The translations under genes and the position numbers were made by a program. Positions 1-64,000 of a stretch of DNA of 64,000 nucleotides are shown piece by piece; position 1 is the first letter of the stretch; every line of letters begins with the position of its first letter. The notes beneath the pieces are model-generated. The model was given only the letters and a program-made list of their open reading frames with translations. It ran no database searches and was not told the DNA's origin. Source of the DNA: an uncultured Flavobacteriales bacterium (lineage in GTDB: Bacteria > Bacteroidota > Bacteroidia > Flavobacteriales > Schleiferiaceae); the NCBI GenBank assembly GCA_913055685.1, contig CAJXKC010000001.1, positions 310,001-374,000 on the forward strand. The letters run 5' to 3'.

Positions 1-754
1 TTATCAATTGCGTGACGGTCACGTTAATCTAATTAGTCCTTTTAACCTAAATCGTAATTGGGAGTGGTATCTAAACTCGCCCGATAACTATAATGAAGAT
101 ATAGTAGAGCGCTTTTACCTGGGTGATAACTACCAAATTACCGGAGGCTTTAAATATGCCATTCTAGCCGACAGTATTGCTTATATCCATTATGCCAGCT
201 TTAGCAGTAGCTTTAGTGGTGAACAAATCGATGAGGTCTTTAAGTACTTAAAAGACACTAAAGGGCTAATCCTAGATTTGCGTCATAATGGTGGTGGTAG
301 TCTTAATAACACCTTCCGACTTGCCGGTCGATTTGCGACCAGTAAGGAAGTAGCTTTAATCCAGGATGAGAAAATAGGTCCGGGTGCCAATGAGTTCGGT
401 AACAGCCTCCAGTATAGCATTCAGCCCCAAGGTAATTTTCGCTACCATAAACCCGTGGTTTTACTCACCAATGCCCGTTGTTACTCGGCTACAAATACCT
501 TTACCGCCCTATCCAAAAGCTTAGACAATTTTACCCACGTAGGAGATACTACGGGCGGGGGAGGCGGAATTCCTGCCGATTATGAATTACCTAATGGCTG
601 GCGCTATCGTTTCTCGGTAAGTCGCAGTTTCTTACCCAATGGTTTTAATATAGAAAATGGGCTTCCGCCTGATACGGCATTCGATTTAGATCCCGCAGTC
701 TTGGCGGGGGGTACAGATGCTTATATAGATTATGCTATTTCAATTTTACAATAG
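1..754 (+). CDS. S41 family peptidase, C-terminal part (5' end outside window)
   Basis: This is the carboxy-terminal ~250 residues of a tail-specific-protease (S41) type enzyme, probably acting in the cell envelope. The open frame continues to the left edge (codons for Tyr and Gln precede the TTG at position 8), so the true start is missing. Seen: an Asp-Gly-His motif at the visible N-terminus, as in IRBP/tricorn-like S41 proteins; the family core GLILDLRHNGGG about 85 residues in; and CYSATN near residue 158, where the catalytic serine is expected. The lysine of the Ctp Ser-Lys dyad is not obvious in the later GDTTGGGGG stretch. This favours the Lys-independent branch of S41, which is an inference. 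Stop codon TAG at 752-754. Confidence 0.85.
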   Translation, partial: YQLRDGHVNLISPFNLNRNWEWYLNSPDNYNEDIVERFYLGDNYQITGGFKYAILADSIAYIHYASFSSSFSGEQIDEVFKYLKDTKGLILDLRHNGGGSLNNTFRLAGRFATSKEVALIQDEKIGPGANEFGNSLQYSIQPQGNFRYHKPVVLLTNARCYSATNTFTALSKSLDNFTHVGDTTGGGGGIPADYELPNGWRYRFSVSRSFLPNGFNIENGLPPDTAFDLDPAVLAGGTDAYIDYAISILQ

Positions 755-765
755 CCAGTACTTGC

Positions 766-1287
766 TTATTCGGGGTCTTCTATCCAAGAACTGTACATCA
801 CATAATTATTGGCAATTCGATCTATTTCACCTGAAATTAATTCGGGCGTAATGTCCTTTACCTTTTTTGCAGGCACACCGGCGAAAATCGATCCCGAGGG
901 CACTCTAGTGCCTTCTAAAAGCACTGCTCCGGCGGCTACAATACTGTTAGACTCAACTACGCATGCATCCATTACAATGGCTCCCATGCCAATGAGAACA
1001 TTATCGTGAATGGTACAGCCATGTACAATAGCATTGTGACCAATCGAAACATTATTGCCTATGTTTAAGGGGTGCTTTTCGTAGGTGCAGTGTAAGGTGG
1101 CATTGTCCTGTACATTTACCTTATTGCCCATCTTTATATAGTGCACATCGCCTCTAGCGACACTATTAAACCAGAAACTGCATTGGTCCCCGGCGCTAAT
1201 GTCACCCACTAAAGTGGCGTTATCTGCCACAAAACAATCCTTGCCCAACTGGGGAGTTTTCCCTTTTACCGCTTTAATAAGAGCCAT
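766..1287 (-). CDS. Gamma-carbonic anhydrase-like hexapeptide-repeat protein (YrdA/PaaY family)
   Basis: A 173-residue left-handed beta-helix protein of the gamma carbonic anhydrase-like/PaaY/YrdA group, expected to be a cytoplasmic trimer with metal bound between subunits. Seen: repeated hexapeptide turns (DNATLVGDI, SVARGDVHYIKMG, NVQDNATLHC, IGNNVSIGHNAIVHGC, IGMGAIVMDA) and histidines in the HC, GHNAIVHG and HYIK turns that match metal-ligand positions of the family. Length is normal for the group. It faces the upstream S41 gene tail to tail with a gap of 11 bases. Enzymatic carbonic anhydrase activity cannot be assumed, since many members act on other substrates or have unknown roles. 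Confidence 0.88.
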   Translation of the reverse strand: MALIKAVKGKTPQLGKDCFVADNATLVGDISAGDQCSFWFNSVARGDVHYIKMGNKVNVQDNATLHCTYEKHPLNIGNNVSIGHNAIVHGCTIHDNVLIGMGAIVMDACVVESNSIVAAGAVLLEGTRVPSGSIFAGVPAKKVKDITPELISGEIDRIANNYVMYSSWIEDPE

Positions 1288-1351
1288 ATCAATAATGTTT
1301 ATGGCTTCAAATTAAAAACAAATGAATGAGTAAGAAGGTGAGCGGCTCTTT

Positions 1352-1359
1352 TATCTTTG
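1352..1359 (+). promoter_or_regulatory. Bacteroidota -7 element TATCTTTG for nifU-like gene
   Basis: Exact match to the TAnnTTTG consensus of the Bacteroidota primary sigma factor, 15 bases ahead of the ATG at 1374. It rules out the longer start at 1326, which would place the promoter inside the gene. No good TTG -33 element is visible. Confidence 0.65.
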
Positions 1360-1373
1360 CAAAAAATTTAGCC

Positions 1374-2003
1374 ATGGAAACTAATAAGATTCCCGTGAGT
1401 ATTTACGCCGAGATGACCCCCAATCCGGCGGTATTGAAATTTGTAGCTAATAAGAGATTAATCGAGCTGGACTCGGTTGAATTCCGCAATATTGAAGAAG
1501 CAAAGCCTTCTCCCCTAGCCACTCGCTTATTTCATTTTCCTTTCGTTAAGGAGATCTTTATAAGCGCCAATTACATTGCCATCTCCAAATTTGACATTGT
1601 CGAATGGGAAGAGGTAACTCTAGAATTACGTGAGTTAATTCGTGACTTCTTGCAAGAAGGAAATCAAGTGTTGGATGAATCTGCACTTATCCAAAAAGAG
1701 GAAAGCACAGAAGCCAAAGAAAGTATTGGCGCTATCCATCCCGAGGAAAAACCGCAAGAAAACTGGGAGGAAATCGACAAGAAAATCGTGGAGCTTCTCG
1801 ATGAGTATGTAAAACCGGCTGTTGCCAATGATGGTGGTAACATTAAGTTCTTGGATCATCAAGAAGGCGTGGTGAGCGTGCTTTTACAAGGTGCTTGCTC
1901 TGGCTGCCCAAGTAGCACTGCAACCTTAAAAGGTGGCATAGAAAGCATGCTAAAGCAAATGCTCCCAGGCCAAATTAAGGAAGTAGTAGCGGTAAACGGT
2001 TAG
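1374..2003 (+). CDS. NifU-domain Fe-S scaffold/carrier protein
   Basis: A 209-residue protein for iron-sulfur cluster assembly or delivery. Residues ~10-90 form an Nfu N-terminal domain (TPNPAVLKFVANKRL, LFHFPFVKEIFI). A Glu/Lys-rich linker follows, then a C-terminal NifU domain with the cluster-binding CxxC (QGACSGCPSS) near residue 180. The start at ATG 1374 is chosen because a -7 promoter motif lies at 1352-1359 and homologues begin shortly before the TPNP motif. The open frame itself extends back to 1326. It is divergent from the carbonic anhydrase-like gene and converges on the desaturase, overlapping its stop by about 4 bases. Confidence 0.9.
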   Translation: METNKIPVSIYAEMTPNPAVLKFVANKRLIELDSVEFRNIEEAKPSPLATRLFHFPFVKEIFISANYIAISKFDIVEWEEVTLELRELIRDFLQEGNQVLDESALIQKEESTEAKESIGAIHPEEKPQENWEEIDKKIVELLDEYVKPAVANDGGNIKFLDHQEGVVSVLLQGACSGCPSSTATLKGGIESMLKQMLPGQIKEVVAVNG

Positions 2004-3082
2004 GCCATACTAGGCTGACCGTAAATCTTAAGACTACGCAAGTGGGCTTTTACCGCTTGCCATAAGGTTTTATGCTCATAATAAGGTAATCCAAACTCCT
2101 CAGCCGTTTTGCGAACGATTTCGCTAATTGCCGGATAGTGGATATGGCAAATATGAGGGAACAAGTGATGCTCTACCTGGAAGTTTAAGCCTCCTACAAA
2201 CCAGCCAATTATTTTGCTTCTGCGAGCAAAGTCAGAAGTGGTCTGTAATTGATGCTCTAGGAAGGCATCTTGCATCGGACTCTCATCCGCCGGAAGGCTA
2301 TGGGTTTGTACATGGTCAACAACATGAGCCAACTGGAACACAAAGCTTAAGATGAAACCGGCAATAGCGTGCATAATTACAAAGGCCAATACCGGTACCC
2401 ACCAAGAAACTGATAATAGGGCAATGGGTAATACTAAGAATAGACCGAAGTACAACAGCTTAGTAGCTACTAATTTGATCCATTCGGCGCGTAAATCCTT
2501 AGCACTTAATTTCGCAACCCCTTCATTCTGATAGCGAATTAACTGTGAAAAATCTTTCATCACCACCCAGTTCAAGGTAAGTAGACTATACAACAAGGGT
2601 GCATACCATACTTGGAAGCGATGTATTTTTTTATGCACCTGATCGGGATGTAAACGCAATAAACCGCGGGTATCTAGATCATCATCCAATCCCTCGATAT
2701 TTGTATAAGTATGATGCAATACATTGTGCTGTAATCGCCAAGTAGTGAGGTTCCCGCTAATTAGGTAGATACTCGAAGCTATGAGGTCGTTAATACGCGG
2801 ACTCTTATGGTAAGCTCCATGAGCCGCATCGTGCATTACCGACATCCCTACCGCTGCCATACCAAATCCCATAACCGCAAATAGAAGCAATACCAACCAT
2901 GCAGAAGGATCGAAAATGAGCATTAAAATAAAGGGCACAAAATAAATAGCCAGCATGTTCACCGTTTTAAGCTTCATCAAGGCATTAGCCTTATAGCTTA
3001 AATGGTTTTCCTTAAAATACTGATTTACACGCTGACGTAAGGTTTTTGAAAAGGAATTGGCTTCCGCTCTGGGGAAACGCAC
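2000..3082 (-). CDS. Membrane fatty acid desaturase (acyl-CoA/acyl-lipid, three-histidine-box type)
   Basis: A ~360-residue integral-membrane di-iron desaturase that introduces a double bond into fatty acyl chains. Three histidine boxes are visible: HDAAHGAYH, HNVLHH and QVEHHLFPH, the last being the QxxHH form of front-end (delta-5/delta-6-like) and linoleoyl-CoA-type desaturases. Hydrophobic pairs lie between the boxes. The open frame runs back to 3220, but that start would overlap pgi, which begins at 3171 on the other strand. A GTG at 3082 (VRFPRAEANSF) gives the usual family length, and no ATG is available until too far inside. The start is therefore tentative; the family call is firm. 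Confidence 0.87.
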   Translation of the reverse strand: MRFPRAEANSFSKTLRQRVNQYFKENHLSYKANALMKLKTVNMLAIYFVPFILMLIFDPSAWLVLLLFAVMGFGMAAVGMSVMHDAAHGAYHKSPRINDLIASSIYLISGNLTTWRLQHNVLHHTYTNIEGLDDDLDTRGLLRLHPDQVHKKIHRFQVWYAPLLYSLLTLNWVVMKDFSQLIRYQNEGVAKLSAKDLRAEWIKLVATKLLYFGLFLVLPIALLSVSWWVPVLAFVIMHAIAGFILSFVFQLAHVVDHVQTHSLPADESPMQDAFLEHQLQTTSDFARRSKIIGWFVGGLNFQVEHHLFPHICHIHYPAISEIVRKTAEEFGLPYYEHKTLWQAVKAHLRSLKIYGQPSMA

Positions 3083-3170
3083 TTTTGAGAGAGGATAGTT
3101 ATTCAAAGGGTCTGATTTTTCATGGCTAAAATAATAAGGAAGATTAATTTCGCTAACAGAATTACTAGAT

Positions 3171-4820
3171 ATGTTATCTAAGAAAAATCCAACCAATAGT
3201 CCAGCTTGGGCTAAACTCAAGGAGCATCAGCAAAACACTGTGAAGGACCGCCTTCAGGACCTTTTTAATAGAGAAGGCAATCGCTTCGAAAAATATACGC
3301 GCAAGCACCAAGATTTATTATTTGACTTTTCCAAAAATCGTATTACCGAGGAGACTTTAACACTTTTAGAAGCGCTTTTTACCGATTGTGAAGTCGATGC
3401 GGCAATCAAATCGATGTTTAGCGGTGAAGCGATAAATGAAACTGAAAACCGGGCGGTTTTGCACACCGCCCTGCGCAATAGCAAGGGAAAAGAAATTAGG
3501 GTAAACGAAAAAGCGGTTAACCCTGAAATAGAAAAGGTTCTTAGTCAGATGCAAGGTTTTTCCGAAAGAATTATTTCGGGAAGCTGGAAGGGTTTTTCGG
3601 GGAGAAGCATTAAGAACATTGTTAACATTGGTATAGGTGGTAGTGATTTAGGGCCTTTGATGGTTTACGAAGCCCTTAAACCCTATCAAAACCATCTAAA
3701 CTGTTATTTCGTTAGCAATGTAGACGGAGCTCATATCGCGGAGACCTTAAAAGAGTTAAATCCCGAAGAAACCCTCTTTATTGTAGCTTCCAAAACCTTT
3801 ACTACTCAAGAAACCATGACCAATGCCCATTCAGCAAGGGAATGGTTTTTAGCTTCCTCCGCTTCTGAGTCCGATATTGCCAAGCACTTTGTAGCAGTGT
3901 CCACCAATGCAGAGAAGGTTTCGGCCTTTGGCATTGACTTGGACAACATGTTTGTTTTCTGGGACTGGGTAGGCGGACGTTATTCGGTATGGTCGGCAAT
4001 TGGCTTAAGTCTCGCTTGCGGTTTAGGTTTTGAAAACTTTGCCGCTTTCTTGAAAGGAGCAAGCTTAATGGACCAACATTTTCAGGAACAGCCTTTTAAA
4101 GAAAATATTCCCATGCTAATGGCGGCAATAGGAATTTGGAATGTGAATTTCTTGGGAGCCGAGTCAGAGGCAATTATCCCCTACGACCAAAATATGCATC
4201 GCTTTGCGGCCTATTTCCAACAGGGAAATATGGAAAGTAATGGAAAGTATATTGATCGCAATGGCAATAAAGTTAATTACCAGACGGGTCCTATAATCTG
4301 GGGAGAGCCTGGCACTAATGGACAGCATGCATTTTTTCAATTAATGCACCAAGGCACCCGATTAATTCCGGCCGATTTTATTGCTTTTGCCGAGAGTCAC
4401 TATAAAATGGGGGACCATCACCTCAAACTGCTTTCAAACTTCTTAGCCCAAACCGAAGCCCTTATGATGGGTAAAAGTTTAACAGAAGTGAAAGCAGAGA
4501 TGCAAGCCAAAGGAGCGAGTGCTGCAGAAATCGAAAAGGTAGCCCCATTCCGAGTTTTTGAAGGCAACCGCCCAAGCACGAGTATTATTGGCCAAAAATT
4601 GGATCCCGAAAGTTTAGGAGCATTAATTGCGGCCTACGAGCATAAGATTTTTGTGCAAGGTGTCGTTTGGAATATTTACTCCTTTGATCAATGGGGAGTA
4701 GAATTAGGAAAACAGTTAGCCAACACTATTCTGCCCCTACTCAGCAACGAAGAAAAGGTGGAAAAAGACGCTAGCACTAAAGGATTAATTGAGTACCTTA
4801 GACTCGCAAGGAATAAATAG
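3171..4820 (+). CDS. pgi: Glucose-6-phosphate isomerase
   Basis: A 549-residue cytosolic enzyme interconverting glucose-6-phosphate and fructose-6-phosphate. Seen: the first family signature around [12 protein letters not shown] (~residue 265), the phosphate-binding [10 protein letters not shown] (~residue 151), and the second signature near [13 protein letters not shown] (~residue 505). Length is standard. The ATG at 3171 is supported by a MLSKKNPT amino terminus typical of Bacteroidota Pgi and by a TAATTTCG (-7-like) motif at 3145-3152. Head to head with the desaturase gene. Confidence 0.96.
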
Positions 4821-4830
4821 ATTACTGAAT

Positions 4831-5703
4831 ATGAAGAACTTACCAAGCCTAATTTTAGTGGCAATTTTTGCCCTTAGTGCATGTAATCAGGATATAAAAG
4901 ACGAAAATATTCGCCTAAAAGATGAGCTGGCGAAAGTTAAGACCGAGAGTGCTGAACAAGACTCTACCATCACCAATTTCATTGAAACCTTTGATTTGGT
5001 GCAAAGTAATTTAGACTCTATCCGGAGCCGTGAAGAAGCGATTCGCGAAGTAAGTTCAGGGAATTTAGAGACAACCACCGATGCTCGAGAAAAAGTGCTT
5101 CAAGATGTAGACGCAATAAATCAACTTCTTATTGATAACAAGTCTGCCTTAGCTCAGTTAAAAAAAGAATTGAGCAATAGCAAAGCAGAAGGTCGTAAAT
5201 ACTTGCGCATGGTGGAGAATTTAAATCGCCAAATCCAAGCCAAAGACCAGGAGATCACCCTGCTTAAAGAGGACCTGGCTAATATGAACTTTAAAATGGA
5301 CCAACTTAACTCAAGGGTTGGCATGCTTACCGAAGCAACCATGGCTCAGAAAAAGATTATCGAAGACAAAGAGAATGAGCTTAATACCGTCTACTACACC
5401 TTTGGCAGCTACAAAGAGTTGGAAGAAGCTGGAGTGGTAGATAAAGAAGGGGGCTTTATCGGTATCGGACGCACAAAAACATTAGCAGAAGACTTTAACA
5501 AAGAATACTTTACCAAAATAGATATTAGAAAAACCTCGCAAATTCCTTTTGGAAACAATTATAAAAAAGTTGAATTGGTAACAAACCATTCTAGCGATTC
5601 GTACGTATTTGAAAAAAATGGCGAATTGATAAATGCCATTAACATTACTAATAGCGAGGAATTCTGGAAAAATTCAAAATATCTAGTAATTTTGCTGGAT
5701 TAG
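4831..5703 (+). CDS. Coiled-coil surface lipoprotein (Cbp1-like)
   Basis: A 290-residue predicted lipoprotein with a signal peptide ending in the lipobox LSAC (Cys at about residue 18). A long Glu/Lys/Gln-rich coiled coil spans roughly residues 25-185, and a conserved globular tail starts at YYTFGSYKELEEAGV. This architecture resembles Bacteroidota proteins named Cbp1-family adhesin, but binding to any ligand is not shown by the sequence. ATG 4831 is preferred over the upstream in-frame start at 4789 because it gives a clean signal peptide and lies after the pgi stop. Probably cotranscribed with pgi. Confidence 0.75.
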   Translation: MKNLPSLILVAIFALSACNQDIKDENIRLKDELAKVKTESAEQDSTITNFIETFDLVQSNLDSIRSREEAIREVSSGNLETTTDAREKVLQDVDAINQLLIDNKSALAQLKKELSNSKAEGRKYLRMVENLNRQIQAKDQEITLLKEDLANMNFKMDQLNSRVGMLTEATMAQKKIIEDKENELNTVYYTFGSYKELEEAGVVDKEGGFIGIGRTKTLAEDFNKEYFTKIDIRKTSQIPFGNNYKKVELVTNHSSDSYVFEKNGELINAINITNSEEFWKNSKYLVILLD

Positions 5704-5764
5704 ATTTTCAGAAGGCATATCTACAATATTTAGCCCTTTTAATCTTCGCCTATTTATTTGATTA

Positions 5765-6244
5765 ATGAAAGTTAGCAATAAAGGTTTTTTTGTTGCCATG
5801 CGTTGGGTATTGGTGATTCTTTTAGGCTTAATGGCCTTTGACATTGCCTTATCATTCTTACCTGGCAGTTTAAGCGATTTATTCCCCAATCACGAATTGG
5901 CGATAGGAGCCGGACTAGTTATTTTAGTCTTGGCTATCTTTCGTTTTAGTTTCTTTTCCTACGAAGATGAATATGAGATTATTCATATCGACACGAAAAG
6001 TCTCGTGCTTTCATTTTTAGAAAGCCCGCGTCATAAGCATTATGAGTTTGCTAAAATCATACTTTCAGATTTTCAGGTAGAAAAAGGACTTTTTCGCTAT
6101 AAACTTACTCTAACCGTAAACTCTAGCACCGGCGATAAAAAACTACGGCATTTCGACTTATACTTCCTAAGTAAAGCGAAACGTGAATACGTAGAGAACT
6201 CCCTTGCAGGAGTGCTGCAAAAAAACCAGAGCGAAGCGGTTTAA
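5765..6244 (+). CDS. Two-TM membrane protein of unknown function
   Basis: A 159-residue protein with two hydrophobic segments near the N-terminus (about residues 8-28 and 42-62, the second rich in Leu/Ile/Val and ending in FRFSFFSYED). A soluble, PH-like beta-rich C-terminal region (YEIIHIDTKSLVLSF to HFDLYFLSKAKREYV) follows. I do not recognise a named family. A degenerate -7 motif (AATCTTCG, 5741-5748) precedes the ATG. Confidence 0.65.
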   Translation: MKVSNKGFFVAMRWVLVILLGLMAFDIALSFLPGSLSDLFPNHELAIGAGLVILVLAIFRFSFFSYEDEYEIIHIDTKSLVLSFLESPRHKHYEFAKIILSDFQVEKGLFRYKLTLTVNSSTGDKKLRHFDLYFLSKAKREYVENSLAGVLQKNQSEAV

Positions 6245-6251
6245 GGCTTTC

Positions 6252-6279
6252 TTGAGCAAGCTGATAAACTTTACCTTTG
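6252..6279 (+). promoter_or_regulatory. TTG-N17-TACCTTTG promoter
   Basis: TTG at 6252-6254 and TACCTTTG at 6272-6279 match the Bacteroidota -33/-7 consensus with a 17-base spacer. The ATG follows at 6298. Confidence 0.65.
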
Positions 6280-6297
6280 CGGGAAAGTTTATTAAAT

Positions 6298-6729
6298 ATG
6301 ATTACCGGACTTCAGCACTTACACTCCTTTCTCCCCTATATATTACTAACCGCATTATTGGTGGCCAGTATTCGCTTCTTAGCCAAAGCTAAAAACGCCC
6401 CCTTTACTGCCACCGACAAACGGGTCGCACTTATTACTCTAATCCTTACCCACATCCAATTATTGGTAGGCTTGGCACTTTACTTTGTTGGACCTAGAGG
6501 CTTTGTCTACACTTCGGTAGAGGGTTTTATGAAAGACTCGGTAATGCGCTTATATGCAGTGGAGCATATTTTGGTAATGCTTATTGCTGTTACCCTTATT
6601 ACTATTGGCTATTCTCGCGCTAAACGCGCCGCAAATGATCAAAAGAAATTTCGAAGCCTCGGTATTTTTTACGGTCTAGGACTAATCCTGGCCCTTAGCC
6701 GTATCCCATGGGACGCCTGGCTAGCTTAA
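6298..6729 (+). CDS. Four-TM membrane protein, cytochrome-b-like conserved family
   Basis: A 143-residue integral membrane protein with four hydrophobic helices and histidines placed near helix ends (LQHLHSFLPY, THIQLLVG, VEHILVML). This arrangement recalls small b-type cytochrome-like proteins common in Bacteroidota, but heme binding is an inference. The ATG at 6298 is chosen over the TTG at 6277 because the -7 element covers 6272-6279. It is 3 bases ahead of hflX and likely cotranscribed with it. Confidence 0.7.
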   Translation: MITGLQHLHSFLPYILLTALLVASIRFLAKAKNAPFTATDKRVALITLILTHIQLLVGLALYFVGPRGFVYTSVEGFMKDSVMRLYAVEHILVMLIAVTLITIGYSRAKRAANDQKKFRSLGIFYGLGLILALSRIPWDAWLA

Positions 6730-6732
6730 TAT

Positions 6733-7932
6733 ATGCTTGAAAAAAAGACTAAAGTTGAAAACCGTCGCGAAAAGGCGGTCCTCATCGGAGTGGTAACCCA
6801 ATTCCAAACCGAAGAAAAACTCGATGAATATTTAGACGAATTAGCTTTCTTGACTGATACGGCTGGGGCCGACGTGCAAAATCGTTTTACCCAAAAGTTG
6901 GATCGCCCTAACCCTAAAACCTTCCTTGGCACGGGTAAAATGGAGGAAATCGCAGCTTACATTAAGGCTAATGAAACCGATATTGCCATTTTCGACGATG
7001 AGCTGTCTCCCTCTCAAATTAAGAATGTTGAGAAGCTTTTCGATATAAAGGTCCTAGACCGCACCAATTTAATTCTCGACATTTTTGCTGCCCGGGCACA
7101 AACATCCTATGCGCGTACCCAGGTGGAGTTGGCTCAATACCAATACCTTTTACCCCGACTCACCAATATGTGGACCCACCTTAGCAAACAAAAAGGGGGT
7201 ATTGGTATGAAGGGCCCAGGGGAGCGAGAAATTGAAACCGACCGACGTATTATCCGTGATAAGATTAGCCTTTTGAAAAAACAATTGGTGAAAATCGATA
7301 AGCAAATGGCTATTCAGCGTTCCAATCGGGGTAGCATGGTACGGGTAGCACTGGTGGGCTATACCAATGTTGGTAAATCGACCCTGATGAACCTTTTGAG
7401 TAAATCCAAAGTATTTGCCGAAAACAAGCTTTTTGCTACCCTCGATACCACCGTGCGGAAGGTTGTAATCCACAACCTCCCTTTCTTGCTGAGTGACACC
7501 GTAGGTTTTATTCGCAAATTGCCCACCCAATTAGTAGAGTCCTTTAAATCTACATTGGATGAAGTGCGTGAAGCGGATGTTTTGTTACACGTGGTGGACA
7601 TTTCGCACCCTAACTTTGAGGAACATTTAGAAACGGTAGACCGTACCATTGCCGAAATCGATGGGCAGGAAAAACCAACCATTATGATCTTCAACAAAAT
7701 AGACGCCTACGTCCCCGAAAATAGAGATCCGGATGATCTTAGTGAACCCGAAAACAATCGGCACTTTAGCTTAGAGGACTGGAAATCTACTTGGTTTGCT
7801 AGAACCGATCGACAAGCAGTTTTCATTTCGGCCACCGAAAAAGAAAATGTTGAAGATCTGAGAAACCGACTTTATGAAACGGTAGCAGAGATACACGCTC
7901 GCCGCTACCCCAACAATAACTTTTTATTTTAA
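6733..7932 (+). CDS. hflX: Ribosome-associated GTPase HflX
   Basis: A 399-residue translational GTPase that rescues or splits stalled ribosomes. Seen: the HflX N-terminal domain (TGAGADVQNRF-like region, GTGKMEEI), the glycine-rich linker KGGIGMKGPGE, then the G domain with Walker A GYTNVGKST at ~residue 209, G3 DTVGFI at ~254 and G4 NKID at ~320. Length is typical. ATG 6733 immediately follows the preceding stop, and maeB begins 3 bases after the stop, pointing to one transcript. Confidence 0.95.
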   Translation: MLEKKTKVENRREKAVLIGVVTQFQTEEKLDEYLDELAFLTDTAGADVQNRFTQKLDRPNPKTFLGTGKMEEIAAYIKANETDIAIFDDELSPSQIKNVEKLFDIKVLDRTNLILDIFAARAQTSYARTQVELAQYQYLLPRLTNMWTHLSKQKGGIGMKGPGEREIETDRRIIRDKISLLKKQLVKIDKQMAIQRSNRGSMVRVALVGYTNVGKSTLMNLLSKSKVFAENKLFATLDTTVRKVVIHNLPFLLSDTVGFIRKLPTQLVESFKSTLDEVREADVLLHVVDISHPNFEEHLETVDRTIAEIDGQEKPTIMIFNKIDAYVPENRDPDDLSEPENNRHFSLEDWKSTWFARTDRQAVFISATEKENVEDLRNRLYETVAEIHARRYPNNNFLF

Positions 7933-7935
7933 AAT

Positions 7936-10203
7936 ATGGCCACAAAGATTCGTAAGAAAGACACCCTGGCCTATCACCAGGAAGGTAGACCAGGGAAAAT
8001 CGAGGTGGTACCAACCAAGCCAAGTAATTCGCAAAGGGACCTCTCTATTGCCTATTCTCCTGGCGTTGCTGACCCTTGTTTGGAGATCAAAGACGATGTT
8101 GAAAATGTATACAAATACACCGCCAAAGGTAATTTGGTAGGGGTTATTTCCAATGGCACTGCCGTGCTAGGCTTAGGGGATATTGGACCCGAAGCCAGTA
8201 AACCGGTGATGGAAGGAAAAGGGGTGCTCTTCAAAATCTTCGCCGATATTGATGTTTTTGATATCGAAATCGACCAAAAGGATCCCGAGAAATTTGTAGA
8301 AACGGTGAAGGCCCTTGCGCCTACTTTCGGAGGTATTAACCTGGAGGACATAAAAGCTCCGGATTGCTTCTACATTGAGGAACGCCTTAAAGAAGAGCTG
8401 GATATTCCTGTAATGCACGATGACCAGCACGGAACGGCAATAATTACCGCGGCCGCACTATACAATGCCGCCGAATGTGTGGGTAAAAACTTAGAAGACC
8501 TGAAAGTAGTCTTCAATGGGGCCGGTGCCAGTGCAAGCTCCTGCGCTAAGCTCTTTATCTCATCCGGCGTTAAAGCCGAAAACCTTTTAATGGCCGACAG
8601 CAAAGGGATTATAAACACCCGGCGTAGCGACCTTAACGAAGAGAAGAAATACTTCCAGCGTGAAACAGAGCATGACACCCTGGAACAAGCCTTGGTAGAT
8701 GCCGATGTATTTGTTGGTCTATCTGTAGGCGGCATCTTAAGCCCTAAAATGATTCGTTCCATGGCCAAAGACCCGATTGTGTTTGCCCTAGCGAATCCAA
8801 CTCCCGAAATTAATTACCACGAGGCTAAAAAGGCCCGTAAGGATATCATTATGGCTACAGGTCGTTCCGATAATCCTAATCAGGTAAATAATGTCCTTGG
8901 CTTCCCATTTATTTTCCGTGGTGCACTCGACGTTAGAGCACGGAAAATTAATGAAGAAATGAAATTAGCGGCCGCGCAGGCTATTGCTGATTTGGCTAAA
9001 GAAACCGTACCTGAAATTGTAAACTTAGCTTACAATGAAAGCAATTTACAGTTCGGACCCGAATACATTATCCCTAAACCATTCGACCCCAGACTAATTG
9101 TGCAGGTGGCGACCGCCGTAGCTAAGGCGGCGATGGACAGTGGCGTTGCTCGGAAACCAATTACCGATTGGGATGCCTACCGCGAATCGCTGCTAAGCAG
9201 GTTGGGAAGAGACGATAAATTCATCCGTCTGGCGCAAGAAAAGGCCAGCAAAAACCCACAAAGGGTTGTCCTTGCCGAAGGAGATGAATTAAAAACCTTG
9301 AAGGCCGCTCAAATTGTAGTAGACGAAGGCTTAGCTCGTCCAATATTACTGGGTCGTCGTAAAAAAATTGAACAGCTCATTACCGAAAATGGACTCGAGG
9401 ATATTTCGCATTTACCGGTAATTGACCCGCATGAAGAAAATGAGCGCAGCGAGATTTACGCTAAAATGCTTTTTGAAAAAAGACAGCGCAAGGGCATCAC
9501 TTTATACGAGGCCCGAAAATACATGCGTGATCGCAATTATTACGGGGTGGCTATGACCCAAATGGGTGATGCCGATTGCTTTGTTTCGGGAACCACTCGA
9601 CGCTATTCCGAGGTGATTAAACCAATCTTTAAGATTTTAGGTACTGCTCCCGAAGTCGAGCGCATCGCAGGTATGTATATCATGCTAACTAAGAAAGGCC
9701 CGATGTTCTTTGCCGATACCACGGTAATTAAAGAACCCGGTGTGGAAGACGTTGTGCAGATTACGCGTCTTTTGGCTCAAGCTATTAAACGTATCAACCT
9801 CACGCCGCGAATTGCCTTATTAGGCTACAGCAACTTCGGTTCCAACCATGGGGATAAAACGGCCGATATTATGGCCAAAGCAACCGATATTTTACATCAT
9901 GAAAACCCTGAGTTAATCGTAGATGGTGAAATTCAGGCCAACTTTGCTTTAACCCCAGAATTGCTCAAGGAGAATTTCCCTTTTAGCACCCTGGTGGATA
10001 AAAAAGTAAATGGCTTTGTTTTCCCAAATCTTGCTGCGGGTAATATTGCTTATAAGATGCTGCAATCTTTTGATGCCGCCGAAGCTTTAGGACCGCTATT
10101 ATTAGGCGCAAATAAATCGGCCCACATACTTCAGATGGGTGCCTCGGTACGAGAAATTGTAAATATGATTACCTTAGCTAGTGTGGACGCACAAACCAGA
10201 TAA
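7936..10203 (+). CDS. maeB: NADP-dependent malic enzyme with C-terminal phosphotransacetylase-like domain
   Basis: A 755-residue bifunctional-architecture protein. Residues ~1-430 are malic enzyme (oxidative decarboxylation of malate to pyruvate). They contain [15 protein letters not shown], the metal/substrate motif DDQHGTA near residue 158, and a Rossmann segment [14 protein letters not shown]. Residues ~435-755 resemble phosphate acetyltransferase ([42 protein letters not shown]). In characterised MaeB proteins the PTA-like part is regulatory, sensing acetyl-CoA, rather than catalytic. The same role is assumed here. It provides pyruvate/NADPH and sits in a tight run with hflX and a Usp gene. 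Confidence 0.94.
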
Positions 10204-10223
10204 TTTAACCTAATTTTCTAAAA

Positions 10224-11027
10224 ATGAACATCTTACTCCCTACCGACTTTTCAGAAAATGCCGACAAGGCAACTGAAATCGCCTTTCGCTTAGCAAAACA
10301 AACTGAGGGTAAGGTGACTATTTTACACGCCTACGATCTTCCTTATTCCGACCGCTCAATGACTACTTCCCTATTGGAAGTGATGAAGGAGAATGCGGAA
10401 AGCAATATGGAAGAATTCGAGAAAAAGGTTAAAGCCAGTTTTGGTGATAACTATGACACGCAAGTTCGCCTCGGTAATCCTATCCGCCTCATTCATGAAG
10501 TATCCGATCAGGATAATATTGATATGGTAATTATGGGAACCAAAGGTGCCAGTGGCCTGGAGGAAATTTTAATTGGTTCCAATGCCGCATCAGTAATTCA
10601 AAACACCAATAAACCGGTACTGGTAATTCCACCCAAAGCGGAGTTGAACGCCATCCAGAAAATTGTTTTTGCAAGCGATCTTGATCCTAATGTAAAGTCT
10701 CAACCTTTGCAGCGTCTGCGAGCCTTCGCTCTTGCCAATAAGGCTAAAATAGACATCGTTCACGTACAAGGTGATAAAGCGCCGGTAGATGGAAGCCGTG
10801 ATTTTTATCGTTCAGAGCTAGACGGAGTGGACATTGAATTCACCATTTTGCGCAATGAAAATGTGGAAAAAGCCATTACCGATGAGGCGGTTAAAGAGAA
10901 AGCGGATATTGTCGCTGCAATTACCCGACGTTATGGTTTCTTTGAAGGGCTGTTTCACCGCAGCATGACCAGCCGCCTAGCCTACCACAGCACCTTACCC
11001 CTTCTCGTTTTACATGAACCAAAATAG
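10224..11027 (+). CDS. Tandem universal stress protein (UspA-UspA)
   Basis: A 267-residue protein of two Usp domains. The first (~1-135) has the ATP-binding pattern G-2x-G-9x-G-S (GTKGASGLEEILIGS), so it should bind nucleotide. In the second (~145-267) the equivalent stretch reads AAITRRYGFFEGLFHRS and lacks the glycines, so only one domain is likely to bind ATP. Begins with the classic MNILLPTDFSENA. Lies 20 bases after maeB. Confidence 0.9.
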   Translation: MNILLPTDFSENADKATEIAFRLAKQTEGKVTILHAYDLPYSDRSMTTSLLEVMKENAESNMEEFEKKVKASFGDNYDTQVRLGNPIRLIHEVSDQDNIDMVIMGTKGASGLEEILIGSNAASVIQNTNKPVLVIPPKAELNAIQKIVFASDLDPNVKSQPLQRLRAFALANKAKIDIVHVQGDKAPVDGSRDFYRSELDGVDIEFTILRNENVEKAITDEAVKEKADIVAAITRRYGFFEGLFHRSMTSRLAYHSTLPLLVLHEPK

Positions 11028-11065
11028 GTCGAATCGACTTATATTATTGGTAGGAAAAGAGATTA

Positions 11066-12145
11066 ATGGATATTGAAAAAATTGAGACTTGGCTCAAGCT
11101 GAAGTCGGATCCCTTACTTATTGCTGGACCTTGCAGTGTGGAAAGCGAGGAACAAATGATGGCGACCGCGGCTGGCTTAGCCGAAAGTGGACTAGTTAGC
11201 GCTTTTAGAGGTGGAGTCTGGAAACCTCGTACCAAGCCTGGTTCTTTCGAAGGTATTGGGAGTCCGGCTTTAAAATGGCTAAAGCAGGCAGGCATAGAAC
11301 ACGATATTCCGGTTATCACTGAAGTGGCCAATGCCCAGCACGTTGAAGAGGCGCTTAACGCTGAAATTGACATGCTTTGGATTGGAGCACGGACCACCGT
11401 TAATCCATTTTATGTACAAGAAATCGCGGATGCCCTCAAAGGAGTGGACATACCCGTTTTTGTTAAAAATCCAATTCATCCTGAGGTAGGCCTATGGCTT
11501 GGTGCCCTGGAACGATTAAACCAAGCAGGAGTTAAGAAACTCGCTGCTATACATCGCGGCTTTTACGCCTATCAAAGTCAGCCTTTCCGCAATGAGCCAA
11601 AGTGGGAGGTTTTTTTTGAACTCCGCCGTATTGCCCCCGAATTGCCGGTTTTATGCGATCCTAGTCATATCGCAGGTAAGAGTGAACTAATCGGTGAAGT
11701 CTGCCAAAGTGCTCTCGACTTAGGTATGGACGGACTAATTGTAGAAAGTCATATCCAACCCGAAAAAGCACTCAGTGATGCACGTCAGCAATTGAGGCCT
11801 ACAGACCTAAACGCAGTTTACCAAGCCTTGGAACATCGTGATGAGGCCATTGATGACCGTCGTTTTATTGCTAAACTGGAAGAGCTGCGCTCCGAAATTG
11901 ATCAAATTGATTTGGAGATTCTGCGATGGATTGGCAAAAGGTTAGAAATCGCGAAAGCAATTGGGCCAGTCAAATATGAAAACCAAGCCACAATCTTTCA
12001 AATGAAGCGCTGGTTTAAGGTCCTTGAAAACCGCAAAGACCAAGCGAAAGAAATGAAGCTCGATGATGAAATGGTGCACGAAATTTTCCAGCTTTTACAC
12101 AAGTATTCTATTGATGCCCAGATAAAAAATCACGGGGAAGCCTAA
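11066..12145 (+). CDS. Bifunctional DAHP synthase (KDO8PS-like, type I-beta)/chorismate mutase type II
   Basis: A 359-residue fusion that both opens the shikimate pathway and commits chorismate to prephenate. Residues ~15-255 form a TIM-barrel DAHP synthase of the KDO8P synthase-like class (LIAGPCSVESEEQ, FRGGVWKPRTKPGSFEG, KNPIHPEVGLW, CDPSHIAGKSEL). Residues ~268-355 form an AroQ-type chorismate mutase (LRSEIDQIDLEILRWIGKR, IFQMKRW). The order DAHPS then CM is the Bacteroidota arrangement and allows prephenate or chorismate feedback on DAHP synthase in studied relatives. ATG 11066. Confidence 0.94.
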   Translation: MDIEKIETWLKLKSDPLLIAGPCSVESEEQMMATAAGLAESGLVSAFRGGVWKPRTKPGSFEGIGSPALKWLKQAGIEHDIPVITEVANAQHVEEALNAEIDMLWIGARTTVNPFYVQEIADALKGVDIPVFVKNPIHPEVGLWLGALERLNQAGVKKLAAIHRGFYAYQSQPFRNEPKWEVFFELRRIAPELPVLCDPSHIAGKSELIGEVCQSALDLGMDGLIVESHIQPEKALSDARQQLRPTDLNAVYQALEHRDEAIDDRRFIAKLEELRSEIDQIDLEILRWIGKRLEIAKAIGPVKYENQATIFQMKRWFKVLENRKDQAKEMKLDDEMVHEIFQLLHKYSIDAQIKNHGEA

Positions 12146-12153
12146 AGCTTATT

Positions 12154-12169
12154 AGGTTTAATTAAACCT
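12154..12169. repeat. 16-bp perfect palindrome AGGTTTAATTAAACCT
   Basis: Perfect inverted repeat in the gap after the DAHP synthase stop, followed by TTTA. It may act as a weak AT-rich terminator or a protein-binding site. Function unknown. Confidence 0.4.
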
Positions 12170-12197
12170 TTATCTCTTACTTGTTAATTCAATTCCC

Positions 12198-12228
12198 TTG
12201 CAGCATCCTAGCCACTAGTTTACCTTCG
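12198..12228 (+). promoter_or_regulatory. TTG-N20-TACCTTCG promoter for recJ
   Basis: TTG at 12198-12200 and TACCTTCG at 12221-12228 fit the Bacteroidota promoter with one mismatch in the -7 element (TTCG for TTTG). The GTG start at 12234 follows so closely that the message would be nearly leaderless, or initiation begins a little downstream. Confidence 0.5.
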
Positions 12229-12233
12229 CTTTT

Positions 12234-13985
12234 GTGAGGTCCAATCTAAAATATCGCTGGCTCGCGCCGCAAGCACCTGCCGCCAATAGCATCGAAAAAT
12301 TAAAGGCCGAGCTCGATCTTCCTGCTCCCATCTTGCAATTGCTAGCGCAAAGAAAAATCAGCGATTTTGAGAGCGCCAAGAAGTTCTTTAAGCCTAGCCT
12401 AGATGACCTTTATGATCCTTGGCTTTTAAAAGATATGGATAAAGCCGTTGCTCGGATTAATGCTGCTCGTGAGCGACAAGAAAAAATCATGGTCTACGGC
12501 GACTACGATGTAGATGGTACAACTGCAGTTGCACTCTTAAGCTCTTTTCTGAATCATTACCACTCCGCACTAATTACTTACATCCCCGATCGCTATAAGG
12601 AAGGCTATGGTGTATCCTACGCGGGAATAGATGAAGCTGAACGAAACGGGGTTACCCTAATTATTGCCTTGGACTGCGGGATTAAAGCAGTTGATAAAGT
12701 ACAGTATGCTGCGAAAAAAGGCATCGACTTCATTATTTGTGACCACCATACTCCTGGTCCGACCTTACCTGCAGCGGTAGCGGTCCTCGATCCAAAACGA
12801 GAGGATTGCTCCTACCCTTACAAAGGCTTAAGTGGTTGTGGCGTTGGCTTTAAATTAGCTCAAGCTCTCTGTGAAGCATGGCAAGGAAAACCAGAGCATT
12901 ATTGGGATTTATTGGATTTATTAGCCCTTAGCATTGGCGCGGATATTGTTCCCATGACCGGTGAAAATCGCATCCTCGCCTTTTATGGTCTAAAGAAAAT
13001 TAATGAAGCTCCAAGTCCGGGTTTGGCAGCCCTCTTAGAAATAGCAGAAGCGGCTAATCGTCAGCTTACGATCAGCGATTTAGTCTTTATTCTTGCTCCT
13101 CGTATTAATGCTGCTGGACGGCTTGATCATGGTCGCAAAGCAGTAGACCTGTTAAGTGGTTCCGATCTTAGTAGTCTAAACACCATCGCAGCTGAAATCG
13201 ACCAAAGGAACCAGGAGCGCCGGAGCCTAGATCAAGAAATAGCGGCCGAAGCCCTAGCCCTCATTGAAGAAAAAGCAGCAGAGTCTTATAGTACGGTAGT
13301 CTATAAACCACATTGGCATAAAGGAGTAATAGGCATTGTTGCCTCTCGCCTTATCGAAAGTTATTACCGACCCACCATTGTCCTTACTAAATCGGGAGAA
13401 AAATGGGCCGGCTCAGCGCGCTCGGTATCGGGTTTTAATGTCTATGAGGCGCTCTTGGATTGCGAAGAGCATCTAGAGCAATTTGGCGGTCACCCTGCTG
13501 CGGCAGGCATGACCCTAAAAGAAGAAAAGTTAGAAGACTTTGCGGCGGCCTTCGAAAAGGCGGTCAAAAAGCGGATTAAAGAGGAACAACGACAACCAAG
13601 CTTAGACATTGACTTATTGCTTGAGCCATCCGATATAGAACCAAAGCTATACCGGCTCATCCAGAGATGTGGGCCCTTTGGACCCGAAAATATGTCGCCA
13701 GTATTGGTTATGCATAACCTGGTTGACGCCGGTTCTCGAAAAGTGGGTAAAGATGGAAGCCACCTAAAGCTAAGTATCTGCGATCCCGAAAGCGGATTAA
13801 GTTTCGATGGAATTGGCTTTGGAATGGCGGCTCATTTAGATTGGATACCCCAATCTGAAGCCATATCAGTAGCATTTCACTTAGATTTAAACGAATTTAG
13901 AGGTAATGTTTCTTTACAATTGCGGGTACTTGATATCAAACCAAGTGAAGAAGCTATTTCTGAACTTAAGTTAAATAGATCATGA
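12234..13985 (+). CDS. recJ: Single-stranded-DNA-specific exonuclease RecJ
   Basis: A 583-residue 5'-3' ssDNA exonuclease for recombination and repair. DHH-phosphoesterase motifs: YGDYDVDGTTA (~84), LDCGIKA (~145), the namesake CDHHTPG (~160), and a DHHA1 part with FGGHPAAAGMT (~425), followed by an OB-fold C-terminal region. Length and motif order are those of RecJ. Start is a GTG at 12234. The stop overlaps the next ATG by 4 bases (ATGA), implying translational coupling with the SDR gene. Confidence 0.95.
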   Translation: MRSNLKYRWLAPQAPAANSIEKLKAELDLPAPILQLLAQRKISDFESAKKFFKPSLDDLYDPWLLKDMDKAVARINAARERQEKIMVYGDYDVDGTTAVALLSSFLNHYHSALITYIPDRYKEGYGVSYAGIDEAERNGVTLIIALDCGIKAVDKVQYAAKKGIDFIICDHHTPGPTLPAAVAVLDPKREDCSYPYKGLSGCGVGFKLAQALCEAWQGKPEHYWDLLDLLALSIGADIVPMTGENRILAFYGLKKINEAPSPGLAALLEIAEAANRQLTISDLVFILAPRINAAGRLDHGRKAVDLLSGSDLSSLNTIAAEIDQRNQERRSLDQEIAAEALALIEEKAAESYSTVVYKPHWHKGVIGIVASRLIESYYRPTIVLTKSGEKWAGSARSVSGFNVYEALLDCEEHLEQFGGHPAAAGMTLKEEKLEDFAAAFEKAVKKRIKEEQRQPSLDIDLLLEPSDIEPKLYRLIQRCGPFGPENMSPVLVMHNLVDAGSRKVGKDGSHLKLSICDPESGLSFDGIGFGMAAHLDWIPQSEAISVAFHLDLNEFRGNVSLQLRVLDIKPSEEAISELKLNRS

Positions 13986-14734
13986 AAACTGTTTTAATTA
14001 GTGGCGCTACCAGCGGAATTGGAAAAGCCTGCGCCGAACGATTGGCTAATGAAGGTGCCTACCGATTAATCTTGTGCGGGAGACGCCAGGAGCGATTAGA
14101 CGAGTTGGTGGCCGAACTCTCAATTAGTTGCGAAGTCACTAGTTTAAACTTCGATGTGCGTGAGCGTGATAAAGTGCAAGAAGCCATAGACGGTTTAGAA
14201 GGCAAGTTTCAGGATATCGATATTCTCATAAATAATGCGGGAAATGCCCATGGTTTAGACCCTATTGAAAAGGGCAGTCTCGACGATTGGGACGCCATGC
14301 TCGATATAAATGTTAAGGGCCTGCTTTACCTCACCAAAGCGGTCCTTCCCAAACTAACCGCAAAAAAATCGGGCCACATTATTAATATCGGCTCCACCGC
14401 CGCAAAGGAGGTTTACCCTAATGGTAATGTTTATTGTGCCTCGAAGCATGCTGTAGATGCATTAAATCAAGGTATGCGCATAGACCTGAACCAATACGGA
14501 ATTCGGGTTGGGGCAGTTCACCCTGGTATGGTGGAAACTGAGTTTAGTGAAGTACGGTTTAAAGGGGATTCGGAGCGAGCGGCCAAAGTATATCAAGGCT
14601 TTAGACCCTTACAGGCGGAAGATATTGCCGATATTATTGCTTTTGTAATAAGTCGACCTTATCACGTAAACATTGCCGATTTGGTAGTCATGAGCACCGA
14701 CCAAGCAAGCAGCACAATTGTAAATAAAAGCTAA
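13982..14734 (+). CDS. Short-chain dehydrogenase/reductase (YdfG-like)
   Basis: A 250-residue classical SDR with the cofactor motif SGATSGIGKA (TGxxxGIG type), NNAGNAHG at ~90, a catalytic Ser in INIGSTAAKE and the YCASK catalytic Tyr/Lys pair near residue 153. An Arg-rich stretch after strand 2 (CGRRQERLDE) favours NADP(H). Closest in character to YdfG-type 3-hydroxy acid dehydrogenases, but the substrate cannot be read from the sequence. Translationally coupled to recJ and ends 3 bases from the convergent M23 gene. Confidence 0.88.
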   Translation: MKTVLISGATSGIGKACAERLANEGAYRLILCGRRQERLDELVAELSISCEVTSLNFDVRERDKVQEAIDGLEGKFQDIDILINNAGNAHGLDPIEKGSLDDWDAMLDINVKGLLYLTKAVLPKLTAKKSGHIINIGSTAAKEVYPNGNVYCASKHAVDALNQGMRIDLNQYGIRVGAVHPGMVETEFSEVRFKGDSERAAKVYQGFRPLQAEDIADIIAFVISRPYHVNIADLVVMSTDQASSTIVNKS

Positions 14735-14737
14735 TTT

Positions 14738-16057
14738 TTAAGAGCCCATACTCGCCAATTGCACATCAGGCTGCTCGGGACTATCCAGCTGCAGCTCCAA
14801 TGAATCAAGTTTGGCCTTTAGGGGATTCATAAAGGACTGGAAGCTACCCATGTATTCTTCTAGAATGGGCTCAGCTTCTGGTAAATCCTGACGATAGGGA
14901 TCTACCTGCTGACCATTCACCCAAAAGCGGTAGCATACGTGCGGACCAGTAGCTAGTCCGGTACTGCCCACATAACCAATCACATCTCCTTGGCGAACGC
15001 GAACCCCTTTCTTTATGCCCTTGGCGAACTTGCTCATGTGTAAATACTGCGTGGTATAGGTACTATTATGCTTCACTTTCACATAATTCCCATTTCCACG
15101 AGTATAGGCGGCAGCGATAACAACACCATCGGCTGTAGACATAATGGGTGTTCCATGAGGGGCGGCATAATCGGTACCCAAATGGGGCTTCATGCGTTTC
15201 AATACTGGGTGAAAACGTCGTGGGTTAAAGCGTGAAGAAATACGGAAATAATCTAAGGGTGCTTTTAAAAATGCTTTGCACAGGGATCTACCGTTTTCAT
15301 CGAAATAGTCACGGTACTTCTCCTCATCGTCGTAATAGAAAGAGTAGAAAGAACGACCCTCATGCCCAAAGTCAGCGGCCAAAATTCTGCCCATTCCCAC
15401 ATATACACTATCGCGGATAAAACGCTCCTCATAGATTACTTTGAAGTAATCATTAGGTTGAATTCGGAAGAAGTCGATGGTCCAAGCGTACACTTTACTA
15501 AGCTCCACCGCCACTGCAGGTGTGCCCCCATTAGCCAAAAGAGCTTCATAAAGCGATGAGTTTATAACACCACTAATTGCCTTTTGGCGCACCTGTACCT
15601 CTTCTTCGCCCTTGTATACTTTTAAACTATCGCTTAGGTCGAATACCACATAGTTAATAGGAGTAGACTCATAAACCATGTACCGCGCAACCTTAACACT
15701 GTCGCGGTTCTCCGCAAAAATAGCATAGGGCTTACCACTCCTAAGATGGCGCACGTCAAAAACTTCGGTCCATTCTGTGGCAATGGCATGGATGGTCCCA
15801 TAATCGATCCCAAAGTCCAATAAAATATTGCTGAAGCTTTCGCCTTGATCAACTACATCTTCAATAAGCTCGAAGGAATCTACTGGCAAGCCATAGCGCA
15901 GCTCCACCTGGGCTAACTCCTGTGCTTCGGCAATTTCACCAAGGCTTTCAGATTCGTCTACACTGGTGAAATTATCGAACAGACCTAGGTTATTGAGAAT
16001 AACCAAAGGAATGGCCAAAACCAGTACGGCGATTAATAGCTTAAATTTATTCTGCAT
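14738..16057 (-). CDS. M23 family peptidoglycan endopeptidase (LytM-like)
   Basis: A 439-residue envelope protein with a signal anchor (LLIAVLVLAIPLVILNNL), an N-terminal OapA/LysM-like region and a C-terminal LytM domain expected to cut peptidoglycan cross-links. The metal motif HxxxD is present (PHLGTDYAAPHG). The usual HxH, however, reads HVC in GPHVCYRFW, so one zinc-ligand histidine is a cysteine. The start at ATG 16057 is preferred to 16081 because TATATTTG, a perfect -7 element, occupies 16079-16086 on this strand. Confidence 0.86.
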   Translation of the reverse strand: MQNKFKLLIAVLVLAIPLVILNNLGLFDNFTSVDESESLGEIAEAQELAQVELRYGLPVDSFELIEDVVDQGESFSNILLDFGIDYGTIHAIATEWTEVFDVRHLRSGKPYAIFAENRDSVKVARYMVYESTPINYVVFDLSDSLKVYKGEEEVQVRQKAISGVINSSLYEALLANGGTPAVAVELSKVYAWTIDFFRIQPNDYFKVIYEERFIRDSVYVGMGRILAADFGHEGRSFYSFYYDDEEKYRDYFDENGRSLCKAFLKAPLDYFRISSRFNPRRFHPVLKRMKPHLGTDYAAPHGTPIMSTADGVVIAAAYTRGNGNYVKVKHNSTYTTQYLHMSKFAKGIKKGVRVRQGDVIGYVGSTGLATGPHVCYRFWVNGQQVDPYRQDLPEAEPILEEYMGSFQSFMNPLKAKLDSLELQLDSPEQPDVQLASMGS

Positions 16058-16078
16058 CTTAGCGGGTAATAGGGCCTG

Positions 16079-16086
16079 CAAATATA
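16079..16086 (-). promoter_or_regulatory. -7 element TATATTTG for M23 peptidase gene
   Basis: Perfect TAnnTTTG match on the minus strand, about 22 bases ahead of the ATG at 16057. Confidence 0.6.
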
Positions 16087-16121
16087 CACAAGCTCAGACG
16101 CTTAACGATCAAATGCCTCAA

Positions 16122-17117
16122 TTATTGTCGGCTTGCCATATTTTTACGCACCTCTTCTAAAACCTCGTTTACCCAAGATTTACCCCATTCCTCTTTTTCT
16201 TGAGTGGTCCATAACTGGGGATAAAAGATGCGCTTTTGAAAGCGTGGAGGCAAATATTTTTGCCAGTTCGTACCGCCCGTGGCGCGCACATCCATTGGAC
16301 GACGAGCTAAGTATACTACCGATGTTTTATAGTGCTGAAGCGGCCAATAAACATTTACATTGAGGTCTAAGAGACGCATTTGATCTATTAAGGCTTGATC
16401 GTTCTGCTCTTCCTCACTTAATAATAAATACTTCTGCCAAAGGTTTAAACTTCGGAACCGCTTCGCGTGACGCACAATCATGTCGGCGTATTTCTTTTCG
16501 AATTGCTTTAGGGTTAAAGTCTTGTGACCTGAATCGGCAATCGTGGCGCCTTTTTTCCAGTAAATATATTCGAACATCGCCTCTTCTGAGGGCTCCTGAC
16601 CTCTCATCGAATCGCGCATATCCTTATCCACCAAATTGATCATGTCGGTGGCGCATAGCTCTATTAATCGATACTGCACCGATTGAAAACCGGAAGCAGG
16701 AATCAAAGACATCCTAAATTTTAAAAACTGTTGACGGTCCATTCCTTGCTCCATCACGCCAAAAGAATGGGTAAGGGCTTCGAAATACCGGTTTACTCGT
16801 TCGAGCTTTGTGGTTAAAGAAGCGGCACTTGGCTTGTCATCAGCCGCCAACTGCTCAAACTCATGCAAGGAAAGTTTAAAGTAAAGCTCCGTGATCTGAT
16901 GATACATAATGAAGATTTCCTCATCAGGTATATCCGTAACCGGAGTTTGGAGACTTAAGAGGGTGTCGAGGTGGATATAGTCCCAGTAGGTATTATAATC
17001 CTGATAAAGTAAGCCGTCTAAAAAATCTAAAAGCTCTTGCCCACTCGCTTGGTATTTCTCTGCAAGCTTATTGAGTCGGTCTTGGATTTCAGGGCCTACT
17101 TGAACGTCCTTTGGCAT
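16122..17117 (-). CDS. Tryptophan 2,3-dioxygenase family protein
   Basis: A 331-residue heme dioxygenase-like protein expected to open the indole ring of L-tryptophan to N-formylkynurenine. Recognised by YWDYIHLDTLLSLQTP, the helix with MYHQITELYFKLSLHE (distal-side His region), the FGVMEQGMD segment and SGFQSVQYRLIEL. All-alpha character and overall order fit the TDO superfamily, though it is longer and more divergent than the classical ~280-residue enzymes. No kynurenine-pathway partner is adjacent. Starts at ATG 17117 behind a TACCTTTG promoter. Confidence 0.85.
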   Translation of the reverse strand: MPKDVQVGPEIQDRLNKLAEKYQASGQELLDFLDGLLYQDYNTYWDYIHLDTLLSLQTPVTDIPDEEIFIMYHQITELYFKLSLHEFEQLAADDKPSAASLTTKLERVNRYFEALTHSFGVMEQGMDRQQFLKFRMSLIPASGFQSVQYRLIELCATDMINLVDKDMRDSMRGQEPSEEAMFEYIYWKKGATIADSGHKTLTLKQFEKKYADMIVRHAKRFRSLNLWQKYLLLSEEEQNDQALIDQMRLLDLNVNVYWPLQHYKTSVVYLARRPMDVRATGGTNWQKYLPPRFQKRIFYPQLWTTQEKEEWGKSWVNEVLEEVRKNMASRQ

Positions 17118-17136
17118 GGTTAAAATATTTACCTTC

Positions 17137-17144
17137 CAAAGGTA
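17137..17144 (-). promoter_or_regulatory. -7 element TACCTTTG for TDO-like gene
   Basis: Perfect consensus on the minus strand, 20 bases ahead of the ATG at 17117. Confidence 0.6.
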
Positions 17145-17156
17145 TCATATATAGAT

Positions 17157-17954
17157 TTATTGGAACTGAATTGGAGCTATCAAAGATTCATAAGCGCTCA
17201 ATTCCACCTTAACAGAACCTACTAACAAATCTGACTTTATAAGGATGGGGATTTTATTGACGTCATCACTAACGTAGATAGTCATGTCTTCCGACTCCTT
17301 GAAAATACGCCCCTCCTGCAATTTTGGACGCAATTCCAAGCAACGCACTTTCCCCATATCCGTATCTACCCACTTGCGACCCAAGATCACTAGTTTAAAT
17401 GGGAATGGTTCGTGATCTAGGAACATATTAAAGTCGATTTCATCTCCTGCCGCTAAACTCGGAGCGTCATAAGTGCGAGCATAATAAAAGGCACTAATCA
17501 TATCCTGAGCATATTCGTCAATCCGGAAACTTCCCTTTTTGGGGGCCTTTAAATCCTTTACACTTTGATTGTAATGATCAAAAATCAAATGACGATTAAT
17601 GGTGTAACCTCCCTCATTTACATCGCGAATAAACTCCCAAGGCACCATGGCCTGGGTGTCGATATAACTTTCATAGCGATCGCGGGTTTTAAAAAACCAC
17701 TCTGCCATACCTACCGTACGACCAGTTCCTACTACATGGTATACAGGACGACCGGAACGCTCCGTTATTTCCGAAACCTTTAACTCCGCTTCCCCTGCAT
17801 TAATTAGACCGTAGCGTATCTTATACTTTAATACCTCTCCTGGTTTAAAGGCAGATTGACCCAATTCCCGCAGAGAATCAACCTGTTCGATTTCATCGGT
17901 GGGTGACCATAAGGTGGGGGCCAAGATTAATAGTATTGCAAAAAGTCCCTTCAT
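17157..17954 (-). CDS. DUF3108 periplasmic protein
   Basis: A 265-residue secreted protein: signal peptide MKGLFAILLILAPTLWS, then a single beta-rich domain with FKPGEVLKYKIRYGLINAGEAEL and DVNKIPILIKSDLLVGSVKVEL, hallmarks of DUF3108 proteins. No enzymatic motif is visible, and the function of the family is not established. Followed at a distance of about 40 bases by the TDO-like gene on the same strand, which has its own promoter. Confidence 0.85.
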   Translation of the reverse strand: MKGLFAILLILAPTLWSPTDEIEQVDSLRELGQSAFKPGEVLKYKIRYGLINAGEAELKVSEITERSGRPVYHVVGTGRTVGMAEWFFKTRDRYESYIDTQAMVPWEFIRDVNEGGYTINRHLIFDHYNQSVKDLKAPKKGSFRIDEYAQDMISAFYYARTYDAPSLAAGDEIDFNMFLDHEPFPFKLVILGRKWVDTDMGKVRCLELRPKLQEGRIFKESEDMTIYVSDDVNKIPILIKSDLLVGSVKVELSAYESLIAPIQFQ

Positions 17955-17991
17955 ACTTATCTATAAGCAAAGGCAGTGCCAAATATTGTGT

Positions 17992-18252
17992 TTAATCGCC
18001 AAAAAATTCGGAGAGGCTACCACGGATCCAACCATAGACATCGTCTACTGAACTGTCGTATCCGGGAATCAAATCGATATTATAATAACGCTTAATTTCC
18101 AGTAGCGCTAAAAGGAAAATAAAGAACCAGATTATCAGGCCAGCCGACTTAAATAGGAAAGAAAAGGAGTCCTTCAAGAACATGCGTCGTTCTCGAAATC
18201 TGGAAGACTTCTTTTCATTCCTAGGTAGTATGGAGGGTGGCTCCGGCTTCAC
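17992..18252 (-). CDS. Small single-TM protein (DUF5989-like)
   Basis: An 86-residue protein with a basic N-terminus (RNEKKSSRFRERR), one hydrophobic helix (SAGLIIWFFIFLLALLEI) and a short acidic C-terminus. Small proteins of this shape recur in Bacteroidota, but I know no function. Lies between leuS and the DUF3108 gene on the same strand. Confidence 0.65.
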   Translation of the reverse strand: MKPEPPSILPRNEKKSSRFRERRMFLKDSFSFLFKSAGLIIWFFIFLLALLEIKRYYNIDLIPGYDSSVDDVYGWIRGSLSEFFGD

Positions 18253-18297
18253 GCTTTAAAGGTACAAAAATGGCCAGCCCTTAATCTCCACGAAGGA

Positions 18298-21084
18298 CTA
18301 CAAAACAATGTTCACAATCCTGCCTGGCACTACAATTACCTTCTTAGGTGTATTGCCGTCTAGGTATTGTTGGGTACGTTCCTCGGCCATTACAATTTTC
18401 TCCACCTCATCTTTAGCCAAGTCTGCGGCGAGCTCTAAAGTAAAACGCACTTTACCGTTAAATGAAATCGGATACTTGTGCTTGCTTTCAACCAAGTACT
18501 TTTCTTCATGTACCGGATAGGCCACCTCAGTAATGGAATTGGTATTTCCTAAAATGCTCCATAATTCCTCTGCGATATGCGGTGCAAAAGGGGAAATCAA
18601 AACTGGTAAGACTTCCAACACCCCTCTTTTAGTACACTTTAAATCTTGTAATTCATTAACCGCAATCATAAAGGCACTAACCGAAGTGTTAAAGCTGAAA
18701 TTAGTAATATCCTCATTCAACTTTTTAATGAGGGTATGGAGCGTCTTAAGTTCCTTCTCATTTGGAGCTTCTTCCACAACATTAAAGGAGCCGCCTTGAT
18801 GATACAAGCGCCATAGCTTTTTCAGGAAATTGTGAACCCCGCTAATTCCCGCGGTATTCCAAGGCTTGCTTTGTTCTAGAGGGCCCAAGAACATTTCATA
18901 GAGGCGTAAAGTGTCTGCTCCGTAATTGGCAATAATGTCGTCTGGGTTTACCACATTAAACTTCGACTTCGACATTTTCTCTACTTCTCTGCTTACCTTA
19001 AAACTTCCTTCGTATTCGAATTCAGCGTCTTTAAGATCATCGCGCCAAGCTTTAAATGCTTCAAGATCCAATTCATCCGAAGCATTAACCAAGTTTACAT
19101 CAACATGAACCAGAGTAGTTTTATGCTCCTTTGCCTTTTCGGCGGATATAAACTTATTGCTACCTTCAATACGATGGGCAAAAGCCGAATAACCCAGAAT
19201 CATTCCTTGGTTAATCAATTTTTTAAAGGGCTCTTCGCTTTGCAAAAAGCCTTTATCCTTAAGGAATTTATGCCAGAAACGGGTGTATAAAAGGTGGCCA
19301 GTAGCATGCTCAGAGCCGCCGATATATAAATCTACATCTTGCCAATAGTCCAAAGACTCCTGAGCAGCGAAATTTTCACGATTATGCGCATCCATATAAC
19401 GTAAATCGTACCAGCTACTGCCCGCCCAACCTGGCATCGTAGTAGTTTCTAAAGGATAGCCTTCACCTGCGGGAACTACTCCCATATCGGGATGATAATT
19501 CCATTGCGAAGCCCGCGCTAGAGGTGGCTCCCCATCTTCAGTTGGTAAAAAGGCATCTACTGCCGGTAGCTCTAGAGGTAAATGCTCCTCTTTAACCCGA
19601 CGAGGCATGCCATCCACAAAATAAATAGGAATAGGCTCACCCCAATAACGTTGACGACCAAATACCGCATCCCGCAAACGGAAGTTAACCTGGGCGCTTC
19701 CCAATTCTCTTTTTTCAATTTCTTGAATAGCCTTAGATATAGCCTCCTGCACGGGCAGACCATTCAAGAAGTCGCTGTTCACTATATTACCTTCTTTCGC
19801 ATCATAACTTTCTTCCTGCACATTGCCGCCAGCCACTACTTCTTTAATCGGCAATTCAAAATGCTTGGCAAAGGCCCAGTCGCGGCTATCATGACCAGGA
19901 ACGGCCATTACTGCTCCGGTTCCATAACCCGCCAAAACGTAATCAGCAATCCATACTGGCACCAAATCGCCACTAAATGGATGTTTCACATAAGCACCAG
20001 TAAATACCCCGCTAATGCTTTTCACCTCCGTCATACGATCGCGCTCACTCTTACGTGCTGCCGCTTCTTTGTAGGCTTCTACAGCTTCTTTTTGCTCAGG
20101 GGTGCATATTTCGTCAACTAAATAATGCTCGGGCGCCAACACCATAAAGCTTACACCGAAAATAGTATCGGGGCGAGTAGTAAATACTTCAATTTTATCC
20201 TCGTGACCGTGTAAATCGAAATACACTGAAGCGCCTTTGGATTTGCCGATCCAGTTACGCTGACTCTCTTTTAAGGAGTCGGACCAGTCGATATTATCTA
20301 ATCCTGCCAATAAGCGATCTGCGTAAGCAGTTATACGCATGCTCCACTGCATCATTTTCTTTTGGACCACAGGATGACCACCACGTTCACTAAGTCCGTC
20401 TTTAACCTCATCATTAGCCAAAACAGTTCCTAAAGCTGGACACCAGTTAACGGTACTTTCTGATCGGTATGCCAAACGGAAATTCTGTAATACCTGCTCA
20501 CGGAGCTTCTCATCATAACCCTCCCATTCTTCTGGAGTAATGTGTAAGTCCTCTTCACAAGCCGCATTTAAACCATTGGTACCATTCTCATGCAGGTACC
20601 AAACCAACTCTTCAATTGGACGTGCTTTTTCCTGATCATAATCGTACCAAGAGTCAAATAGCTGTAAAAAGATCCACTGTGTCCATTTGTAGAAAGAAGG
20701 ATCTGAAGTACGCACTTCACGTGACCAGTCAAAGGAAAAACCAATGCGGTCCAATTGCTCGCGGTAGCGTTTAATGTTCTTTTCGGTGGTGATGGCTGGG
20801 TGTTGCCCAGTTTGGATGGCGTATTGCTCGGCGGGAAGACCAAAAGAGTCGTATCCCATAGGATGCAAGACATTAAAGCCCTTATGTCTTTTGTAACGCG
20901 CAACAATATCGGAAGCGATATAACCTAATGGGTGCCCTACATGAAGCCCCGCTCCCGATGGGTAGGGGAACATGTCGAGGACATAAAATTTAGGTTTCTC
21001 ACTTTGCTCTTTGGCGGCAAAACTCTTTTGGCTCGACCAATAGGCCTGCCATTTCTTTTCAATGCTTTGAAAATTATAGTCCAT
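18298..21084 (-). CDS. leuS: Leucyl-tRNA synthetase
   Basis: A 928-residue class I aminoacyl-tRNA synthetase. Catalytic signatures HVGHPLG (HIGH) near residue 48 and KMSKSKFN (KMSKS) near residue 700 are present, as is the CP1 editing domain with TTRPDTIFGVSF. The C-terminal anticodon-binding and tail domains follow. Length is normal for Bacteroidota LeuRS. The -7 element TAATTTTG at 21106-21113 supports ATG 21084. Confidence 0.97.
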   Translation of the reverse strand: MDYNFQSIEKKWQAYWSSQKSFAAKEQSEKPKFYVLDMFPYPSGAGLHVGHPLGYIASDIVARYKRHKGFNVLHPMGYDSFGLPAEQYAIQTGQHPAITTEKNIKRYREQLDRIGFSFDWSREVRTSDPSFYKWTQWIFLQLFDSWYDYDQEKARPIEELVWYLHENGTNGLNAACEEDLHITPEEWEGYDEKLREQVLQNFRLAYRSESTVNWCPALGTVLANDEVKDGLSERGGHPVVQKKMMQWSMRITAYADRLLAGLDNIDWSDSLKESQRNWIGKSKGASVYFDLHGHEDKIEVFTTRPDTIFGVSFMVLAPEHYLVDEICTPEQKEAVEAYKEAAARKSERDRMTEVKSISGVFTGAYVKHPFSGDLVPVWIADYVLAGYGTGAVMAVPGHDSRDWAFAKHFELPIKEVVAGGNVQEESYDAKEGNIVNSDFLNGLPVQEAISKAIQEIEKRELGSAQVNFRLRDAVFGRQRYWGEPIPIYFVDGMPRRVKEEHLPLELPAVDAFLPTEDGEPPLARASQWNYHPDMGVVPAGEGYPLETTTMPGWAGSSWYDLRYMDAHNRENFAAQESLDYWQDVDLYIGGSEHATGHLLYTRFWHKFLKDKGFLQSEEPFKKLINQGMILGYSAFAHRIEGSNKFISAEKAKEHKTTLVHVDVNLVNASDELDLEAFKAWRDDLKDAEFEYEGSFKVSREVEKMSKSKFNVVNPDDIIANYGADTLRLYEMFLGPLEQSKPWNTAGISGVHNFLKKLWRLYHQGGSFNVVEEAPNEKELKTLHTLIKKLNEDITNFSFNTSVSAFMIAVNELQDLKCTKRGVLEVLPVLISPFAPHIAEELWSILGNTNSITEVAYPVHEEKYLVESKHKYPISFNGKVRFTLELAADLAKDEVEKIVMAEERTQQYLDGNTPKKVIVVPGRIVNIVL

Positions 21085-21105
21085 CCTTATTCAATTGAAG
21101 GTGTA

Positions 21106-21113
21106 CAAAATTA
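21106..21113 (-). promoter_or_regulatory. -7 element TAATTTTG for leuS
   Basis: Perfect TAnnTTTG on the minus strand, 22 bases before the leuS ATG. Confidence 0.6.
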
Positions 21114-21188
21114 CATTGCCTATTTGGGCAAATCCTAATTTAGGGCCAAGGAATTGACAATTATCATGTTCCGCCCACGCGCCTTTGC

Positions 21189-21196
21189 TATTTTTG
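21189..21196 (+). promoter_or_regulatory. -7 element TATTTTTG for trhO
   Basis: Perfect consensus; the ATG at 21212 is 16 bases downstream. The longer open frame beginning at 21185 would start inside this element. Confidence 0.6.
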
Positions 21197-21211
21197 CAAA
21201 AAATTTACGCT

Positions 21212-22264
21212 ATGGATCCTAATGCAGGCAAGAAGGACTTAATCAATCGCTATAGTCGCGAAGAGTTAGAAGCTCGGCTAATGGCGGAAGACTTTAAACG
21301 GGTTACCGTTTCCTTTTACCGCTATGTGATTTTGGATGACCCACAGGCCTTCCGTGATCAGCTGTATAAAGAATGGACCGAACTCAATTGTTTAGGCCGT
21401 ATTTATGTAGCCCGCGAAGGAATTAATGCTCAGATGAACGTGCCAGAGCATAACTGGGAAACCTTCGTAAAGCAAGTACATGCCAAAGCCGAGCTAAAAG
21501 ATATCCCCTTTAAAATTGCCGTTGAAGATGATGGTAAATCATTTCTAAAATTGGTGATTAAGGTAAGAGAGCGGGTATTAGCCGATGGCCTTCCCGACGA
21601 TGCTTATGATGTTACCGATGTAGGTCATCATATGGATGCCGAAGAGTGGAACAAGGCCATCGAAGAAGGCGCGGTGGTTGTAGACATGCGCAATCACTAC
21701 GAGAGTGAAATTGGCCATTTCGAGAACGCCATTTTACCCGACTCTGAAACATTTAGAGAAGAACTGCCCGAGGTATTGGATAAATTAAAAGGCAAGGAGG
21801 ATCAAAAAATTCTTTTATACTGTACCGGCGGTATTCGATGCGAGAAAACTTCTGCCTTTTTAAAACACCATGGCTTTAAAGATGTGAATCAGCTGCATGG
21901 TGGTATCATCGACTATGCCCGTCAGATAAAAACCAAAGAGCTTCCCAATAAATTCCACGGTAAGAACTTTGTATTTGATGAGCGTCTAGGCGAAAGCATA
22001 TCCAATGAGGTTATTTCGCACTGCCATCAATGCGGTGAACCTTGCGACAGCCATGTAAATTGCGCTAATGTTGCCTGTAACTTATTATTTATACAGTGCT
22101 CAAGTTGCGCCGAGAAATATGAAAAATGTTGTTCCGAAGATTGCCAAGAAGTGGTGCACTTAAGTCCGGAAGAACAAAAGAAACTTCGTGCTGGCAAAGA
22201 AGTGCGCAAGCGCTTCCACAGTCACCGACGTTGGGAAGAAATACATCCCGAAACCAAAAACTGA
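21212..22264 (+). CDS. trhO: Rhodanese-related tRNA uridine-34 hydroxylase TrhO
   Basis: A 350-residue enzyme of the YceA/TrhO family, which makes 5-hydroxyuridine at tRNA position 34 in an oxygen-dependent reaction. Seen: an N-terminal acylphosphatase-like/UPF0176 domain ([29 protein letters not shown]), a rhodanese domain with active-site Cys in [14 protein letters not shown], and a C-terminal cysteine cluster (CHQCGEPC to CCSEDC) likely to hold zinc. Length is slightly above the E. coli protein because of this tail. ATG 21212 follows the promoter. Confidence 0.92.
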
Positions 22265-22326
22265 CAAATGTTCTTTTCCGGCTACTAGCCAAAAAGGATA
22301 TTTGAAAACTCTCAAAAAAACGAGCT

Positions 22327-23487
22327 ATGCCCTTTTATCAAAAACTAGGAAAGATTCCACACAAACGCCACACGACCTTTAAGAAGGCCGATGGCAGTCT
22401 TCATTACGAACAGCTGTTCGGAACTGAAGGCTTTAGTGGAATGTCCTCTCTACTTTATCACCTGCACCGCCCCACCCAAGTTATTTCTGTTAAAGGCGGA
22501 GTAGATGTAAACCCCAAGGCGGCCCTTGATCACAACATTACCAGCCGCATGTTACAAGGCTTTCAAGTACCGGCCAAGGACGATTATTTGGAAAGTCGCA
22601 CTCCCGTTTTATTTAATAACGACGTACACATTAGCCTTGCCGCTCCCCGTAAAAGTTTAACCGAGTATTTCTACAAGAATGCCGATGCCGATGAAATGAT
22701 TTTTATTCATCGCGGTACCGGAGTACTTAAAACTTTATTGGGAAACATCACCTTTGGCTACGGCGATTACTTGGTAATCCCACGCGGAATGATTTATCAA
22801 ATTCATTTCGACAGCGAAGACAACCGTCTTTTCATTTTAGACTCTTACCAGCCTATTTACACGCCAAAGCGCTACCGTAATTATTTTGGTCAACTGCTAG
22901 AGCACAGTCCATTCTGTGAGCGCGACATGCGTACGCCCGAGGCTTTAGAAGTACATGATGAAAAAGGGGAGTTTATCATTAAAACGAAAAAAGAAGGCAT
23001 TTTACACGATGTTGTTTACGCCACTCACCCCTTCGATGTAGTCGGCTGGGACGGCTATAATTATCCCTATGCCTTTAACATCAAAGATTTTGAACCAATT
23101 ACGGGTCGCGTTCACCAACCACCACCCGTGCACCAAACCTTCGAAAGTGCCCAGTATGTGGTTTGTTCTTTTGTACCTCGCTTATACGATTATCACCCCG
23201 AGGCTATTCCTGCCCCCTACAACCACAGCAATATCGATAGCGATGAAGTGCTGTATTATGTAGACGGTGACTTTATGAGCCGTAATCATGTAGATCAAGG
23301 GTTCATAAGCTTACACCCTGCCGGAATTCCGCATGGACCCCATCCAGGAGCCTACGAGCGCAGTGTTGGCCAGAAAGACACCCACGAATGGGCGGTAATG
23401 GTAGACACCTTCAGACCCTTAAAGGTAACCCAAGCTGCTCTGGATATTCAGTTAGCAGGCTACGAACGTTCCTGGTTAGAGGAATAG
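22327..23487 (+). CDS. hmgA: Homogentisate 1,2-dioxygenase
   Basis: A 386-residue cupin-fold Fe(II) dioxygenase opening the homogentisate ring to maleylacetoacetate in tyrosine/phenylalanine breakdown. Recognised by EYFYKNADADEMIFIHRGTG, the PPPVHQTFE segment, and the C-terminal DSDEVLYYVDGDF and HPAGIPHGPHPGAYE motifs that supply iron ligands. It begins at ATG 22327 (MPFYQKLGKIP). The next gene is HPPD, the preceding step, 38 bases downstream with its own -7 motif. Confidence 0.94.
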   Translation: MPFYQKLGKIPHKRHTTFKKADGSLHYEQLFGTEGFSGMSSLLYHLHRPTQVISVKGGVDVNPKAALDHNITSRMLQGFQVPAKDDYLESRTPVLFNNDVHISLAAPRKSLTEYFYKNADADEMIFIHRGTGVLKTLLGNITFGYGDYLVIPRGMIYQIHFDSEDNRLFILDSYQPIYTPKRYRNYFGQLLEHSPFCERDMRTPEALEVHDEKGEFIIKTKKEGILHDVVYATHPFDVVGWDGYNYPYAFNIKDFEPITGRVHQPPPVHQTFESAQYVVCSFVPRLYDYHPEAIPAPYNHSNIDSDEVLYYVDGDFMSRNHVDQGFISLHPAGIPHGPHPGAYERSVGQKDTHEWAVMVDTFRPLKVTQAALDIQLAGYERSWLEE

Positions 23488-23502
23488 CCCTTTAGGATTG
23501 TT

Positions 23503-23510
23503 TAACTTTG
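23503..23510 (+). promoter_or_regulatory. -7 element TAACTTTG for hpd
   Basis: Perfect consensus 15 bases ahead of ATG 23526. It suggests hpd can be transcribed independently of hmgA. Confidence 0.55.
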
Positions 23511-23525
23511 CCAAAAATTTTAGAA

Positions 23526-24671
23526 ATGGATACCATTTACGATAACACCTCTCTCAAATTAAAAAAAGAATTTCCCGATGCCGAGGACTTCTTACCTCTT
23601 AATGGTACCGACTACGTTGAACTGTACGTTGGAAACGCCAAGCAAGCGGCACACTTTTACAAAACTGCCTTTGGCTTTCAATCGGTGGCTTACGCCGGAT
23701 TGGAAACTGGCTTAAAGGATCGTGTATCTTATGTGCTTCAGCAAAATAAAATTCGTTTGGTTTTAACTTCTCCATTAGGAGAGGGCGGACCTATTAACGA
23801 ACACATCAACAAACATGGTGATGGCGTTAAAAATGTAGCCTTATGGGTAGATGACGCTACCAAAAGCTACCAGGAGACTACCGCGCGCGGTGCAGAATCG
23901 GCCTTTGAGCCCTACACCATCGAAGATGATCATGGAAAAGTTACCCTAAGTGGTATTAAAACTTACGGGGAAACTATTCACATTTTTGTGGAGCGTAATG
24001 AGTATAAAGGCCCTTTCATGCCTGGCTTCCGCGAATGGAAAAGCGATTATAATCCCAAAAGTGCCGGTTTAAATTACATCGACCATATGGTAGGTAATGT
24101 AGGCTGGGGCGAAATGAACAAATGGGTAGATTTCTACGCTCGCGTAATGGGCTTTGCCCAATTGGTTTCTTTTGATGACAAGGATATTTCTACCGAGTAC
24201 ACCGCTTTGATGTCGAAAGTAATGACCAATGGTAATGGCCGCATCAAATTCCCAATTAATGAGCCTGCCGAAGGCAAGAAAAAATCTCAAATTGAGGAGT
24301 ACATCGATTTCTACAATGGCGCCGGTGTTCAACACATTGCCGTAGCTACCGACAATATCATTGAAACCATCGACCACCTCAAAGCGCATGGCGTAGAGTT
24401 CTTATACGTTCCAGATACCTATTACGATGACTTATTAGACCGCGTCGGAGATATCGAAGAGGAGGTAGAAGAATTGCGCAAACGCGGAATTTTAGTAGAC
24501 CGCGATGATGAAGGCTATTTATTACAGCTTTTCACCAAGCCAGTAGCCGATCGCCCTACTCTATTCTTTGAAATCATTCAGCGTAAAGGAGCAAAGAGTT
24601 TCGGTAAAGGAAACTTTAAAGCTCTATTTGAATCGATTGAACGCGAACAAGAAAGTCGCGGTACCTTATAG
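23526..24671 (+). CDS. hpd: 4-Hydroxyphenylpyruvate dioxygenase
   Basis: A 381-residue Fe(II) VOC-fold enzyme converting 4-hydroxyphenylpyruvate to homogentisate. Two VOC modules: the first from YVELYVGNAKQAAHFYKTAFG, the second from IDHMVGNVGWGEMNKWVDFY (iron-ligand His in IDHMV), with further ligands in GVQHIAVAT and the final FFEIIQRKG. The C-terminal SFGKGNFKALFESIEREQ is diagnostic of HPPD. ATG 23526 preferred to the frame start at 23508 because the promoter ends at 23510. Confidence 0.95.
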   Translation: MDTIYDNTSLKLKKEFPDAEDFLPLNGTDYVELYVGNAKQAAHFYKTAFGFQSVAYAGLETGLKDRVSYVLQQNKIRLVLTSPLGEGGPINEHINKHGDGVKNVALWVDDATKSYQETTARGAESAFEPYTIEDDHGKVTLSGIKTYGETIHIFVERNEYKGPFMPGFREWKSDYNPKSAGLNYIDHMVGNVGWGEMNKWVDFYARVMGFAQLVSFDDKDISTEYTALMSKVMTNGNGRIKFPINEPAEGKKKSQIEEYIDFYNGAGVQHIAVATDNIIETIDHLKAHGVEFLYVPDTYYDDLLDRVGDIEEEVEELRKRGILVDRDDEGYLLQLFTKPVADRPTLFFEIIQRKGAKSFGKGNFKALFESIEREQESRGTL

Positions 24672-24695
24672 TAGCTGACCCTATTATTCTTTTTG

Positions 24696-24733
24696 AACCC
24701 TGACATTGTCTCGCAATCGTCAGGGTTTTTTTT
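24696..24733 (+). terminator. Rho-independent terminator after hpd
   Basis: AACCCTGAC at 24696-24704 pairs with GTCAGGGTT at 24719-24727, followed by a run of T. Ends the hmgA-hpd unit. Confidence 0.85.
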
Positions 24734-24773
24734 CAATTAAAGCAACCAGAAGGACTATCTTAGTGTCAGAAAT

Positions 24774-27257
24774 ATGATGACACGATTACTAGCCTTCCTC
24801 TGCTTCTTAAATTTTACGCTGCCCACCTATGGCCAAGAGCTTTTAAAAGGTCGGGTAACCGATGAAAACGGATCGGGTTTACCCTTCGTAAACATCACCA
24901 TAAATGGAGGCCGTCAAGGCTTGAGCAGCGATTTAGATGGTTACTTCGAAATACCATCAGCCGAAAGGCTCCAAAGTTTACATTTTAGTTATATCGGATT
25001 TGAGTCAAAGGTGATCGAAGGTCAAGACCTGCGAAAAAACCCCTTGCAGGTAGTATTAATAGAAAAGGCCACCTCGCTCGAAGAAGTGACGGTTTTACCA
25101 GGAGAAAATCCGGCTCACCGTATGATTGAAAACGCGGTGCGCAACAAAAAGCTGAATGACCCCAATAAACTGGAAAGCTTTAGTTATTTCAGCTATAGCA
25201 AGTTTATGATCACCTTCGATTTGGACAGTATCGATCCTAAAATTGACACCTTAATGCTCTCGGATCGACTGGACAGTCTACAACGCGACACCCTACAAAC
25301 CGATAGCATCTGGCGCATTGACAGCTCTGGCTACAATATGCACGAGTTTTTTAGTCAGCGTCACCTTTTTTTCATGGAAACCCTCACCGAAAGAAAGGTC
25401 CGAAAGCCCAGAGATAATGAGAAAGTTTTGGCCCAAAGAACCTCCGGATTTAAAAACCCCATGTTTGCCCTTTTGGTCACGCAGCTGCAGTCCTTTAGCT
25501 TTTACGAAGACTTTATTGGTATTAGTGGTGATGAATACTTAAACCCTATTAGTAAGGGCAGTACCAACCGATATTTCTTTTTAATTGAAGACTCGGTCTT
25601 TACCGAAGAGGGCGACACTATATTTACCATAAGTTTCCGACCCAAGCCCAACAAGGTATTTAAGGCCTTGCAAGGAGTAATATCTATTGATTCACGCGAT
25701 TGGGCAATTCGCAATGTGCGCGCTAAACCTGCCCTAAAAGAAGGGACCCAAATTGAAATTCGTCAGGAGTATAAAAAATATGGTCCGCATACTTGGTTCC
25801 CTATTTCCTTTGAAGCCGATATTGAGCCCAAATTTATCTCCGTTAATGGATCTGCGCCCCAAGCTCTGATGCGCCGAAAATTGATGCGCATTAACCTTAA
25901 GCCCGACTTGGAGGATGAATCTATTCCTCGAGTTGAGCTAAGTATTGAAGAAAAAGATCAAGAAGAAGTAGACTCACTATTGGCGATATTCCGCACCGAA
26001 GCCCTCGATAGCCTGGAAACAAGCACTTACCAATTTATTGATAGTCTTTCCGAGGCAGAAGACATAGAGCGCAATCTCCAACTATTAGTAACCCTTAGCC
26101 GGGGCTATATTCCAATAGGAATCTTTAACCTAGACATTGGGGAAGTTCTAAAATACAATGTTTACGAGGGTACCCGTTTGGGCCTAGACCTAGAGACCAA
26201 CGACAAACTAGTAGATTGGTTTTCCGTGGGTGCCTATGGTGCTTATGGCTTTAAGGACAAAGCCTGGAAGTATGGGGGGCGCTTTCAATTAGATCTCCAT
26301 AAAAACAGTCGATGGGAACTATATGGCGAATATCAGCACGAAATTTTCGAAACCTCGGCCTTTGGCATACCCTTCAGTAATTCGCGCAGTTTGGTACAAG
26401 ACAATTACCATCGATTGTATATCGAGCAATGGGATATGGTCGACCGTTTACGCGGAGGAATGCGTTTAGACCCCTTTCCGAATCTGAGGGTAGATTTTGG
26501 AATTAATGAAGAGCGTCTTCGTACCCTTGGGGATTACCAATTTGAAGGTGAAGCGCCACAGTCCTTTCGTTTTACCGAAATGTACTTTGGTTTACGATAC
26601 GCCCCTGATGAACAGTATGCCGAAACCCCATTCGGTAAGATTCGTATCAAGGAGGCCTCACCTGTTTTCCGAGCCCATTATAGCAGAGGAAGCGACCAAA
26701 TAGCTTCCGGCAATTTTAATTACCACCGGCTGGTAGTAGACGCTGAATACAAACGTTTAAGCAGAGGTTACGGACAAACCACCATTGGTTTACGTATGGG
26801 AAAAACTTGGGGCGAAGTACCCGCAACCAAGTTATTTACCCCGGTGGCTAATTTCCGTAATGTAAATTCTTTCTGGGCGGCAAACTTCGGTAGCATCAGC
26901 GACCGCAATGCTTTTGAAACCATGCGCTTCAACGAATTCCTAAATGATGAATTGCTCACTTTAATGTGGCGACAAGACTTTCGTAGCACCCTCTTTAAAA
27001 TCGGAAAACTGCAACCCCATTTTGAAATGGTGCACCGCCTCGCTCTTGGCCGTTTGACAAGGCCTGAGCTGCACCAAAACATCGGCACCAAATCTTTGAC
27101 TAAGCCTTATTTCGAAAGTGGCTTTGAGCTCAACAAGCTATATAATTTTGGTTTTGTCGGATTGGGACTAGGAGTTTATTACCGCTATGGAGCCAACCGC
27201 TTTAGCAATGAGTTAGACAACTTTGCCTTTAAGCTCACTTCGAAGTTTAGCTTCTAA
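24774..27257 (+). CDS. DUF5686/carboxypeptidase-regulatory-like outer-membrane protein
   Basis: An 827-residue envelope protein. Signal peptide (residues 1-~20, ending TYGQE), then a CarboxypepD_reg-like beta-sandwich (~21-95: LLKGRVTDENGSGLPFVNITI, LSSDLDGYFEIP), followed by the long DUF5686 region (FSYFSYSKFMITF onward). The last ~350 residues alternate aromatic and polar residues like an outer-membrane beta-barrel. The final FAFKLTSKFSF ends in an aromatic residue, as barrels do. The family is abundant in Bacteroidota and its transport or assembly role is not settled. Either of two adjacent ATGs (24774, 24777) could start it. Confidence 0.85.
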   Translation: MMTRLLAFLCFLNFTLPTYGQELLKGRVTDENGSGLPFVNITINGGRQGLSSDLDGYFEIPSAERLQSLHFSYIGFESKVIEGQDLRKNPLQVVLIEKATSLEEVTVLPGENPAHRMIENAVRNKKLNDPNKLESFSYFSYSKFMITFDLDSIDPKIDTLMLSDRLDSLQRDTLQTDSIWRIDSSGYNMHEFFSQRHLFFMETLTERKVRKPRDNEKVLAQRTSGFKNPMFALLVTQLQSFSFYEDFIGISGDEYLNPISKGSTNRYFFLIEDSVFTEEGDTIFTISFRPKPNKVFKALQGVISIDSRDWAIRNVRAKPALKEGTQIEIRQEYKKYGPHTWFPISFEADIEPKFISVNGSAPQALMRRKLMRINLKPDLEDESIPRVELSIEEKDQEEVDSLLAIFRTEALDSLETSTYQFIDSLSEAEDIERNLQLLVTLSRGYIPIGIFNLDIGEVLKYNVYEGTRLGLDLETNDKLVDWFSVGAYGAYGFKDKAWKYGGRFQLDLHKNSRWELYGEYQHEIFETSAFGIPFSNSRSLVQDNYHRLYIEQWDMVDRLRGGMRLDPFPNLRVDFGINEERLRTLGDYQFEGEAPQSFRFTEMYFGLRYAPDEQYAETPFGKIRIKEASPVFRAHYSRGSDQIASGNFNYHRLVVDAEYKRLSRGYGQTTIGLRMGKTWGEVPATKLFTPVANFRNVNSFWAANFGSISDRNAFETMRFNEFLNDELLTLMWRQDFRSTLFKIGKLQPHFEMVHRLALGRLTRPELHQNIGTKSLTKPYFESGFELNKLYNFGFVGLGLGVYYRYGANRFSNELDNFAFKLTSKFSF

Positions 27258-27278
27258 AAGGGTAATTCTTCATTTTCT

Positions 27279-27286
27279 TAGCTTTG
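27279..27286 (+). promoter_or_regulatory. -7 element TAGCTTTG for RND exporter gene
   Basis: Perfect consensus 28 bases ahead of ATG 27315. Confidence 0.5.
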
Positions 27287-27314
27287 CGCTAAATTTCTGC
27301 CCTAGAGGGAAGGC

Positions 27315-29675
27315 ATGTTTACCACCATAGCGAGAATCATTTTACGGAACCGATTAAGGGCCTTGAGCCTTCTTTTGCTGGCTAGCTTTTTCATGGCTTA
27401 CCAAGGGCAATTCGTAAAAATCAGCTATAAGTTCTCGCGCTTACTTCCGGTAGATGATCCCGCTCAAATAGACTATGAAGATTTCCGCGAACGCTTCAAC
27501 CAAGTAGGGAATACCCTTATTCTAGCAATCGACAGTTTTGATGTTTTTGGCCGCGAAAACTACATGTCTTGGCAGCATTTACAAGATCAATTAAAAAATG
27601 TCGAGGGGGTCATTGGTACGCTATCTCCGATTAATGCCCTCAATCTAAAGCGCAATGATAGCCTCCAGGAGCTGTACTACGAATCGATCAACTTCGACTT
27701 ACGCAATCGCAAATTAGACAGCATTCGGAATCTTTTTGAGCGCCTGCCCTTTTATGAAGGATTGCTACGGAGCGAGGATAAAGAGGTACCGATTATGCTG
27801 GTGCAGTTGGACCCCGATCAGCTCTACAATGAAAACATCATTCGCATTGTAGAAAAGGTGAAAAATATTGTCGCAGCAGCCGAAGAAAGCATTGGCAGAG
27901 ATATTAAAATTAGCGGCCTACCCCACATTCGTATGGCCAACACCAAAAAGGTAAGTGCCGAAATATTCTTATTGGTGGGTTTGGCACTTTTAGTAACCGC
28001 CATCATCCTGTATTTCTTCCTGCGCAGTTTTAGAGCGATGCTTATTTCTATTGCAGTGGTGGTACTGGGGGTATTTTGGTCCTTCGGACTCATCTCCATT
28101 TTCGACTATGAGATTTCGATGCTCTCCTCCCTTATTCCTTCCTTGGTAATTGTGATTGGGGTCCCGAATTGCATCTTTCTTATCAATAAATACCACAGCG
28201 AATACAAAGAGCACGGCAACCGTATAAAGGCCTTGCAAAGGGTAATCCGAAAAATTGGCGCGGCTACCCTTATGACCAATGCTACCACTGCTATGGGCTT
28301 CGCCTCCTTGATACTAACTAATAGTATTATTCTGAAGCAATTTGGTGTGGTGGCAGCGATTAATATCATGATGGTATTTGTAATCTCCATCATCCTTATT
28401 CCGGTCTTTTACAGCTTTGCCAAGCCTCCTAAAACCCGTCATTACAAACACCTCGATAAAAATTGGATTCAAGGCTTTATCGATTGGTTAATCGAAACCG
28501 CCATGTACCGTCGTCCTTATGTATATGGTGTTTTAATCTTGCTAAGCGCTATTGCCTTTTTTGGTATCCGGAAAATGGAAACCACCGGCAATCTTAGTGA
28601 AGAATTTAAGAAAAGTGACCCCGTGTATAAGGATTTACAATTCTTGGAAAATCGCTTTGGCGGAGTAGTGCCCTTGGAGGTGGTAATAGACACTAAAAGA
28701 CCGAAGGGCGCCTATAAAAGTAGTACCCTAAAGCGGATGAATCGTTGGCAGGAATCAATGGCTGAAGTACCAGGTTTAAGTCGCTCGGTTTCTGTAGTTG
28801 ACGGTTTAAAATTTGCCAAGCAGGCTTATTATCGCGGTGAACCCGATTTTTATTCGCTTCCAAACAGTCAGGAACGCAACTTTATCTATTCCTTTATTCC
28901 TCGGGGCCAAGACCGTCAAAACTCCGTGCTCAGCACCCTAGTTGATAGTAGTGGCCAGTATGCCCGCATTACTATGCATGTTCGGGATATGGGCAAGGAG
29001 GAAAGTGCCTATTTAAAAAAGGCCATTGCCGAAAATGTAGCAAAAGAGTTTCCCGAAGAAAAATACGATGTAACCGTTACCGGTGCCTGGGTGGTCTTCC
29101 AAAAAGGAACCACGTATCTTATAAAAAACCTCTTGCTGAGTTTAGGCTTAGCGATAGCGGTTATTGCTATTGTAATGGCCTTCATATTCCGCTCATTCGC
29201 TATGGTTTTGGTAAGCCTAATACCAAATTTGTTCCCACTTATTATGACCGCAGGAATAATGGGCTATTTCGGGATACCCCTTAAACCGTCGACCATTTTG
29301 GTCTTTAGCGTGGCCTTTGGTATAAGTATCGACGACACCATTCACTTCTTAGCCAAATACCGCCAAGAGTTGAAACTTACTAATTACAATATTGGTCAGT
29401 CTGTCGTATTAGCCATCCGCGAAATAGGGGTAAGTATGTTCTACACCTCCATTGTACTTTTCTTTGGCTTTACCGTTTTTACCGCATCTAGCTTCGGCGG
29501 AATTGTGGCCTTAGGTATATTGGTGAGCATTACGCTAATCATTGCTATGATTGGGAATTTGCTGATATTACCCACATTATTGCTTAGCTTTGAGAAACTT
29601 ATCATTAGTAAGTCATTTACCGAACCCTATATCACCATTTATGATGAGGATTTGGGAGATGACGACGATGACTAA
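27315..29675 (+). CDS. RND/MMPL-superfamily exporter (SSD-containing)
   Basis: A 786-residue inner-membrane protein with the 1+5+1+5 helix pattern of MMPL/HpnN-like RND proteins. One helix lies at ~12-30, a periplasmic loop runs to ~215, then five helices (~220-385), a second periplasmic loop, and five more helices (~610-765). Motifs typical of the group include [17 protein letters not shown] near residue 675. An acidic C-tail ([10 protein letters not shown]) is notable. No membrane-fusion partner is adjacent, as is usual for MMPL proteins; the cargo, perhaps a lipid, is unknown. Confidence 0.85.
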
Positions 29676-29681
29676 GCCTTA

Positions 29682-29689
29682 TATTTTCG
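29682..29689 (+). promoter_or_regulatory. -7-like element TATTTTCG for rfbA
   Basis: One mismatch (TTCG for TTTG) from consensus, 18 bases before ATG 29708. Confidence 0.45.
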
Positions 29690-29707
29690 CCTCTTAAAAG
29701 AAATCTC

Positions 29708-30580
29708 ATGAAAGGTATTATTCTCGCTGGTGGCTCTGGCACACGCTTACACCCACTTACTCTGGCCGTAAGTAAACAGCTTATGCCCGTTTACGATAAA
29801 CCCATGATTTACTACCCGCTTAGCACTTTACTGCAAGCTGGTATTCGTGATATTCTTATTATTTCTACCCCGCATGATATGCCCATGTTCCAAAAGCTAT
29901 TGGGCGATGGCAGCAGAATAGGTTGTAATTTTTCCTACACCGTTCAACATGAGCCTAATGGCTTAGCCCAAGCCTTTGTATTGGGCGCCGATTTTATTGG
30001 CAATGACAGCGCGGCCTTAGTTTTAGGGGACAATATTTTCTACGGCCTAAAAATGGCCGACTTACTGCAAGACAGCAAAGACCCCGATGGAGGCATAGTT
30101 TTCGCCTACCAGGTTTCGGACCCAGAGCGTTATGGAGTAGTTGAGTTTGATGAAAATTTAAAGGCAATTTCTATAGAGGAAAAACCTACGAAGCCCAAAT
30201 CGCGTTATGCTGTACCGGGTTTATATTTCTACGATAATAATGTGGTAGAAATTGCAAAAAACTTGCAACCCTCGGCGCGCGGTGAGTATGAGATTACTGA
30301 TGTAAATAAAGCCTATCTATCCGAAGGGAATTTACATGTTGGCATTCTTGATCGAGGCACCGCTTGGCTGGATACCGGTACCTTCCCTAGTTTAATGCAA
30401 GCAGGGCAGTTTGTACAGGTAATTGAAGAGCGTCAAGGTTTAAAGGTTGGTTGTATTGAGGAGATTGCTTTCCAGCAGGGCTTTATCGATAAAGCGCAGT
30501 TGGAAGAAATCGCACAGCCTCTATTAAAATCCGGATATGGCAAGTACTTATTGGATTTAATTAAAGAAGAAGAACTTTAA
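29708..30580 (+). CDS. rfbA: Glucose-1-phosphate thymidylyltransferase
   Basis: A 290-residue cytosolic nucleotidyltransferase making dTDP-glucose for deoxysugar (for example rhamnose) synthesis. Seen: [13 protein letters not shown] at the N-terminus, [25 protein letters not shown] at ~107 (catalytic Asp), and [20 protein letters not shown]. Length and motifs are those of RmlA. No other rml genes are nearby. Its stop codon overlaps the next ATG by one base (TAATG). Confidence 0.95.
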
Positions 30581-31542
30581 TGGATCGTTTCGATCACTAC
30601 GTAAAAATGGTTGAAAACACCTTGGCCCGCCAAGACTTCGACCTGGACCCTATCGAATTATATCAACCTATCTCCTATATTTTAGGTTTAGGCGGCAAAC
30701 GTTTAAGGCCGGCTATGGTCTTAGCCGGTTGTGAGCTTTTTGGAGGCAATCTTGAAAACGCCCTTTTGCCTAGCTTGGGGATTGAGGTTTTTCATAATTT
30801 CTCACTGGTGCATGATGACATCATGGATGATGCCTCTTTGCGTCGGGGCAAAAAAACGGTTCATGAAAAGTGGAACACTAATATTGCCATCCTTTCCGGG
30901 GATGCCATGTTGGTGAAAGCATACCAATACATTGCAGAAGTCGACCGTGCTAAATTACCTGCCATTCTAAAGGTCTTCTCCAAAACAGCTTTAGAAATTT
31001 GCGAAGGCCAGCAAATGGATATGAATTTCGAGAGTAGAGCTGATGTACACGAAGACGAGTACCTCGAAATGATACGTTTAAAAACCGCAGTACTGCTAGG
31101 AGCAGCTCTAGAAATTGGTGCCCTTATTGGCGGTGCCAGTGCTCATTCGGCCGAATCGCTGTACGACTTTGGCGTAAATGCCGGTCTTGCTTTTCAGGTT
31201 CAAGACGACCTATTAGATGCCTACGGAGACCCCCAAAAGGTGGGAAAAAAGGCGGGTGGCGATATTTTACAAGACAAGAAAACCTTGTTGATGATCTACG
31301 CCCAAGACTTGGATGAAAGTGGTTATGAGGCCCTACAAAAACAGACCTTAAGCGGTGAGGAAAAGGTAAAGGCCTACTGCCAGTTTTTCGAGACTTGTGG
31401 AGCTAAAGCTAAAGCTGAAGCCAAACGCGAATCACTACTAAAAGCCTCCTTAGAAGCTTTGGAAGAAGCTCATGGTAAAGATTTGGTTTTAAAAGAGCAA
31501 TTGGCTCAGTTTGCGCAGTGGCTTAGTCACCGCGACCGATGA
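30580..31542 (+). CDS. Polyprenyl (farnesyl/geranylgeranyl-type) diphosphate synthase
   Basis: A 320-residue trans-isoprenyl diphosphate synthase condensing IPP with allylic diphosphates. Seen: GGKRLRPAMVL at ~35, the first Asp-rich motif HDDIMDDASLRRGKKTVH near residue 82 and the second QDDLLDAYGD near 208 (family DDxxD). The chain length of the product cannot be decided safely, although short-chain products are likely from the size. Overlaps rfbA by 1 base and the next gene by 4, so the three are probably translated from one message. Confidence 0.92.
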   Translation: MDRFDHYVKMVENTLARQDFDLDPIELYQPISYILGLGGKRLRPAMVLAGCELFGGNLENALLPSLGIEVFHNFSLVHDDIMDDASLRRGKKTVHEKWNTNIAILSGDAMLVKAYQYIAEVDRAKLPAILKVFSKTALEICEGQQMDMNFESRADVHEDEYLEMIRLKTAVLLGAALEIGALIGGASAHSAESLYDFGVNAGLAFQVQDDLLDAYGDPQKVGKKAGGDILQDKKTLLMIYAQDLDESGYEALQKQTLSGEEKVKAYCQFFETCGAKAKAEAKRESLLKASLEALEEAHGKDLVLKEQLAQFAQWLSHRDR

Positions 31543-31838
31543 ATTCCCTGCAAAAAATAGAGGCTAGTCCCCAGCGAATATCCCTGCTCGAAGAACTTCG
31601 ACAGCAGGTCGCCAAAGATTTAAATCTAGAAACTAAAGAAATCCCCAAGGTTCAGCTACTGCCTTGGTTAGAAACCTGGTTGGATAAAAATTTAGGGAAG
31701 CTGGACTTAGCTAGTCTGCTTTATCGAATCGACTTGCAAGAGAAGGCACATCCAGATAGTCATTCGCTGGCGAAAGCCATCTTAGAACGCGAAGCCCAAA
31801 AAGTAATATTCCGGGCTCAATACAGCGGGAAATTCTAG
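31539..31838 (+). CDS. Small protein of unknown function coupled to prenyl synthase
   Basis: A 99-residue soluble, helical, Leu/Glu/Lys-rich protein (LLEELRQQVAKDLNLE, LLPWLETWLDKNLGKLDL). No signal or membrane segment, and no family recognised. The ATGA overlap with the prenyl synthase stop supports it being a real coupled gene. It overlaps the convergent gene by 4 bases at its stop. Confidence 0.65.
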   Translation: MNSLQKIEASPQRISLLEELRQQVAKDLNLETKEIPKVQLLPWLETWLDKNLGKLDLASLLYRIDLQEKAHPDSHSLAKAILEREAQKVIFRAQYSGKF

Positions 31839-32473
31839 AAATAGAATTGAAATATCGGCGTCCAGGAAGTGGCGTAAGGAGAAAACTCATCGTGCAAGAG
31901 GTTCAAACGCAAACCAATTTGAGTCATTCCCTTTTTACCAATAGGAGTATAAAAACCACCTTGAATCCATAACACTGGGGTCCATCGATTTTCTACATCA
32001 AAACTACCTTGAAAAGGCTGGTATATGTAGGCATCGTGATTGAGTATCTCAAACTGCGAGCCCAGAAAAAGTTGATCGAATAAGGTTACCGTGGTAAATA
32101 AATTAGGACCATGTACCTGGTTTTCAAAATCCACATCCACTGGGCCTTGTAAAGTTAAAATCTGATCCCACTTACTGTAATTGTACATATAGCCCAAGCC
32201 AGCAATCCAATTATCGGTAATCTTATAGCCCATCTGAGGGGCTAGGAAAATATTGGTATTGACGCCAAAACTTAATCCGGCTCCCCCTCCAAATACCACC
32301 CGATCCCAAAAGTTTGGGGGCAGTTCTGCTTTAGGAGCCTCTGTGGGCTTAGCTTTCTCCTCCTGTTTTGGCGGCTCATTGGTCGATGATTTCCTTTTAA
32401 ATCGGTCGCTCTGCGCACTTATGTCCGCAGCAAAAGTTAGTAGGCAAACTAAAATGAGGTATCTGAGCTTCAT
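31835..32473 (-). CDS. Secreted beta-barrel-like outer-membrane protein
   Basis: A 212-residue protein with signal peptide (MKLRYLILVCLLTFAADISAQ), a Lys/Pro/Glu-rich spacer (~25-52), then alternating aromatic/hydrophobic strands from VFGGGAGLSFGVNTNIFLAP to the terminal IFQFYF. The final aromatic residue is typical of outer-membrane barrels recognised by the Bam complex. Specific function unknown. Confidence 0.72.
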   Translation of the reverse strand: MKLRYLILVCLLTFAADISAQSDRFKRKSSTNEPPKQEEKAKPTEAPKAELPPNFWDRVVFGGGAGLSFGVNTNIFLAPQMGYKITDNWIAGLGYMYNYSKWDQILTLQGPVDVDFENQVHGPNLFTTVTLFDQLFLGSQFEILNHDAYIYQPFQGSFDVENRWTPVLWIQGGFYTPIGKKGMTQIGLRLNLLHDEFSPYATSWTPIFQFYF

Positions 32474-32477
32474 AGTT

Positions 32478-32485
32478 CAAAAGTA
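32478..32485 (-). promoter_or_regulatory. -7-like element TACTTTTG ahead of barrel protein gene
   Basis: Perfect TAnnTTTG on the minus strand but only 4 bases from the start codon, implying an almost leaderless message if used. Confidence 0.35.
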
Positions 32486-32558
32486 AACGTAAAATATAAA
32501 TGAATATGATAAACGATTTTAAAGCTCTATAGTTAAGCAGGTCACATTATATTTATCT

Positions 32559-32566
32559 TAATTTTG
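32559..32566 (+). promoter_or_regulatory. -7 element TAATTTTG for sucA
   Basis: Perfect consensus 26 bases before ATG 32593. Confidence 0.55.
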
Positions 32567-32592
32567 TAGCCAATTTCGCGTAAGCAAATACC

Positions 32593-35346
32593 ATGGACAG
32601 ATTTTCCTTTCTCGGAGGAGTACACAGCGCATTCATCGACGAGCTTTATCAGCAATATTTAAGCAGTCCCGATAGTATTGAACCCTCATGGCGAGCCTTT
32701 TTCCAAGGCTACGACTTTGCCAGAGAAGAATACAGCGAGGACGAGGCGGCAGATTATGCCTTAGGCATGAACCACGCCGAAATTGTCGAAGAAATTCGAA
32801 AAGAGTTTCAAGTCCTTTCTTTAATTGATGCTTACCGCAATCGTGGGCATCTCTTTACCGCTACCAACCCGGTGCGTAGCCGTCGCGAATATTCTCCCAA
32901 ACTCACTTTGGAAAACTTCGGTTTAAGTGAGAAGGATCTCGATGCACCCTTCCAAGCCGCTAAGGAAATCGGCTATGAGGAAAGTAAAACGCTTCGTCAA
33001 ATAATAGAACGCCTCGAGAAAGTCTACTGCCAGAGCATTGGCTTAGAGTATATGCACTTGGGGGATCCCGAAAGAATTAAATGGGTTCAAAAAAGACTTC
33101 AGGTCGATGAGAACCACCCCAATTATACTAGTGATGAGCAAAAACTCATCATCACCAAACTGAATGAGGCTGTAGCCTTCGAAAACTTCATCAACCGCAA
33201 ATTTGTCGGTCAAAAACGGTTCTCAATTGAAGGAGCCGAAAGCTTAATTCCCGCTTTGGAGTTTGGAATTCGCAAAGCAGCCCGATTAGGAGTTAAGGAA
33301 TTTGTAATGGGTATGGCCCACCGTGGGCGTTTGAACGTTCTATCCAATATTTTCGGAAAAACGCAACGGGATATCTTCAGTGAATTTGAAGGCAAGAAGT
33401 TTAGCGAGGACGAATTTGATGGGGATGTAAAGTACCACCTGGGCTATACCACCACCAAGACTTTGGATAATGGTGAGCAAATTAAATTAAACCTATCCCC
33501 TAACCCATCCCACCTGGAAGCGGTAGATGCGGTAGTAAGTGGCATTGCTCGGGCGAAAATCAATCAGGTTTACGAGGCCGACCACAAAAAGGTAATGCCC
33601 ATCCTCATCCATGGTGATGCAGCAGTAGCTGCTCAGGGCATTGTTTATGAGGTATTGCAAATGGAAACCTTAGACGGTTACAAAACTGGAGGTACCATTC
33701 ATATTGTAATTAATAACCAGGTTGGTTTTACCACCAACTATTTGGATGCCCGTTCGAGCATCTATTGTACCGACATTGCAAAGACCGTACAAGCGCCGGT
33801 TCTTCACGTTAATGGCGATGATGTTGAGGCCGTGATTCACGCTACCCTCTTCGCCATGGAGTACCGTCAGCAGTACAACCGCGATATTTTCATCGACCTC
33901 CTATGTTACCGTAAGTACGGACACAATGAAGGGGATGAGCCACGCTTTACCCAGCCCCTTTTATATAAGGCCATTAGCAAGCACCCTAATCCGAAAGAAA
34001 TTTACCGTAAGAAACTCGAGGAGCAAGGGGTGATAGATAAAGCCTTCATGAAGGAGCTGGAGCAGAACTTTAAAGACGTCTTGGAAATGCGTTTCGATGA
34101 ATCTAAAAAGATTGAACGCAACACCATCACCCAGTTTATGGAAGACGAGTGGGAAGGCTTCCGAACCGCGAATATCGAAGACTGCCTCAGCGATGTAGAC
34201 ACCAGCTTCGACGCTAAAAAGCTGCGCGAGATTGCCAAGACCATTACCACCTTGCCCGAGGACAAGAAGTTCTTTGTGAAAATCAAGAAACTCTTGGATG
34301 AGCGCTGGAAAATGGTGGACGAAAAGAACAGCCTCGATTGGGGTATGGCCGAATTATTGGCCTATGGCACTTTAATTGTAGATGGGTATAATGTACGTAT
34401 CTCAGGTGAGGATGCCGAGCGGGGAACCTTCTCCCACCGACATGCGGTAATTAAGGTAGAAGACTCTGAAGAAGAGTTCACCTTACTCAATGAAATTCCT
34501 GGTCGCGAAGGCCGTTTTGCCATTTACAACTCCCTGCTTTCTGAGTATGGCGTAATGGGCTTCGATTACGGTTATGCAATGACCTCCCCGGAAACCTTAG
34601 TGGTTTGGGAAGCACAATTTGGGGACTTCTTTAATGGTGCTCAAATTATCGTCGACCAGTTTATCAGTGCTGCCGAAGACAAGTGGAAGGTTCAAAATGG
34701 CTTGGTACTCTATTTACCACACGGATATGAGGGTCAGGGTGCCGAGCACTCCAGTGCCCGCCTAGAACGTTGGTTACAGCAATGTGCGCAGTTAAATATG
34801 CAGGTGGTAAACATTACTACCCCAGCTAACTTCTTCCATCTACTGCGTCGCCAGATGCTACGTGAATTCCGTAAGCCTTTGGTTATTATGACACCAAAGA
34901 GTTTATTGCGTCATCCTAAAGTGGTAAGTACCGTAGAGGAACTGGCCGAAGGTAAATTCCAAACCTTATTAGACGATCCACGCATAGAGGACAAATCAAA
35001 AGTGAAGAAGCTCTTCTTTATGAGCGGTAAGTTCTATTATGATTTGGATAAAGTGCGCGACGAGAAGATGGCCGAAGACAGAGCCTTTATCCGCCTCGAG
35101 CAGATTTACCCGCTCAATAAAGCGAAGATTGAAGAAATCGCCGCTTCTTACCCCAATGCCGAAGAAGTGTATTGGGCCCAAGAAGAGCCAAATAATATGG
35201 GAGCCAGCTGGTACATCCAGATCAATTTCCCGCTAAGCATTAAAAAAGTAATTTCGCCTTCGGCCAGTGCTAGTACTGCAGCCGGTTCATCCCAGTTAGC
35301 GGCAGCACGCCAGGAGGCAATCATTAACGAAGTATTCAACGCCTAG
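32593..35346 (+). CDS. sucA: 2-Oxoglutarate dehydrogenase E1 component
   Basis: A 917-residue thiamine-diphosphate enzyme, the decarboxylating E1 of the oxoglutarate dehydrogenase complex in the TCA cycle. Seen: the N-terminal E2-interaction segment ([19 protein letters not shown]), [14 protein letters not shown] (~residue 240), [14 protein letters not shown] (~338), the ThDP/Mg site around NNQVGFTTN, and [19 protein letters not shown] (~712). Length is full. sucB follows after 13 bases. Confidence 0.97.
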
Positions 35347-35359
35347 ATCAATAAAACCC

Positions 35360-36577
35360 ATGAGCTTAGAAGTAAAAGTTCCATCGCCCGGAGAATCGGT
35401 ATCAGAAGTAGAAATTGCCAGTTGGTTAGTTTCGGATGGAGATTATGTTGAGAAAGATCAAGAAATCGCCGAGATTGATTCCGACAAAGCCACCTTGGCC
35501 CTTCCTGCCGAAGAAGCAGGTGTAATCACTTTAAAAGTGGATGAAGGCGAAGCCGTGGAAGTAGGTCAGGTTATTGCCCTTATCGACACCGATGCGGCAG
35601 CCCCAGAAGGTGGCGGTGCCGCTCCCAAAGAAGAGAAGGAAGAAGCTCCCAAGGAAGAAGCTAAAGCTGAAGAAAAACCTGCTGCTAAGCAAGAGACTTA
35701 CGCCAGTGGAAGTGCTTCTCCAGCCGCCAAGAAGATTATTAATGAGAAAGGCCTAGATGCTAGTCAGATTACCGGTACTGGTCGCGATGGTCGCATTACT
35801 AAAGAAGATGCGATTAAAGCAGAAGCCAGCATGGGTACTCCGGGTAATGCTGCCCGCGAATCGAGCACCAGCCGCATGAGTAGTCTTCGCCGTAAGTTAG
35901 CTAAGCGTTTGGTTAGTGTGAAAAACGAAACCGCTATGCTTACTACCTTTAATGAGGTAGATATGAAGCCTATTTTCGATTTAAGAGCGGAGTACAAAGA
36001 AGACTTTAAAGCTAAACATGGTGTAGGCCTTGGCTTTATGAGCTTCTTTACCCTTGCCGTTACCCGGGCGCTTAAGGAGTTCCCACAGGTAAATAGCATG
36101 ATTGATGGCGATAATTTAGTAAGCTTCGATTATGCGGATATTAGCATCGCTGTAAGCGGCCCTAAAGGATTAATGGTACCCGTGGTACGCAATGCCGAAA
36201 CCATGAGTTTCGCTGGGGTAGAAAAGGAAATAAAACGCCTTGCTACACGAGTGCGCGACGGACAAATTACGGTAGATGAGATGACCGGTGGTACCTTCAC
36301 TATTACCAATGGCGGAGTATTCGGATCTATGTTATCTACTCCTATTATCAATCCGCCGCAGAGCGCCATTTTAGGTATGCACAATATCGTTGAGCGCCCG
36401 GTAGCTATTGACGGAGCCGTTACCATTCGTCCAATTATGTATGTAGCACTTAGCTACGATCACCGTATCATCGACGGACGTGAGTCAGTTGGTTTCTTAG
36501 TTGCCGTTAAGGAAGCCTTGGAAAATCCAACTGAGTTACTGATGAATAATGATCCTAAGAAAGCCTTAGGATTGTAA
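35360..36577 (+). CDS. sucB: Dihydrolipoyllysine-residue succinyltransferase (E2 of OGDH)
   Basis: A 405-residue E2 core of the oxoglutarate dehydrogenase complex. Order: lipoyl domain (1-~77, lipoyl-Lys at residue 43 in DSDKAT), a Glu/Lys/Pro/Ala linker (~85-112), an E3-binding domain ([15 protein letters not shown], ~120-152), then the acyltransferase core ending with the catalytic [11 protein letters not shown] near residue 375. Single lipoyl domain. E3 is not in the window. Confidence 0.96.
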
Positions 36578-36639
36578 TCTAGATTTTAGGGTTAGGGCTT
36601 AGCTAGTGGAAACTAGACCAATCTAAGCACTCGATATAT

Positions 36640-36672
36640 AGCCCCAAGGCCTTTTGGTTTTGGGGCTTTTTT
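36640..36672 (+). terminator. Rho-independent terminator after sucB
   Basis: AGCCCCAA (36640-36647) pairs with TTGGGGCT (36660-36667), followed by T residues. Confidence 0.8.
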
Positions 36673-36736
36673 GTGTTTGGGGAAGAGAGGAGGAGAAGAT
36701 GAGGGGAAGAGCAAAACTATGAATCTAGACTCTAAA

Positions 36737-36772
36737 CAAAAAACCCCGACGAAAGCTTGCGCTTGGTCGGGG
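36737..36772 (-). terminator. Rho-independent terminator of the ExbB/ExbD operon
   Basis: On the minus strand CCCCGAC (36772-36766) pairs with GTCGGGG (36750-36744) and is followed by a T-run (seen as AAAAAA on plus), 25 bases beyond the last exbD stop. Confidence 0.75.
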
Positions 36773-36796
36773 CTTCAACTTATACTGTATAATTAC

Positions 36797-37273
36797 TTAG
36801 TCCTCAAAGACCTCCCCTTTACGGGTCGAGTAATTGATTTTAAGTGAATTTGCTTTACGCAATTCTTGCTTGATATCGGTTATTAAACCCATCTTCACGT
36901 CTTCATCCGCTTTAATAGAAACGGTCATTAGAGGACGTTCGGCTTCGTTAATCGCCTCACGTTCGGTGATAACAAAGTTTTGAAGTTCGTTTAACCTTGC
37001 AAAGGAGTCATTCAACTGAACGCGAGGTTCAGCTCCAACTTGAGGAATGTAAGCAGCCTTAGGTTTACCTACGTAAACATAGGTTACTAGTGACTTACGC
37101 TCAAGCTTTTTAATTTCAGTTGCGAAGGGCTTGGTGTTCTCCACCTTCAAAGTCACCTCACGCATTACGGTGGTAACCATGAAGAAGAAAAGCAACATGA
37201 ACACGATATCTGGCAATGAAGCCGTAGAAATCGCCGGCGTTCCGCCCCCTGTTTTCTTTTTAAACTTTGACAT
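36797..37273 (-). CDS. ExbD/TolR-type biopolymer transport protein (second copy)
   Basis: A 158-residue protein with one N-terminal TM helix (IVFMLLFFFMVTTVM) preceded by the ExbD signature ISTASLPDIVFMLL, where the Asp is the proton-path residue. A periplasmic domain follows. Works with ExbB to convert proton-motive force into mechanical energy for TonB or a Tol-like partner. Starts 1 base after the upstream exbD. Confidence 0.88.
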   Translation of the reverse strand: MSKFKKKTGGGTPAISTASLPDIVFMLLFFFMVTTVMREVTLKVENTKPFATEIKKLERKSLVTYVYVGKPKAAYIPQVGAEPRVQLNDSFARLNELQNFVITEREAINEAERPLMTVSIKADEDVKMGLITDIKQELRKANSLKINYSTRKGEVFED

Positions 37274-37274
37274 A

Positions 37275-37841
37275 TTATCCTAAGCTTACTGGTTCTGCTT
37301 CTGAAATCTTCTGTGGATAGGCGTTTTGAATTTCATCTTTCTCCTCACCTTCCAGCTCATCATAGGATTTACCGTACTTACGCTGAGCAAGCTCTTCACG
37401 TAATTCGTTGTAGGCAGCAGCTAATTCGTTCTGCACCGAGATGTACATCTTGTAAGAGGTACCGCGGTCATTTTGCAATGAAATAATGGCTTTTCCAGGA
37501 TTATCGGAAGAGTTAGGGTCTCTAAGACCACCCTGACAATAGTCACAAGAACCATCACCATTATTATTCAAGAATCGCTTTGCTGCGTCTCGTAAATCCT
37601 TAAGATCCAAATAATCGTCTTCCACCAAAAGTTGGTTTCTGGAGTTCACCAGTACCGTGAAGATATTCTTCTTCTTAATCGGAGGTGGAGTATCGAATTG
37701 TTCGGGTTCCCATGGCGGCAACTTACGGTTGATCCCTGAATCCACATCCATAGTAGTGGTAACCAGGAAGAAGATCAACAGCAAGAAGGCGATATCGGCC
37801 ATCGAGCCGGCATTAATTTCGGGTAATGCACGCTTTGCCAT
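37275..37841 (-). CDS. ExbD/TolR-type biopolymer transport protein (first copy)
   Basis: A 188-residue ExbD homologue: ALPEINAGSMADIAFLLLIFFLVTTTM carries the conserved Asp at the start of the single TM helix. Longer periplasmic part than its neighbour, with a CDYC pair around residue 102 (GDGSCDYCQGG) that might form a disulfide. Two unequal ExbD genes in tandem are common in Bacteroidota and probably assemble as a heteromer. Confidence 0.88.
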   Translation of the reverse strand: MAKRALPEINAGSMADIAFLLLIFFLVTTTMDVDSGINRKLPPWEPEQFDTPPPIKKKNIFTVLVNSRNQLLVEDDYLDLKDLRDAAKRFLNNNGDGSCDYCQGGLRDPNSSDNPGKAIISLQNDRGTSYKMYISVQNELAAAYNELREELAQRKYGKSYDELEGEEKDEIQNAYPQKISEAEPVSLG

Positions 37842-37846
37842 AATAC

Positions 37847-38170
37847 TTATTTACTAAATAAACGAGAAACTTCTACGTAAAGTATAGCTACAATCGCTGC
37901 TGCGGTTAGTACGTAAAAGGTGCCAAGACCCATACCTACACGCTTAGAGGTAGTTTCAGTTATACCTTCATCAGCGAATACGGTAGTAGCGTCTGATCCA
38001 TCGCTAAATACATAGCTGAGTACGAATACTACAACCAAGCCAGCGATACCGATCAGGGCACTTTTAGCTCCACCAGGATTCTTGAGGATGTTAGCCACGG
38101 AAAAACCGAGGATACCAGCCACACAGATTCCCACTAGAACATAAGTTAAATATAATCCAGTATCTACCAT
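37847..38170 (-). CDS. Three-TM protein of the ExbB/ExbD operon
   Basis: A 107-residue membrane protein with three hydrophobic helices (LYLTYVLVGICVAGILGFSV, LIGIAGLVVVFVLSYVF, LGTFYVLTAAAIVAILYV). A protein of this kind regularly lies between ExbB and ExbD genes in Bacteroidota; its role is not known. ATG 38170 is chosen because the longer frame start at 38212 would run back into exbB, whose stop is at 38175. Confidence 0.75.
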   Translation of the reverse strand: MVDTGLYLTYVLVGICVAGILGFSVANILKNPGGAKSALIGIAGLVVVFVLSYVFSDGSDATTVFADEGITETTSKRVGMGLGTFYVLTAAAIVAILYVEVSRLFSK

Positions 38171-38174
38171 GCTA

Positions 38175-39035
38175 TTATTGGTTTTTAGCTTCGTTACGCA
38201 CCAATAGGTCAACTAAAGAGATAGAAGCATCTTCCATGGTGTTAACGATAGAGTCGATTTTTGCAATGATATAGTTGTAGAAAATCTGAAGGATAATCGC
38301 AACAATAAGACCAAATACAGTAGTAAGAAGTGCTACTTTAATACCACCTGCTACTAATGATGGAGAAATATCACCAGCTGCCTCAATCGCGTCAAATGCT
38401 TCAATCATACCGATTACAGTACCCATGAAACCAAGCATCGGAGCTAGGGCGATAAATAAAGAGATCCAAGAAACGTTACGCTCCAAAAGACCCATTTGCA
38501 CTGATCCGTAAGAAACGATGGTTTTCTCTACCATGTCAATTCCTTCGTGGCTGCGCTCTAAACCTTGATAGAAGATGCTCGCTACTGGACCACGGGTATT
38601 ACGACAAACTTCTTTCGCCGCTTCTATACCACCGTTTTGAAGGGCAGCCTCAATATCTTCTAATAATTTTTTAGCATTAGGAGTAGCCAAGTTTAAGTAA
38701 ATGATACGCTCAATAGAGATAGCAAGACCAAGAATTAAGGTAATTAATACAATACCCATAAACTCGGCACCACCTTCGATGAACTTCTCCTTTAATACTT
38801 GGTGGAAGCTTTTGTCTTCTTCCATTACTTCTTCTTCTGCAGGAGCTTCTTCAGCAGGAGCTTCTTCAGCGGCCGTCATAGCAGCAGAATCAGTAGCAGC
38901 AGAATCGCTAGCGGCAGAATCAGCAACCGCTTCAGTCGCAGTAGTATCTGCAGATCCTTCTTCCTGAGCCATCAGGTCAAAATTTCCGAAAGCCACCAAT
39001 CCAATGATAGCCAAAATAGAGAGTGCTCTTTTCAT
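38175..39035 (-). CDS. MotA/TolQ/ExbB proton channel protein
   Basis: A 286-residue inner-membrane protein. Signal peptide (MKRALSILAIIGLVAFGNFDLMAQ), then an unusual Ala/Ser/Asp/Glu repeat region (~28-75: DSAA and EEAPA repeats), then the ExbB core with three helices and the family block around ERNVSWISLFIALAPMLGFMGTVIGMIEAF. Forms the channel with the two ExbD proteins encoded just downstream. First gene of the operon. Confidence 0.92.
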   Translation of the reverse strand: MKRALSILAIIGLVAFGNFDLMAQEEGSADTTATEAVADSAASDSAATDSAAMTAAEEAPAEEAPAEEEVMEEDKSFHQVLKEKFIEGGAEFMGIVLITLILGLAISIERIIYLNLATPNAKKLLEDIEAALQNGGIEAAKEVCRNTRGPVASIFYQGLERSHEGIDMVEKTIVSYGSVQMGLLERNVSWISLFIALAPMLGFMGTVIGMIEAFDAIEAAGDISPSLVAGGIKVALLTTVFGLIVAIILQIFYNYIIAKIDSIVNTMEDASISLVDLLVRNEAKNQ

Positions 39036-39196
39036 TACAGTGTTCGTTGATTAAATTTTCGGTGAAAATAAAAAACTTGCTCGAAAGCTAGACCCCCTTT
39101 CGCAATTTTTAAGGGCCTTTACACTTACGAACGGCCAAATCTACAAGGTATTTTGGCTTCTTGTCAATTTTAAGCGAATAAATCCATCCCTTTTCC

Positions 39197-39204
39197 TAAT
39201 TTTG
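39197..39204 (+). promoter_or_regulatory. -7 element TAATTTTG for tRNA-Ser
   Basis: Perfect consensus, 26 bases before the tRNA 5' end. Confidence 0.6.
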
Positions 39205-39230
39205 CCGCCCCTCATTTAGGGCAATTTTCT

Positions 39231-39317
39231 GGTGAGGTGCATGAGTGGCTGAAATGGCACGCCTGGAAAGCGTGTGTACGGGAGACCGTACCGAGGGTTC
39301 GAATCCCTCTCTCACCG
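39231..39317 (+). tRNA. tRNA-Ser(GGA)
   Basis: An 87-nt cloverleaf with long variable arm. Acceptor GGTGAGG pairs with TCTCACC (one G-T wobble). The anticodon stem CACGC/GCGTG carries loop CTGGAAA, giving anticodon GGA (reads UCC/UCU). The variable arm is built from GTACGG/CCGTAC. The T arm is GAGGG-TTCGAAT-CCCTC. The discriminator is G39317; CCA is not encoded. The tRNA-antisense open frame (39212-39457) is a well-known artefact. Confidence 0.96.
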
Positions 39318-39320
39318 CAA

Positions 39321-39356
39321 GAATCCCGCACAGCGTTAGCTGTGACGGGATTTTTT
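39321..39356 (+). terminator. Terminator of tRNA-Ser
   Basis: ATCCCG-CACAGC (39323-39334), loop GTTA, GCTGTG-A-CGGGAT (39339-39351), then six T. A strong intrinsic terminator. Confidence 0.9.
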
Positions 39357-39412
39357 ATGCGCCAAATTATCCAAGCGGCGCAGCAAGCTTGAGGAATTTG
39401 AAGCATAAAAAA
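39351..39412. repeat. Long imperfect palindrome downstream of tRNA-Ser
   Basis: Arms TTTTTTATGC (39351-39360) and GCATAAAAAA (39403-39412), inner pairs CAAATT/AATTTG (39363-39368/39395-39400) and CAAGC/GCTTG (3972-76 and 87-91 within 39300s), around a ~10-nt loop. Twenty-one of about 26 stem positions pair. The left arm shares its T-run with the tRNA terminator. Nature unknown. Confidence 0.7.
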
Positions 39413-39667
39413 GACCGGGAAACGAGCAAAGCGAGGTTCGGGATTCTTGGTGACCAATTAAAGGTGCTAAGGGGATCAGCGACCATAGGGAGCTAATCCT
39501 TTCTTGAGATGGGAGATGGGAGATGTGAGACTCGAATCGCTTTCCTAGAGGGATGTGACTTATGTAAATGGGGATCAAACCTCCTAGCTTACGGTCATAA
39601 TGAAAGATTATGCCTCTCTATTTACAGAAGATTTACTAGCGTAAAAAAGAAAAAAAGTAAACCTTAC
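39357..39667. other. Non-coding stretch between tRNA-Ser terminator and membrane protein/XRE promoter
   Basis: Apart from the palindrome above I see no convincing gene. GAATCCCG of the tRNA terminator (39321-39328) recurs as its complement CGGGATTC at 39439-39446. Open frames reading through here (for example from 39245 or 39509) have no supported start and no recognisable product. Confidence 0.5.
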
Positions 39668-39701
39668 TTGACATTTGTAAAATTTACTTTACATTTGTCA
39701 A
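39668..39701 (+). promoter_or_regulatory. Promoter/operator of membrane protein-XRE pair
   Basis: TTG (39668-39670), 19-base spacer, TACATTTG (39690-39697): an ideal Bacteroidota promoter. An inverted repeat TTGACATTTGTAAA (39668-39681) / TTTACATTTGTCAA (39688-39701) covers both elements. It reads as a probable operator for the XRE repressor encoded downstream. Confidence 0.65.
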
Positions 39702-39724
39702 GCAAACTTTACAAAAACATAAAA

Positions 39725-40135
39725 ATGAAACGAACTTCAACATTAGATCAAAAGCGTCAGGCCAATGTAAAACGCCTGGCAGCCTGGACAATCAGCTGGA
39801 CGCTCTCTCAGGCCTTGGTAACTTTCGGCGGGCAATTATTATGGCCACATTCGAAACCGGCCATTATTATTACCCTTATTATCAATGTATTACTGGGTAT
39901 AGGTGTGATTTCGGCCAATCGCCGTTATTTGATGGAAGGGGATGAATTGGACAAAAAGGTCCAACTAGAGTCGATGTCGCTCGCCCTCGGCTTAAGCATT
40001 GTAATGGGCTTGGCCTATGCCTCTATGGACCACACCAACCTCATTGCCTTTGATGCCGACATCTCTCATTTGGTGATTTTTACCGCCTTGAGTTATATAA
40101 CAGCACTCTTCATAAACCGTAAGCGATACCTATGA
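39725..40135 (+). CDS. Four-TM membrane protein paired with XRE regulator
   Basis: A 136-residue protein with a short basic N-terminus (MKRTSTLDQKRQANVKR) and four hydrophobic helices (~18-40, ~46-65, ~80-97, ~108-125). ATG 39725 follows the promoter by 28 bases; the open frame continuing back to 39509 is rejected. Membrane proteins of this size paired with a small HTH regulator occur widely in bacteria, but I do not know the function. The next start overlaps its stop by 4 bases. Confidence 0.7.
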   Translation: MKRTSTLDQKRQANVKRLAAWTISWTLSQALVTFGGQLLWPHSKPAIIITLIINVLLGIGVISANRRYLMEGDELDKKVQLESMSLALGLSIVMGLAYASMDHTNLIAFDADISHLVIFTALSYITALFINRKRYL

Positions 40136-40329
40136 AAAATCGAATTCGGGATCTACGCAGCGAAAAAGGCCTGCGACAAGAAGACTTGGGGGAACTCATC
40201 GGCGTAAGCCGGCAAACCATCAATGCCATCGAAAAAGGAAAATACGACCCTAGTTTACCCACCGCCTTTCGGCTAGCTAAGATTTTAGGTCGACCTATAG
40301 AAGAGCTCTTCGAATATGAGGAAGATTAA
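40132..40329 (+). CDS. Small XRE-family transcriptional regulator
   Basis: A 65-residue single-domain helix-turn-helix protein (LRSEKGLRQEDLGELIGVSRQTINAIEKGKYDPSLPTAFRLAKILG), similar in layout to the YozG/PapB-like small regulators. Translationally coupled (ATGA) to the membrane protein gene. The inverted repeat over the shared promoter suggests autoregulation. Converges with ansA, overlapping its end by 4 bases. Confidence 0.88.
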   Translation: MKNRIRDLRSEKGLRQEDLGELIGVSRQTINAIEKGKYDPSLPTAFRLAKILGRPIEELFEYEED

Positions 40330-41354
40330 GAAAGCTCCCCTTTGAGGTTAGTGGTAAATTGAACTTTAAACTCTTCACCCTGGTAGCCCTGGCCAAGCAA
40401 GTACATTGCTTTGGTGAGGGCTGCCTCAAAGGTCATGTCCCCAGCGCCAATTACCCCAATCTCCAAATAATTACGACCGGCTTGGTATTTAATCATGTCT
40501 ACTTCGCCGGCTAAACACTGACTCACATTAAGCACGGGGATACCACGATCAATTAAAGCCTTTAAACCCTCGAGTAGCCAGGGTAAATCGGGGGCATTTC
40601 CGGCGCCAAAGCTTCGCATTATCAGCGCCTTCATAGCGGGATTAGTTAAATATCCCCCAATTAGATCTTCGGTCATGCCGGGAAAACAGGTTAAAACCCC
40701 CACCCCGGTGTCTAATTCAGTATTCACTTGAAACTCGCCAATCGAGGATTTAGCTAAGGCCGTGCGATTGTATTTTATGTGTACACCTGCCTCCGCTAAT
40801 TTGGGATAATTGGGAGAATGGAAAGCTTCAAAATCTTGAGAGCTTACCTTTTGCAGGCGATTACCTCGATACAAGTCGTATTCAAAATAAACGGCTACTT
40901 CGGGGACCAATGCACCGCCTTCTTCATTGCGAGCCAAAGCAATTTCTAGACTACTAAGAATATTCTCCCGAGCATCACTGCGGGGTATACCTATAGGCAG
41001 CTGGCTCCCCGTTAAGATCACCGGCTTGGATAAGTTGTGCAGCATAAAGCTCAAGGCCGAAGAAGTATAGGCCATGGTATCACTGCCGTGCAGTATTAAA
41101 AAGGCATCGTAGCTATCGTAATCCCTCTTAATACGCTTAGCGATGCGCTGCCAATGTTCCAAACGCATGTTGGAAGAGTCAATTGGCTCGTCAAAGCTAT
41201 CCGTGTGTATCTCACAATCGAAACTCGCTAATTCCGGAATATGCTTAAGGAGGTTTTCGAGGGCAAATGGCATATAAGGACCACTAGGGTCTTTGCGAAT
41301 CATACCAATAGTACCACCGGTATAGAGCATCAAAACTTTCGGCTGGCGGTTCAT
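40326..41354 (-). CDS. ansA: Type I L-asparaginase
   Basis: A 342-residue cytoplasmic asparaginase hydrolysing asparagine to aspartate and ammonia. Both catalytic threonine blocks are present: TGGTIGMI at ~15 and LHGSDTMAYTSSAL at ~88. No signal peptide, which fits type I. Its start overlaps the stop of tatD by 4 bases, so the pair is coupled. Confidence 0.92.
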   Translation of the reverse strand: MNRQPKVLMLYTGGTIGMIRKDPSGPYMPFALENLLKHIPELASFDCEIHTDSFDEPIDSSNMRLEHWQRIAKRIKRDYDSYDAFLILHGSDTMAYTSSALSFMLHNLSKPVILTGSQLPIGIPRSDARENILSSLEIALARNEEGGALVPEVAVYFEYDLYRGNRLQKVSSQDFEAFHSPNYPKLAEAGVHIKYNRTALAKSSIGEFQVNTELDTGVGVLTCFPGMTEDLIGGYLTNPAMKALIMRSFGAGNAPDLPWLLEGLKALIDRGIPVLNVSQCLAGEVDMIKYQAGRNYLEIGVIGAGDMTFEAALTKAMYLLGQGYQGEEFKVQFTTNLKGELS

Positions 41355-42112
41355 AAGCCAAATATTTTTAGGGCATTGTCGGTAGTAATGCGATCCAAGT
41401 CTTCCAAGGGCATTTGGTAAATATCGGCCAATTTCTGCGCTACATATTTCACATAAGACGGCTCATTTCGCTTACCGCGAAAGGGCACCGGGGCTAAATA
41501 AGGTGCATCGGTTTCGAGCACTAAGTCTTGTGGTTTTAACTCAGACACCACCTTATCTAAACCACCATTCTTAAAGGTGACCACACCCCCAATTCCTAGT
41601 TTTAAATTTAGGCTTAAAGCCTGATGGGCCTGTTCTAAATTTCCGGTAAAGCAGTGAAAAATGCCCTTTAGCTTATCATCACGATGCGATTCTAAAACTT
41701 CAAATGTTTCATTGAAAGCATCTCGACAATGAATCACAATAGGCAGATCCATAGCCTTGGCCTTCGCGATCTGGCGATCAAAGGCATCTTGCTGCTCTTT
41801 TATAAAGGTCTTGTCCCAATAGAGGTCAATACCAATTTCACCTACCGCCACATAGGGGTAGTCCGAATCTAGTTCGGACCAAACCACCGCCAACTCTTCT
41901 TCATAATCGGCCTTAACGTGACTCGGGTGCAGACCCATCATTGGATAAATATGGTTATGGGCATCGGCTAGGTTCTTGAGCGGCTCCACACTTTCTTTAT
42001 CAATGTTTGGTAAAAACAACTTATCCACGCCAACTTCGGCAGCTCTATTGAGCATTGCTTCCCGGTCGTCGGTAAAGTGATTGAGGTAGATATGAGTATG
42101 CGTATCGATCAT
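41351..42112 (-). CDS. TatD-family metal-dependent deoxyribonuclease/hydrolase
   Basis: A 253-residue TIM-barrel hydrolase. Metal-binding residues are visible: DTHTHIYL at the N-terminus, VGEIGIDLYW (~92), VIHCRDAF (~127), GIFHCFTGN (~153) and LETDAPYLAP (~200). Members act on DNA 3' ends or other phosphoesters. Upstream lies a bidirectional-looking GC hairpin. Confidence 0.9.
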   Translation of the reverse strand: MIDTHTHIYLNHFTDDREAMLNRAAEVGVDKLFLPNIDKESVEPLKNLADAHNHIYPMMGLHPSHVKADYEEELAVVWSELDSDYPYVAVGEIGIDLYWDKTFIKEQQDAFDRQIAKAKAMDLPIVIHCRDAFNETFEVLESHRDDKLKGIFHCFTGNLEQAHQALSLNLKLGIGGVVTFKNGGLDKVVSELKPQDLVLETDAPYLAPVPFRGKRNEPSYVKYVAQKLADIYQMPLEDLDRITTDNALKIFGL

Positions 42113-42148
42113 TGCCTGCGAAAGTACTAAAAGCAGAGGGCTAGAAAC

Positions 42149-42177
42149 AAAAAAGCGGCCCCAAAGAGGCCGCTTTT
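42149..42177. terminator. Hairpin terminator between porin and tatD genes
   Basis: AAAAGCGGCC (42151-42160) pairs with GGCCGCTTTT (42168-42177). On the minus strand the stem is followed by T residues (AAAA on plus at 42149-42154), so it probably ends the YceI-porin transcript. Confidence 0.75.
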
Positions 42178-42211
42178 CTGGCGGATAACCAATAGCTCTG
42201 CGAATACTTTA

Positions 42212-43498
42212 TTAGAAACTAATTACCGCTTCTAGTACAGCACCGTTAAAACGGCCCTCGTATAAAAGATCGGTATTTGGGTAATCACTATAAGTTTGAT
42301 TAACGTATTCAGCTTTGAGCATAACGTTAGGGGTCATGTACCAACCAGCAGCTACAGCAAAGCGAGCAATGCTAACGTCGGTAGGACTAGCAGCTGGGTT
42401 AAAGTTTGGCAATTGACCAGATACAGTATTGTAACGACCACCTACGTAGTATTTTTCATTTTCACCGAAACGATAAACTGCTTCTGCGTAAATCTGAGTA
42501 TAGCTGCGAGTTTCGGGCTCGGCACTAATTTTACCACTAGCCATTTCAAAGGCACCAAATACTTCTAAGCCTTTAAACTTAACAAATGGGTTAATCATGA
42601 TGGCAGTCACTTCATTAATGAAGCTTGGGTTGATACGACCAGAACGGAAAGAGCTAACTGGAGAAGAACCTTGTTGCTCCATTACTAAGTAGTAACGACT
42701 TCCACCGCGATCTGAGAAATACAAGTAATTAGTATTACCGTCAGCAGTTCCATAGTAAGAAGCAGTTAAGCGAACCCGAAGGTCATCGTTCATTTGCTTA
42801 TCCCAACCTACTTTGGCTAAAATGGCTGGAGTGTTATTACCATTAGTAGCAACGCTCTGGTTTAGCTTACCATTGGTAGCACCTACCATTACTAAGAAGT
42901 CACCAGGGGTAAAATATACCTCAGCACCTGCTTCGGTTGTAAAAGCATCCATTAATAGGTTACCAACAAATGGGTTGTAAATGGCACGGGCATTATCACT
43001 TCTGCGGAAGTGGGCATCACCATAGTTCATTTCCATTAAACCCACTTTTACAGTAGTAAACTCCATGATGTTTTCTAACAGACCTTCGCTAATCCAGTTT
43101 AAGTTGCTTACCTGCATATAGCCACCTTTTACCCAGCTTTCGGGGTGGTGACGAGAAGATAGGTAAGTACGCATGTGCATACGAAGACCATCGGCTAGAG
43201 CAACGTCTACGTCTAAGTTAGCCGTAGGTAAGTTGAAGTTGTTACCAATTTCAATTAAGGTATCGGCAGTGGTTCCAGTCTCGTGAGATAAAGCTTGCAT
43301 TTGTACCGCAAAGGCTCCGCCTAAACGTACTTTAAAGCCATCCCATTTGATGTCGTTACCAAGAGCTTCGAACTGATTGATGCCTCGAGAGTCGCGATAA
43401 CGGAATTGTTGAATGTCGCGGTCGTCCCACTGGGCAGAAACAAGGTTGGAGGCTAGAAATAAAACTCCAAGGATTACAGATTTAACTAACGCTTTCAT
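42212..43498 (-). CDS. Porin-like outer-membrane beta-barrel protein
   Basis: A 428-residue protein with signal peptide (MKALVKSVILGVLFLASNLVSAQ) and many amphipathic strands. It ends in GAVLEAVISF with the terminal Phe typical of Bam substrates. Sequence blocks such as WDGFKVRLGGAFAVQMQAL and VGGRYNTVSGQL suggest a porin of the phosphate-selective/DcaP-like type, but no solute can be assigned. It begins 12 bases after the YceI gene, so the two likely form an operon under the FNR-type boxes upstream. Confidence 0.78.
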   Translation of the reverse strand: MKALVKSVILGVLFLASNLVSAQWDDRDIQQFRYRDSRGINQFEALGNDIKWDGFKVRLGGAFAVQMQALSHETGTTADTLIEIGNNFNLPTANLDVDVALADGLRMHMRTYLSSRHHPESWVKGGYMQVSNLNWISEGLLENIMEFTTVKVGLMEMNYGDAHFRRSDNARAIYNPFVGNLLMDAFTTEAGAEVYFTPGDFLVMVGATNGKLNQSVATNGNNTPAILAKVGWDKQMNDDLRVRLTASYYGTADGNTNYLYFSDRGGSRYYLVMEQQGSSPVSSFRSGRINPSFINEVTAIMINPFVKFKGLEVFGAFEMASGKISAEPETRSYTQIYAEAVYRFGENEKYYVGGRYNTVSGQLPNFNPAASPTDVSIARFAVAAGWYMTPNVMLKAEYVNQTYSDYPNTDLLYEGRFNGAVLEAVISF

Positions 43499-43510
43499 GA
43501 GCTTATAGAT

Positions 43511-44083
43511 TTAGTTGTAGTTAATTGAAAAGTTAATTGTGATCTCATCTCCGGTGGTAACCGCTCCCATCATAAAACTGGGGGCTTCCACATCAAAACT
43601 GCTCATTTTAAAGGTAGTAGAACCGCTAAGCTCCATACCTCCACTATTAAGCACCTTTACGGTGATGGGAATGTTTAAGATTCTTTCTTTGCCGGCAACA
43701 TTTAATTTTCCGCGTGATACCGCGTGAAATGTATTGGCACCGGTTTTGTTTACTTTTTGAATAGAAATTAATTGATAGTAGATATTGGGGTTCTTCTTGT
43801 ACTTCAATGCTTTGTAAGCATTTTTGTCCATAGGCCCTTTTCCACTTTTTAAGGCTTTCACCGGAACGGTAAGCTTTAGGTTTTTGATGTCAAGTGAATC
43901 TGCATAAAGATCCACATTCATACTTCCTTTCAAGTCTACCGCCTTCATTTCCCAGTCGTGTAAGGTCGAAGTTCCGAGAATGGTCATCTCAGATGCGGCG
44001 GCATTAGTTTGATAGGTTTTGATTACTCCTTCTTTTGGAGTTCCGAGGACTAAAAGCCCGATTACGAGCAAGACTGATTTCAT
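43511..44083 (-). CDS. YceI-family lipid-binding periplasmic protein
   Basis: A 190-residue secreted lipocalin-like protein: N-terminal signal (MKSVLLVIGLLVLGTP) followed by the YceI beta-barrel (GTSTLHDWEMKAVDLKG, SGKGPMDKNAYKALKYKKNPNI, ITVKVLNSGGMELSGSTTFKMSSF). YceI proteins bind isoprenoid-type lipids; some relatives are linked to respiratory quinones. Two TGAT-N4-ATCA boxes precede it, one 33 bp from a weak -7 element, suggesting control by the FNR-like regulator at 47413. Confidence 0.88.
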   Translation of the reverse strand: MKSVLLVIGLLVLGTPKEGVIKTYQTNAAASEMTILGTSTLHDWEMKAVDLKGSMNVDLYADSLDIKNLKLTVPVKALKSGKGPMDKNAYKALKYKKNPNIYYQLISIQKVNKTGANTFHAVSRGKLNVAGKERILNIPITVKVLNSGGMELSGSTTFKMSSFDVEAPSFMMGAVTTGDEITINFSINYN

Positions 44084-44090
44084 GGCTTAG

Positions 44091-44102
44091 TGATTTACAT
44101 CA
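44091..44102. promoter_or_regulatory. FNR/CRP-type box TGATTTACATCA over the YceI gene start region
   Basis: TGAT-TTAC-ATCA, flanked by G and C. It lies at about the expected transcription start of the YceI gene, 43 bp from the second box, so it may repress or modulate rather than activate. Confidence 0.55.
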
Positions 44103-44110
44103 CAAATGTC
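44103..44110 (-). promoter_or_regulatory. Weak -7 element GACATTTG for YceI-porin operon
   Basis: One mismatch from TAnnTTTG on the minus strand. Its centre is exactly 33 bp from the palindromic box at 44134-44145. Confidence 0.5.
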
Positions 44111-44131
44111 CTGCACGGATTTTAGTAGAAC

Positions 44132-44147
44132 TATGATTTAAATCATA
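44132..44147. promoter_or_regulatory. FNR/CRP-type box, perfect 16-bp palindrome TATGATTTAAATCATA
   Basis: Core TGAT-TTAA-ATCA at 44134-44145. Position relative to GACATTTG puts it near -40, a class-II activator site for the YceI gene. Confidence 0.65.
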
Positions 44148-44178
44148 CTTATAACTGAGTTTTATTAGCTTTCCTAAG

Positions 44179-44469
44179 CTACTGTAAATAAGCCATATAA
44201 GCGGGAGCCACCTTGTCTCTCAGTTGTTTAAGGTATAAGAATCCATTGGCCCGGAAGTGCTCACGGCCCTCTACCCAGAAAATTATACCGGGAACACTTA
44301 GCATGCGGTTTTGCCCGGCTAGCTCCAAATGCTCTTCAATATTGAGATAAGACAATTTAATGGCTGGAAAATCTTCTTCCATCATGGCTTTAAGCTTCGG
44401 CCATAGGTCGTGACAAATGGCGCAGCTATTGCCGTAAAAATACCAGAGTTCCAGCGGTGAATTTTCCAT
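44179..44469 (-). CDS. Thioredoxin-fold protein
   Basis: A ~96-residue protein with the redox motif CAIC (WYFYGNSCAICHDLWPKL) and a cis-Pro region (SVPGIIFWVEG) typical of thioredoxins. No signal peptide is visible, so it is probably cytoplasmic. ATG 44469 is used because the longer frame start at 44484 is further from consensus. TAACTTTG at 44495-44502 supplies a good promoter. Divergent from the gene at 44479. Confidence 0.8.
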   Translation of the reverse strand: MENSPLELWYFYGNSCAICHDLWPKLKAMMEEDFPAIKLSYLNIEEHLELAGQNRMLSVPGIIFWVEGREHFRANGFLYLKQLRDKVAPAYMAYLQ

Positions 44470-44474
44470 CTTTG
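44467..44474 (+). promoter_or_regulatory. -7-like CATCTTTG overlapping the divergent thioredoxin start codon
   Basis: One mismatch from TAnnTTTG; ATG 44479 follows 4 bases later. Use would give a nearly leaderless message. Confidence 0.3.
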
Positions 44475-44478
44475 TAGT

Positions 44479-44988
44479 ATGCATCCAGAGCTCACAAAGT
44501 TAATTCTTCAGCGCAAGCCTAAGTCCGATTTACTCGCCTACCTAAAAAAAACCAATGGCTGGAAAGACTTAACAGAGCTACTTTATGCTGAAGACCACGA
44601 TTTAGCCTGGCGTTCAACTTGGCTTTTAAATCAGCTTTCACCTTACGACTTAAAGAAGTTCCATCTAAATGTAGAAGCCTTAATCCATCAGGCGCAAGAC
44701 CGAGGACATTCTCAACAAAGGGAGTGTTTTAAATTATTGGAAAAATTGGTGATCCCAGAAGACTGCTTAAGCCTATATTTCGATTGGGCCGAACAAGTTT
44801 GGATGGATATAAGCCTGCAGTCCTCGGTGCGCATTAGCGCCCTTCGTGCCCTAGAAAGAGTAACCATTATTTATCCAGACCTAAAGGGAGAGTTGGAAGC
44901 ACTATCTAGCCAAGAGTTGCTGGAGCCTCTTAGTCCGGGAATCCGCAAACAGGCGCAGAAAATTTTTCAATCTTTAGCCAAGCTCTGA
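44479..44988 (+). CDS. HEAT-like helical protein of unknown function
   Basis: A 169-residue all-helical protein with repeating paired helices (AEDHDLAWRSTWLLNQLSPYDLKKF, SSVRISALRALERVTIIYPDLKGEL) that resemble HEAT/ARM repeats. No catalytic motif, signal or TM segment. Its end overlaps the convergent ATPase gene by 22 bases. Probably a scaffold or adaptor, which is only an inference from fold. Confidence 0.65.
   Translation: MHPELTKLILQRKPKSDLLAYLKKTNGWKDLTELLYAEDHDLAWRSTWLLNQLSPYDLKKFHLNVEALIHQAQDRGHSQQRECFKLLEKLVIPEDCLSLYFDWAEQVWMDISLQSSVRISALRALERVTIIYPDLKGELEALSSQELLEPLSPGIRKQAQKIFQSLAKL
44495..44502 (-). promoter_or_regulatory. -7 element TAACTTTG for thioredoxin-fold gene
   Basis: Perfect consensus on the minus strand, lying inside the start of the divergent gene at 44479; about 26 bases from ATG 44469. 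Confidence 0.5.
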
Positions 44989-47327
44989 CGCGCAACATAT
45001 GCACTGCGTAAAGTAGTGAAGAGCACTACTGTTACTGAAGATATCGGCATTAATATAGCCGCCATCACCGGCGATAAGTAGCCCATCAGAGCAATAAGAA
45101 CACCGATAATATTGTAGAAGAAAGAAATAGCGAAAGCCAGGTACACAATTTTTCGTGAGGCTTTAGCAAGGGCAATAAAACGGGCTAATTTTGGAAATGA
45201 ATCTGCCATTAAAAGCGCATCACTAGCCGGGAAAAAGCTAATGTCCTTTTCACAGAGACTTATGCCCACTTCACTTTGCTGAAGGGCACCCGCATCATTT
45301 AGTCCATCGCCTAGCATTAAGACCTTTTGTTCTTGGTCTTGCAACTTTTGTAAATACTCCAACTTTTGGTGCGGACTGCAATTAAAAACCATATCAGCCT
45401 GACCTTTAAACAAGGTCTTAAAACGTTTGGCTTCAGCATCATTATCACCACTTAGTACGCTTAGATGGTAGGTCTTAGAAAGACTTGCGGCAATCTGATC
45501 CAGATTTTCGCGCGTTTCTTGATAAAAGCTGAAATAACCTAAAACCTTGGCATCTTTCTCTACATATACAGAAGTGGTGCTGGCCTTATCGCTTAAATTT
45601 AAAAAGGAAGCTTTACCTAGTCTAAAGTAGGAAGCTCTTACTCGGGCCCCAACCCCCTCACCGGAGGCTTCTTCAAACTGCAAAGCTGCCTGAGCATCAG
45701 CTTTAGCTATGTCTAAATGCGCTAATAGCACCTTGGCTAATGGGTGTTGTGCATTTAAAGCAATAGTGGCAATTGCCCATCGGTCCTCGAAACTAAGGGC
45801 ATCGCCATGCCATTTTACTTGAATGTCGTTGTTCTTGGTTAGGGTTCCGGTTTTATCAAAAACGATATGATCTATTTGCACCAACTTACTGAGCACGGTG
45901 CTACTTTTTAAAAACAAACCATAACGTCCCATCCAGCGCATCATGCTACCGCCAGTGAAAGGCTCGGCCAAAGCAAGGGCACAAGGACATGCTACTATAA
46001 GTACCGAAGTAAAAACCAAAATTGCCTGTGCCGGACCGGCCGACCACCAAAAAGCGGCTCCCGCCAAGGCTAAGAGAATGATAATGGGGGTGAAATACTG
46101 ACTCACGCTATCACTGAAACTGCGAGCTTCTTTCTTCTCGGAACTAAAGGCCTCCTGAGCCCATAAAGAGGATAAATATGAATGATCAACCGAAGCAGTG
46201 ACTTTGAAGCGCGCTGAGCTATCTATAAGTCGAGCACCGGCAAAAACCTTTTCCCCTTTCTGCTTGCTTACAGGTAGGCTTTCGCCAGATAAATAACTGT
46301 AATCGAGCTGCACCTGTCCACCTACCAAAATACTATCTGCCGTAAGGACCTCGCCCGCCTTAACTAATATTTGATCCCCCTCTTGGAGCTCATCGATGCT
46401 AATGGGTAAAGTGCTTCCATCGCTTTGGAACTTGCTCGCCGCAAGGGGTAAAAAGGAACGTAAATCGCGATCGAAAGAAAAATTACGATAGGTTTTGGCC
46501 TGGTACCACTTACCCACTAAAAGGAAGAATACTAAGGCGGTTAGGCTATCGAAATAACCAGAACCTATTTGAGCAATAACCTCATAAGCACTGCGTAAAA
46601 AGAGCACGCTTATTCCCAGAGCAATGGGTAAATCAATACTAAGCGCCCCCGCCCTTAAAGATTTAAACGCGGTACTAAAATAATCGCGCGCTGAGTAGAG
46701 CACTACAGGCACACTAAAGGCCATCATTAAATAGCGGAAGAAGTTTTGCAGATCTACATCGTAAGACAAACTCTCATCTAAATACTCGGGCAAGGCCAAA
46801 AGCATGGTATTACCAAAAAAGAATCCCGCTACCCCCAATTGCAACAACAAGGTATTACGAGGCTTCCGATTTGGGTCGAGGTGCGTCTTAAAGTCAGGGC
46901 GGTAGCCAATATAATCCAGGATGGCGGCTATTTGCGACAAACTGATCTTAGCATTATTAAACTGTATGTCTGCTTCCTTTTTAGAGAAATAAACCTGCAC
47001 CTTAGTAATTCCTTCCTCTACCGCGGCTAGATTTTCTAATAAATAAATGCAGGAAGAGCAATGAATAGCCGGAAGGTGAATGGAAATTCTACTGTAATCG
47101 CCGTCTTCAAAACGACAAAGTTTTTCACGAATCTTAGGCTCGTCCAAATAAAGGTATGGCTCAATCTTTAGCTGAGAGTGATCTATAATGGATTGATCCG
47201 AGTCCATGAGCTCATCCACCACTTTACAGCCATAGCAGCAATATTGCTTGGCTGGGTCTTCACCAAGAACCGGATCAACAATAGCTTGATGGCAATGGCT
47301 GCACTCTAAAAGGGTTTCTTTGGACAT
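44967..47327 (-). CDS. ccoI: CcoI/FixI-type copper-translocating P1B-ATPase
   Basis: A 786-residue P-type ATPase. N-terminal Cys-rich domain (LECSHCHQ, KQYCCYGCKVV), then an HMA domain with IHCSSCIYLLENL, eight predicted helices including the ion-site helix with ACPCALAL, phosphorylation site DKTGTLT, and hinge GDGLNDAGAL. The extra N-terminal Cys domain is typical of CcoI/FixI, which loads copper into cbb3 oxidase. The cco genes lie 13 kb away in the window. ATG 47327 is preferred to the GTG at 47333. An FNR-type box at 47364-47375 lies upstream. Confidence 0.88.
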   Translation of the reverse strand: MSKETLLECSHCHQAIVDPVLGEDPAKQYCCYGCKVVDELMDSDQSIIDHSQLKIEPYLYLDEPKIREKLCRFEDGDYSRISIHLPAIHCSSCIYLLENLAAVEEGITKVQVYFSKKEADIQFNNAKISLSQIAAILDYIGYRPDFKTHLDPNRKPRNTLLLQLGVAGFFFGNTMLLALPEYLDESLSYDVDLQNFFRYLMMAFSVPVVLYSARDYFSTAFKSLRAGALSIDLPIALGISVLFLRSAYEVIAQIGSGYFDSLTALVFFLLVGKWYQAKTYRNFSFDRDLRSFLPLAASKFQSDGSTLPISIDELQEGDQILVKAGEVLTADSILVGGQVQLDYSYLSGESLPVSKQKGEKVFAGARLIDSSARFKVTASVDHSYLSSLWAQEAFSSEKKEARSFSDSVSQYFTPIIILLALAGAAFWWSAGPAQAILVFTSVLIVACPCALALAEPFTGGSMMRWMGRYGLFLKSSTVLSKLVQIDHIVFDKTGTLTKNNDIQVKWHGDALSFEDRWAIATIALNAQHPLAKVLLAHLDIAKADAQAALQFEEASGEGVGARVRASYFRLGKASFLNLSDKASTTSVYVEKDAKVLGYFSFYQETRENLDQIAASLSKTYHLSVLSGDNDAEAKRFKTLFKGQADMVFNCSPHQKLEYLQKLQDQEQKVLMLGDGLNDAGALQQSEVGISLCEKDISFFPASDALLMADSFPKLARFIALAKASRKIVYLAFAISFFYNIIGVLIALMGYLSPVMAAILMPISSVTVVLFTTLRSAYVARQSLAKD

Positions 47328-47332
47328 GATCA

Positions 47333-47340
47333 CAAAAGTG
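47333..47340 (-). promoter_or_regulatory. Weak -7-like element CACTTTTG for ccoI
   Basis: One mismatch from TAnnTTTG on the minus strand. Centre is exactly 33 bp from the FNR-type box at 47364-47375. The ATG at 47327 would then be almost leaderless. Confidence 0.4.
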
Positions 47341-47347
47341 TGGAAGC

Positions 47348-47355
47348 TACCTTTG
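47348..47355 (+). promoter_or_regulatory. -7 element TACCTTTG for FNR-like gene
   Basis: Perfect consensus on the plus strand. The FNR-type box at 47364-47375 lies just downstream, where a bound regulator would block its own promoter. Confidence 0.5.
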
Positions 47356-47363
47356 CTTCAAAA

Positions 47364-47386
47364 TGACTTTTATCATATATTTGATA
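47364..47386. promoter_or_regulatory. FNR/CRP-type box in ccoI-fnr intergenic region
   Basis: TGAC-TTTT-ATCA at 47364-47375. It partly overlaps a second inverted repeat, TATCA-N6-TGATA, at 47371-47386. It could activate ccoI (minus) and repress the regulator (plus). Confidence 0.55.
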
Positions 47387-47412
47387 GACCAAACACACCT
47401 TAAAAAATCCTT

Positions 47413-48111
47413 TTGGAAACACCAATTCGCTGTCAATTCTGCTCTCATTTACCCGGAAGTGCCTTTCACGGACTCAATAATGACGCTCTTGAGGAGATAA
47501 GTCATATGAAGACTTGTGTCTCTTTTCGCAAGGGTCAAGTGATCATGCATGAAGGAGCAAGACCGCAAGGAGTTTATTGTGTACACAGAGGTAAAATAAA
47601 ACTCTACACCCTAGGCACTGAGGGCAAAGAGCAAATCATCCGTTTTGTTACCAAAGGAGACTTAATTGGTTATCGAAGTATATTAAGTGATGAACCAATT
47701 AGTGCATCAGCCACCGCTTTAGAAGACACCCACGCATGTTATATACCCAAGTCCTCTTTCTTTAAGGTGATTGAGGACAATCCCAAATTTTCCCTAAACC
47801 TTCTACAGCTCTCCTGTCACGAATTAGGAGAAGCGGGTAAAATGATTACTAGTTTGGCTCAGAAAAGCGTAAAAGAACGTTTGGCCGAAATTCTCTTAAT
47901 TCTGCGCACCACTTTCGGGGAAGACGAGGAAGGGTACCTGGATATTAGTCTCACTCGTGAAGAGATTGCCAATATGGTAGGTACCGCTACCGAATCGGTA
48001 ATTCGACTTATTTCAGAGTTAAGAAAAGACGGCTTTATAGACAGCAAAGGCAAGCGCATTAAGGTAAATGACGGTTCTGCCTTGAGAGAAATTGCTTCTG
48101 TTTTCGAATAA
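47413..48111 (+). CDS. FNR-like Crp/Fnr family transcriptional regulator
   Basis: A 232-residue regulator: N-terminal CxxC (Cys7, Cys10), cNMP-type sensor beta-roll (~35-120), dimer helix, and a C-terminal HTH (LTREEIANMVGTATESVIRL). Compared with E. coli FNR, Cys20/23 and Cys122 have counterparts (Cys7/10 and Cys109), but the position of Cys29 is Ser. Cys35 and Cys56 are also present. In the recognition helix the FNR Glu and Arg are kept and Ser212 is Ile. Start is the TTG at 47413, the only start that includes the CxxC. Likely an oxygen or redox sensor, inferred. Confidence 0.85.
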   Translation: METPIRCQFCSHLPGSAFHGLNNDALEEISHMKTCVSFRKGQVIMHEGARPQGVYCVHRGKIKLYTLGTEGKEQIIRFVTKGDLIGYRSILSDEPISASATALEDTHACYIPKSSFFKVIEDNPKFSLNLLQLSCHELGEAGKMITSLAQKSVKERLAEILLILRTTFGEDEEGYLDISLTREEIANMVGTATESVIRLISELRKDGFIDSKGKRIKVNDGSALREIASVFE

Positions 48112-48112
48112 C

Positions 48113-48124
48113 TGATAAAAATCA
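48113..48124. promoter_or_regulatory. FNR/CRP-type box TGATAAAAATCA ahead of cNMP-domain gene
   Basis: TGAT-AAAA-ATCA, beginning 2 bases after the FNR-like gene's stop. Centre is 33 bp from the -7 element TACCTTCG at 48148-48155, i.e. about -40 from the expected start. Confidence 0.62.
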
Positions 48125-48147
48125 TTTGCCCCTTTTTTAGCGCAGCC

Positions 48148-48155
48148 TACCTTCG
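48148..48155 (+). promoter_or_regulatory. -7-like element TACCTTCG for cNMP-domain gene
   Basis: One mismatch from TAnnTTTG, 18 bases before the GTG at 48173. Confidence 0.5.
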
Positions 48156-48172
48156 TTTTCAATAAATAGAAG

Positions 48173-48613
48173 GTGAATCTCAACACAATAAAAAATCGGC
48201 TCCAGCAAATTTTGCCCTTTGAGGCGAGCGCGCTCATCTTGGAAGAAATTGCCTTGCAAAGCAGTTACATTCCGTTTAATGGAGTGGGTGAACATCTTTT
48301 TAGAAAAGGTGATTCGGCCTTGGGTTTTTATTGGATACTCTCGGGGGAAGCCGAGATTATTATTCCTGGTAAGCGCTCTATTCGTTTAAAGGCGGGAGAA
48401 ATGGCCGGTTTAGACTCCTTCATCGAAGACGATCCTATTTCCTTTGATATAATTAGCTCCTCCGCTATATTAGATTGCCTATTTATTGACCGTCGGTGTT
48501 ACAATCGTATGCGGGAACACAGTGAGTTTAACCGCCAGATGAACCATATGGTGATGTCTTGTTTGCGCAATTATCGAGGCTTATTAATTCCCGAAGAAAA
48601 GGTTTATTCCTAA
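48173..48613 (+). CDS. Stand-alone cyclic-nucleotide-binding-fold protein (no HTH)
   Basis: A 146-residue protein holding only the Crp/Fnr-type beta-roll (FRKGDSALGFYWILSGEAEIII, LKAGEMAGLDSFIEDDPISFDIISSSAILDCLFIDRRCYNRM) and the start of the dimer helix. It ends at EEKVYS with no DNA-binding domain, and the sequence downstream does not encode one in another frame. GTG start at 48173. Sits directly behind the FNR-like gene with its own FNR-type box, so it may be a signalling partner or anti-regulator; function unknown. Confidence 0.78.
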   Translation: MNLNTIKNRLQQILPFEASALILEEIALQSSYIPFNGVGEHLFRKGDSALGFYWILSGEAEIIIPGKRSIRLKAGEMAGLDSFIEDDPISFDIISSSAILDCLFIDRRCYNRMREHSEFNRQMNHMVMSCLRNYRGLLIPEEKVYS

Positions 48614-48649
48614 AACCTAGATTTCTATCTTGGCCCCTTATTATATCCT

Positions 48650-49825
48650 ATGCAAGATATCGACGTCCTTATTGTTGGCGCCGGTCCGGCCGGAAGTACT
48701 CTTTCCCACTTTTTACTTAAAGAAGGCATTGATCACCTCCTAATTGACAAAGCCAGCTTCCCGCGTGATAAGATTTGTGGAGATGGTATTACCGTTGATG
48801 TAATAAATGTATTAAAGCGTATCGACCCGGAACTTCCTCTAAAATTTGCTAAAACCTCCGACATTTTGCCTTCTTGGGGCCTAAGTTTAAATGGTCCCAA
48901 AGGACAAAATTTACGAGTCGACCTGAAAGGAGAACTGCCCATTGCTCCTTTTTTCACTGCGCGACGGATTGATTTAGACCAATTCTTATTGAATGAATTA
49001 AGCACGCAAGAGCACTTTTTCACTGAATGCAGCTTGACCCGGCTAGAGCGAAATGAAAAAGGAATTCGAGCAAGCTTAAGCCACAAAGGTGAATCTAAAT
49101 CTGTTCAATGTAAAATCGTTATTGGTGCTGAAGGTGAAAAGCCCATAGTAACTAAGCTTCTGGGGTTGGATCATTATCGAGAAAGAGAACATCTAATGGC
49201 TGCCATTCGCATTTATCATGAAAATGTAAAAGGCTTTCATCCCAATAATCACTTGGAGTTTTTCTTTGATAAGAACTTACTACCTGGCTATTTCTGGGCC
49301 TTCCCATTATCTAATAATCAAGCTAATGTAGGCCTTGGAATGGTGAGCGCCCACATTTCAAAGAATAAAATAAACCTAAAAAAGGTATTTGAGGAAGTAA
49401 AAGTGAGCAATCCATGGATTAAACCAATGTTTGAAGAGGCGATAACCTTAGAAACAACAAAAGGATGGGGACTTCCTAACATGACTAAAAAACGCTTAAT
49501 AGCGGGGGATAATTATGCTTTAATTGGCGACGCAGGTGGCTTTATAGAACCTTTAACCGGAAAAGGAATTGGCCCAGGCATGATGAGTGCTCGTATCGTA
49601 TCTGAACACATTTTGGAAGCACTCACTAAAAAGGAATACAATCTCATTAGATATCACGATCATATGTATCGCTACTACAATAGAGAAATTAAAATTGGCT
49701 ACACGCTGCAGAAAAGTTTTAATTATAATTGGATCCTGAATCCTTTTATAAACGTGCTCAATTGGGCTCCGATATTAAAATATGGCAAAGACAAAATGGT
49801 GCGTGATTTCAGCAACTGGATATAA
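48650..49825 (+). CDS. FAD-dependent oxidoreductase, geranylgeranyl reductase family
   Basis: A 391-residue flavoprotein. Residues 5-33 form the FAD-binding Rossmann motif (VLIVGAGPAGSTLSHFLL), FPRDKICGDGI follows at ~40, and the second FAD motif ALIGDAGGFIEPLTGKGIGPGM is near residue 285. This pattern is that of geranylgeranyl reductase/lycopene-cyclase-like enzymes, which reduce isoprenoid chains. The substrate is unknown. The gene looks more A+T-rich, with more Asn/Lys, than its neighbours. Confidence 0.83.
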   Translation: MQDIDVLIVGAGPAGSTLSHFLLKEGIDHLLIDKASFPRDKICGDGITVDVINVLKRIDPELPLKFAKTSDILPSWGLSLNGPKGQNLRVDLKGELPIAPFFTARRIDLDQFLLNELSTQEHFFTECSLTRLERNEKGIRASLSHKGESKSVQCKIVIGAEGEKPIVTKLLGLDHYREREHLMAAIRIYHENVKGFHPNNHLEFFFDKNLLPGYFWAFPLSNNQANVGLGMVSAHISKNKINLKKVFEEVKVSNPWIKPMFEEAITLETTKGWGLPNMTKKRLIAGDNYALIGDAGGFIEPLTGKGIGPGMMSARIVSEHILEALTKKEYNLIRYHDHMYRYYNREIKIGYTLQKSFNYNWILNPFINVLNWAPILKYGKDKMVRDFSNWI

Positions 49826-49871
49826 TTCGTTTCCAGCACTCTAGGCAACGGCATACGGCTTAATATTTTCT

Positions 49872-49879
49872 TAACTTTG
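49872..49879 (+). promoter_or_regulatory. -7 element TAACTTTG for HAD-like gene
   Basis: Perfect consensus 23 bases ahead of ATG 49903. Confidence 0.55.
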
Positions 49880-49902
49880 AGGCTCAACAGCCAAGGAAAC
49901 GA

Positions 49903-50574
49903 ATGAATAAAATAACCGTCTTTAACCTAGATGCGGTAATTCGCTATTCGCAAGAAGATAGCCTTTCGCTCCTGGCTGCTGCTATTCATCAAGAAGTAAA
50001 GGTGGCGGTCGACCTGAGCCCCTATGATACCCTTTACAGCTACCGTGCTAAAGTTAAAGCCTGGTTTAAAGATCAAAGCGGCTTAAGCTATACAGATGAT
50101 CTGGAAAAAGCGATTTGCAAACACTTTCACAAAAGCATTAAGAAGCTCTTTTTAAAGGATGAAGAAGCCTTCGAAATTAGACCGGGGGTGCAGAGTGTTT
50201 TTAGCAAACTAGAGAGCGAGAAAAAATGGAAGTTCGGAATCACTTCTCCGCTTTGGCGCGAAAACACCAAATTTATTCTCGAATCTTGTGGGGTCTTTAG
50301 TAAAACCAAGCTCACTGTTTCCATAGACGATGCCGAAGAGGTTTTGGCTCAAATCGATCTCCTTAGTGAACGCAGTCAGAAAAAAGACCAAAGCCCCGAG
50401 ATTGAAATTGTATGCATTGGTAAAGCGGGAAAGTTTAAAAAAGAAGGCTATAAAGTCTTAAAGCCCAAGTCTTCTAAAAAAGAGCATAACTTTTATTATT
50501 ATCCCAAATTTCAAGAGTTCTTTGGCAAAAAGGAAAAGAAGAAATCCAAGTCGAAGAACAAAGAAGCAGAATAG
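49903..50574 (+). CDS. Degenerate HAD-fold protein
   Basis: A 223-residue protein shaped like a small haloacid dehalogenase-type phosphatase (cap helices ~20-80, motif II KFGITSPL near 109). The motif I nucleophile Asp is replaced: FNLDAV instead of FDxDGT. The motif IV acidic residues are also absent (VCIGKAGKFKKEG). It ends in a very basic Lys-rich tail (KKEKKKSKSKNKEAE). Likely catalytically dead; the basic tail could bind nucleic acid. Name and partner unknown. Confidence 0.65.
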   Translation: MNKITVFNLDAVIRYSQEDSLSLLAAAIHQEVKVAVDLSPYDTLYSYRAKVKAWFKDQSGLSYTDDLEKAICKHFHKSIKKLFLKDEEAFEIRPGVQSVFSKLESEKKWKFGITSPLWRENTKFILESCGVFSKTKLTVSIDDAEEVLAQIDLLSERSQKKDQSPEIEIVCIGKAGKFKKEGYKVLKPKSSKKEHNFYYYPKFQEFFGKKEKKKSKSKNKEAE

Positions 50575-50607
50575 CCGTTTCCCTTTAAGCCACGCGAACA
50601 TGCGCTT

Positions 50608-52032
50608 ATGACAGCTCCATCTAACCACTCTTCAATCTTTAAACCTTACGAGGATAAAAGCTTAATTGACCTTTGTCAATCCCAGCGCGATTTTTTCGCA
50701 ATGGGAAAAAGCAAGGAAGTAGATTTCAGGATTCAAACTTTAAAAAAACTAAAACGAGTCGTAAAAGACTACGAAGAGGCAATTATTGAAGCGGTCCAAA
50801 AAGATCTTAATAAGCCTCGTTTTGAAGCCTATGCCTCAGAAATTGGGGTGGTTTATGATGAGATAAACTTAGCCCTAAAGAATTTAAAGTCTTGGTCCAA
50901 GCCACGGCGCACCTCTTCACCTTTAACCGCTTTTCCTTCTCGCAGTTACATTATCCCTGAACCAAAAGGAGTATGCCTCATTATTGGACCTTGGAATTAC
51001 CCCTTTCAATTGGTAATTGGTCCCTTAATAGCAGCCCTTAGCGCGGGCAACACCGCCTTCGTAAAACCCCCAGAGCAATGCCCGCATACGGCCCAACTAA
51101 TTGGCGATATGCTTGGAGCAAACTTTGATAAAGAACTTATTTGCGTAGTTCAAGGTGAGGGACACCAAGTGGTACCTCAATTAATGAATTTATTCCGCTT
51201 CGATCATATTTTCTTTACCGGCAGTATTCCAGTGGGTAAAAGCATCGCTCAGAAGGCTGCCGAAGACTTAATACCGGTAACCCTAGAGCTTGGAGGTAAG
51301 AGTCCCTGTATTATTGACGAAAGTGCTAACCTTAAAGTTGCCGCGCGTCGCATTGCATTTGGAAAATGGTTAAATGCTGGTCAGACTTGCATTGCACCCG
51401 ATTACCTCCTAGTAAAACGGGAGGTTTGGGATCTTTTTCGTGAGGAATTAATCGCCACCATTAAGAGCTTCTATCCCCAAGGGGCTATTGATAGCGATAG
51501 CTATACCTCGATTGTAAACGAAAAACGCTATCAAACTTTAAAGTCCTATCTAAATCAAGGCGAACTGCTATTAGGGGGAGAATTCGATGATCATCGCCTG
51601 CGCATTGCGCCGACTTTACTGCTCTTCCCCGACCTTAAGAGTCCGGTTATGCAGGAAGAAATATTTGGGCCCATTTTAGCCATCCACCTTTACGATTTTG
51701 ACGAAGACGCCAAGGAAATTATCGCTCAGAACCCCAATCCCCTCGCCTTTTACATTTTTAGTGAAAACAAAAAGGCTCAGGAAAAATGGTTGGGAGAACT
51801 CAGTTTTGGTAATGGAATGGTGAACAATACTGTCTTGCAATTCGCGAATCCTAGTCTGCCTTTCGGTGGTATAGGCGATAGTGGTATGGGTAATGCCCAC
51901 GGTAAGTTTGGCTTCGATACCTTCTCGCATCACAAGGCCATAATGAAATCGGGCACTTGGCTGGATCCACAGCAAAAATACCCGCCTTATTCCAAGCTTC
52001 TTTATAAGCTTATTCGCTGGCTAATGTCTTAA
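50608..52032 (+). CDS. NAD(P)-dependent aldehyde dehydrogenase (class-3 like)
   Basis: A 474-residue ALDH with GPWNYPFQL (~130), the TGSIPVGK cofactor block (~210), catalytic Glu in LELGGKSP (~230), catalytic Cys in NAGQTCIAPDY (~264) and EEIFGPIL (~350). The short N-terminus and the hydrophobic C-terminal YSKLLYKLIRWLMS resemble class 3/fatty aldehyde dehydrogenases, so membrane-derived long-chain aldehydes are plausible substrates. Followed 7 bases later by an MMPL gene. Confidence 0.92.
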   Translation: MTAPSNHSSIFKPYEDKSLIDLCQSQRDFFAMGKSKEVDFRIQTLKKLKRVVKDYEEAIIEAVQKDLNKPRFEAYASEIGVVYDEINLALKNLKSWSKPRRTSSPLTAFPSRSYIIPEPKGVCLIIGPWNYPFQLVIGPLIAALSAGNTAFVKPPEQCPHTAQLIGDMLGANFDKELICVVQGEGHQVVPQLMNLFRFDHIFFTGSIPVGKSIAQKAAEDLIPVTLELGGKSPCIIDESANLKVAARRIAFGKWLNAGQTCIAPDYLLVKREVWDLFREELIATIKSFYPQGAIDSDSYTSIVNEKRYQTLKSYLNQGELLLGGEFDDHRLRIAPTLLLFPDLKSPVMQEEIFGPILAIHLYDFDEDAKEIIAQNPNPLAFYIFSENKKAQEKWLGELSFGNGMVNNTVLQFANPSLPFGGIGDSGMGNAHGKFGFDTFSHHKAIMKSGTWLDPQQKYPPYSKLLYKLIRWLMS

Positions 52033-52039
52033 TTAAGGC

Positions 52040-54280
52040 ATGGAGCTTCTGCACAAGTATAGGTATCATTTTATTCCCCTTATTTTCTTAGGGGCTATTG
52101 GCTTATGGCCCAGTTTTAAACAAGCCTTAGAGGTAGACAATAGCCTGCAGGCCTGGTTTATTAAGGAAGATCCTGCCCTCGAAGCTTATTTCGACTTTCA
52201 AGAGAACTTTGGTAATGACGAGCTGGTCTTTCTAGTTTACGAAAGTCCGCAATCGGCTTTAAGCCTGGAGGACTTCCAATCCCTAAAAAATTTGGAAAAG
52301 GCCTTGGAAAGCCATCCAGATGTAGCAGATGTTATTTCACCCTTTGACCTTCGTCTGGCACCGCAGTCCATTTTTCAAAACCAAGGGCCCATTTGGTTAA
52401 AAATGGACGGACAGGAACGAGAAGAGATCCAAAAAAATATTGATGCCGAACCCTTTTACAAAGACCAATTTTTTGACTCGAATACCAAAGCCTTAAAATT
52501 CTTGATTCGTTTAGCGCTGCCGCCCGATTTCGAGGAACGGCGAGCCGAAATTTTACAGGACATTTACGCTATTAGCGATGATTATATAGATGCCGACCAA
52601 GCTTATTTTGGAGGTTTGGCAGTTATCTACGAAGCAATGAATAGTCTTAGTAAAAAAGACTTTTCGCGCTTTCTGGGTATAGGATACTTATTAATGTTTG
52701 TGCTAATCGGCCTTATATATCGATCTTGGCAGTACATAGTATACGCCTTGGCCACCATAGGTCTGGCTACTTATTTCACTTTAGGAATTTATGGTAGCAT
52801 GGGGCATCGGCTCAATTTATTGAGCACCCTTATTCCGGCCATAATCATTTTGCTATCGGTTATGGATGTAATGCACATCTTAAATGAACGCAGTAAGGAG
52901 AAGCGGGGAACTGACTTAAAAACCGCGGCGATAGCAAGTTTAAAAAGTATCTGGAAGCCTTGCCTCTTTACTAGTTTAAGCACTATGGCTGGTTTTTTAT
53001 CTCTGAGTATAAGTCCGGTTTTAATCTTAGCCAATTTTGGCATTTATGCAGCCATTGGTATCGGCTTCGGTTTAATTTTTTCATTTTGGTTAGGACTCAT
53101 AATTCTCCCCAGATTACATCCCAAAAAGAGTGCTTTTGTAGCGTCCCAAACCTTGGTAAAGCTGCAGGATTGGGTAATTAAAAAGCAAGCTTTAGTGTTA
53201 AGTTTATTCGCCCTAATCCTAATTTGGGCAGCATGGCAAATCCCAAGTTTAGTAGTAGACACCAATAGCATTGCCTATTTGCCTGAAGAGCATCCAGTGC
53301 GAAGCGATTCAAAAAAGATCGAACAGTTAATGGGCCCTTATATGCCTCTCGACTTTAGCTTGGAATGTGCAGATGGCTATACCACTCAAAGTCCTGAAAT
53401 CTTGAAAGCACTTTTTCGCATTGATTCTGCAGCAGAGCAAATGCCTAGAGTAGGAAAAATGCAAGGCTACCATGAGCTTTTTAGAGCCGCATTACAAGAT
53501 CGTTACGGCAAAAACTGGCGGAGAGGACTAGAGAAAGAATCCCTCCTGGCTAAAATTGCTAGCACAGCAGAACGCAGTGCTCCAGAGTGGGTACGCAATT
53601 TCAATCGCCCCGACTACCAAATGGGTCGATTCGTCTTAAGCGGGGAATTAGTTTCAGCGGCAAAACTCAATGCAATAATTGCAGAAATGGACAGCTTAGC
53701 CAGTCATCATCTTGGTGACATGGCTAAGGTTAAAGTTAGCGGCTACCAAAGTCTCTACGGCAAAATTGTAAATTATGTAACTCGTAGTCAGGTTAGAAGC
53801 TTAGGTTTAGCCACCCTATTGGTTTTTCTGCTTTTGTGGTTATTCTTAAAGGACTTGCGTTTAAGCCTAATTTCCCTTTTACCTAATTTCTTTCCGGTGA
53901 TTATTCTCTTGGCTAGCATGTCCGCTTTAGGAATTGAGCTCGATACTGCAACCGCTAGTATCGCTAGCATTGTTTTAAGTTTCTCGATAGACGATACCAT
54001 GCATTTTATTTGGCGCTACCGTAGTTTAAAGCATAGGGGACTAAGTTTAAATGAAGCGCGCCGCGAGACTATTGGTCACGTTGGAAAGGCCATCCTTTTT
54101 ACCTCCTTGGTACTTTTTGTAGGCTATAGCCTTATGTTGTTCGGTGAATTAAAAACCGTGATCTACTTCGGTTCACTTACGGCGCTGTCGATTGTGGCGG
54201 CTCTGCTTAGTCAGTTTTTCCTTTTTCCCATCCTTTTGAAAAACTATGACCGCCCAATAAAGGAAGTACGAAACGACTGA
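52040..54280 (+). CDS. MMPL/RND-superfamily transporter
   Basis: A 746-residue membrane protein with helix layout 1+5+1+5. TM1 is near residue 12. A periplasmic domain (~35-205) follows, then five helices (~210-355), a second periplasmic domain (~400-575) and five helices (~585-735). The conserved LSFSIDDTMHFIWRYRSL block lies near residue 648. Related to, but clearly diverged from, the exporter at 27315. Probably cotranscribed with the aldehyde dehydrogenase. Its last 74 bases overlap the convergent gene on the minus strand. Confidence 0.85.
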   Translation: MELLHKYRYHFIPLIFLGAIGLWPSFKQALEVDNSLQAWFIKEDPALEAYFDFQENFGNDELVFLVYESPQSALSLEDFQSLKNLEKALESHPDVADVISPFDLRLAPQSIFQNQGPIWLKMDGQEREEIQKNIDAEPFYKDQFFDSNTKALKFLIRLALPPDFEERRAEILQDIYAISDDYIDADQAYFGGLAVIYEAMNSLSKKDFSRFLGIGYLLMFVLIGLIYRSWQYIVYALATIGLATYFTLGIYGSMGHRLNLLSTLIPAIIILLSVMDVMHILNERSKEKRGTDLKTAAIASLKSIWKPCLFTSLSTMAGFLSLSISPVLILANFGIYAAIGIGFGLIFSFWLGLIILPRLHPKKSAFVASQTLVKLQDWVIKKQALVLSLFALILIWAAWQIPSLVVDTNSIAYLPEEHPVRSDSKKIEQLMGPYMPLDFSLECADGYTTQSPEILKALFRIDSAAEQMPRVGKMQGYHELFRAALQDRYGKNWRRGLEKESLLAKIASTAERSAPEWVRNFNRPDYQMGRFVLSGELVSAAKLNAIIAEMDSLASHHLGDMAKVKVSGYQSLYGKIVNYVTRSQVRSLGLATLLVFLLLWLFLKDLRLSLISLLPNFFPVIILLASMSALGIELDTATASIASIVLSFSIDDTMHFIWRYRSLKHRGLSLNEARRETIGHVGKAILFTSLVLFVGYSLMLFGELKTVIYFGSLTALSIVAALLSQFFLFPILLKNYDRPIKEVRND

Positions 54281-54512
54281 TCGTCATAAGCATTAGTGAT
54301 CGCAGTAAGCTGTATAAGCCGTGACCACCTTTTAGCTTTTTGCCTTTGGTGAAGAACTTGCTAAATACCGATAGGGCGTGACCACCCAGCCAGGAAACTC
54401 CGTCAATCCCGAAAGGTAATTTCCCCCTTAATGGATCTAAACTTTTGGCCAGAACCTCCTTTTTAACTTCCAGAAGTTCAATATCCTTATTTAGTTTCTC
54501 CCTCTGGTTCAT
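54207..54512 (-). CDS. Small unknown protein ending the Dps/YtxH operon
   Basis: A 101-residue protein with an N-terminal helix (REKLNKDIELLEVKKEVLAKSL) and a Gly/Leu-rich hydrophobic C-terminal half (LLRSLMLMTISRFVLPLLGG). It overlaps the upstream holin-like gene by 26 bases, and its 3' part overlaps the MMPL gene by 74 bases, tail to tail. I recognise no family. Confidence 0.6.
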   Translation of the reverse strand: MNQREKLNKDIELLEVKKEVLAKSLDPLRGKLPFGIDGVSWLGGHALSVFSKFFTKGKKLKGGHGLYSLLRSLMLMTISRFVLPLLGGHSFSKGWEKGKTD

Positions 54513-54870
54513 GCTCCTTATTTGGTTCTAAACTTTCGCGTAGCGCTTTAATCATTAAATTTTGGAAAGGCCCTATTAACAATGCTCGACGGAAGCGAAC
54601 AAAGATTCCGAACAAGAGAATAAAGGATAAAAAGGCCAAGCCAAATCCATAGACGGTCGAGTTGAGCAAGTCGGAAATAAAGAAGCCTAACCACAATCCG
54701 CCTAGAATGAGGGTTATATTAAAAAAGACTAAGAAAAAAATAAGCGCGTAGGCCCTCGCCACGATTGACGAAACCGCTCGAACTGATTTTAATTTCACCA
54801 GCTCCAGTTCGGTGTGGAAATAGGCCTTTACTTGCTCTATCCAAGCTTTAAACTCATCCCAAATTTTCAT
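54487..54870 (-). CDS. Phage-holin-family (DUF1469/Actinobacterial holin-X) membrane protein
   Basis: A 127-residue protein: amphipathic N-terminal helix (WIEQVKAYFHTELELVKLKSV), two TM helices (YALIFFLVFFNITLILGGLWLGF and VYGFGLAFLSFILLFGIF), and a charged C-tail. This is the layout of the DUF1469 holin-like family, found in stress operons and unrelated to lysis. Overlaps the YtxH gene by 17 bases. Confidence 0.8.
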   Translation of the reverse strand: MKIWDEFKAWIEQVKAYFHTELELVKLKSVRAVSSIVARAYALIFFLVFFNITLILGGLWLGFFISDLLNSTVYGFGLAFLSFILLFGIFVRFRRALLIGPFQNLMIKALRESLEPNKEHEPEGETK

Positions 54871-55117
54871 CTTGTGGCTTATTTACCCGTTCCAGCTCTG
54901 ATTTTAGGCTGTGTAAAAACTCATCCTTTAGGTCGTCTAAAATTCGACCAATACCCTCTCCAAGGTCTTTCAGATCATCCTTTACATCGTCTGCCTTATC
55001 ACCGATCTGTTCGCGTGTTTCTTCACCACTTTGGGGTGCCAAAAGTAGTCCGGCGGCAAAACCGAGGGCGGCCCCGATTAAGGTACCTACAATCACTTTT
55101 TGATTGGAATCACTCAT
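54854..55117 (-). CDS. YtxH-domain stress protein
   Basis: An 87-residue protein with one N-terminal glycine-rich helix (GTLIGAALGFAAGLLLAP) followed by the typical PQSGEETREQI and a long charged coil (DKADDVKDDLKDLGEG). ATG 55117 (MSDSNQKV) is chosen; the open frame to 55186 runs into the upstream gene. YtxH proteins are induced by general stress in several bacteria. Confidence 0.82.
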   Translation of the reverse strand: MSDSNQKVIVGTLIGAALGFAAGLLLAPQSGEETREQIGDKADDVKDDLKDLGEGIGRILDDLKDEFLHSLKSELERVNKPQDENLG

Positions 55118-55145
55118 CGCTAATTTTATATGAAGGTACGCTTTA

Positions 55146-55508
55146 CTATTGAAACATTTGCTGATGTTCATCAGCTTGATCCACATTGGCTACGAAGTCC
55201 ATTACCGCCTCTTGATAAGGCGATTTGAAGAAATACTCCAAAAGAAACTTCTCACCATCATCGGATCTAAGTCCTAATAAAACTTTGGGCACAAACTCTC
55301 CTTCATTTGGACTTAAATAGGAGTCTTGTGAAAAGAACCGATGTACTTCTGCAATTTCCAATTCCTGTGGACGGTAAGCTTGTCCATTGTAAACGGCACG
55401 GTTAGGACCTAAAACAGTGATGGCTTCTTGGAAGCCATCACTTTTCATTTTATCCTTTGCCTTAGTCCATTTAGAATAAGGGTCAGTATTTGGGTTAGTA
55501 CGTTTCAT
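55146..55508 (-). CDS. Conserved hypothetical protein after dps
   Basis: A 120-residue soluble mixed alpha/beta protein (DGFQEAITVLGPNRAVYNGQAY, FVPKVLLGLRSDDGEKFLLEYFF). Its ATG overlaps the dps stop by one base (TAATG), indicating coupled translation. No family recognised. Confidence 0.65.
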   Translation of the reverse strand: MKRTNPNTDPYSKWTKAKDKMKSDGFQEAITVLGPNRAVYNGQAYRPQELEIAEVHRFFSQDSYLSPNEGEFVPKVLLGLRSDDGEKFLLEYFFKSPYQEAVMDFVANVDQADEHQQMFQ

Positions 55509-56017
55509 TACGAGGCATTAAAGCTACGTAACATCCAAGCGGCTTTTTCGTGCACGTTTAGACGTTCGGTTAGCAAGTCGACACTCACTTCATCTCCAGC
55601 TTCATCGGCCATGTCTAATGCTTTTCGCATGTTGCGAATTAAATTTTCGTGCGAATTTGTTAAGTCAGCTGCCATCTCCAAGGCTGAGATGTCCATCTTA
55701 GCTTCCTCGATATTACTTAATTGCGAGTATGCTCTAAAAGTACCTGGCGCATCATAACCTAAAGCGCGAATGCGTTCCGCGATTTCATCAATAGCTTCGA
55801 ACATATCATCGTACTGCGATTCGGTTAAATCATGCATGCTTTTAAATAGCTGCCCTTTCACATTCCAATGATAGTTGTGAGTCTTTAACATCAATAGATA
55901 ATGGTCCGCCAAGATTACATTTAGATGCTCAACCACCGAGGCGCGAGCATCCTCGCTTAGACCGGTATTTAAACTATTAGTACTTTGAGTTGAAAGATCT
56001 AAATCTTGTGTGGACAT
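55508..56017 (-). CDS. dps: Dps-family DNA-binding/ferritin-like protein
   Basis: A 169-residue Dps with the ferroxidase residues visible in THNYHWNVKGQLFKSMHDL and YDDMFEAIDEIAERIR. It forms dodecamers that oxidise and store iron and protect DNA during starvation or peroxide stress. The N-terminal ~20 residues are polar (Ser/Thr/Asn/Asp) and lack the Lys cluster used by E. coli Dps for DNA binding. First gene of a five-gene minus-strand unit (dps, unknown, ytxH, holin-like, unknown). Confidence 0.93.
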   Translation of the reverse strand: MSTQDLDLSTQSTNSLNTGLSEDARASVVEHLNVILADHYLLMLKTHNYHWNVKGQLFKSMHDLTESQYDDMFEAIDEIAERIRALGYDAPGTFRAYSQLSNIEEAKMDISALEMAADLTNSHENLIRNMRKALDMADEAGDEVSVDLLTERLNVHEKAAWMLRSFNAS

Positions 56018-56131
56018 ATTGTATTTTTAAATTTTGAGTTCATTATGTTAACGCCACCAAAGCGGTTTTGTTTACGTAATTATTTGATTTTCTGATATAT
56101 AGTATTTATACCTCTCATAGAAACTTTATAT

Positions 56132-56407
56132 ATGCCCACAAAAAGGTTTAAGATAAATGGCCGTGTTCAAGGCGTCTTTTTCCGAAAATTCACCCAAGCC
56201 AAGGCCCAAGACTTAGGCTTAAGAGGAGCCGTTCGAAATCTTAGCGATGGTAGTGTGGAAGCTTGGGCTGAAGGAGATCTAGATAGTTTAAAAGCCTTTG
56301 AGGAGTGGCTTTGGCAAGGATCTCCCCAGAGCCAAGTGAGCGAAGTTGATGTTTATACCAGCGAATCACAAGACTGGACCGACTTTAAAATTATCGCAAG
56401 TGCTTAA
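56132..56407 (+). CDS. acyP: Acylphosphatase
   Basis: A 91-residue alpha/beta sandwich hydrolysing carboxyl-phosphate bonds. The phosphate loop GRVQGVFFRKFTQ with its catalytic Arg is at residues ~8-20; the catalytic Asn lies in GAVRNLSDGSVE (~35). Start MPTKRFKINGRV is standard. It precedes rbfA by 16 bases. Confidence 0.93.
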   Translation: MPTKRFKINGRVQGVFFRKFTQAKAQDLGLRGAVRNLSDGSVEAWAEGDLDSLKAFEEWLWQGSPQSQVSEVDVYTSESQDWTDFKIIASA

Positions 56408-56423
56408 TTCGTAATTTTGACCC

Positions 56424-56783
56424 ATGGAATCGAATAGACTAGAGCGACTGGAGAGTCAGATGCAAAAAGACCTAGCGGAAATTTTTCGTGAATTGGCCCA
56501 AAATCAATTCAGAGGGGTACTCTTTACTATTACTCGCGTGCGGGTGAGTGCCGATTTATCAATTGCTCGGGTAAACCTTAGCCTTTTTCCGGTTAAGGAT
56601 AAGGATACTATCCTAGAGTGGATAAAAGAGCACAGCAAGAGCATTAAAGATTTATTGGTTAAAAAGATGAAAGGCAGTTTGCGCAAAATGCCCGAACTGT
56701 ATTTCTATCTCGACGAATCTTTAGACGCTGAGGCAGAAATAGACCGCATCTTAAAGCAAGGGGGAGATAGCCCTATCAAATAA
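56424..56783 (+). CDS. rbfA: Ribosome-binding factor A
   Basis: A 119-residue KH-fold protein assisting late 30S maturation and cold adaptation. Typical start (ESNRLERLESQMQKDLAEIFRE), central VTRVRVSADLSIARVNLSLF-like strand, and final LRKMPELYFYLDESLDAEAEIDRIL. Its TAA is directly followed by the TTG start of the permease gene, suggesting coupling. Confidence 0.94.
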   Translation: MESNRLERLESQMQKDLAEIFRELAQNQFRGVLFTITRVRVSADLSIARVNLSLFPVKDKDTILEWIKEHSKSIKDLLVKKMKGSLRKMPELYFYLDESLDAEAEIDRILKQGGDSPIK

Positions 56784-57986
56784 TTGAAGATCAGCAGCCA
56801 CATAGCTAAACGCTATTTCTTTTCGAAGAGTAGTAGCAATGCGGTGAATATCATTACCGGAATATCGGTGGCAGGCATCCTGGTTGGAAGTGCGGCTTTA
56901 ATTATTGTTTTAAGTGCCTTCAATGGTCTAGAAAACCTAGTGCGTGGTTTTTACGAGGACTTCGACCCCGACTTGAAAATTGTACCCCACAGTGGGAAAT
57001 TCTTTCAAGAGTCGGCGGTGGACTCTGTCTTAGAGTCCCAAGCGGGCATTATTAGCTATGCCAAGGTTCTGGAAGAAAAAGCCCTTTTCAGCTTTAGAGA
57101 CAAAGAGTTTATTGCCAGCCTAAAGGGAGTAGACCAGCAATACAGCTCGGTTACTAATATTCGTTCAAAGATTCCTTACGGCGAGTATCGTCTCAATGAA
57201 AACTTGGCGGTAAACTCAGCGGTTATTGGTGCTGGGGTAGCCTATTATTTAGGCTTTAGCCGCTCCGATTTTCAGGAACCCATTAACATATTTATCCCCA
57301 AAGAAAGCAGTGGCTTGGGCGATCAAAGTTTTCGCAGTGATCGGCTTTTCCCTTTAGGCTTTTTCTCCGTTCAACCCGAGTTTGACGAGCAATATGTCTT
57401 AAGCAGCTTAGATTTTAGTCGGGAAGTCCTAAACAGACCCCAGGCTTGCAGTGCAGTAGAATTAGCCATCGACTCCTCCTACAATATTGAATCCGTTCAA
57501 GAGAACTTAAAGCGACGTTTGCCAGGCTTTGAAGTATTAAACCGTGAAGAACAACAAGCTAGTTTTCTCAAGGTAATGCGTACCGAAGGCTTATTCACCT
57601 TTCTCATATTTGCCTTAATCTTATCAATCGCCACCTTTACCATTGCCGGGAGCTTAACCATGCTTATGTTCGAAAAGCGCGGCAATTTGCATACGCTTTG
57701 GTCAATGGGCACTTCCATCTCGGAATTACGCAAAGTGATTTTAAAACTGGGTATGATAATAAGTCTAAGTGGTGGAATCGGTGGATTACTAATCGGAGCG
57801 CTGGTAGTAATTGCCCAAGAGCACTTTCAACTAATCTCAGTTGGAGAAGGCTATATTGTAGACGCTTACCCGGTAGCATTGCGCTGGACCGATTTAATGA
57901 TTGTGGCGGTAACCGTACTCGGTTTGGGTTATTTAAGTGCCTGGTTAAGCGCCCGTCGTTTAAACCTTAAACTCTTAAAGTCTTAG
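56784..57986 (+). CDS. LolC/LolE-type ABC transporter permease (FtsX-like)
   Basis: A 400-residue inner-membrane permease with TM1 at ~25-48 (ISVAGILVGSAALIIVLSAF), a MacB-like periplasmic domain (~50-265) and three C-terminal helices (LFTFLIFALILSIATFTIAG, IISLSGGIGGLLIGALVV, LMIVAVTVLGLGYLSAWL). Such proteins extract outer-membrane lipoproteins together with a LolD ATPase, which is not adjacent. Starts with TTG at 56784, immediately after the rbfA stop; KISSHIAKRYFFS is the usual N-terminus. Confidence 0.88.
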   Translation: MKISSHIAKRYFFSKSSSNAVNIITGISVAGILVGSAALIIVLSAFNGLENLVRGFYEDFDPDLKIVPHSGKFFQESAVDSVLESQAGIISYAKVLEEKALFSFRDKEFIASLKGVDQQYSSVTNIRSKIPYGEYRLNENLAVNSAVIGAGVAYYLGFSRSDFQEPINIFIPKESSGLGDQSFRSDRLFPLGFFSVQPEFDEQYVLSSLDFSREVLNRPQACSAVELAIDSSYNIESVQENLKRRLPGFEVLNREEQQASFLKVMRTEGLFTFLIFALILSIATFTIAGSLTMLMFEKRGNLHTLWSMGTSISELRKVILKLGMIISLSGGIGGLLIGALVVIAQEHFQLISVGEGYIVDAYPVALRWTDLMIVAVTVLGLGYLSAWLSARRLNLKLLKS

Positions 57987-57991
57987 AAGTC

Positions 57992-58993
57992 TTAATAAGG
58001 CAGAAGCATTTCTGTTTCCGCAAATTGGCTTTCAATTTCTTTCAGGGTGGCGTATACCTCCTTGGGGTCATCGGCCGTAACTAAGCGGGTGCGGTATTCT
58101 TTAAAATTAGGAATGCCCTTAAAATAATTGGTATAATGCCTGCGGGTTTCATTAATCCCTAGGCGTTCTCCTTTCCAGTCGAGAGCCATTTCGAAATGAC
58201 GGCGACAAGCCTCTACTCGTTCCACCAAACTTGGAGCCTCCAACAATTCACCAGTTTTGAAGTAATGCTTTATTTCTCGGAAAATCCAAGGGTAACCAAT
58301 CGAGGCCCGGCCAATCATTAGACCATCTACTCCATATTTATTGCGATAGTCCAAAGCCCTTTGTGGGCTATCGATGTCACCGTTACCAAAAACCGGAATT
58401 TTCATGCGAGGATTGTTTTTTACCTCAGCAATGAGCGACCAGTCGGCCTCGCCCTTATACATCTGTTTTCGAGTACGGCCATGAATCGAAATAGCTTGTA
58501 TGCCCACGTCTTGTAGTCGCTCGGCCACTTCTACAATATACTTGGTGTTATCATCCCAGCCCAAGCGGGTTTTAACGGTAACCGGCTTATCTACCGCCTC
58601 CACAATTTCCTTGGTCATGGCCACCATTTTAGGTATATCCAGCAAAATTCCTGCGCCGGCACCTTTACAGGCCACTTTCTTTACCGGGCAACCGTAGTTG
58701 ATATCGACTATATCGGGATTGGCCTCGGCGGTAATTGCTGCTGCTTCTCGCATGGAGCTAATTTCATCGCCAAATATTTGAATACCTAAGGGCCTTTCGT
58801 ACTCAAAGAAGTCCAGTTTCTGCACACTTTTAGCGGCATCGCGAATTAATCCCTCCGAAGAAATAAACTCCGTATACATCACATCCGCCCCATTTTCCTT
58901 GCATAATGCACGGAAGGGAGGGTCACTCACATCTTCCATGGGCGCAAGCAATAGGGGGAATTCTCCAACTTCTACATCTCCAATTTTTACCAC
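57992..58993 (-). CDS. dusB: tRNA-dihydrouridine synthase B
   Basis: A 333-residue FMN enzyme reducing uridines in the tRNA D-loop. Seen: LLLAPMEDVSDPPFRALC, VDINYGCPVKKVACKGAGAGIL with the catalytic Cys, KTRLGWDD, SIHGRTRKQMYKG, GNGDIDSPQRAL and GRASIGYPWIF. The GTG at 58993 (VVKIGDVEVGEFP) is preferred to the TTG at 59011, because homologues begin here and a TAATTTTG promoter lies at 59017-59024. Confidence 0.94.
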   Translation of the reverse strand: MVKIGDVEVGEFPLLLAPMEDVSDPPFRALCKENGADVMYTEFISSEGLIRDAAKSVQKLDFFEYERPLGIQIFGDEISSMREAAAITAEANPDIVDINYGCPVKKVACKGAGAGILLDIPKMVAMTKEIVEAVDKPVTVKTRLGWDDNTKYIVEVAERLQDVGIQAISIHGRTRKQMYKGEADWSLIAEVKNNPRMKIPVFGNGDIDSPQRALDYRNKYGVDGLMIGRASIGYPWIFREIKHYFKTGELLEAPSLVERVEACRRHFEMALDWKGERLGINETRRHYTNYFKGIPNFKEYRTRLVTADDPKEVYATLKEIESQFAETEMLLPY

Positions 58994-59016
58994 CTTCGAG
59001 GAATTTATCAATTTTG

Positions 59017-59024
59017 CAAAATTA
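59017..59024 (-). promoter_or_regulatory. -7 element TAATTTTG for dusB
   Basis: Perfect consensus on the minus strand, 23 bases before the GTG at 58993. Confidence 0.55.
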
Positions 59025-59041
59025 CAAAAAGCACAATTGCT

Positions 59042-59953
59042 ATGATTAAAGGCCTTTTTGCCGATAAGAGTTTATTCCAACAACTCCTCTTACTGTTCTT
59101 CCTGGCCTTTATGGGTACCTTGTTCTTTACCGCTATTGGTTTGGCGATTGCGGCAGGCATTTATGATATTTCCACCGAGGAGGCCTTTTCCATTATCAGC
59201 AATTTAAACAGCTCTGCTGGTCGTGAGTCTTTTAAAATAATCCAAGGCTTTTCTACTATCGGTACTTTTTTGGTGCCCGCAATTTTAGGCGCCCATCTAC
59301 TCAGTCATCAGCCTGAGCGCTTTATGGGCCTAGACCGGTTTCCACAGCCTGCCTATTTATTTATTATCCTGCTTATTCTAGCCGGTTATGGTTTAGGTGC
59401 TGCCAGTGATGTATTGTATCGCATCAGCGAAAGCTTTCCCTGGCCCGATGATTTAATTGCCAGCTTTGAAAGTAGTCAGCAGATTATGACCGAGCAATAT
59501 CAGGCCCTCTTGCAAATGGCCAATCCTGTAGAATTTATGCAAGTCTTTTTATTGATGGCCATTTTACCGGCCGTTGGAGAAGAAGCCCTTTTTCGGGGAA
59601 CTTTACAGCCCCTCTTGCAACGCTATATGTCGCCTCACCTGGCAATATGGCTAACTGCCTTTATGTTCGCACTTCTACATTTACAATACCTTTCCTTCCT
59701 GTCTATCTTCGTTTTAGGAGCGGTTTTGGGCTATTTGCGCTACTGGACCAATAGTATTTGGCTGCCCACTTTATTGCATCTGGTTAATAATGGCGCCATA
59801 GTAATTGCGGTGTACTTTTTAGACATGGATTATGCCGAAAACCTCAGTGGTACCGAGAGTTTAAGCTGGATCGAAAGTACGGTGCTTATAGCCATTAGTG
59901 CGGTTTGCCTACTTATTATGGAGCGCATCAGCCGCAAGGCTCGATTGGATTAG
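59042..59953 (+). CDS. CPBP-family intramembrane glutamic endopeptidase
   Basis: A 303-residue multi-helix membrane protein of the Abi/CaaX-protease (CPBP) family. Motif 1 EEALFRG (with EExxxR) lies near residue 180, motif 2 (FALLHLQY) near 210, and the HLVNNG motif near 248. Around seven or eight helices. Substrates are unknown. Divergent from dusB. Confidence 0.88.
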   Translation: MIKGLFADKSLFQQLLLLFFLAFMGTLFFTAIGLAIAAGIYDISTEEAFSIISNLNSSAGRESFKIIQGFSTIGTFLVPAILGAHLLSHQPERFMGLDRFPQPAYLFIILLILAGYGLGAASDVLYRISESFPWPDDLIASFESSQQIMTEQYQALLQMANPVEFMQVFLLMAILPAVGEEALFRGTLQPLLQRYMSPHLAIWLTAFMFALLHLQYLSFLSIFVLGAVLGYLRYWTNSIWLPTLLHLVNNGAIVIAVYFLDMDYAENLSGTESLSWIESTVLIAISAVCLLIMERISRKARLD

Positions 59954-60002
59954 TTCTAAATAATGCTCTAATTGCCAAGCTTTAGGCTCATTTCCAATTA
60001 GC

Positions 60003-60014
60003 TGACAAATATCA
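60003..60014. promoter_or_regulatory. FNR/CRP-type box TGACAAATATCA ahead of the cco operon
   Basis: TGAC-AAAT-ATCA. Centre is 33 bp from the -7 element TATTTTTG at 60038-60045, i.e. about -40 from the expected start, matching the boxes at 44134, 47364 and 48113. Confidence 0.65.
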
Positions 60015-60037
60015 TTTTCTAGGCCTAGGGCTCCCGA

Positions 60038-60045
60038 TATTTTTG
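60038..60045 (+). promoter_or_regulatory. -7 element TATTTTTG for cco operon
   Basis: Perfect consensus, 24 bases before the ccoS ATG at 60070. Confidence 0.6.
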
Positions 60046-60069
60046 GTTTACCAATTATAAAGGGATTTT

Positions 60070-60234
60070 ATGTCGGCAATTTATATTCTTATCTCCATTA
60101 GTTTCCTTGTTGCTATTGGCTTTTTGGTTGCTTTTATCTGGAGCATCAAAAATGGCCAATACGAGGACGACTATTCTCCGAGTGTTCGAATGTTAAAGGA
60201 CGGCACCAAATCAAAGCACAGACCTAAATTTTAA
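60070..60234 (+). CDS. ccoS: Cbb3-type oxidase assembly protein CcoS
   Basis: A 54-residue single-TM protein (MSAIYILISISFLVAIGF, then VAFIWSIKNGQYEDDYSPS). The W-x-x-K-N/S-GQYED(D) block right after the helix is the CcoS hallmark. CcoS is needed to insert heme and copper into cbb3 oxidase. First gene of the operon; ccoN starts 2 bases after its stop. Confidence 0.93.
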   Translation: MSAIYILISISFLVAIGFLVAFIWSIKNGQYEDDYSPSVRMLKDGTKSKHRPKF

Positions 60235-60236
60235 CT

Positions 60237-62402
60237 ATGCAAGCAGAGACTTTCTTTTACGACAATAAGATCGTAAGAAACTTTACGGTGGCCACCATTA
60301 TATGGGGCGTTATTGGCCTCTTGGTAGGCATCTGGGTAGCTTTTTCGCTGGTATTTCCAGAAATGAATTTAGCTTCCTGGTTAACCTTTGGTAGATTAAG
60401 AGCTTTACACACCAATGGTGCGATTTTCGCATTTGTGGGTAATGCAATTTTTGCGGGGGTTTACTATTCCCTCCAGAGGTTATTAAAGGCTAGGATGGCC
60501 AGTGACCTATTAAGTAAGATTCACTTCTGGGGATGGCAATTAATTATTGTATCCGCGGTTATCACCATTCCGCTGGGCATCACTTCCTCTAAAGAATACG
60601 CAGAATTGGAATGGCCGATTGATATCGCCATTGCTTTGGTTTGGGTAATCTTTGGGGTTAACATGTTCTGGACCATCTTAAAACGTCGCGAGCGCCACTT
60701 GTACGTAGCGATCTGGTTCTACATCGCCACCTTTGTAACTGTAGCTGTACTGCATATTGTAAATAACCTTGAATTACCAATCTCCCTTACCAAGTCTTAC
60801 TCGATTTTCGCTGGAGTACAAGACGCCTTGGTACAGTGGTGGTATGGTCACAATGCGGTAGCATTCTTCCTAACAACTCCGGTTTTAGGTTTGATGTATT
60901 ATTTTGTTCCTAAAGCGGCTAATCGACCCGTTTACTCCTATCGTTTATCGATTGTACACTTCTGGGCCTTGATCTTTATTTACATCTGGGCTGGACCTCA
61001 CCACTTACTCTACACCAGCTTACCCGATTGGGCCCAAAGTTTAGGTACCGTATTTTCTATCATGCTTATTTTCCCTTCTTGGGGTGGTATGATTAATGGT
61101 TTGCTTACCCTAAGAGGAGCTTGGGATAAGGTACGGGACTCTGCGGTGCTCAAGTTCTTTGTGATTGCAATTACTGCATACGGTATGAGTACCCTAGAAG
61201 GACCCCTGCTAAGTTTAAAAGGTCTAAATGCTATTGCACACTATACTGACTGGATTCCTGCTCACGTGCACATTGGTACTTTAGGTTGGAATGGCTTTAT
61301 GATTTTCGGTATCATTTACTGGTTAATGCCAAAAATGTACCGCACCAGTTTATTCTCTGAAAAATTAGCCAATGCCCACTTCTGGATTGGTACTACCGGT
61401 ATCTTGTTCTGGGCCCTACCCATGTATGTTTCTGGCTTTACCCAGAGCTTAATGTGGAAAGAGTTTAACCCAGACGGAACCTTAGTTTATGGTAACTTCT
61501 TGGAAACTGTAACTCAGTTAATTCCATTATATGCCACCCGTGCCATTGGCGGTAGCTTATACGTAATTGGTATGCTAATTATGGTGTACAACGTAATTAA
61601 GACCGTGTCTAGCGGTAGCTTCCTAGCCCAAGAAGAGGCCAGTGCTCCTGCTTTAGCGAAAGACTACAAAGCACCAAAAGGCGATTACTGGCACCGTTGG
61701 ATCGAGCGCAAGCCTGTTCAATTAATGGTATGGGCAACGGTAGTTATCCTAATAGGAGGTATTATAGAGATCGTACCGACCATAATGGTGAAAAGCAATA
61801 TCCCTACCATTGAAAGTGTAAAACCTTACACCGCACTGGAACTAGAAGGCCGTGACCTTTATATCCGTGAGGGCTGTAATGCTTGTCACTCGCAAATGAT
61901 TAGACCCTTCCGCTCAGAAGTGGCCCGTTACGGAGAGTATTCCAAAGCAGGTGAATTCGTATACGATCACCCCTTCCTTTGGGGATCTAAGCGTACTGGA
62001 CCCGATTTACACCGGGTAGGAGGAAAGTATCCACACAGCTGGCATTACAACCACATGCTAGATCCAACTAGTATGAGTCCAGGATCTATTATGCCAACTT
62101 ACGAATGGCTATTCACCAAAGACCTAGACGCCAGCGATATCAGCGCCAAGCTAGAAGCGATGAAGAGCCTTGGAGTGCCTTATAGCGACGAGTATATCGC
62201 TAATGCGGAAAGCCATTTAATGGCTCAGGCCGAAGAAATCGCCACCGATTTAGAATCTCAGTTAGACGGTGTGGAGGTGAGTCCGAATGAAGAGATCGTA
62301 GCCCTTATCGCTTATTTACAGCGTTTAGGCATCGACATCAAAGGAGAGCACAGCGAGCATGTGAAAGCCACTACTGCCGAAACCTTAACCGCTGCAAACT
62401 AA
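60237..62402 (+). CDS. ccoNO: Cbb3-type cytochrome c oxidase fused subunit CcoN-CcoO
   Basis: A 721-residue fusion of the catalytic heme-copper subunit and the mono-heme subunit II of the high-affinity oxidase. CcoN part (~1-470): HTNGAIFAFVGNAIF, VQWWYGHNAVAFF (copper-site His), GPHHLLYT, HVHIGTLGWNGF. CcoO part (~500-721): a TM anchor, then the heme c motif GCNACHSQMIRPFRSE and the later Met region (SPGSIMPTYEWL). In Proteobacteria these are separate genes; fusion is frequent in Bacteroidota. Confidence 0.95.
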   Translation: MQAETFFYDNKIVRNFTVATIIWGVIGLLVGIWVAFSLVFPEMNLASWLTFGRLRALHTNGAIFAFVGNAIFAGVYYSLQRLLKARMASDLLSKIHFWGWQLIIVSAVITIPLGITSSKEYAELEWPIDIAIALVWVIFGVNMFWTILKRRERHLYVAIWFYIATFVTVAVLHIVNNLELPISLTKSYSIFAGVQDALVQWWYGHNAVAFFLTTPVLGLMYYFVPKAANRPVYSYRLSIVHFWALIFIYIWAGPHHLLYTSLPDWAQSLGTVFSIMLIFPSWGGMINGLLTLRGAWDKVRDSAVLKFFVIAITAYGMSTLEGPLLSLKGLNAIAHYTDWIPAHVHIGTLGWNGFMIFGIIYWLMPKMYRTSLFSEKLANAHFWIGTTGILFWALPMYVSGFTQSLMWKEFNPDGTLVYGNFLETVTQLIPLYATRAIGGSLYVIGMLIMVYNVIKTVSSGSFLAQEEASAPALAKDYKAPKGDYWHRWIERKPVQLMVWATVVILIGGIIEIVPTIMVKSNIPTIESVKPYTALELEGRDLYIREGCNACHSQMIRPFRSEVARYGEYSKAGEFVYDHPFLWGSKRTGPDLHRVGGKYPHSWHYNHMLDPTSMSPGSIMPTYEWLFTKDLDASDISAKLEAMKSLGVPYSDEYIANAESHLMAQAEEIATDLESQLDGVEVSPNEEIVALIAYLQRLGIDIKGEHSEHVKATTAETLTAAN

Positions 62403-62406
62403 GATC

Positions 62407-62601
62407 ATGCTGAAGTTCATCAAACACAATATGGAGACCATAGATGGGGTATCAATTTACCCCATCATCTCCTTCCTTATTTTCTTCACCATCTTTATGC
62501 TGGCGATTGTCTATGTGATTCGCAAGGACAGAAAAAGCGTCGAAGAAATCAGCCTATTACCACTTAACGATAATGCCAAACCTCATGAAAAGACTGAATA
62601 A
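62407..62601 (+). CDS. ccoQ: CcoQ-like small oxidase subunit
   Basis: A 64-residue single-TM protein (ISFLIFFTIFMLAIVYVI) with a short polar C-tail, 4 bases after ccoNO and overlapping ccoP. Position and shape fit CcoQ, a stabilising subunit; sequence identity to known CcoQ is weak by nature. Confidence 0.8.
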   Translation: MLKFIKHNMETIDGVSIYPIISFLIFFTIFMLAIVYVIRKDRKSVEEISLLPLNDNAKPHEKTE

Positions 62602-63517
62602 AACCCTTATACTATTTGTGGTATTACTCATGGTTGGAGCCGGGAGTATCACCACTTTAAACCCTGAAAGCTCTCAGGACATTATTGGCAATCCTACTTA
62701 TTGGATTATCGCCATTGCCCTATTCTTCTTAATCATAGGCTTTATGGCAACCTTCGAAGCCTTAGAGGCGATGAAGAAGATGATAAAAGGCCAAGACGAA
62801 ACCGTTGAGGAAGAAGTAGAAGAAGACGATTGGGTAGATAATATCCTACATAAATTAACTGATGCCGCTCCTTTGGACCGTGAAGACGAGGTAGCTACAG
62901 ATCATGAATATGATGGCATCCGTGAATTGGACAATAACCTCCCTCCTTGGTGGCTGGCTGGATTTTACATTTCGATTGCTTTTGCGGTAATCTATTTACT
63001 GCGCTACCACGTATTCCAGACTGCTCCATTGAGTGCCGAAGAATTAAAAATTGAATTGGCAGAGGCCGAAGCAGCTACCCAAGAATACTTGAAAAATGCT
63101 GCTAATTTGGTTGATGAAAGCAGCGTGGAAATGCTAAACGATGAATCACGACTGCTAGCAGGTGGCCAAATCTTTACTAAAAACTGTGCAGTTTGTCATG
63201 CCAATGACGGCGGTGGCGGTGTAGGGCCCAACCTTACCGATGCCTACTGGATTCATGGTAATGATATCAAAGATGTCTTTAAAACCGTAAAATATGGGGT
63301 GCCAGCGAAAGGGATGATTCCTTGGAAGGATCAACTTAGTGCTGCAGAAATGCAGGAAGTGGCTTCCTATGTTTTAAGTTTACAAGGAACCACACCGGCC
63401 AATCCTAAAGAACCTCAAGGTGACTTAATCGAAGCTAAGGCTGAAGAAGATATGGCACCCAGTGACAGTAGTGCCAGCGAGGTAATCACGGAAGAAGAAA
63501 ATATTAGCAGCCTATAA
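62585..63517 (+). CDS. ccoP: Cbb3-type oxidase subunit III CcoP (single visible heme motif)
   Basis: A ~310-residue membrane-anchored cytochrome c. Two N-terminal TM helices (~6-24 and ~35-55), an acidic linker (~70-120), a third helix (LPPWWLAGFYISIAFAVIYLL), then one cytochrome c domain with CAVCH near residue 205 and the Met ligand in AKGMIPWKD. Only one CxxCH is present, whereas proteobacterial CcoP has two. Ends in an acidic Ser/Glu tail. ATG 62573 is an alternative start; either overlaps ccoQ. Confidence 0.9.
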   Translation: MKRLNKTLILFVVLLMVGAGSITTLNPESSQDIIGNPTYWIIAIALFFLIIGFMATFEALEAMKKMIKGQDETVEEEVEEDDWVDNILHKLTDAAPLDREDEVATDHEYDGIRELDNNLPPWWLAGFYISIAFAVIYLLRYHVFQTAPLSAEELKIELAEAEAATQEYLKNAANLVDESSVEMLNDESRLLAGGQIFTKNCAVCHANDGGGGVGPNLTDAYWIHGNDIKDVFKTVKYGVPAKGMIPWKDQLSAAEMQEVASYVLSLQGTTPANPKEPQGDLIEAKAEEDMAPSDSSASEVITEEENISSL

Positions 63518-63518
63518 G

Positions 63519-64000
63519 ATGAATCAAAAAGACACGGAAGCGGTACTGAAGGAGACCCTGGAGATGGATCAATCCTTCCGTGATTCAGTAGCCACCATAA
63601 GCGAAAAAGGATCAAGAAATTTCTTATTTCCCAAAAAGCCAAAAGGAACCTACACCTCTAGGCGTCAGGTGGTGAGCTATTTCTTATTGGCTATATTCTT
63701 TTCCATTCCATTTATTAAGATAGGAGACCAACCTTTCTTAATGCTTAATGTCTTGGAACGCAAATTTGTAATCTTCGGGCAGATTTTCTGGCCCGAAGAT
63801 TTCTTCATTTTTGTGATTGCCATGATCATCGGTGTCCTTTTTGTAGCGGTCTTTACCGTGGCCTTTGGTCGTTTATTCTGCGGTTGGGTTTGTCCCCAAA
63901 CTATTTTCATGGAGCATGTATTTCGACGCATTGAATACTGGATTGATGGTGATCGCAACCAACAATTACGCCTTGCGCGTATGCCATGGAACGGTGAAAA
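63519..64000 (+). CDS. ccoG: Cbb3 oxidase accessory ferredoxin-type protein CcoG (3' end outside window)
   Basis: The first ~160 residues of CcoG/FixG, a membrane Fe-S protein needed for copper handling during cbb3 assembly. Starts with ATG 63519, 1 base after the ccoP stop. Seen: GTYTSRRQVVSYFLLAIFF with TM helix, FIFVIAMIIGVLFVAVFTV, then FGRLFCGWVCPQTIFMEHVFRRIE, the conserved CGWxCPQ block of the family. The ferredoxin domain lies beyond the window end. Confidence 0.93.
   Translation, partial: MNQKDTEAVLKETLEMDQSFRDSVATISEKGSRNFLFPKKPKGTYTSRRQVVSYFLLAIFFSIPFIKIGDQPFLMLNVLERKFVIFGQIFWPEDFFIFVIAMIIGVLFVAVFTVAFGRLFCGWVCPQTIFMEHVFRRIEYWIDGDRNQQLRLARMPWNGE

Follow-up and report, generated by a model that had tools for sequence, protein, structure and literature searches.

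A probable FNR-type regulon in Flavobacteriales with a fixed distance between regulator box and -7 element, including likely autorepression of fnr

The 64,000-nucleotide stretch of DNA that we analysed (the window) carries four palindromic boxes of the TGA...TCA type. At all four sites the same 23 bases separate the end of the box from the start of a -7 element (gap 23; 33.0 from centre to centre). In our opinion, this is best explained by class II activation at gap 23 through the FNR-type regulator encoded at 47413, combined with feedback of that regulator on its own gene, fnr; we would give this explanation as a whole a probability of about 0.85. A sequence-only reading of the same DNA had already listed the four TGAY-N4-ATCA boxes, the four -7 elements and the 33.0 distance, and all of these are indeed present, but the N27 spacer it proposed for a genome scan is wrong and should be N23. 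It was also right that two of the four -7 elements deviate from the consensus at base 1, but a third, TACCTTCG, deviates at base 7. The features are as follows.

43511..44083, minus: gene of a YceI-domain protein (PF04264)
44091..44102, no strand: second box TGATTTACATCA, immediately past the YceI -7 element, spanning about -4 to +8
44103..44110, minus: -7 element GACATTTG of the YceI promoter
44134..44145, no strand: box TGATTTAAATCA, at the putative class II position of the YceI gene
44967..47327, minus: ccoI-type heavy-metal P-type ATPase, with the ATG at 47327 as inferred start codon
47333..47340, minus: -7 element CACTTTTG of ccoI
47352..47355, plus: -33 element TTTG of fnr, 20 bases ahead of the fnr -7 element
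47364..47375, no strand: box TGACTTTTATCA, common to ccoI and fnr, at -41.5 for ccoI and -18.5 for fnr (inferred starts)
47376..47383, plus: -7 element TATATTTG of fnr, with no base between it and the box (gap 0)
47413..48111, plus: FNR-type regulator (fnr), with invariant Cys 7, 10, 56 and 109
48113..48124, no strand: box TGATAAAAATCA of the cNMP-domain gene
48148..48155, plus: -7 element TACCTTCG of the cNMP-domain gene
48173..48613, plus: cyclic-nucleotide-binding-domain protein
60003..60014, no strand: box TGACAAATATCA of ccoS-ccoNO-ccoP
60038..60045, plus: -7 element TATTTTTG of ccoS
60070..60234, plus: ccoS (TIGR00847)
60237..62402, plus: ccoN-ccoO fusion (NF011053)
62573..63517, plus: ccoP (top match TIGR00782, score under its cut-off)

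The gene labels given earlier hold for YceI, ccoI, the cNMP-domain protein and ccoS/NO/P, while porin, ccoQ and ccoG stay unconfirmed; the supposed porin gene downstream of YceI (42212..43498, minus) has no match in Pfam or NCBIfam. No HTH family was found in the protein encoded at 48173..48613. A PADLOC scan hit models of other kinds, all of them weakly (E 1e-6 at best). The inferred ATG of ccoI lies one base past the inferred transcription start. Gap-23 boxes with translated YceI-like genes behind them also occur in relatives (loci L035 and L036), and L031 and L037 repeat, at the DNA level, the layout seen at the window YceI. The second box at the YceI -7 element, a possible brake, recurs in L031. 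The box of TrhO, an oxygen-linked enzyme (window position 21155), is preceded by T and stands at gap 22; this is out of register and the site was put aside as a regulon member.

The gap-23 spacing is not chance. In the window, TGAYNNNNRTCA occurs 12 times against 2.53 expected, a number attained in 0 of 100 shuffles, and the nine NANNTTYG matches at gaps 0-60 from the four boxes include four at gap 23. Genome-wide, loose boxes exceed their backward control modestly (203 against 142, 1.4x) and AT-centred boxes number 25 against 10. When a -7 match is taken as at least five of the six bases of TAnnTTTG, 9 of the 50 orientations of the 25 AT-centred boxes have such an element at gap 23, against a mean of 0.49 at other gaps (Poisson 3e-9); without the four window sites it is still 5 of 42 (7e-5). 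This spacing is not that of the majority of loose boxes: those with one central G/C are enriched very little (2 of 106 orientations, background 0.75) and for this reason were set aside as a class, and the 21 others give 2 of 42 (background 0.28). Gap-23 sites elsewhere in the genome add hemN, cytochrome c-nosZ (a NosZ fragment), pckA and purine nucleoside phosphorylase (PNP) as targets. At C3:135465 gap 23 is present and there is no evident gene.

The relatives repeat the arrangement. Among 95 loci ccoI and fnr are divergent in 86; 80 of these have an intervening box, and the other six no strict box. A ccoI -7 element stands at gap 23 in 53 of the 80 box-bearing intergenes of Flavobacteriales and is absent from that position in 27. 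The NANNTTTG gap histogram for ccoI has 51 loci at gap 23 and three each at gaps 22 and 24, and the spacer in the 53 loci drifts (under 0.4 bit in 18 of 23 columns). At ccoS, gap 23 is found in 21 of 30 loci, plus 10 of 10 in family f3; the rest of the 30 lack a strict box (four), have only a gap-45 box (four) or have gap 24 (one). The families differ: in f5 none of 9 ccoS loci shows gap 23, and its 13 ccoI intergenes are all off this gap, with 12 elements at gap 43/44 and one at gap 22; both f2 loci miss the gap-23 element at ccoI; and the single f4 genome has it at neither gene. In f15, small genomes with ccoNS that serve as a negative control, the box is absent from ccoS in all 20 genomes searched, even though these loci are AT-rich (20-25% GC), and the Crp-type HTH (PF13545) was found in 0 of 21 genomes. 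Since the genomes are related, the counts should not be taken as independent, and most of what sets f5 and f15 apart could go back to single events. Class II FNR-type activation of a micro-oxic gene set, as suggested earlier, gains support from gap 23 at hemN and cytochrome c-nosZ, from its recurrence in relatives and from the missing ccoS box in 20 genomes free of the regulator family.

The base at -12 distinguishes the two main promoters: at gap 23 it is T in 0 of 53 ccoI elements and in 31 of 31 ccoS elements. The f5 elements at gap 43/44, where the box is off gap 23, begin with T in 12 of 12 cases; outside f5, five ccoI elements stand at gap 22 or gap 24, and one of these five begins with T. 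Moreover, the boxes have flanks of their own. The canonical FNR box, TTGAT-N4-ATCAA, has T before and A after the core. In 134 distinct gap-23 sites A or C precedes the box in 126 and T follows it in 122; around the TGAnnnnnnTCA core T precedes in 3 and A follows in 1. Judging from these sites, the canonical flank rule is not that of the Flavobacteriales box: the earlier description as FNR-like fits the palindromic TGA...TCA, but not the flanks, which are A/C and T instead of the E. coli T and A.

The box at 47364-47375 sits within the fnr promoter as well as that of ccoI, a point that escaped the sequence-only reading. In the window's family, 18 of the 31 loci with a box have fnr at gap 0, and in all 18 T is the first base of the element; across loci, the box stands at gap 0, at gap 23 or just downstream of the fnr -7 element. 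TTG at N19-22 occurs in 13 of the 18 gap-0 fnr promoters against 5 of 53 ccoI promoters, the latter being mostly without a good -33 element. This layout makes autorepression of fnr through the common box likely, and one box probably activates the copper pump ccoI while silencing the gene of the regulator itself.

What protein would bind these boxes? The 47413 product is of the FNR type, with a Crp-type fold consisting of a cNMP-like domain and an HTH. Its predicted fold matches 5e44 (TM 0.85), and a PDB sequence scan is headed by FNR and Crp/Fnr-family chains, with some cGMP/cAMP-kinase domains further down. Matches to NCBIfam FNR-type models are far under cut-off; NF008365 (FNR) gives 111 bits, below its curated threshold of 228. 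The C-X2-C pair and the central Cys are retained in 81 of 81 homologues outside f5, and so is Cys 56; with Cys at the third N-terminal position in just 2 of 95, the regulator departs from the classic set of C-X2-C-X5-C plus central Cys. It appears that one cluster ligand has moved. Given that the four cysteines are conserved all-or-none, a [4Fe-4S] cluster can be postulated, and the 47413 protein probably holds an oxygen-labile iron-sulfur cluster. The f5 homologues were dropped as the same oxygen sensor because none of the 14 has the four-cysteine set.

The genome encodes another Crp-type protein (HTH at C1:1143374-1143568), the only further one above the PF13545 cut-off; hence the 47413 gene, earlier named as the obvious candidate, is likely and not proven to encode the regulator. 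The second protein could bind the boxes in its place: its recognition helix EVISR reads E..SR as in A. fischeri FNR, and a box lies directly behind its reading frame. We consider this improbable. The -7 element behind that box, TACCTTCA, matches in just four of six bases; the flanks, A/C...T, differ from the T...A of E..SR regulators; two of the four window boxes directly flank the 47413 gene; and in 80 of 86 loci a box separates ccoI from a divergent gene of the 47413 type. The second protein is without an N-terminal C-X2-C, and its gene precedes a putative cysteine dioxygenase gene (named by eye).

Alternatively, the box may be no activator site but a piece of an extended promoter for an alternative sigma factor. 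The fixed distance to the -7 element would agree with this, and alternative sigma motifs are reported for flavobacteria (PMC9723704). However, the box is two-fold symmetric, it forms 11 distinct tandem pairs at a distance of 22 bp, and it takes other positions relative to the fnr -7 element; on these grounds we rejected the idea as very improbable, and the 20 genomes without a Crp-type HTH that miss the box at ccoS also speak against it. Coincidence in AT-rich DNA between loose boxes and loose -7 elements picked by eye could appeal to the merely 1.4-fold excess of the 203 loose boxes and to the barely enriched boxes with one central G/C, but its chances are next to nil and it was rejected, given the single-gap peak in the genome itself and again in other genomes, and AT-rich f15 loci without a box at ccoS.

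Sequence, spacing, conservation, gene identities and covariation are observed here; regulator binding, oxygen sensing, activation and repression are what we infer for the 47413 protein from these patterns. At low oxygen it would bind the MTGAYNNNNRTCAT boxes. The flavobacterial TAnnTTTG element is reported to span -12 to -5 in sigma-A promoters of F. psychrophilum (PMC9723704); because of this register and gap 23, the box centre would fall at -41.5, the class II position. There the regulator would take the place of the -33 element and recruit or activate RNA polymerase carrying the Bacteroidota primary sigma factor, which would act at -7 elements of the TAnnTTTG type. Its targets would be ccoS-NO-P, ccoI, the cNMP-domain gene and YceI in the window, and hemN, cytochrome c-nosZ, pckA and purine nucleoside phosphorylase elsewhere. 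With the common box lying between the -33 and -7 elements of fnr, fnr would be shut off while ccoI is activated, a negative feedback exerted by the very protein-DNA complex that activates ccoI. Without T at -12 and without a -33 element, ccoI should therefore depend wholly on the activator, and ccoS, which keeps a consensus -7 element, should be stronger. In E. coli, according to PMC3688515, 19 of 23 FNR-activated promoters have the site at -41.5 +/-4, and repression sites range from upstream of -35 down to the start. F. psychrophilum is reported to raise cbb3 and heme enzymes under oxygen limitation (PMC9723704).

A more detailed version is tentative, and we put it slightly short of even odds. 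The regulator would belong to an FNR branch that holds its cluster on C-X2-C and two beta-roll cysteines, with Cys 56 in place of the third N-terminal ligand, and that has its own type of box. The box common to ccoI and fnr would be an oxygen-driven switch between class II activation and promoter occlusion, with the ccoI register kept in evolution and fnr re-wired to gap 0, to gap 23 or to a box that closely follows its -7 element, and the -12 base would tune output, being T at ccoS and another base at ccoI.

New here are the overlap with the fnr promoter, the -12 contrast between ccoI and ccoS, box flanks unlike those of E. coli FNR and the four invariant cysteines. Among the papers listed by searches on FNR-type control in Bacteroidetes and Flavobacteria, none describes this regulon in its title or the opening of its abstract, and the main text of PMC9723704, on F. 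psychrophilum promoters, has no word starting with Crp or Fnr. If our explanation is true, a rigid promoter code governs a widely distributed regulon in a phylum with little-studied activators, box, N23 and -7 element together tell which genes respond to low oxygen, and class II geometry extends to the divergent -33/-7 promoters. It would also offer a natural series of activation, spacer occlusion and start-site occlusion at one conserved intergene, a rule that ties activator dependence to a single base, and a candidate FNR in which one cluster ligand has changed place.

Several known systems invite comparison. The cysteines of Aliivibrio fischeri holo-FNR (5e44 and mutants) at positions 20, 23 and 122 in E. 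coli numbering align with Cys 7, 10 and 109 here; unlike in that protein, position 29 is not Cys, and the fourth invariant cysteine, Cys 56, pairs with residue 70, provided that the offset of 9 holds. Anr, FnrL and FixK govern cco and hemN in Proteobacteria. The targets here resemble theirs (cbb3 oxidase, CcoI, HemN, Usp and denitrification genes), while phylum, promoter class and regulator branch are different. In comparison with E. coli FNR, the regulator lacks the third N-terminal cysteine ligand, the boxes have A/C...T for T...A, and the -7 element is the Bacteroidota TAnnTTTG. Yet the E. coli class II promoters such as narG and dmsA are alike in the -41.5 centre, predicted in our case, and in serving anaerobic or micro-oxic respiration, and the spacing in Flavobacteriales is tighter than the +/-4 reported for E. 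coli (PMC3688515).

The sequence-only reading had proposed that four FNR-like boxes (palindromes of the TGAY-N4-ATCA type) stand at one fixed distance from TAnnTTTG-type -7 elements. Indeed, all four boxes and all four elements are borne out, with 23 bases between box end and -7 start (the gap) and 33.0 bp between centres in each; the N27 of the search pattern offered with them is an arithmetic slip.

44134-44145, box; -7 element 44103-44110 (minus strand), before the YceI gene
47364-47375, box; -7 element 47333-47340 (minus strand), before ccoI (44967..47327, minus strand)
47413..48111 (plus strand), fnr, the FNR-type regulator gene, divergent from ccoI
48113-48124, box; -7 element 48148-48155 (plus strand), before a cNMP-domain gene
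60003-60014, box; -7 element 60038-60045 (plus strand), before ccoS of the cbb3 oxidase operon

The window holds 12 TGAYNNNNRTCA sites against 2.53 expected, a number reached in 0/100 shuffles, and when gaps of 0 to 60 from these sites were scanned, gap 23 held four of the nine NANNTTYG elements. A second box (44091-44102) lies directly behind the YceI -7 element, at about -4 to +8, an arrangement common to locus L031; it could cap expression when active regulator is high. Another box, 21155-21166, stands at gap 22 from TATTTTTG, before the gene for TrhO, an oxygen-dependent tRNA hydroxylase.

For the genome as a whole, plain boxes were listed and the surrounding DNA was read for -7 elements in both orientations. 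The loose box occurs 203 times and its backward counterpart 142 times. Coverage of the genome is complete for three classes (25 AT-centred boxes, 33 with a single G/C in an outer central position and 20 with it in an inner one), and these 78, with 21 further loose boxes, make up the 99 scored of roughly 203. Enrichment of gap 23 over other gaps is found among AT-centred boxes, where at least five of six -7 bases match in 9/50 orientations, against a mean of 0.49 at 80 other gaps; 5/42 orientations do so when the original four boxes are left out. One-G/C boxes give 2/106 orientations (background 0.75) and the other loose boxes 2/42 (background 0.28). The new AT-centred sites at gap 23 are:

before hemN (TIGR00538 above cut-off)
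before a cytochrome c gene; behind that gene comes a NosZ frame truncated at the stretch end (TIGR04246 across 252 of 578 positions, scoring under its cut-off)
before pckA
before a purine nucleoside phosphorylase gene
a fifth site, with no evident gene behind it

At a universal stress protein gene, the -7 element at gap 23 is weaker (4/6). Genes of the hemN and nos type are classic FNR/Anr/Dnr targets. Induction of cbb3 and heme-pathway enzymes under oxygen limitation is described for F. psychrophilum in one study (PMC9723704).

Relatives carry the same spacing. Named genomes, when scanned, gave 16 loci, 15 of them in Bacteroidota; over all boxes in these, 34 -7-like elements fall at gap 23, and the next gaps, 0 and 45, hold 8 each. 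The regulator was found in 40/80 genomes of the window's family and 102/196 of the order. The 95 loci examined come from 40/40 family genomes, from 50/78 matching genomes of other families and from five named Flavobacteriaceae. A ccoI-like gene runs divergently from the regulator in 86 of them; 80 have a strict box between the two, and in 53 the ccoI -7 element stands at gap 23. The NANNTTTG histogram has 51 at gap 23, three each at 22 and 24, 12 at 43/44 and at most one elsewhere. In the 53 loci the box and the -7 core are conserved through the selection itself, while the spacer was free to vary; 18 of its 23 columns carry less than 0.4 bit, and the five adjoining the box are AT-rich and more conserved than the rest. 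The length of the ccoI spacer is preserved and most of its sequence is not.

In family f5 of the same order, the box of ccoI stands at about -61.5, gap 43/44, in 12/13 loci (range L161-L193). Tandem boxes exactly 22 bp apart form 11 distinct pairs elsewhere (L035, L036, L037, L204, L206, L208, L209, L212, L214), which would put the second box at about -63.5. Among 26 gap-23 loci of the window's family, the ATG follows the -7 G by exactly 4 bases (+1) in 12 and by 5 in two, window included, so that ccoI is probably near-leaderless (window 47325-47333; L108-L151). AGG, mostly AGGTA, starts at the inferred +1 of ccoI in 17/25 gap-23 loci of Flavobacteriaceae and family f3 (L041-L045, L154-L197).

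Inspection of 68/81 ccoN-bearing genomes extends the comparison to ccoS. A first set has gap 23 in 21/30 loci, gap 24 in one, a gap-45 box alone in four and none in four; a second has gap 23 in f3 10/10, f5 0/9 and family f4 0/1; in 6/9 of the f5 loci, -7-like elements stand at gap 11 and at gap 34/35. The first base of the -7 element at gap 23 is T in 31/31 ccoS promoters; at ccoI it is G in 24, C in 19, A in 10 and T in none (n=53); a Fisher test of this contrast takes no account of how the genomes are related. Outside f5, five ccoI elements stand at gap 22 or 24 and begin with A (3), C (1) or T (1); those of f5, with the box at gap 43/44, begin with T in 12/12. The simplest reading would be that ccoI is fully activator-dependent and the ccoS promoter stronger. 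Family f15 provides a natural negative control: its genomes measure 0.3 to 0.6 Mb, with 20-25% GC at the locus, and their size makes them probable insect symbionts. In all 20 of its ccoN-bearing genomes a ccoS-like frame is retained along with ccoN. A box at ccoS is found in 0/20, with one box about 640 bases upstream, and a PF13545 match in 0/21, control genomes being positive in 14/14; the two absences may reflect one event in one clade.

Overlooked at first was that box 47364-47375 also lies within the predicted fnr promoter. It abuts TATATTTG (47376-47383) at gap 0, and a TTTG (47352-47355) stands twenty bases before that element; 47352-47383 is thus a complete predicted promoter whose spacer contains the box, centred at -18.5, where a bound protein would block polymerase. 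The layout recurs in 18/31 box-bearing loci of the family, with T first in the -7 element in 18/18 and TTG at N19-22 in 13/18, versus 5/53 ccoI promoters. All five named Flavobacteriaceae have the fnr -7 element at gap 23 on the opposite side of the box, an arrangement in which one box would activate both genes, but f3 has it in only 1/27. In f5 it lies directly upstream of the box in 12/13, placing the box over the start. Across these loci the ccoI side is thus mostly kept in register, and it is fnr whose wiring changes.

The E. coli FNR consensus has T before the core and A after it. However, of 134 distinct gap-23 sites here, 126 have A or C before the box and 122 have T after, while T precedes three and A follows one. 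Within the genome itself, T follows 8/9 gap-23 sites and 4/16 other AT-centred sites (plus strand only). The recognition helix keeps E194, I197 and R198 invariant in 50 chosen sequences, all from outside f5; where A. fischeri FNR has E..SR, the window's regulator has Ile in place of Ser, a change that may explain the flanks. Its predicted fold (pLDDT 90.9) matches Crp/FNR proteins, including holo-FNR. Cys 7, 10, 56 and 109 each occur in 81/81 proteins outside f5; the f5 homologues (L161-L193) lack Cys 7, 56 and 109, and 1/14 has a Cys at position 10. Cys 7, 10 and 109 correspond in the alignment to E. coli Cys 20, 23 and 122; E. coli position 29 is Cys in only 2/95, and Cys 56 would align with residue 70. 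The all-or-none pattern suggests a single cluster in which one ligand has moved, and the sensor is probably altered. Only one other protein in the genome exceeds the Crp HTH cut-off (L269, G000:C1, about 1143 kb); it has an EVISR helix and no N-terminal C-X2-C. Behind its frame come a box and frames named by eye as cysteine-dioxygenase-like and rhodanese-like.

Among openly accessible papers searched for FNR-type control in Bacteroidetes/Flavobacteria, none describes this regulon in its title or abstract opening. Mapped F. psychrophilum promoters place the sigma-A -7 element of flavobacteria, TAnnTTTG, at -12 to -5 (PMC9723704). In that register gap 23 would centre the box at -41.5, the class II position already suggested for it. 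This is also the E. coli class II position: PMC3688515 gives 19/23 FNR-activated promoters with known start within 4 bases of -41.5. The reading as a class II, FNR-type, micro-oxic regulon is right in outline, judging from sequence, spacing and relatives, and what we predict is such a regulon built on a Bacteroidota promoter, with box flanks of its own and probably an altered sensor.
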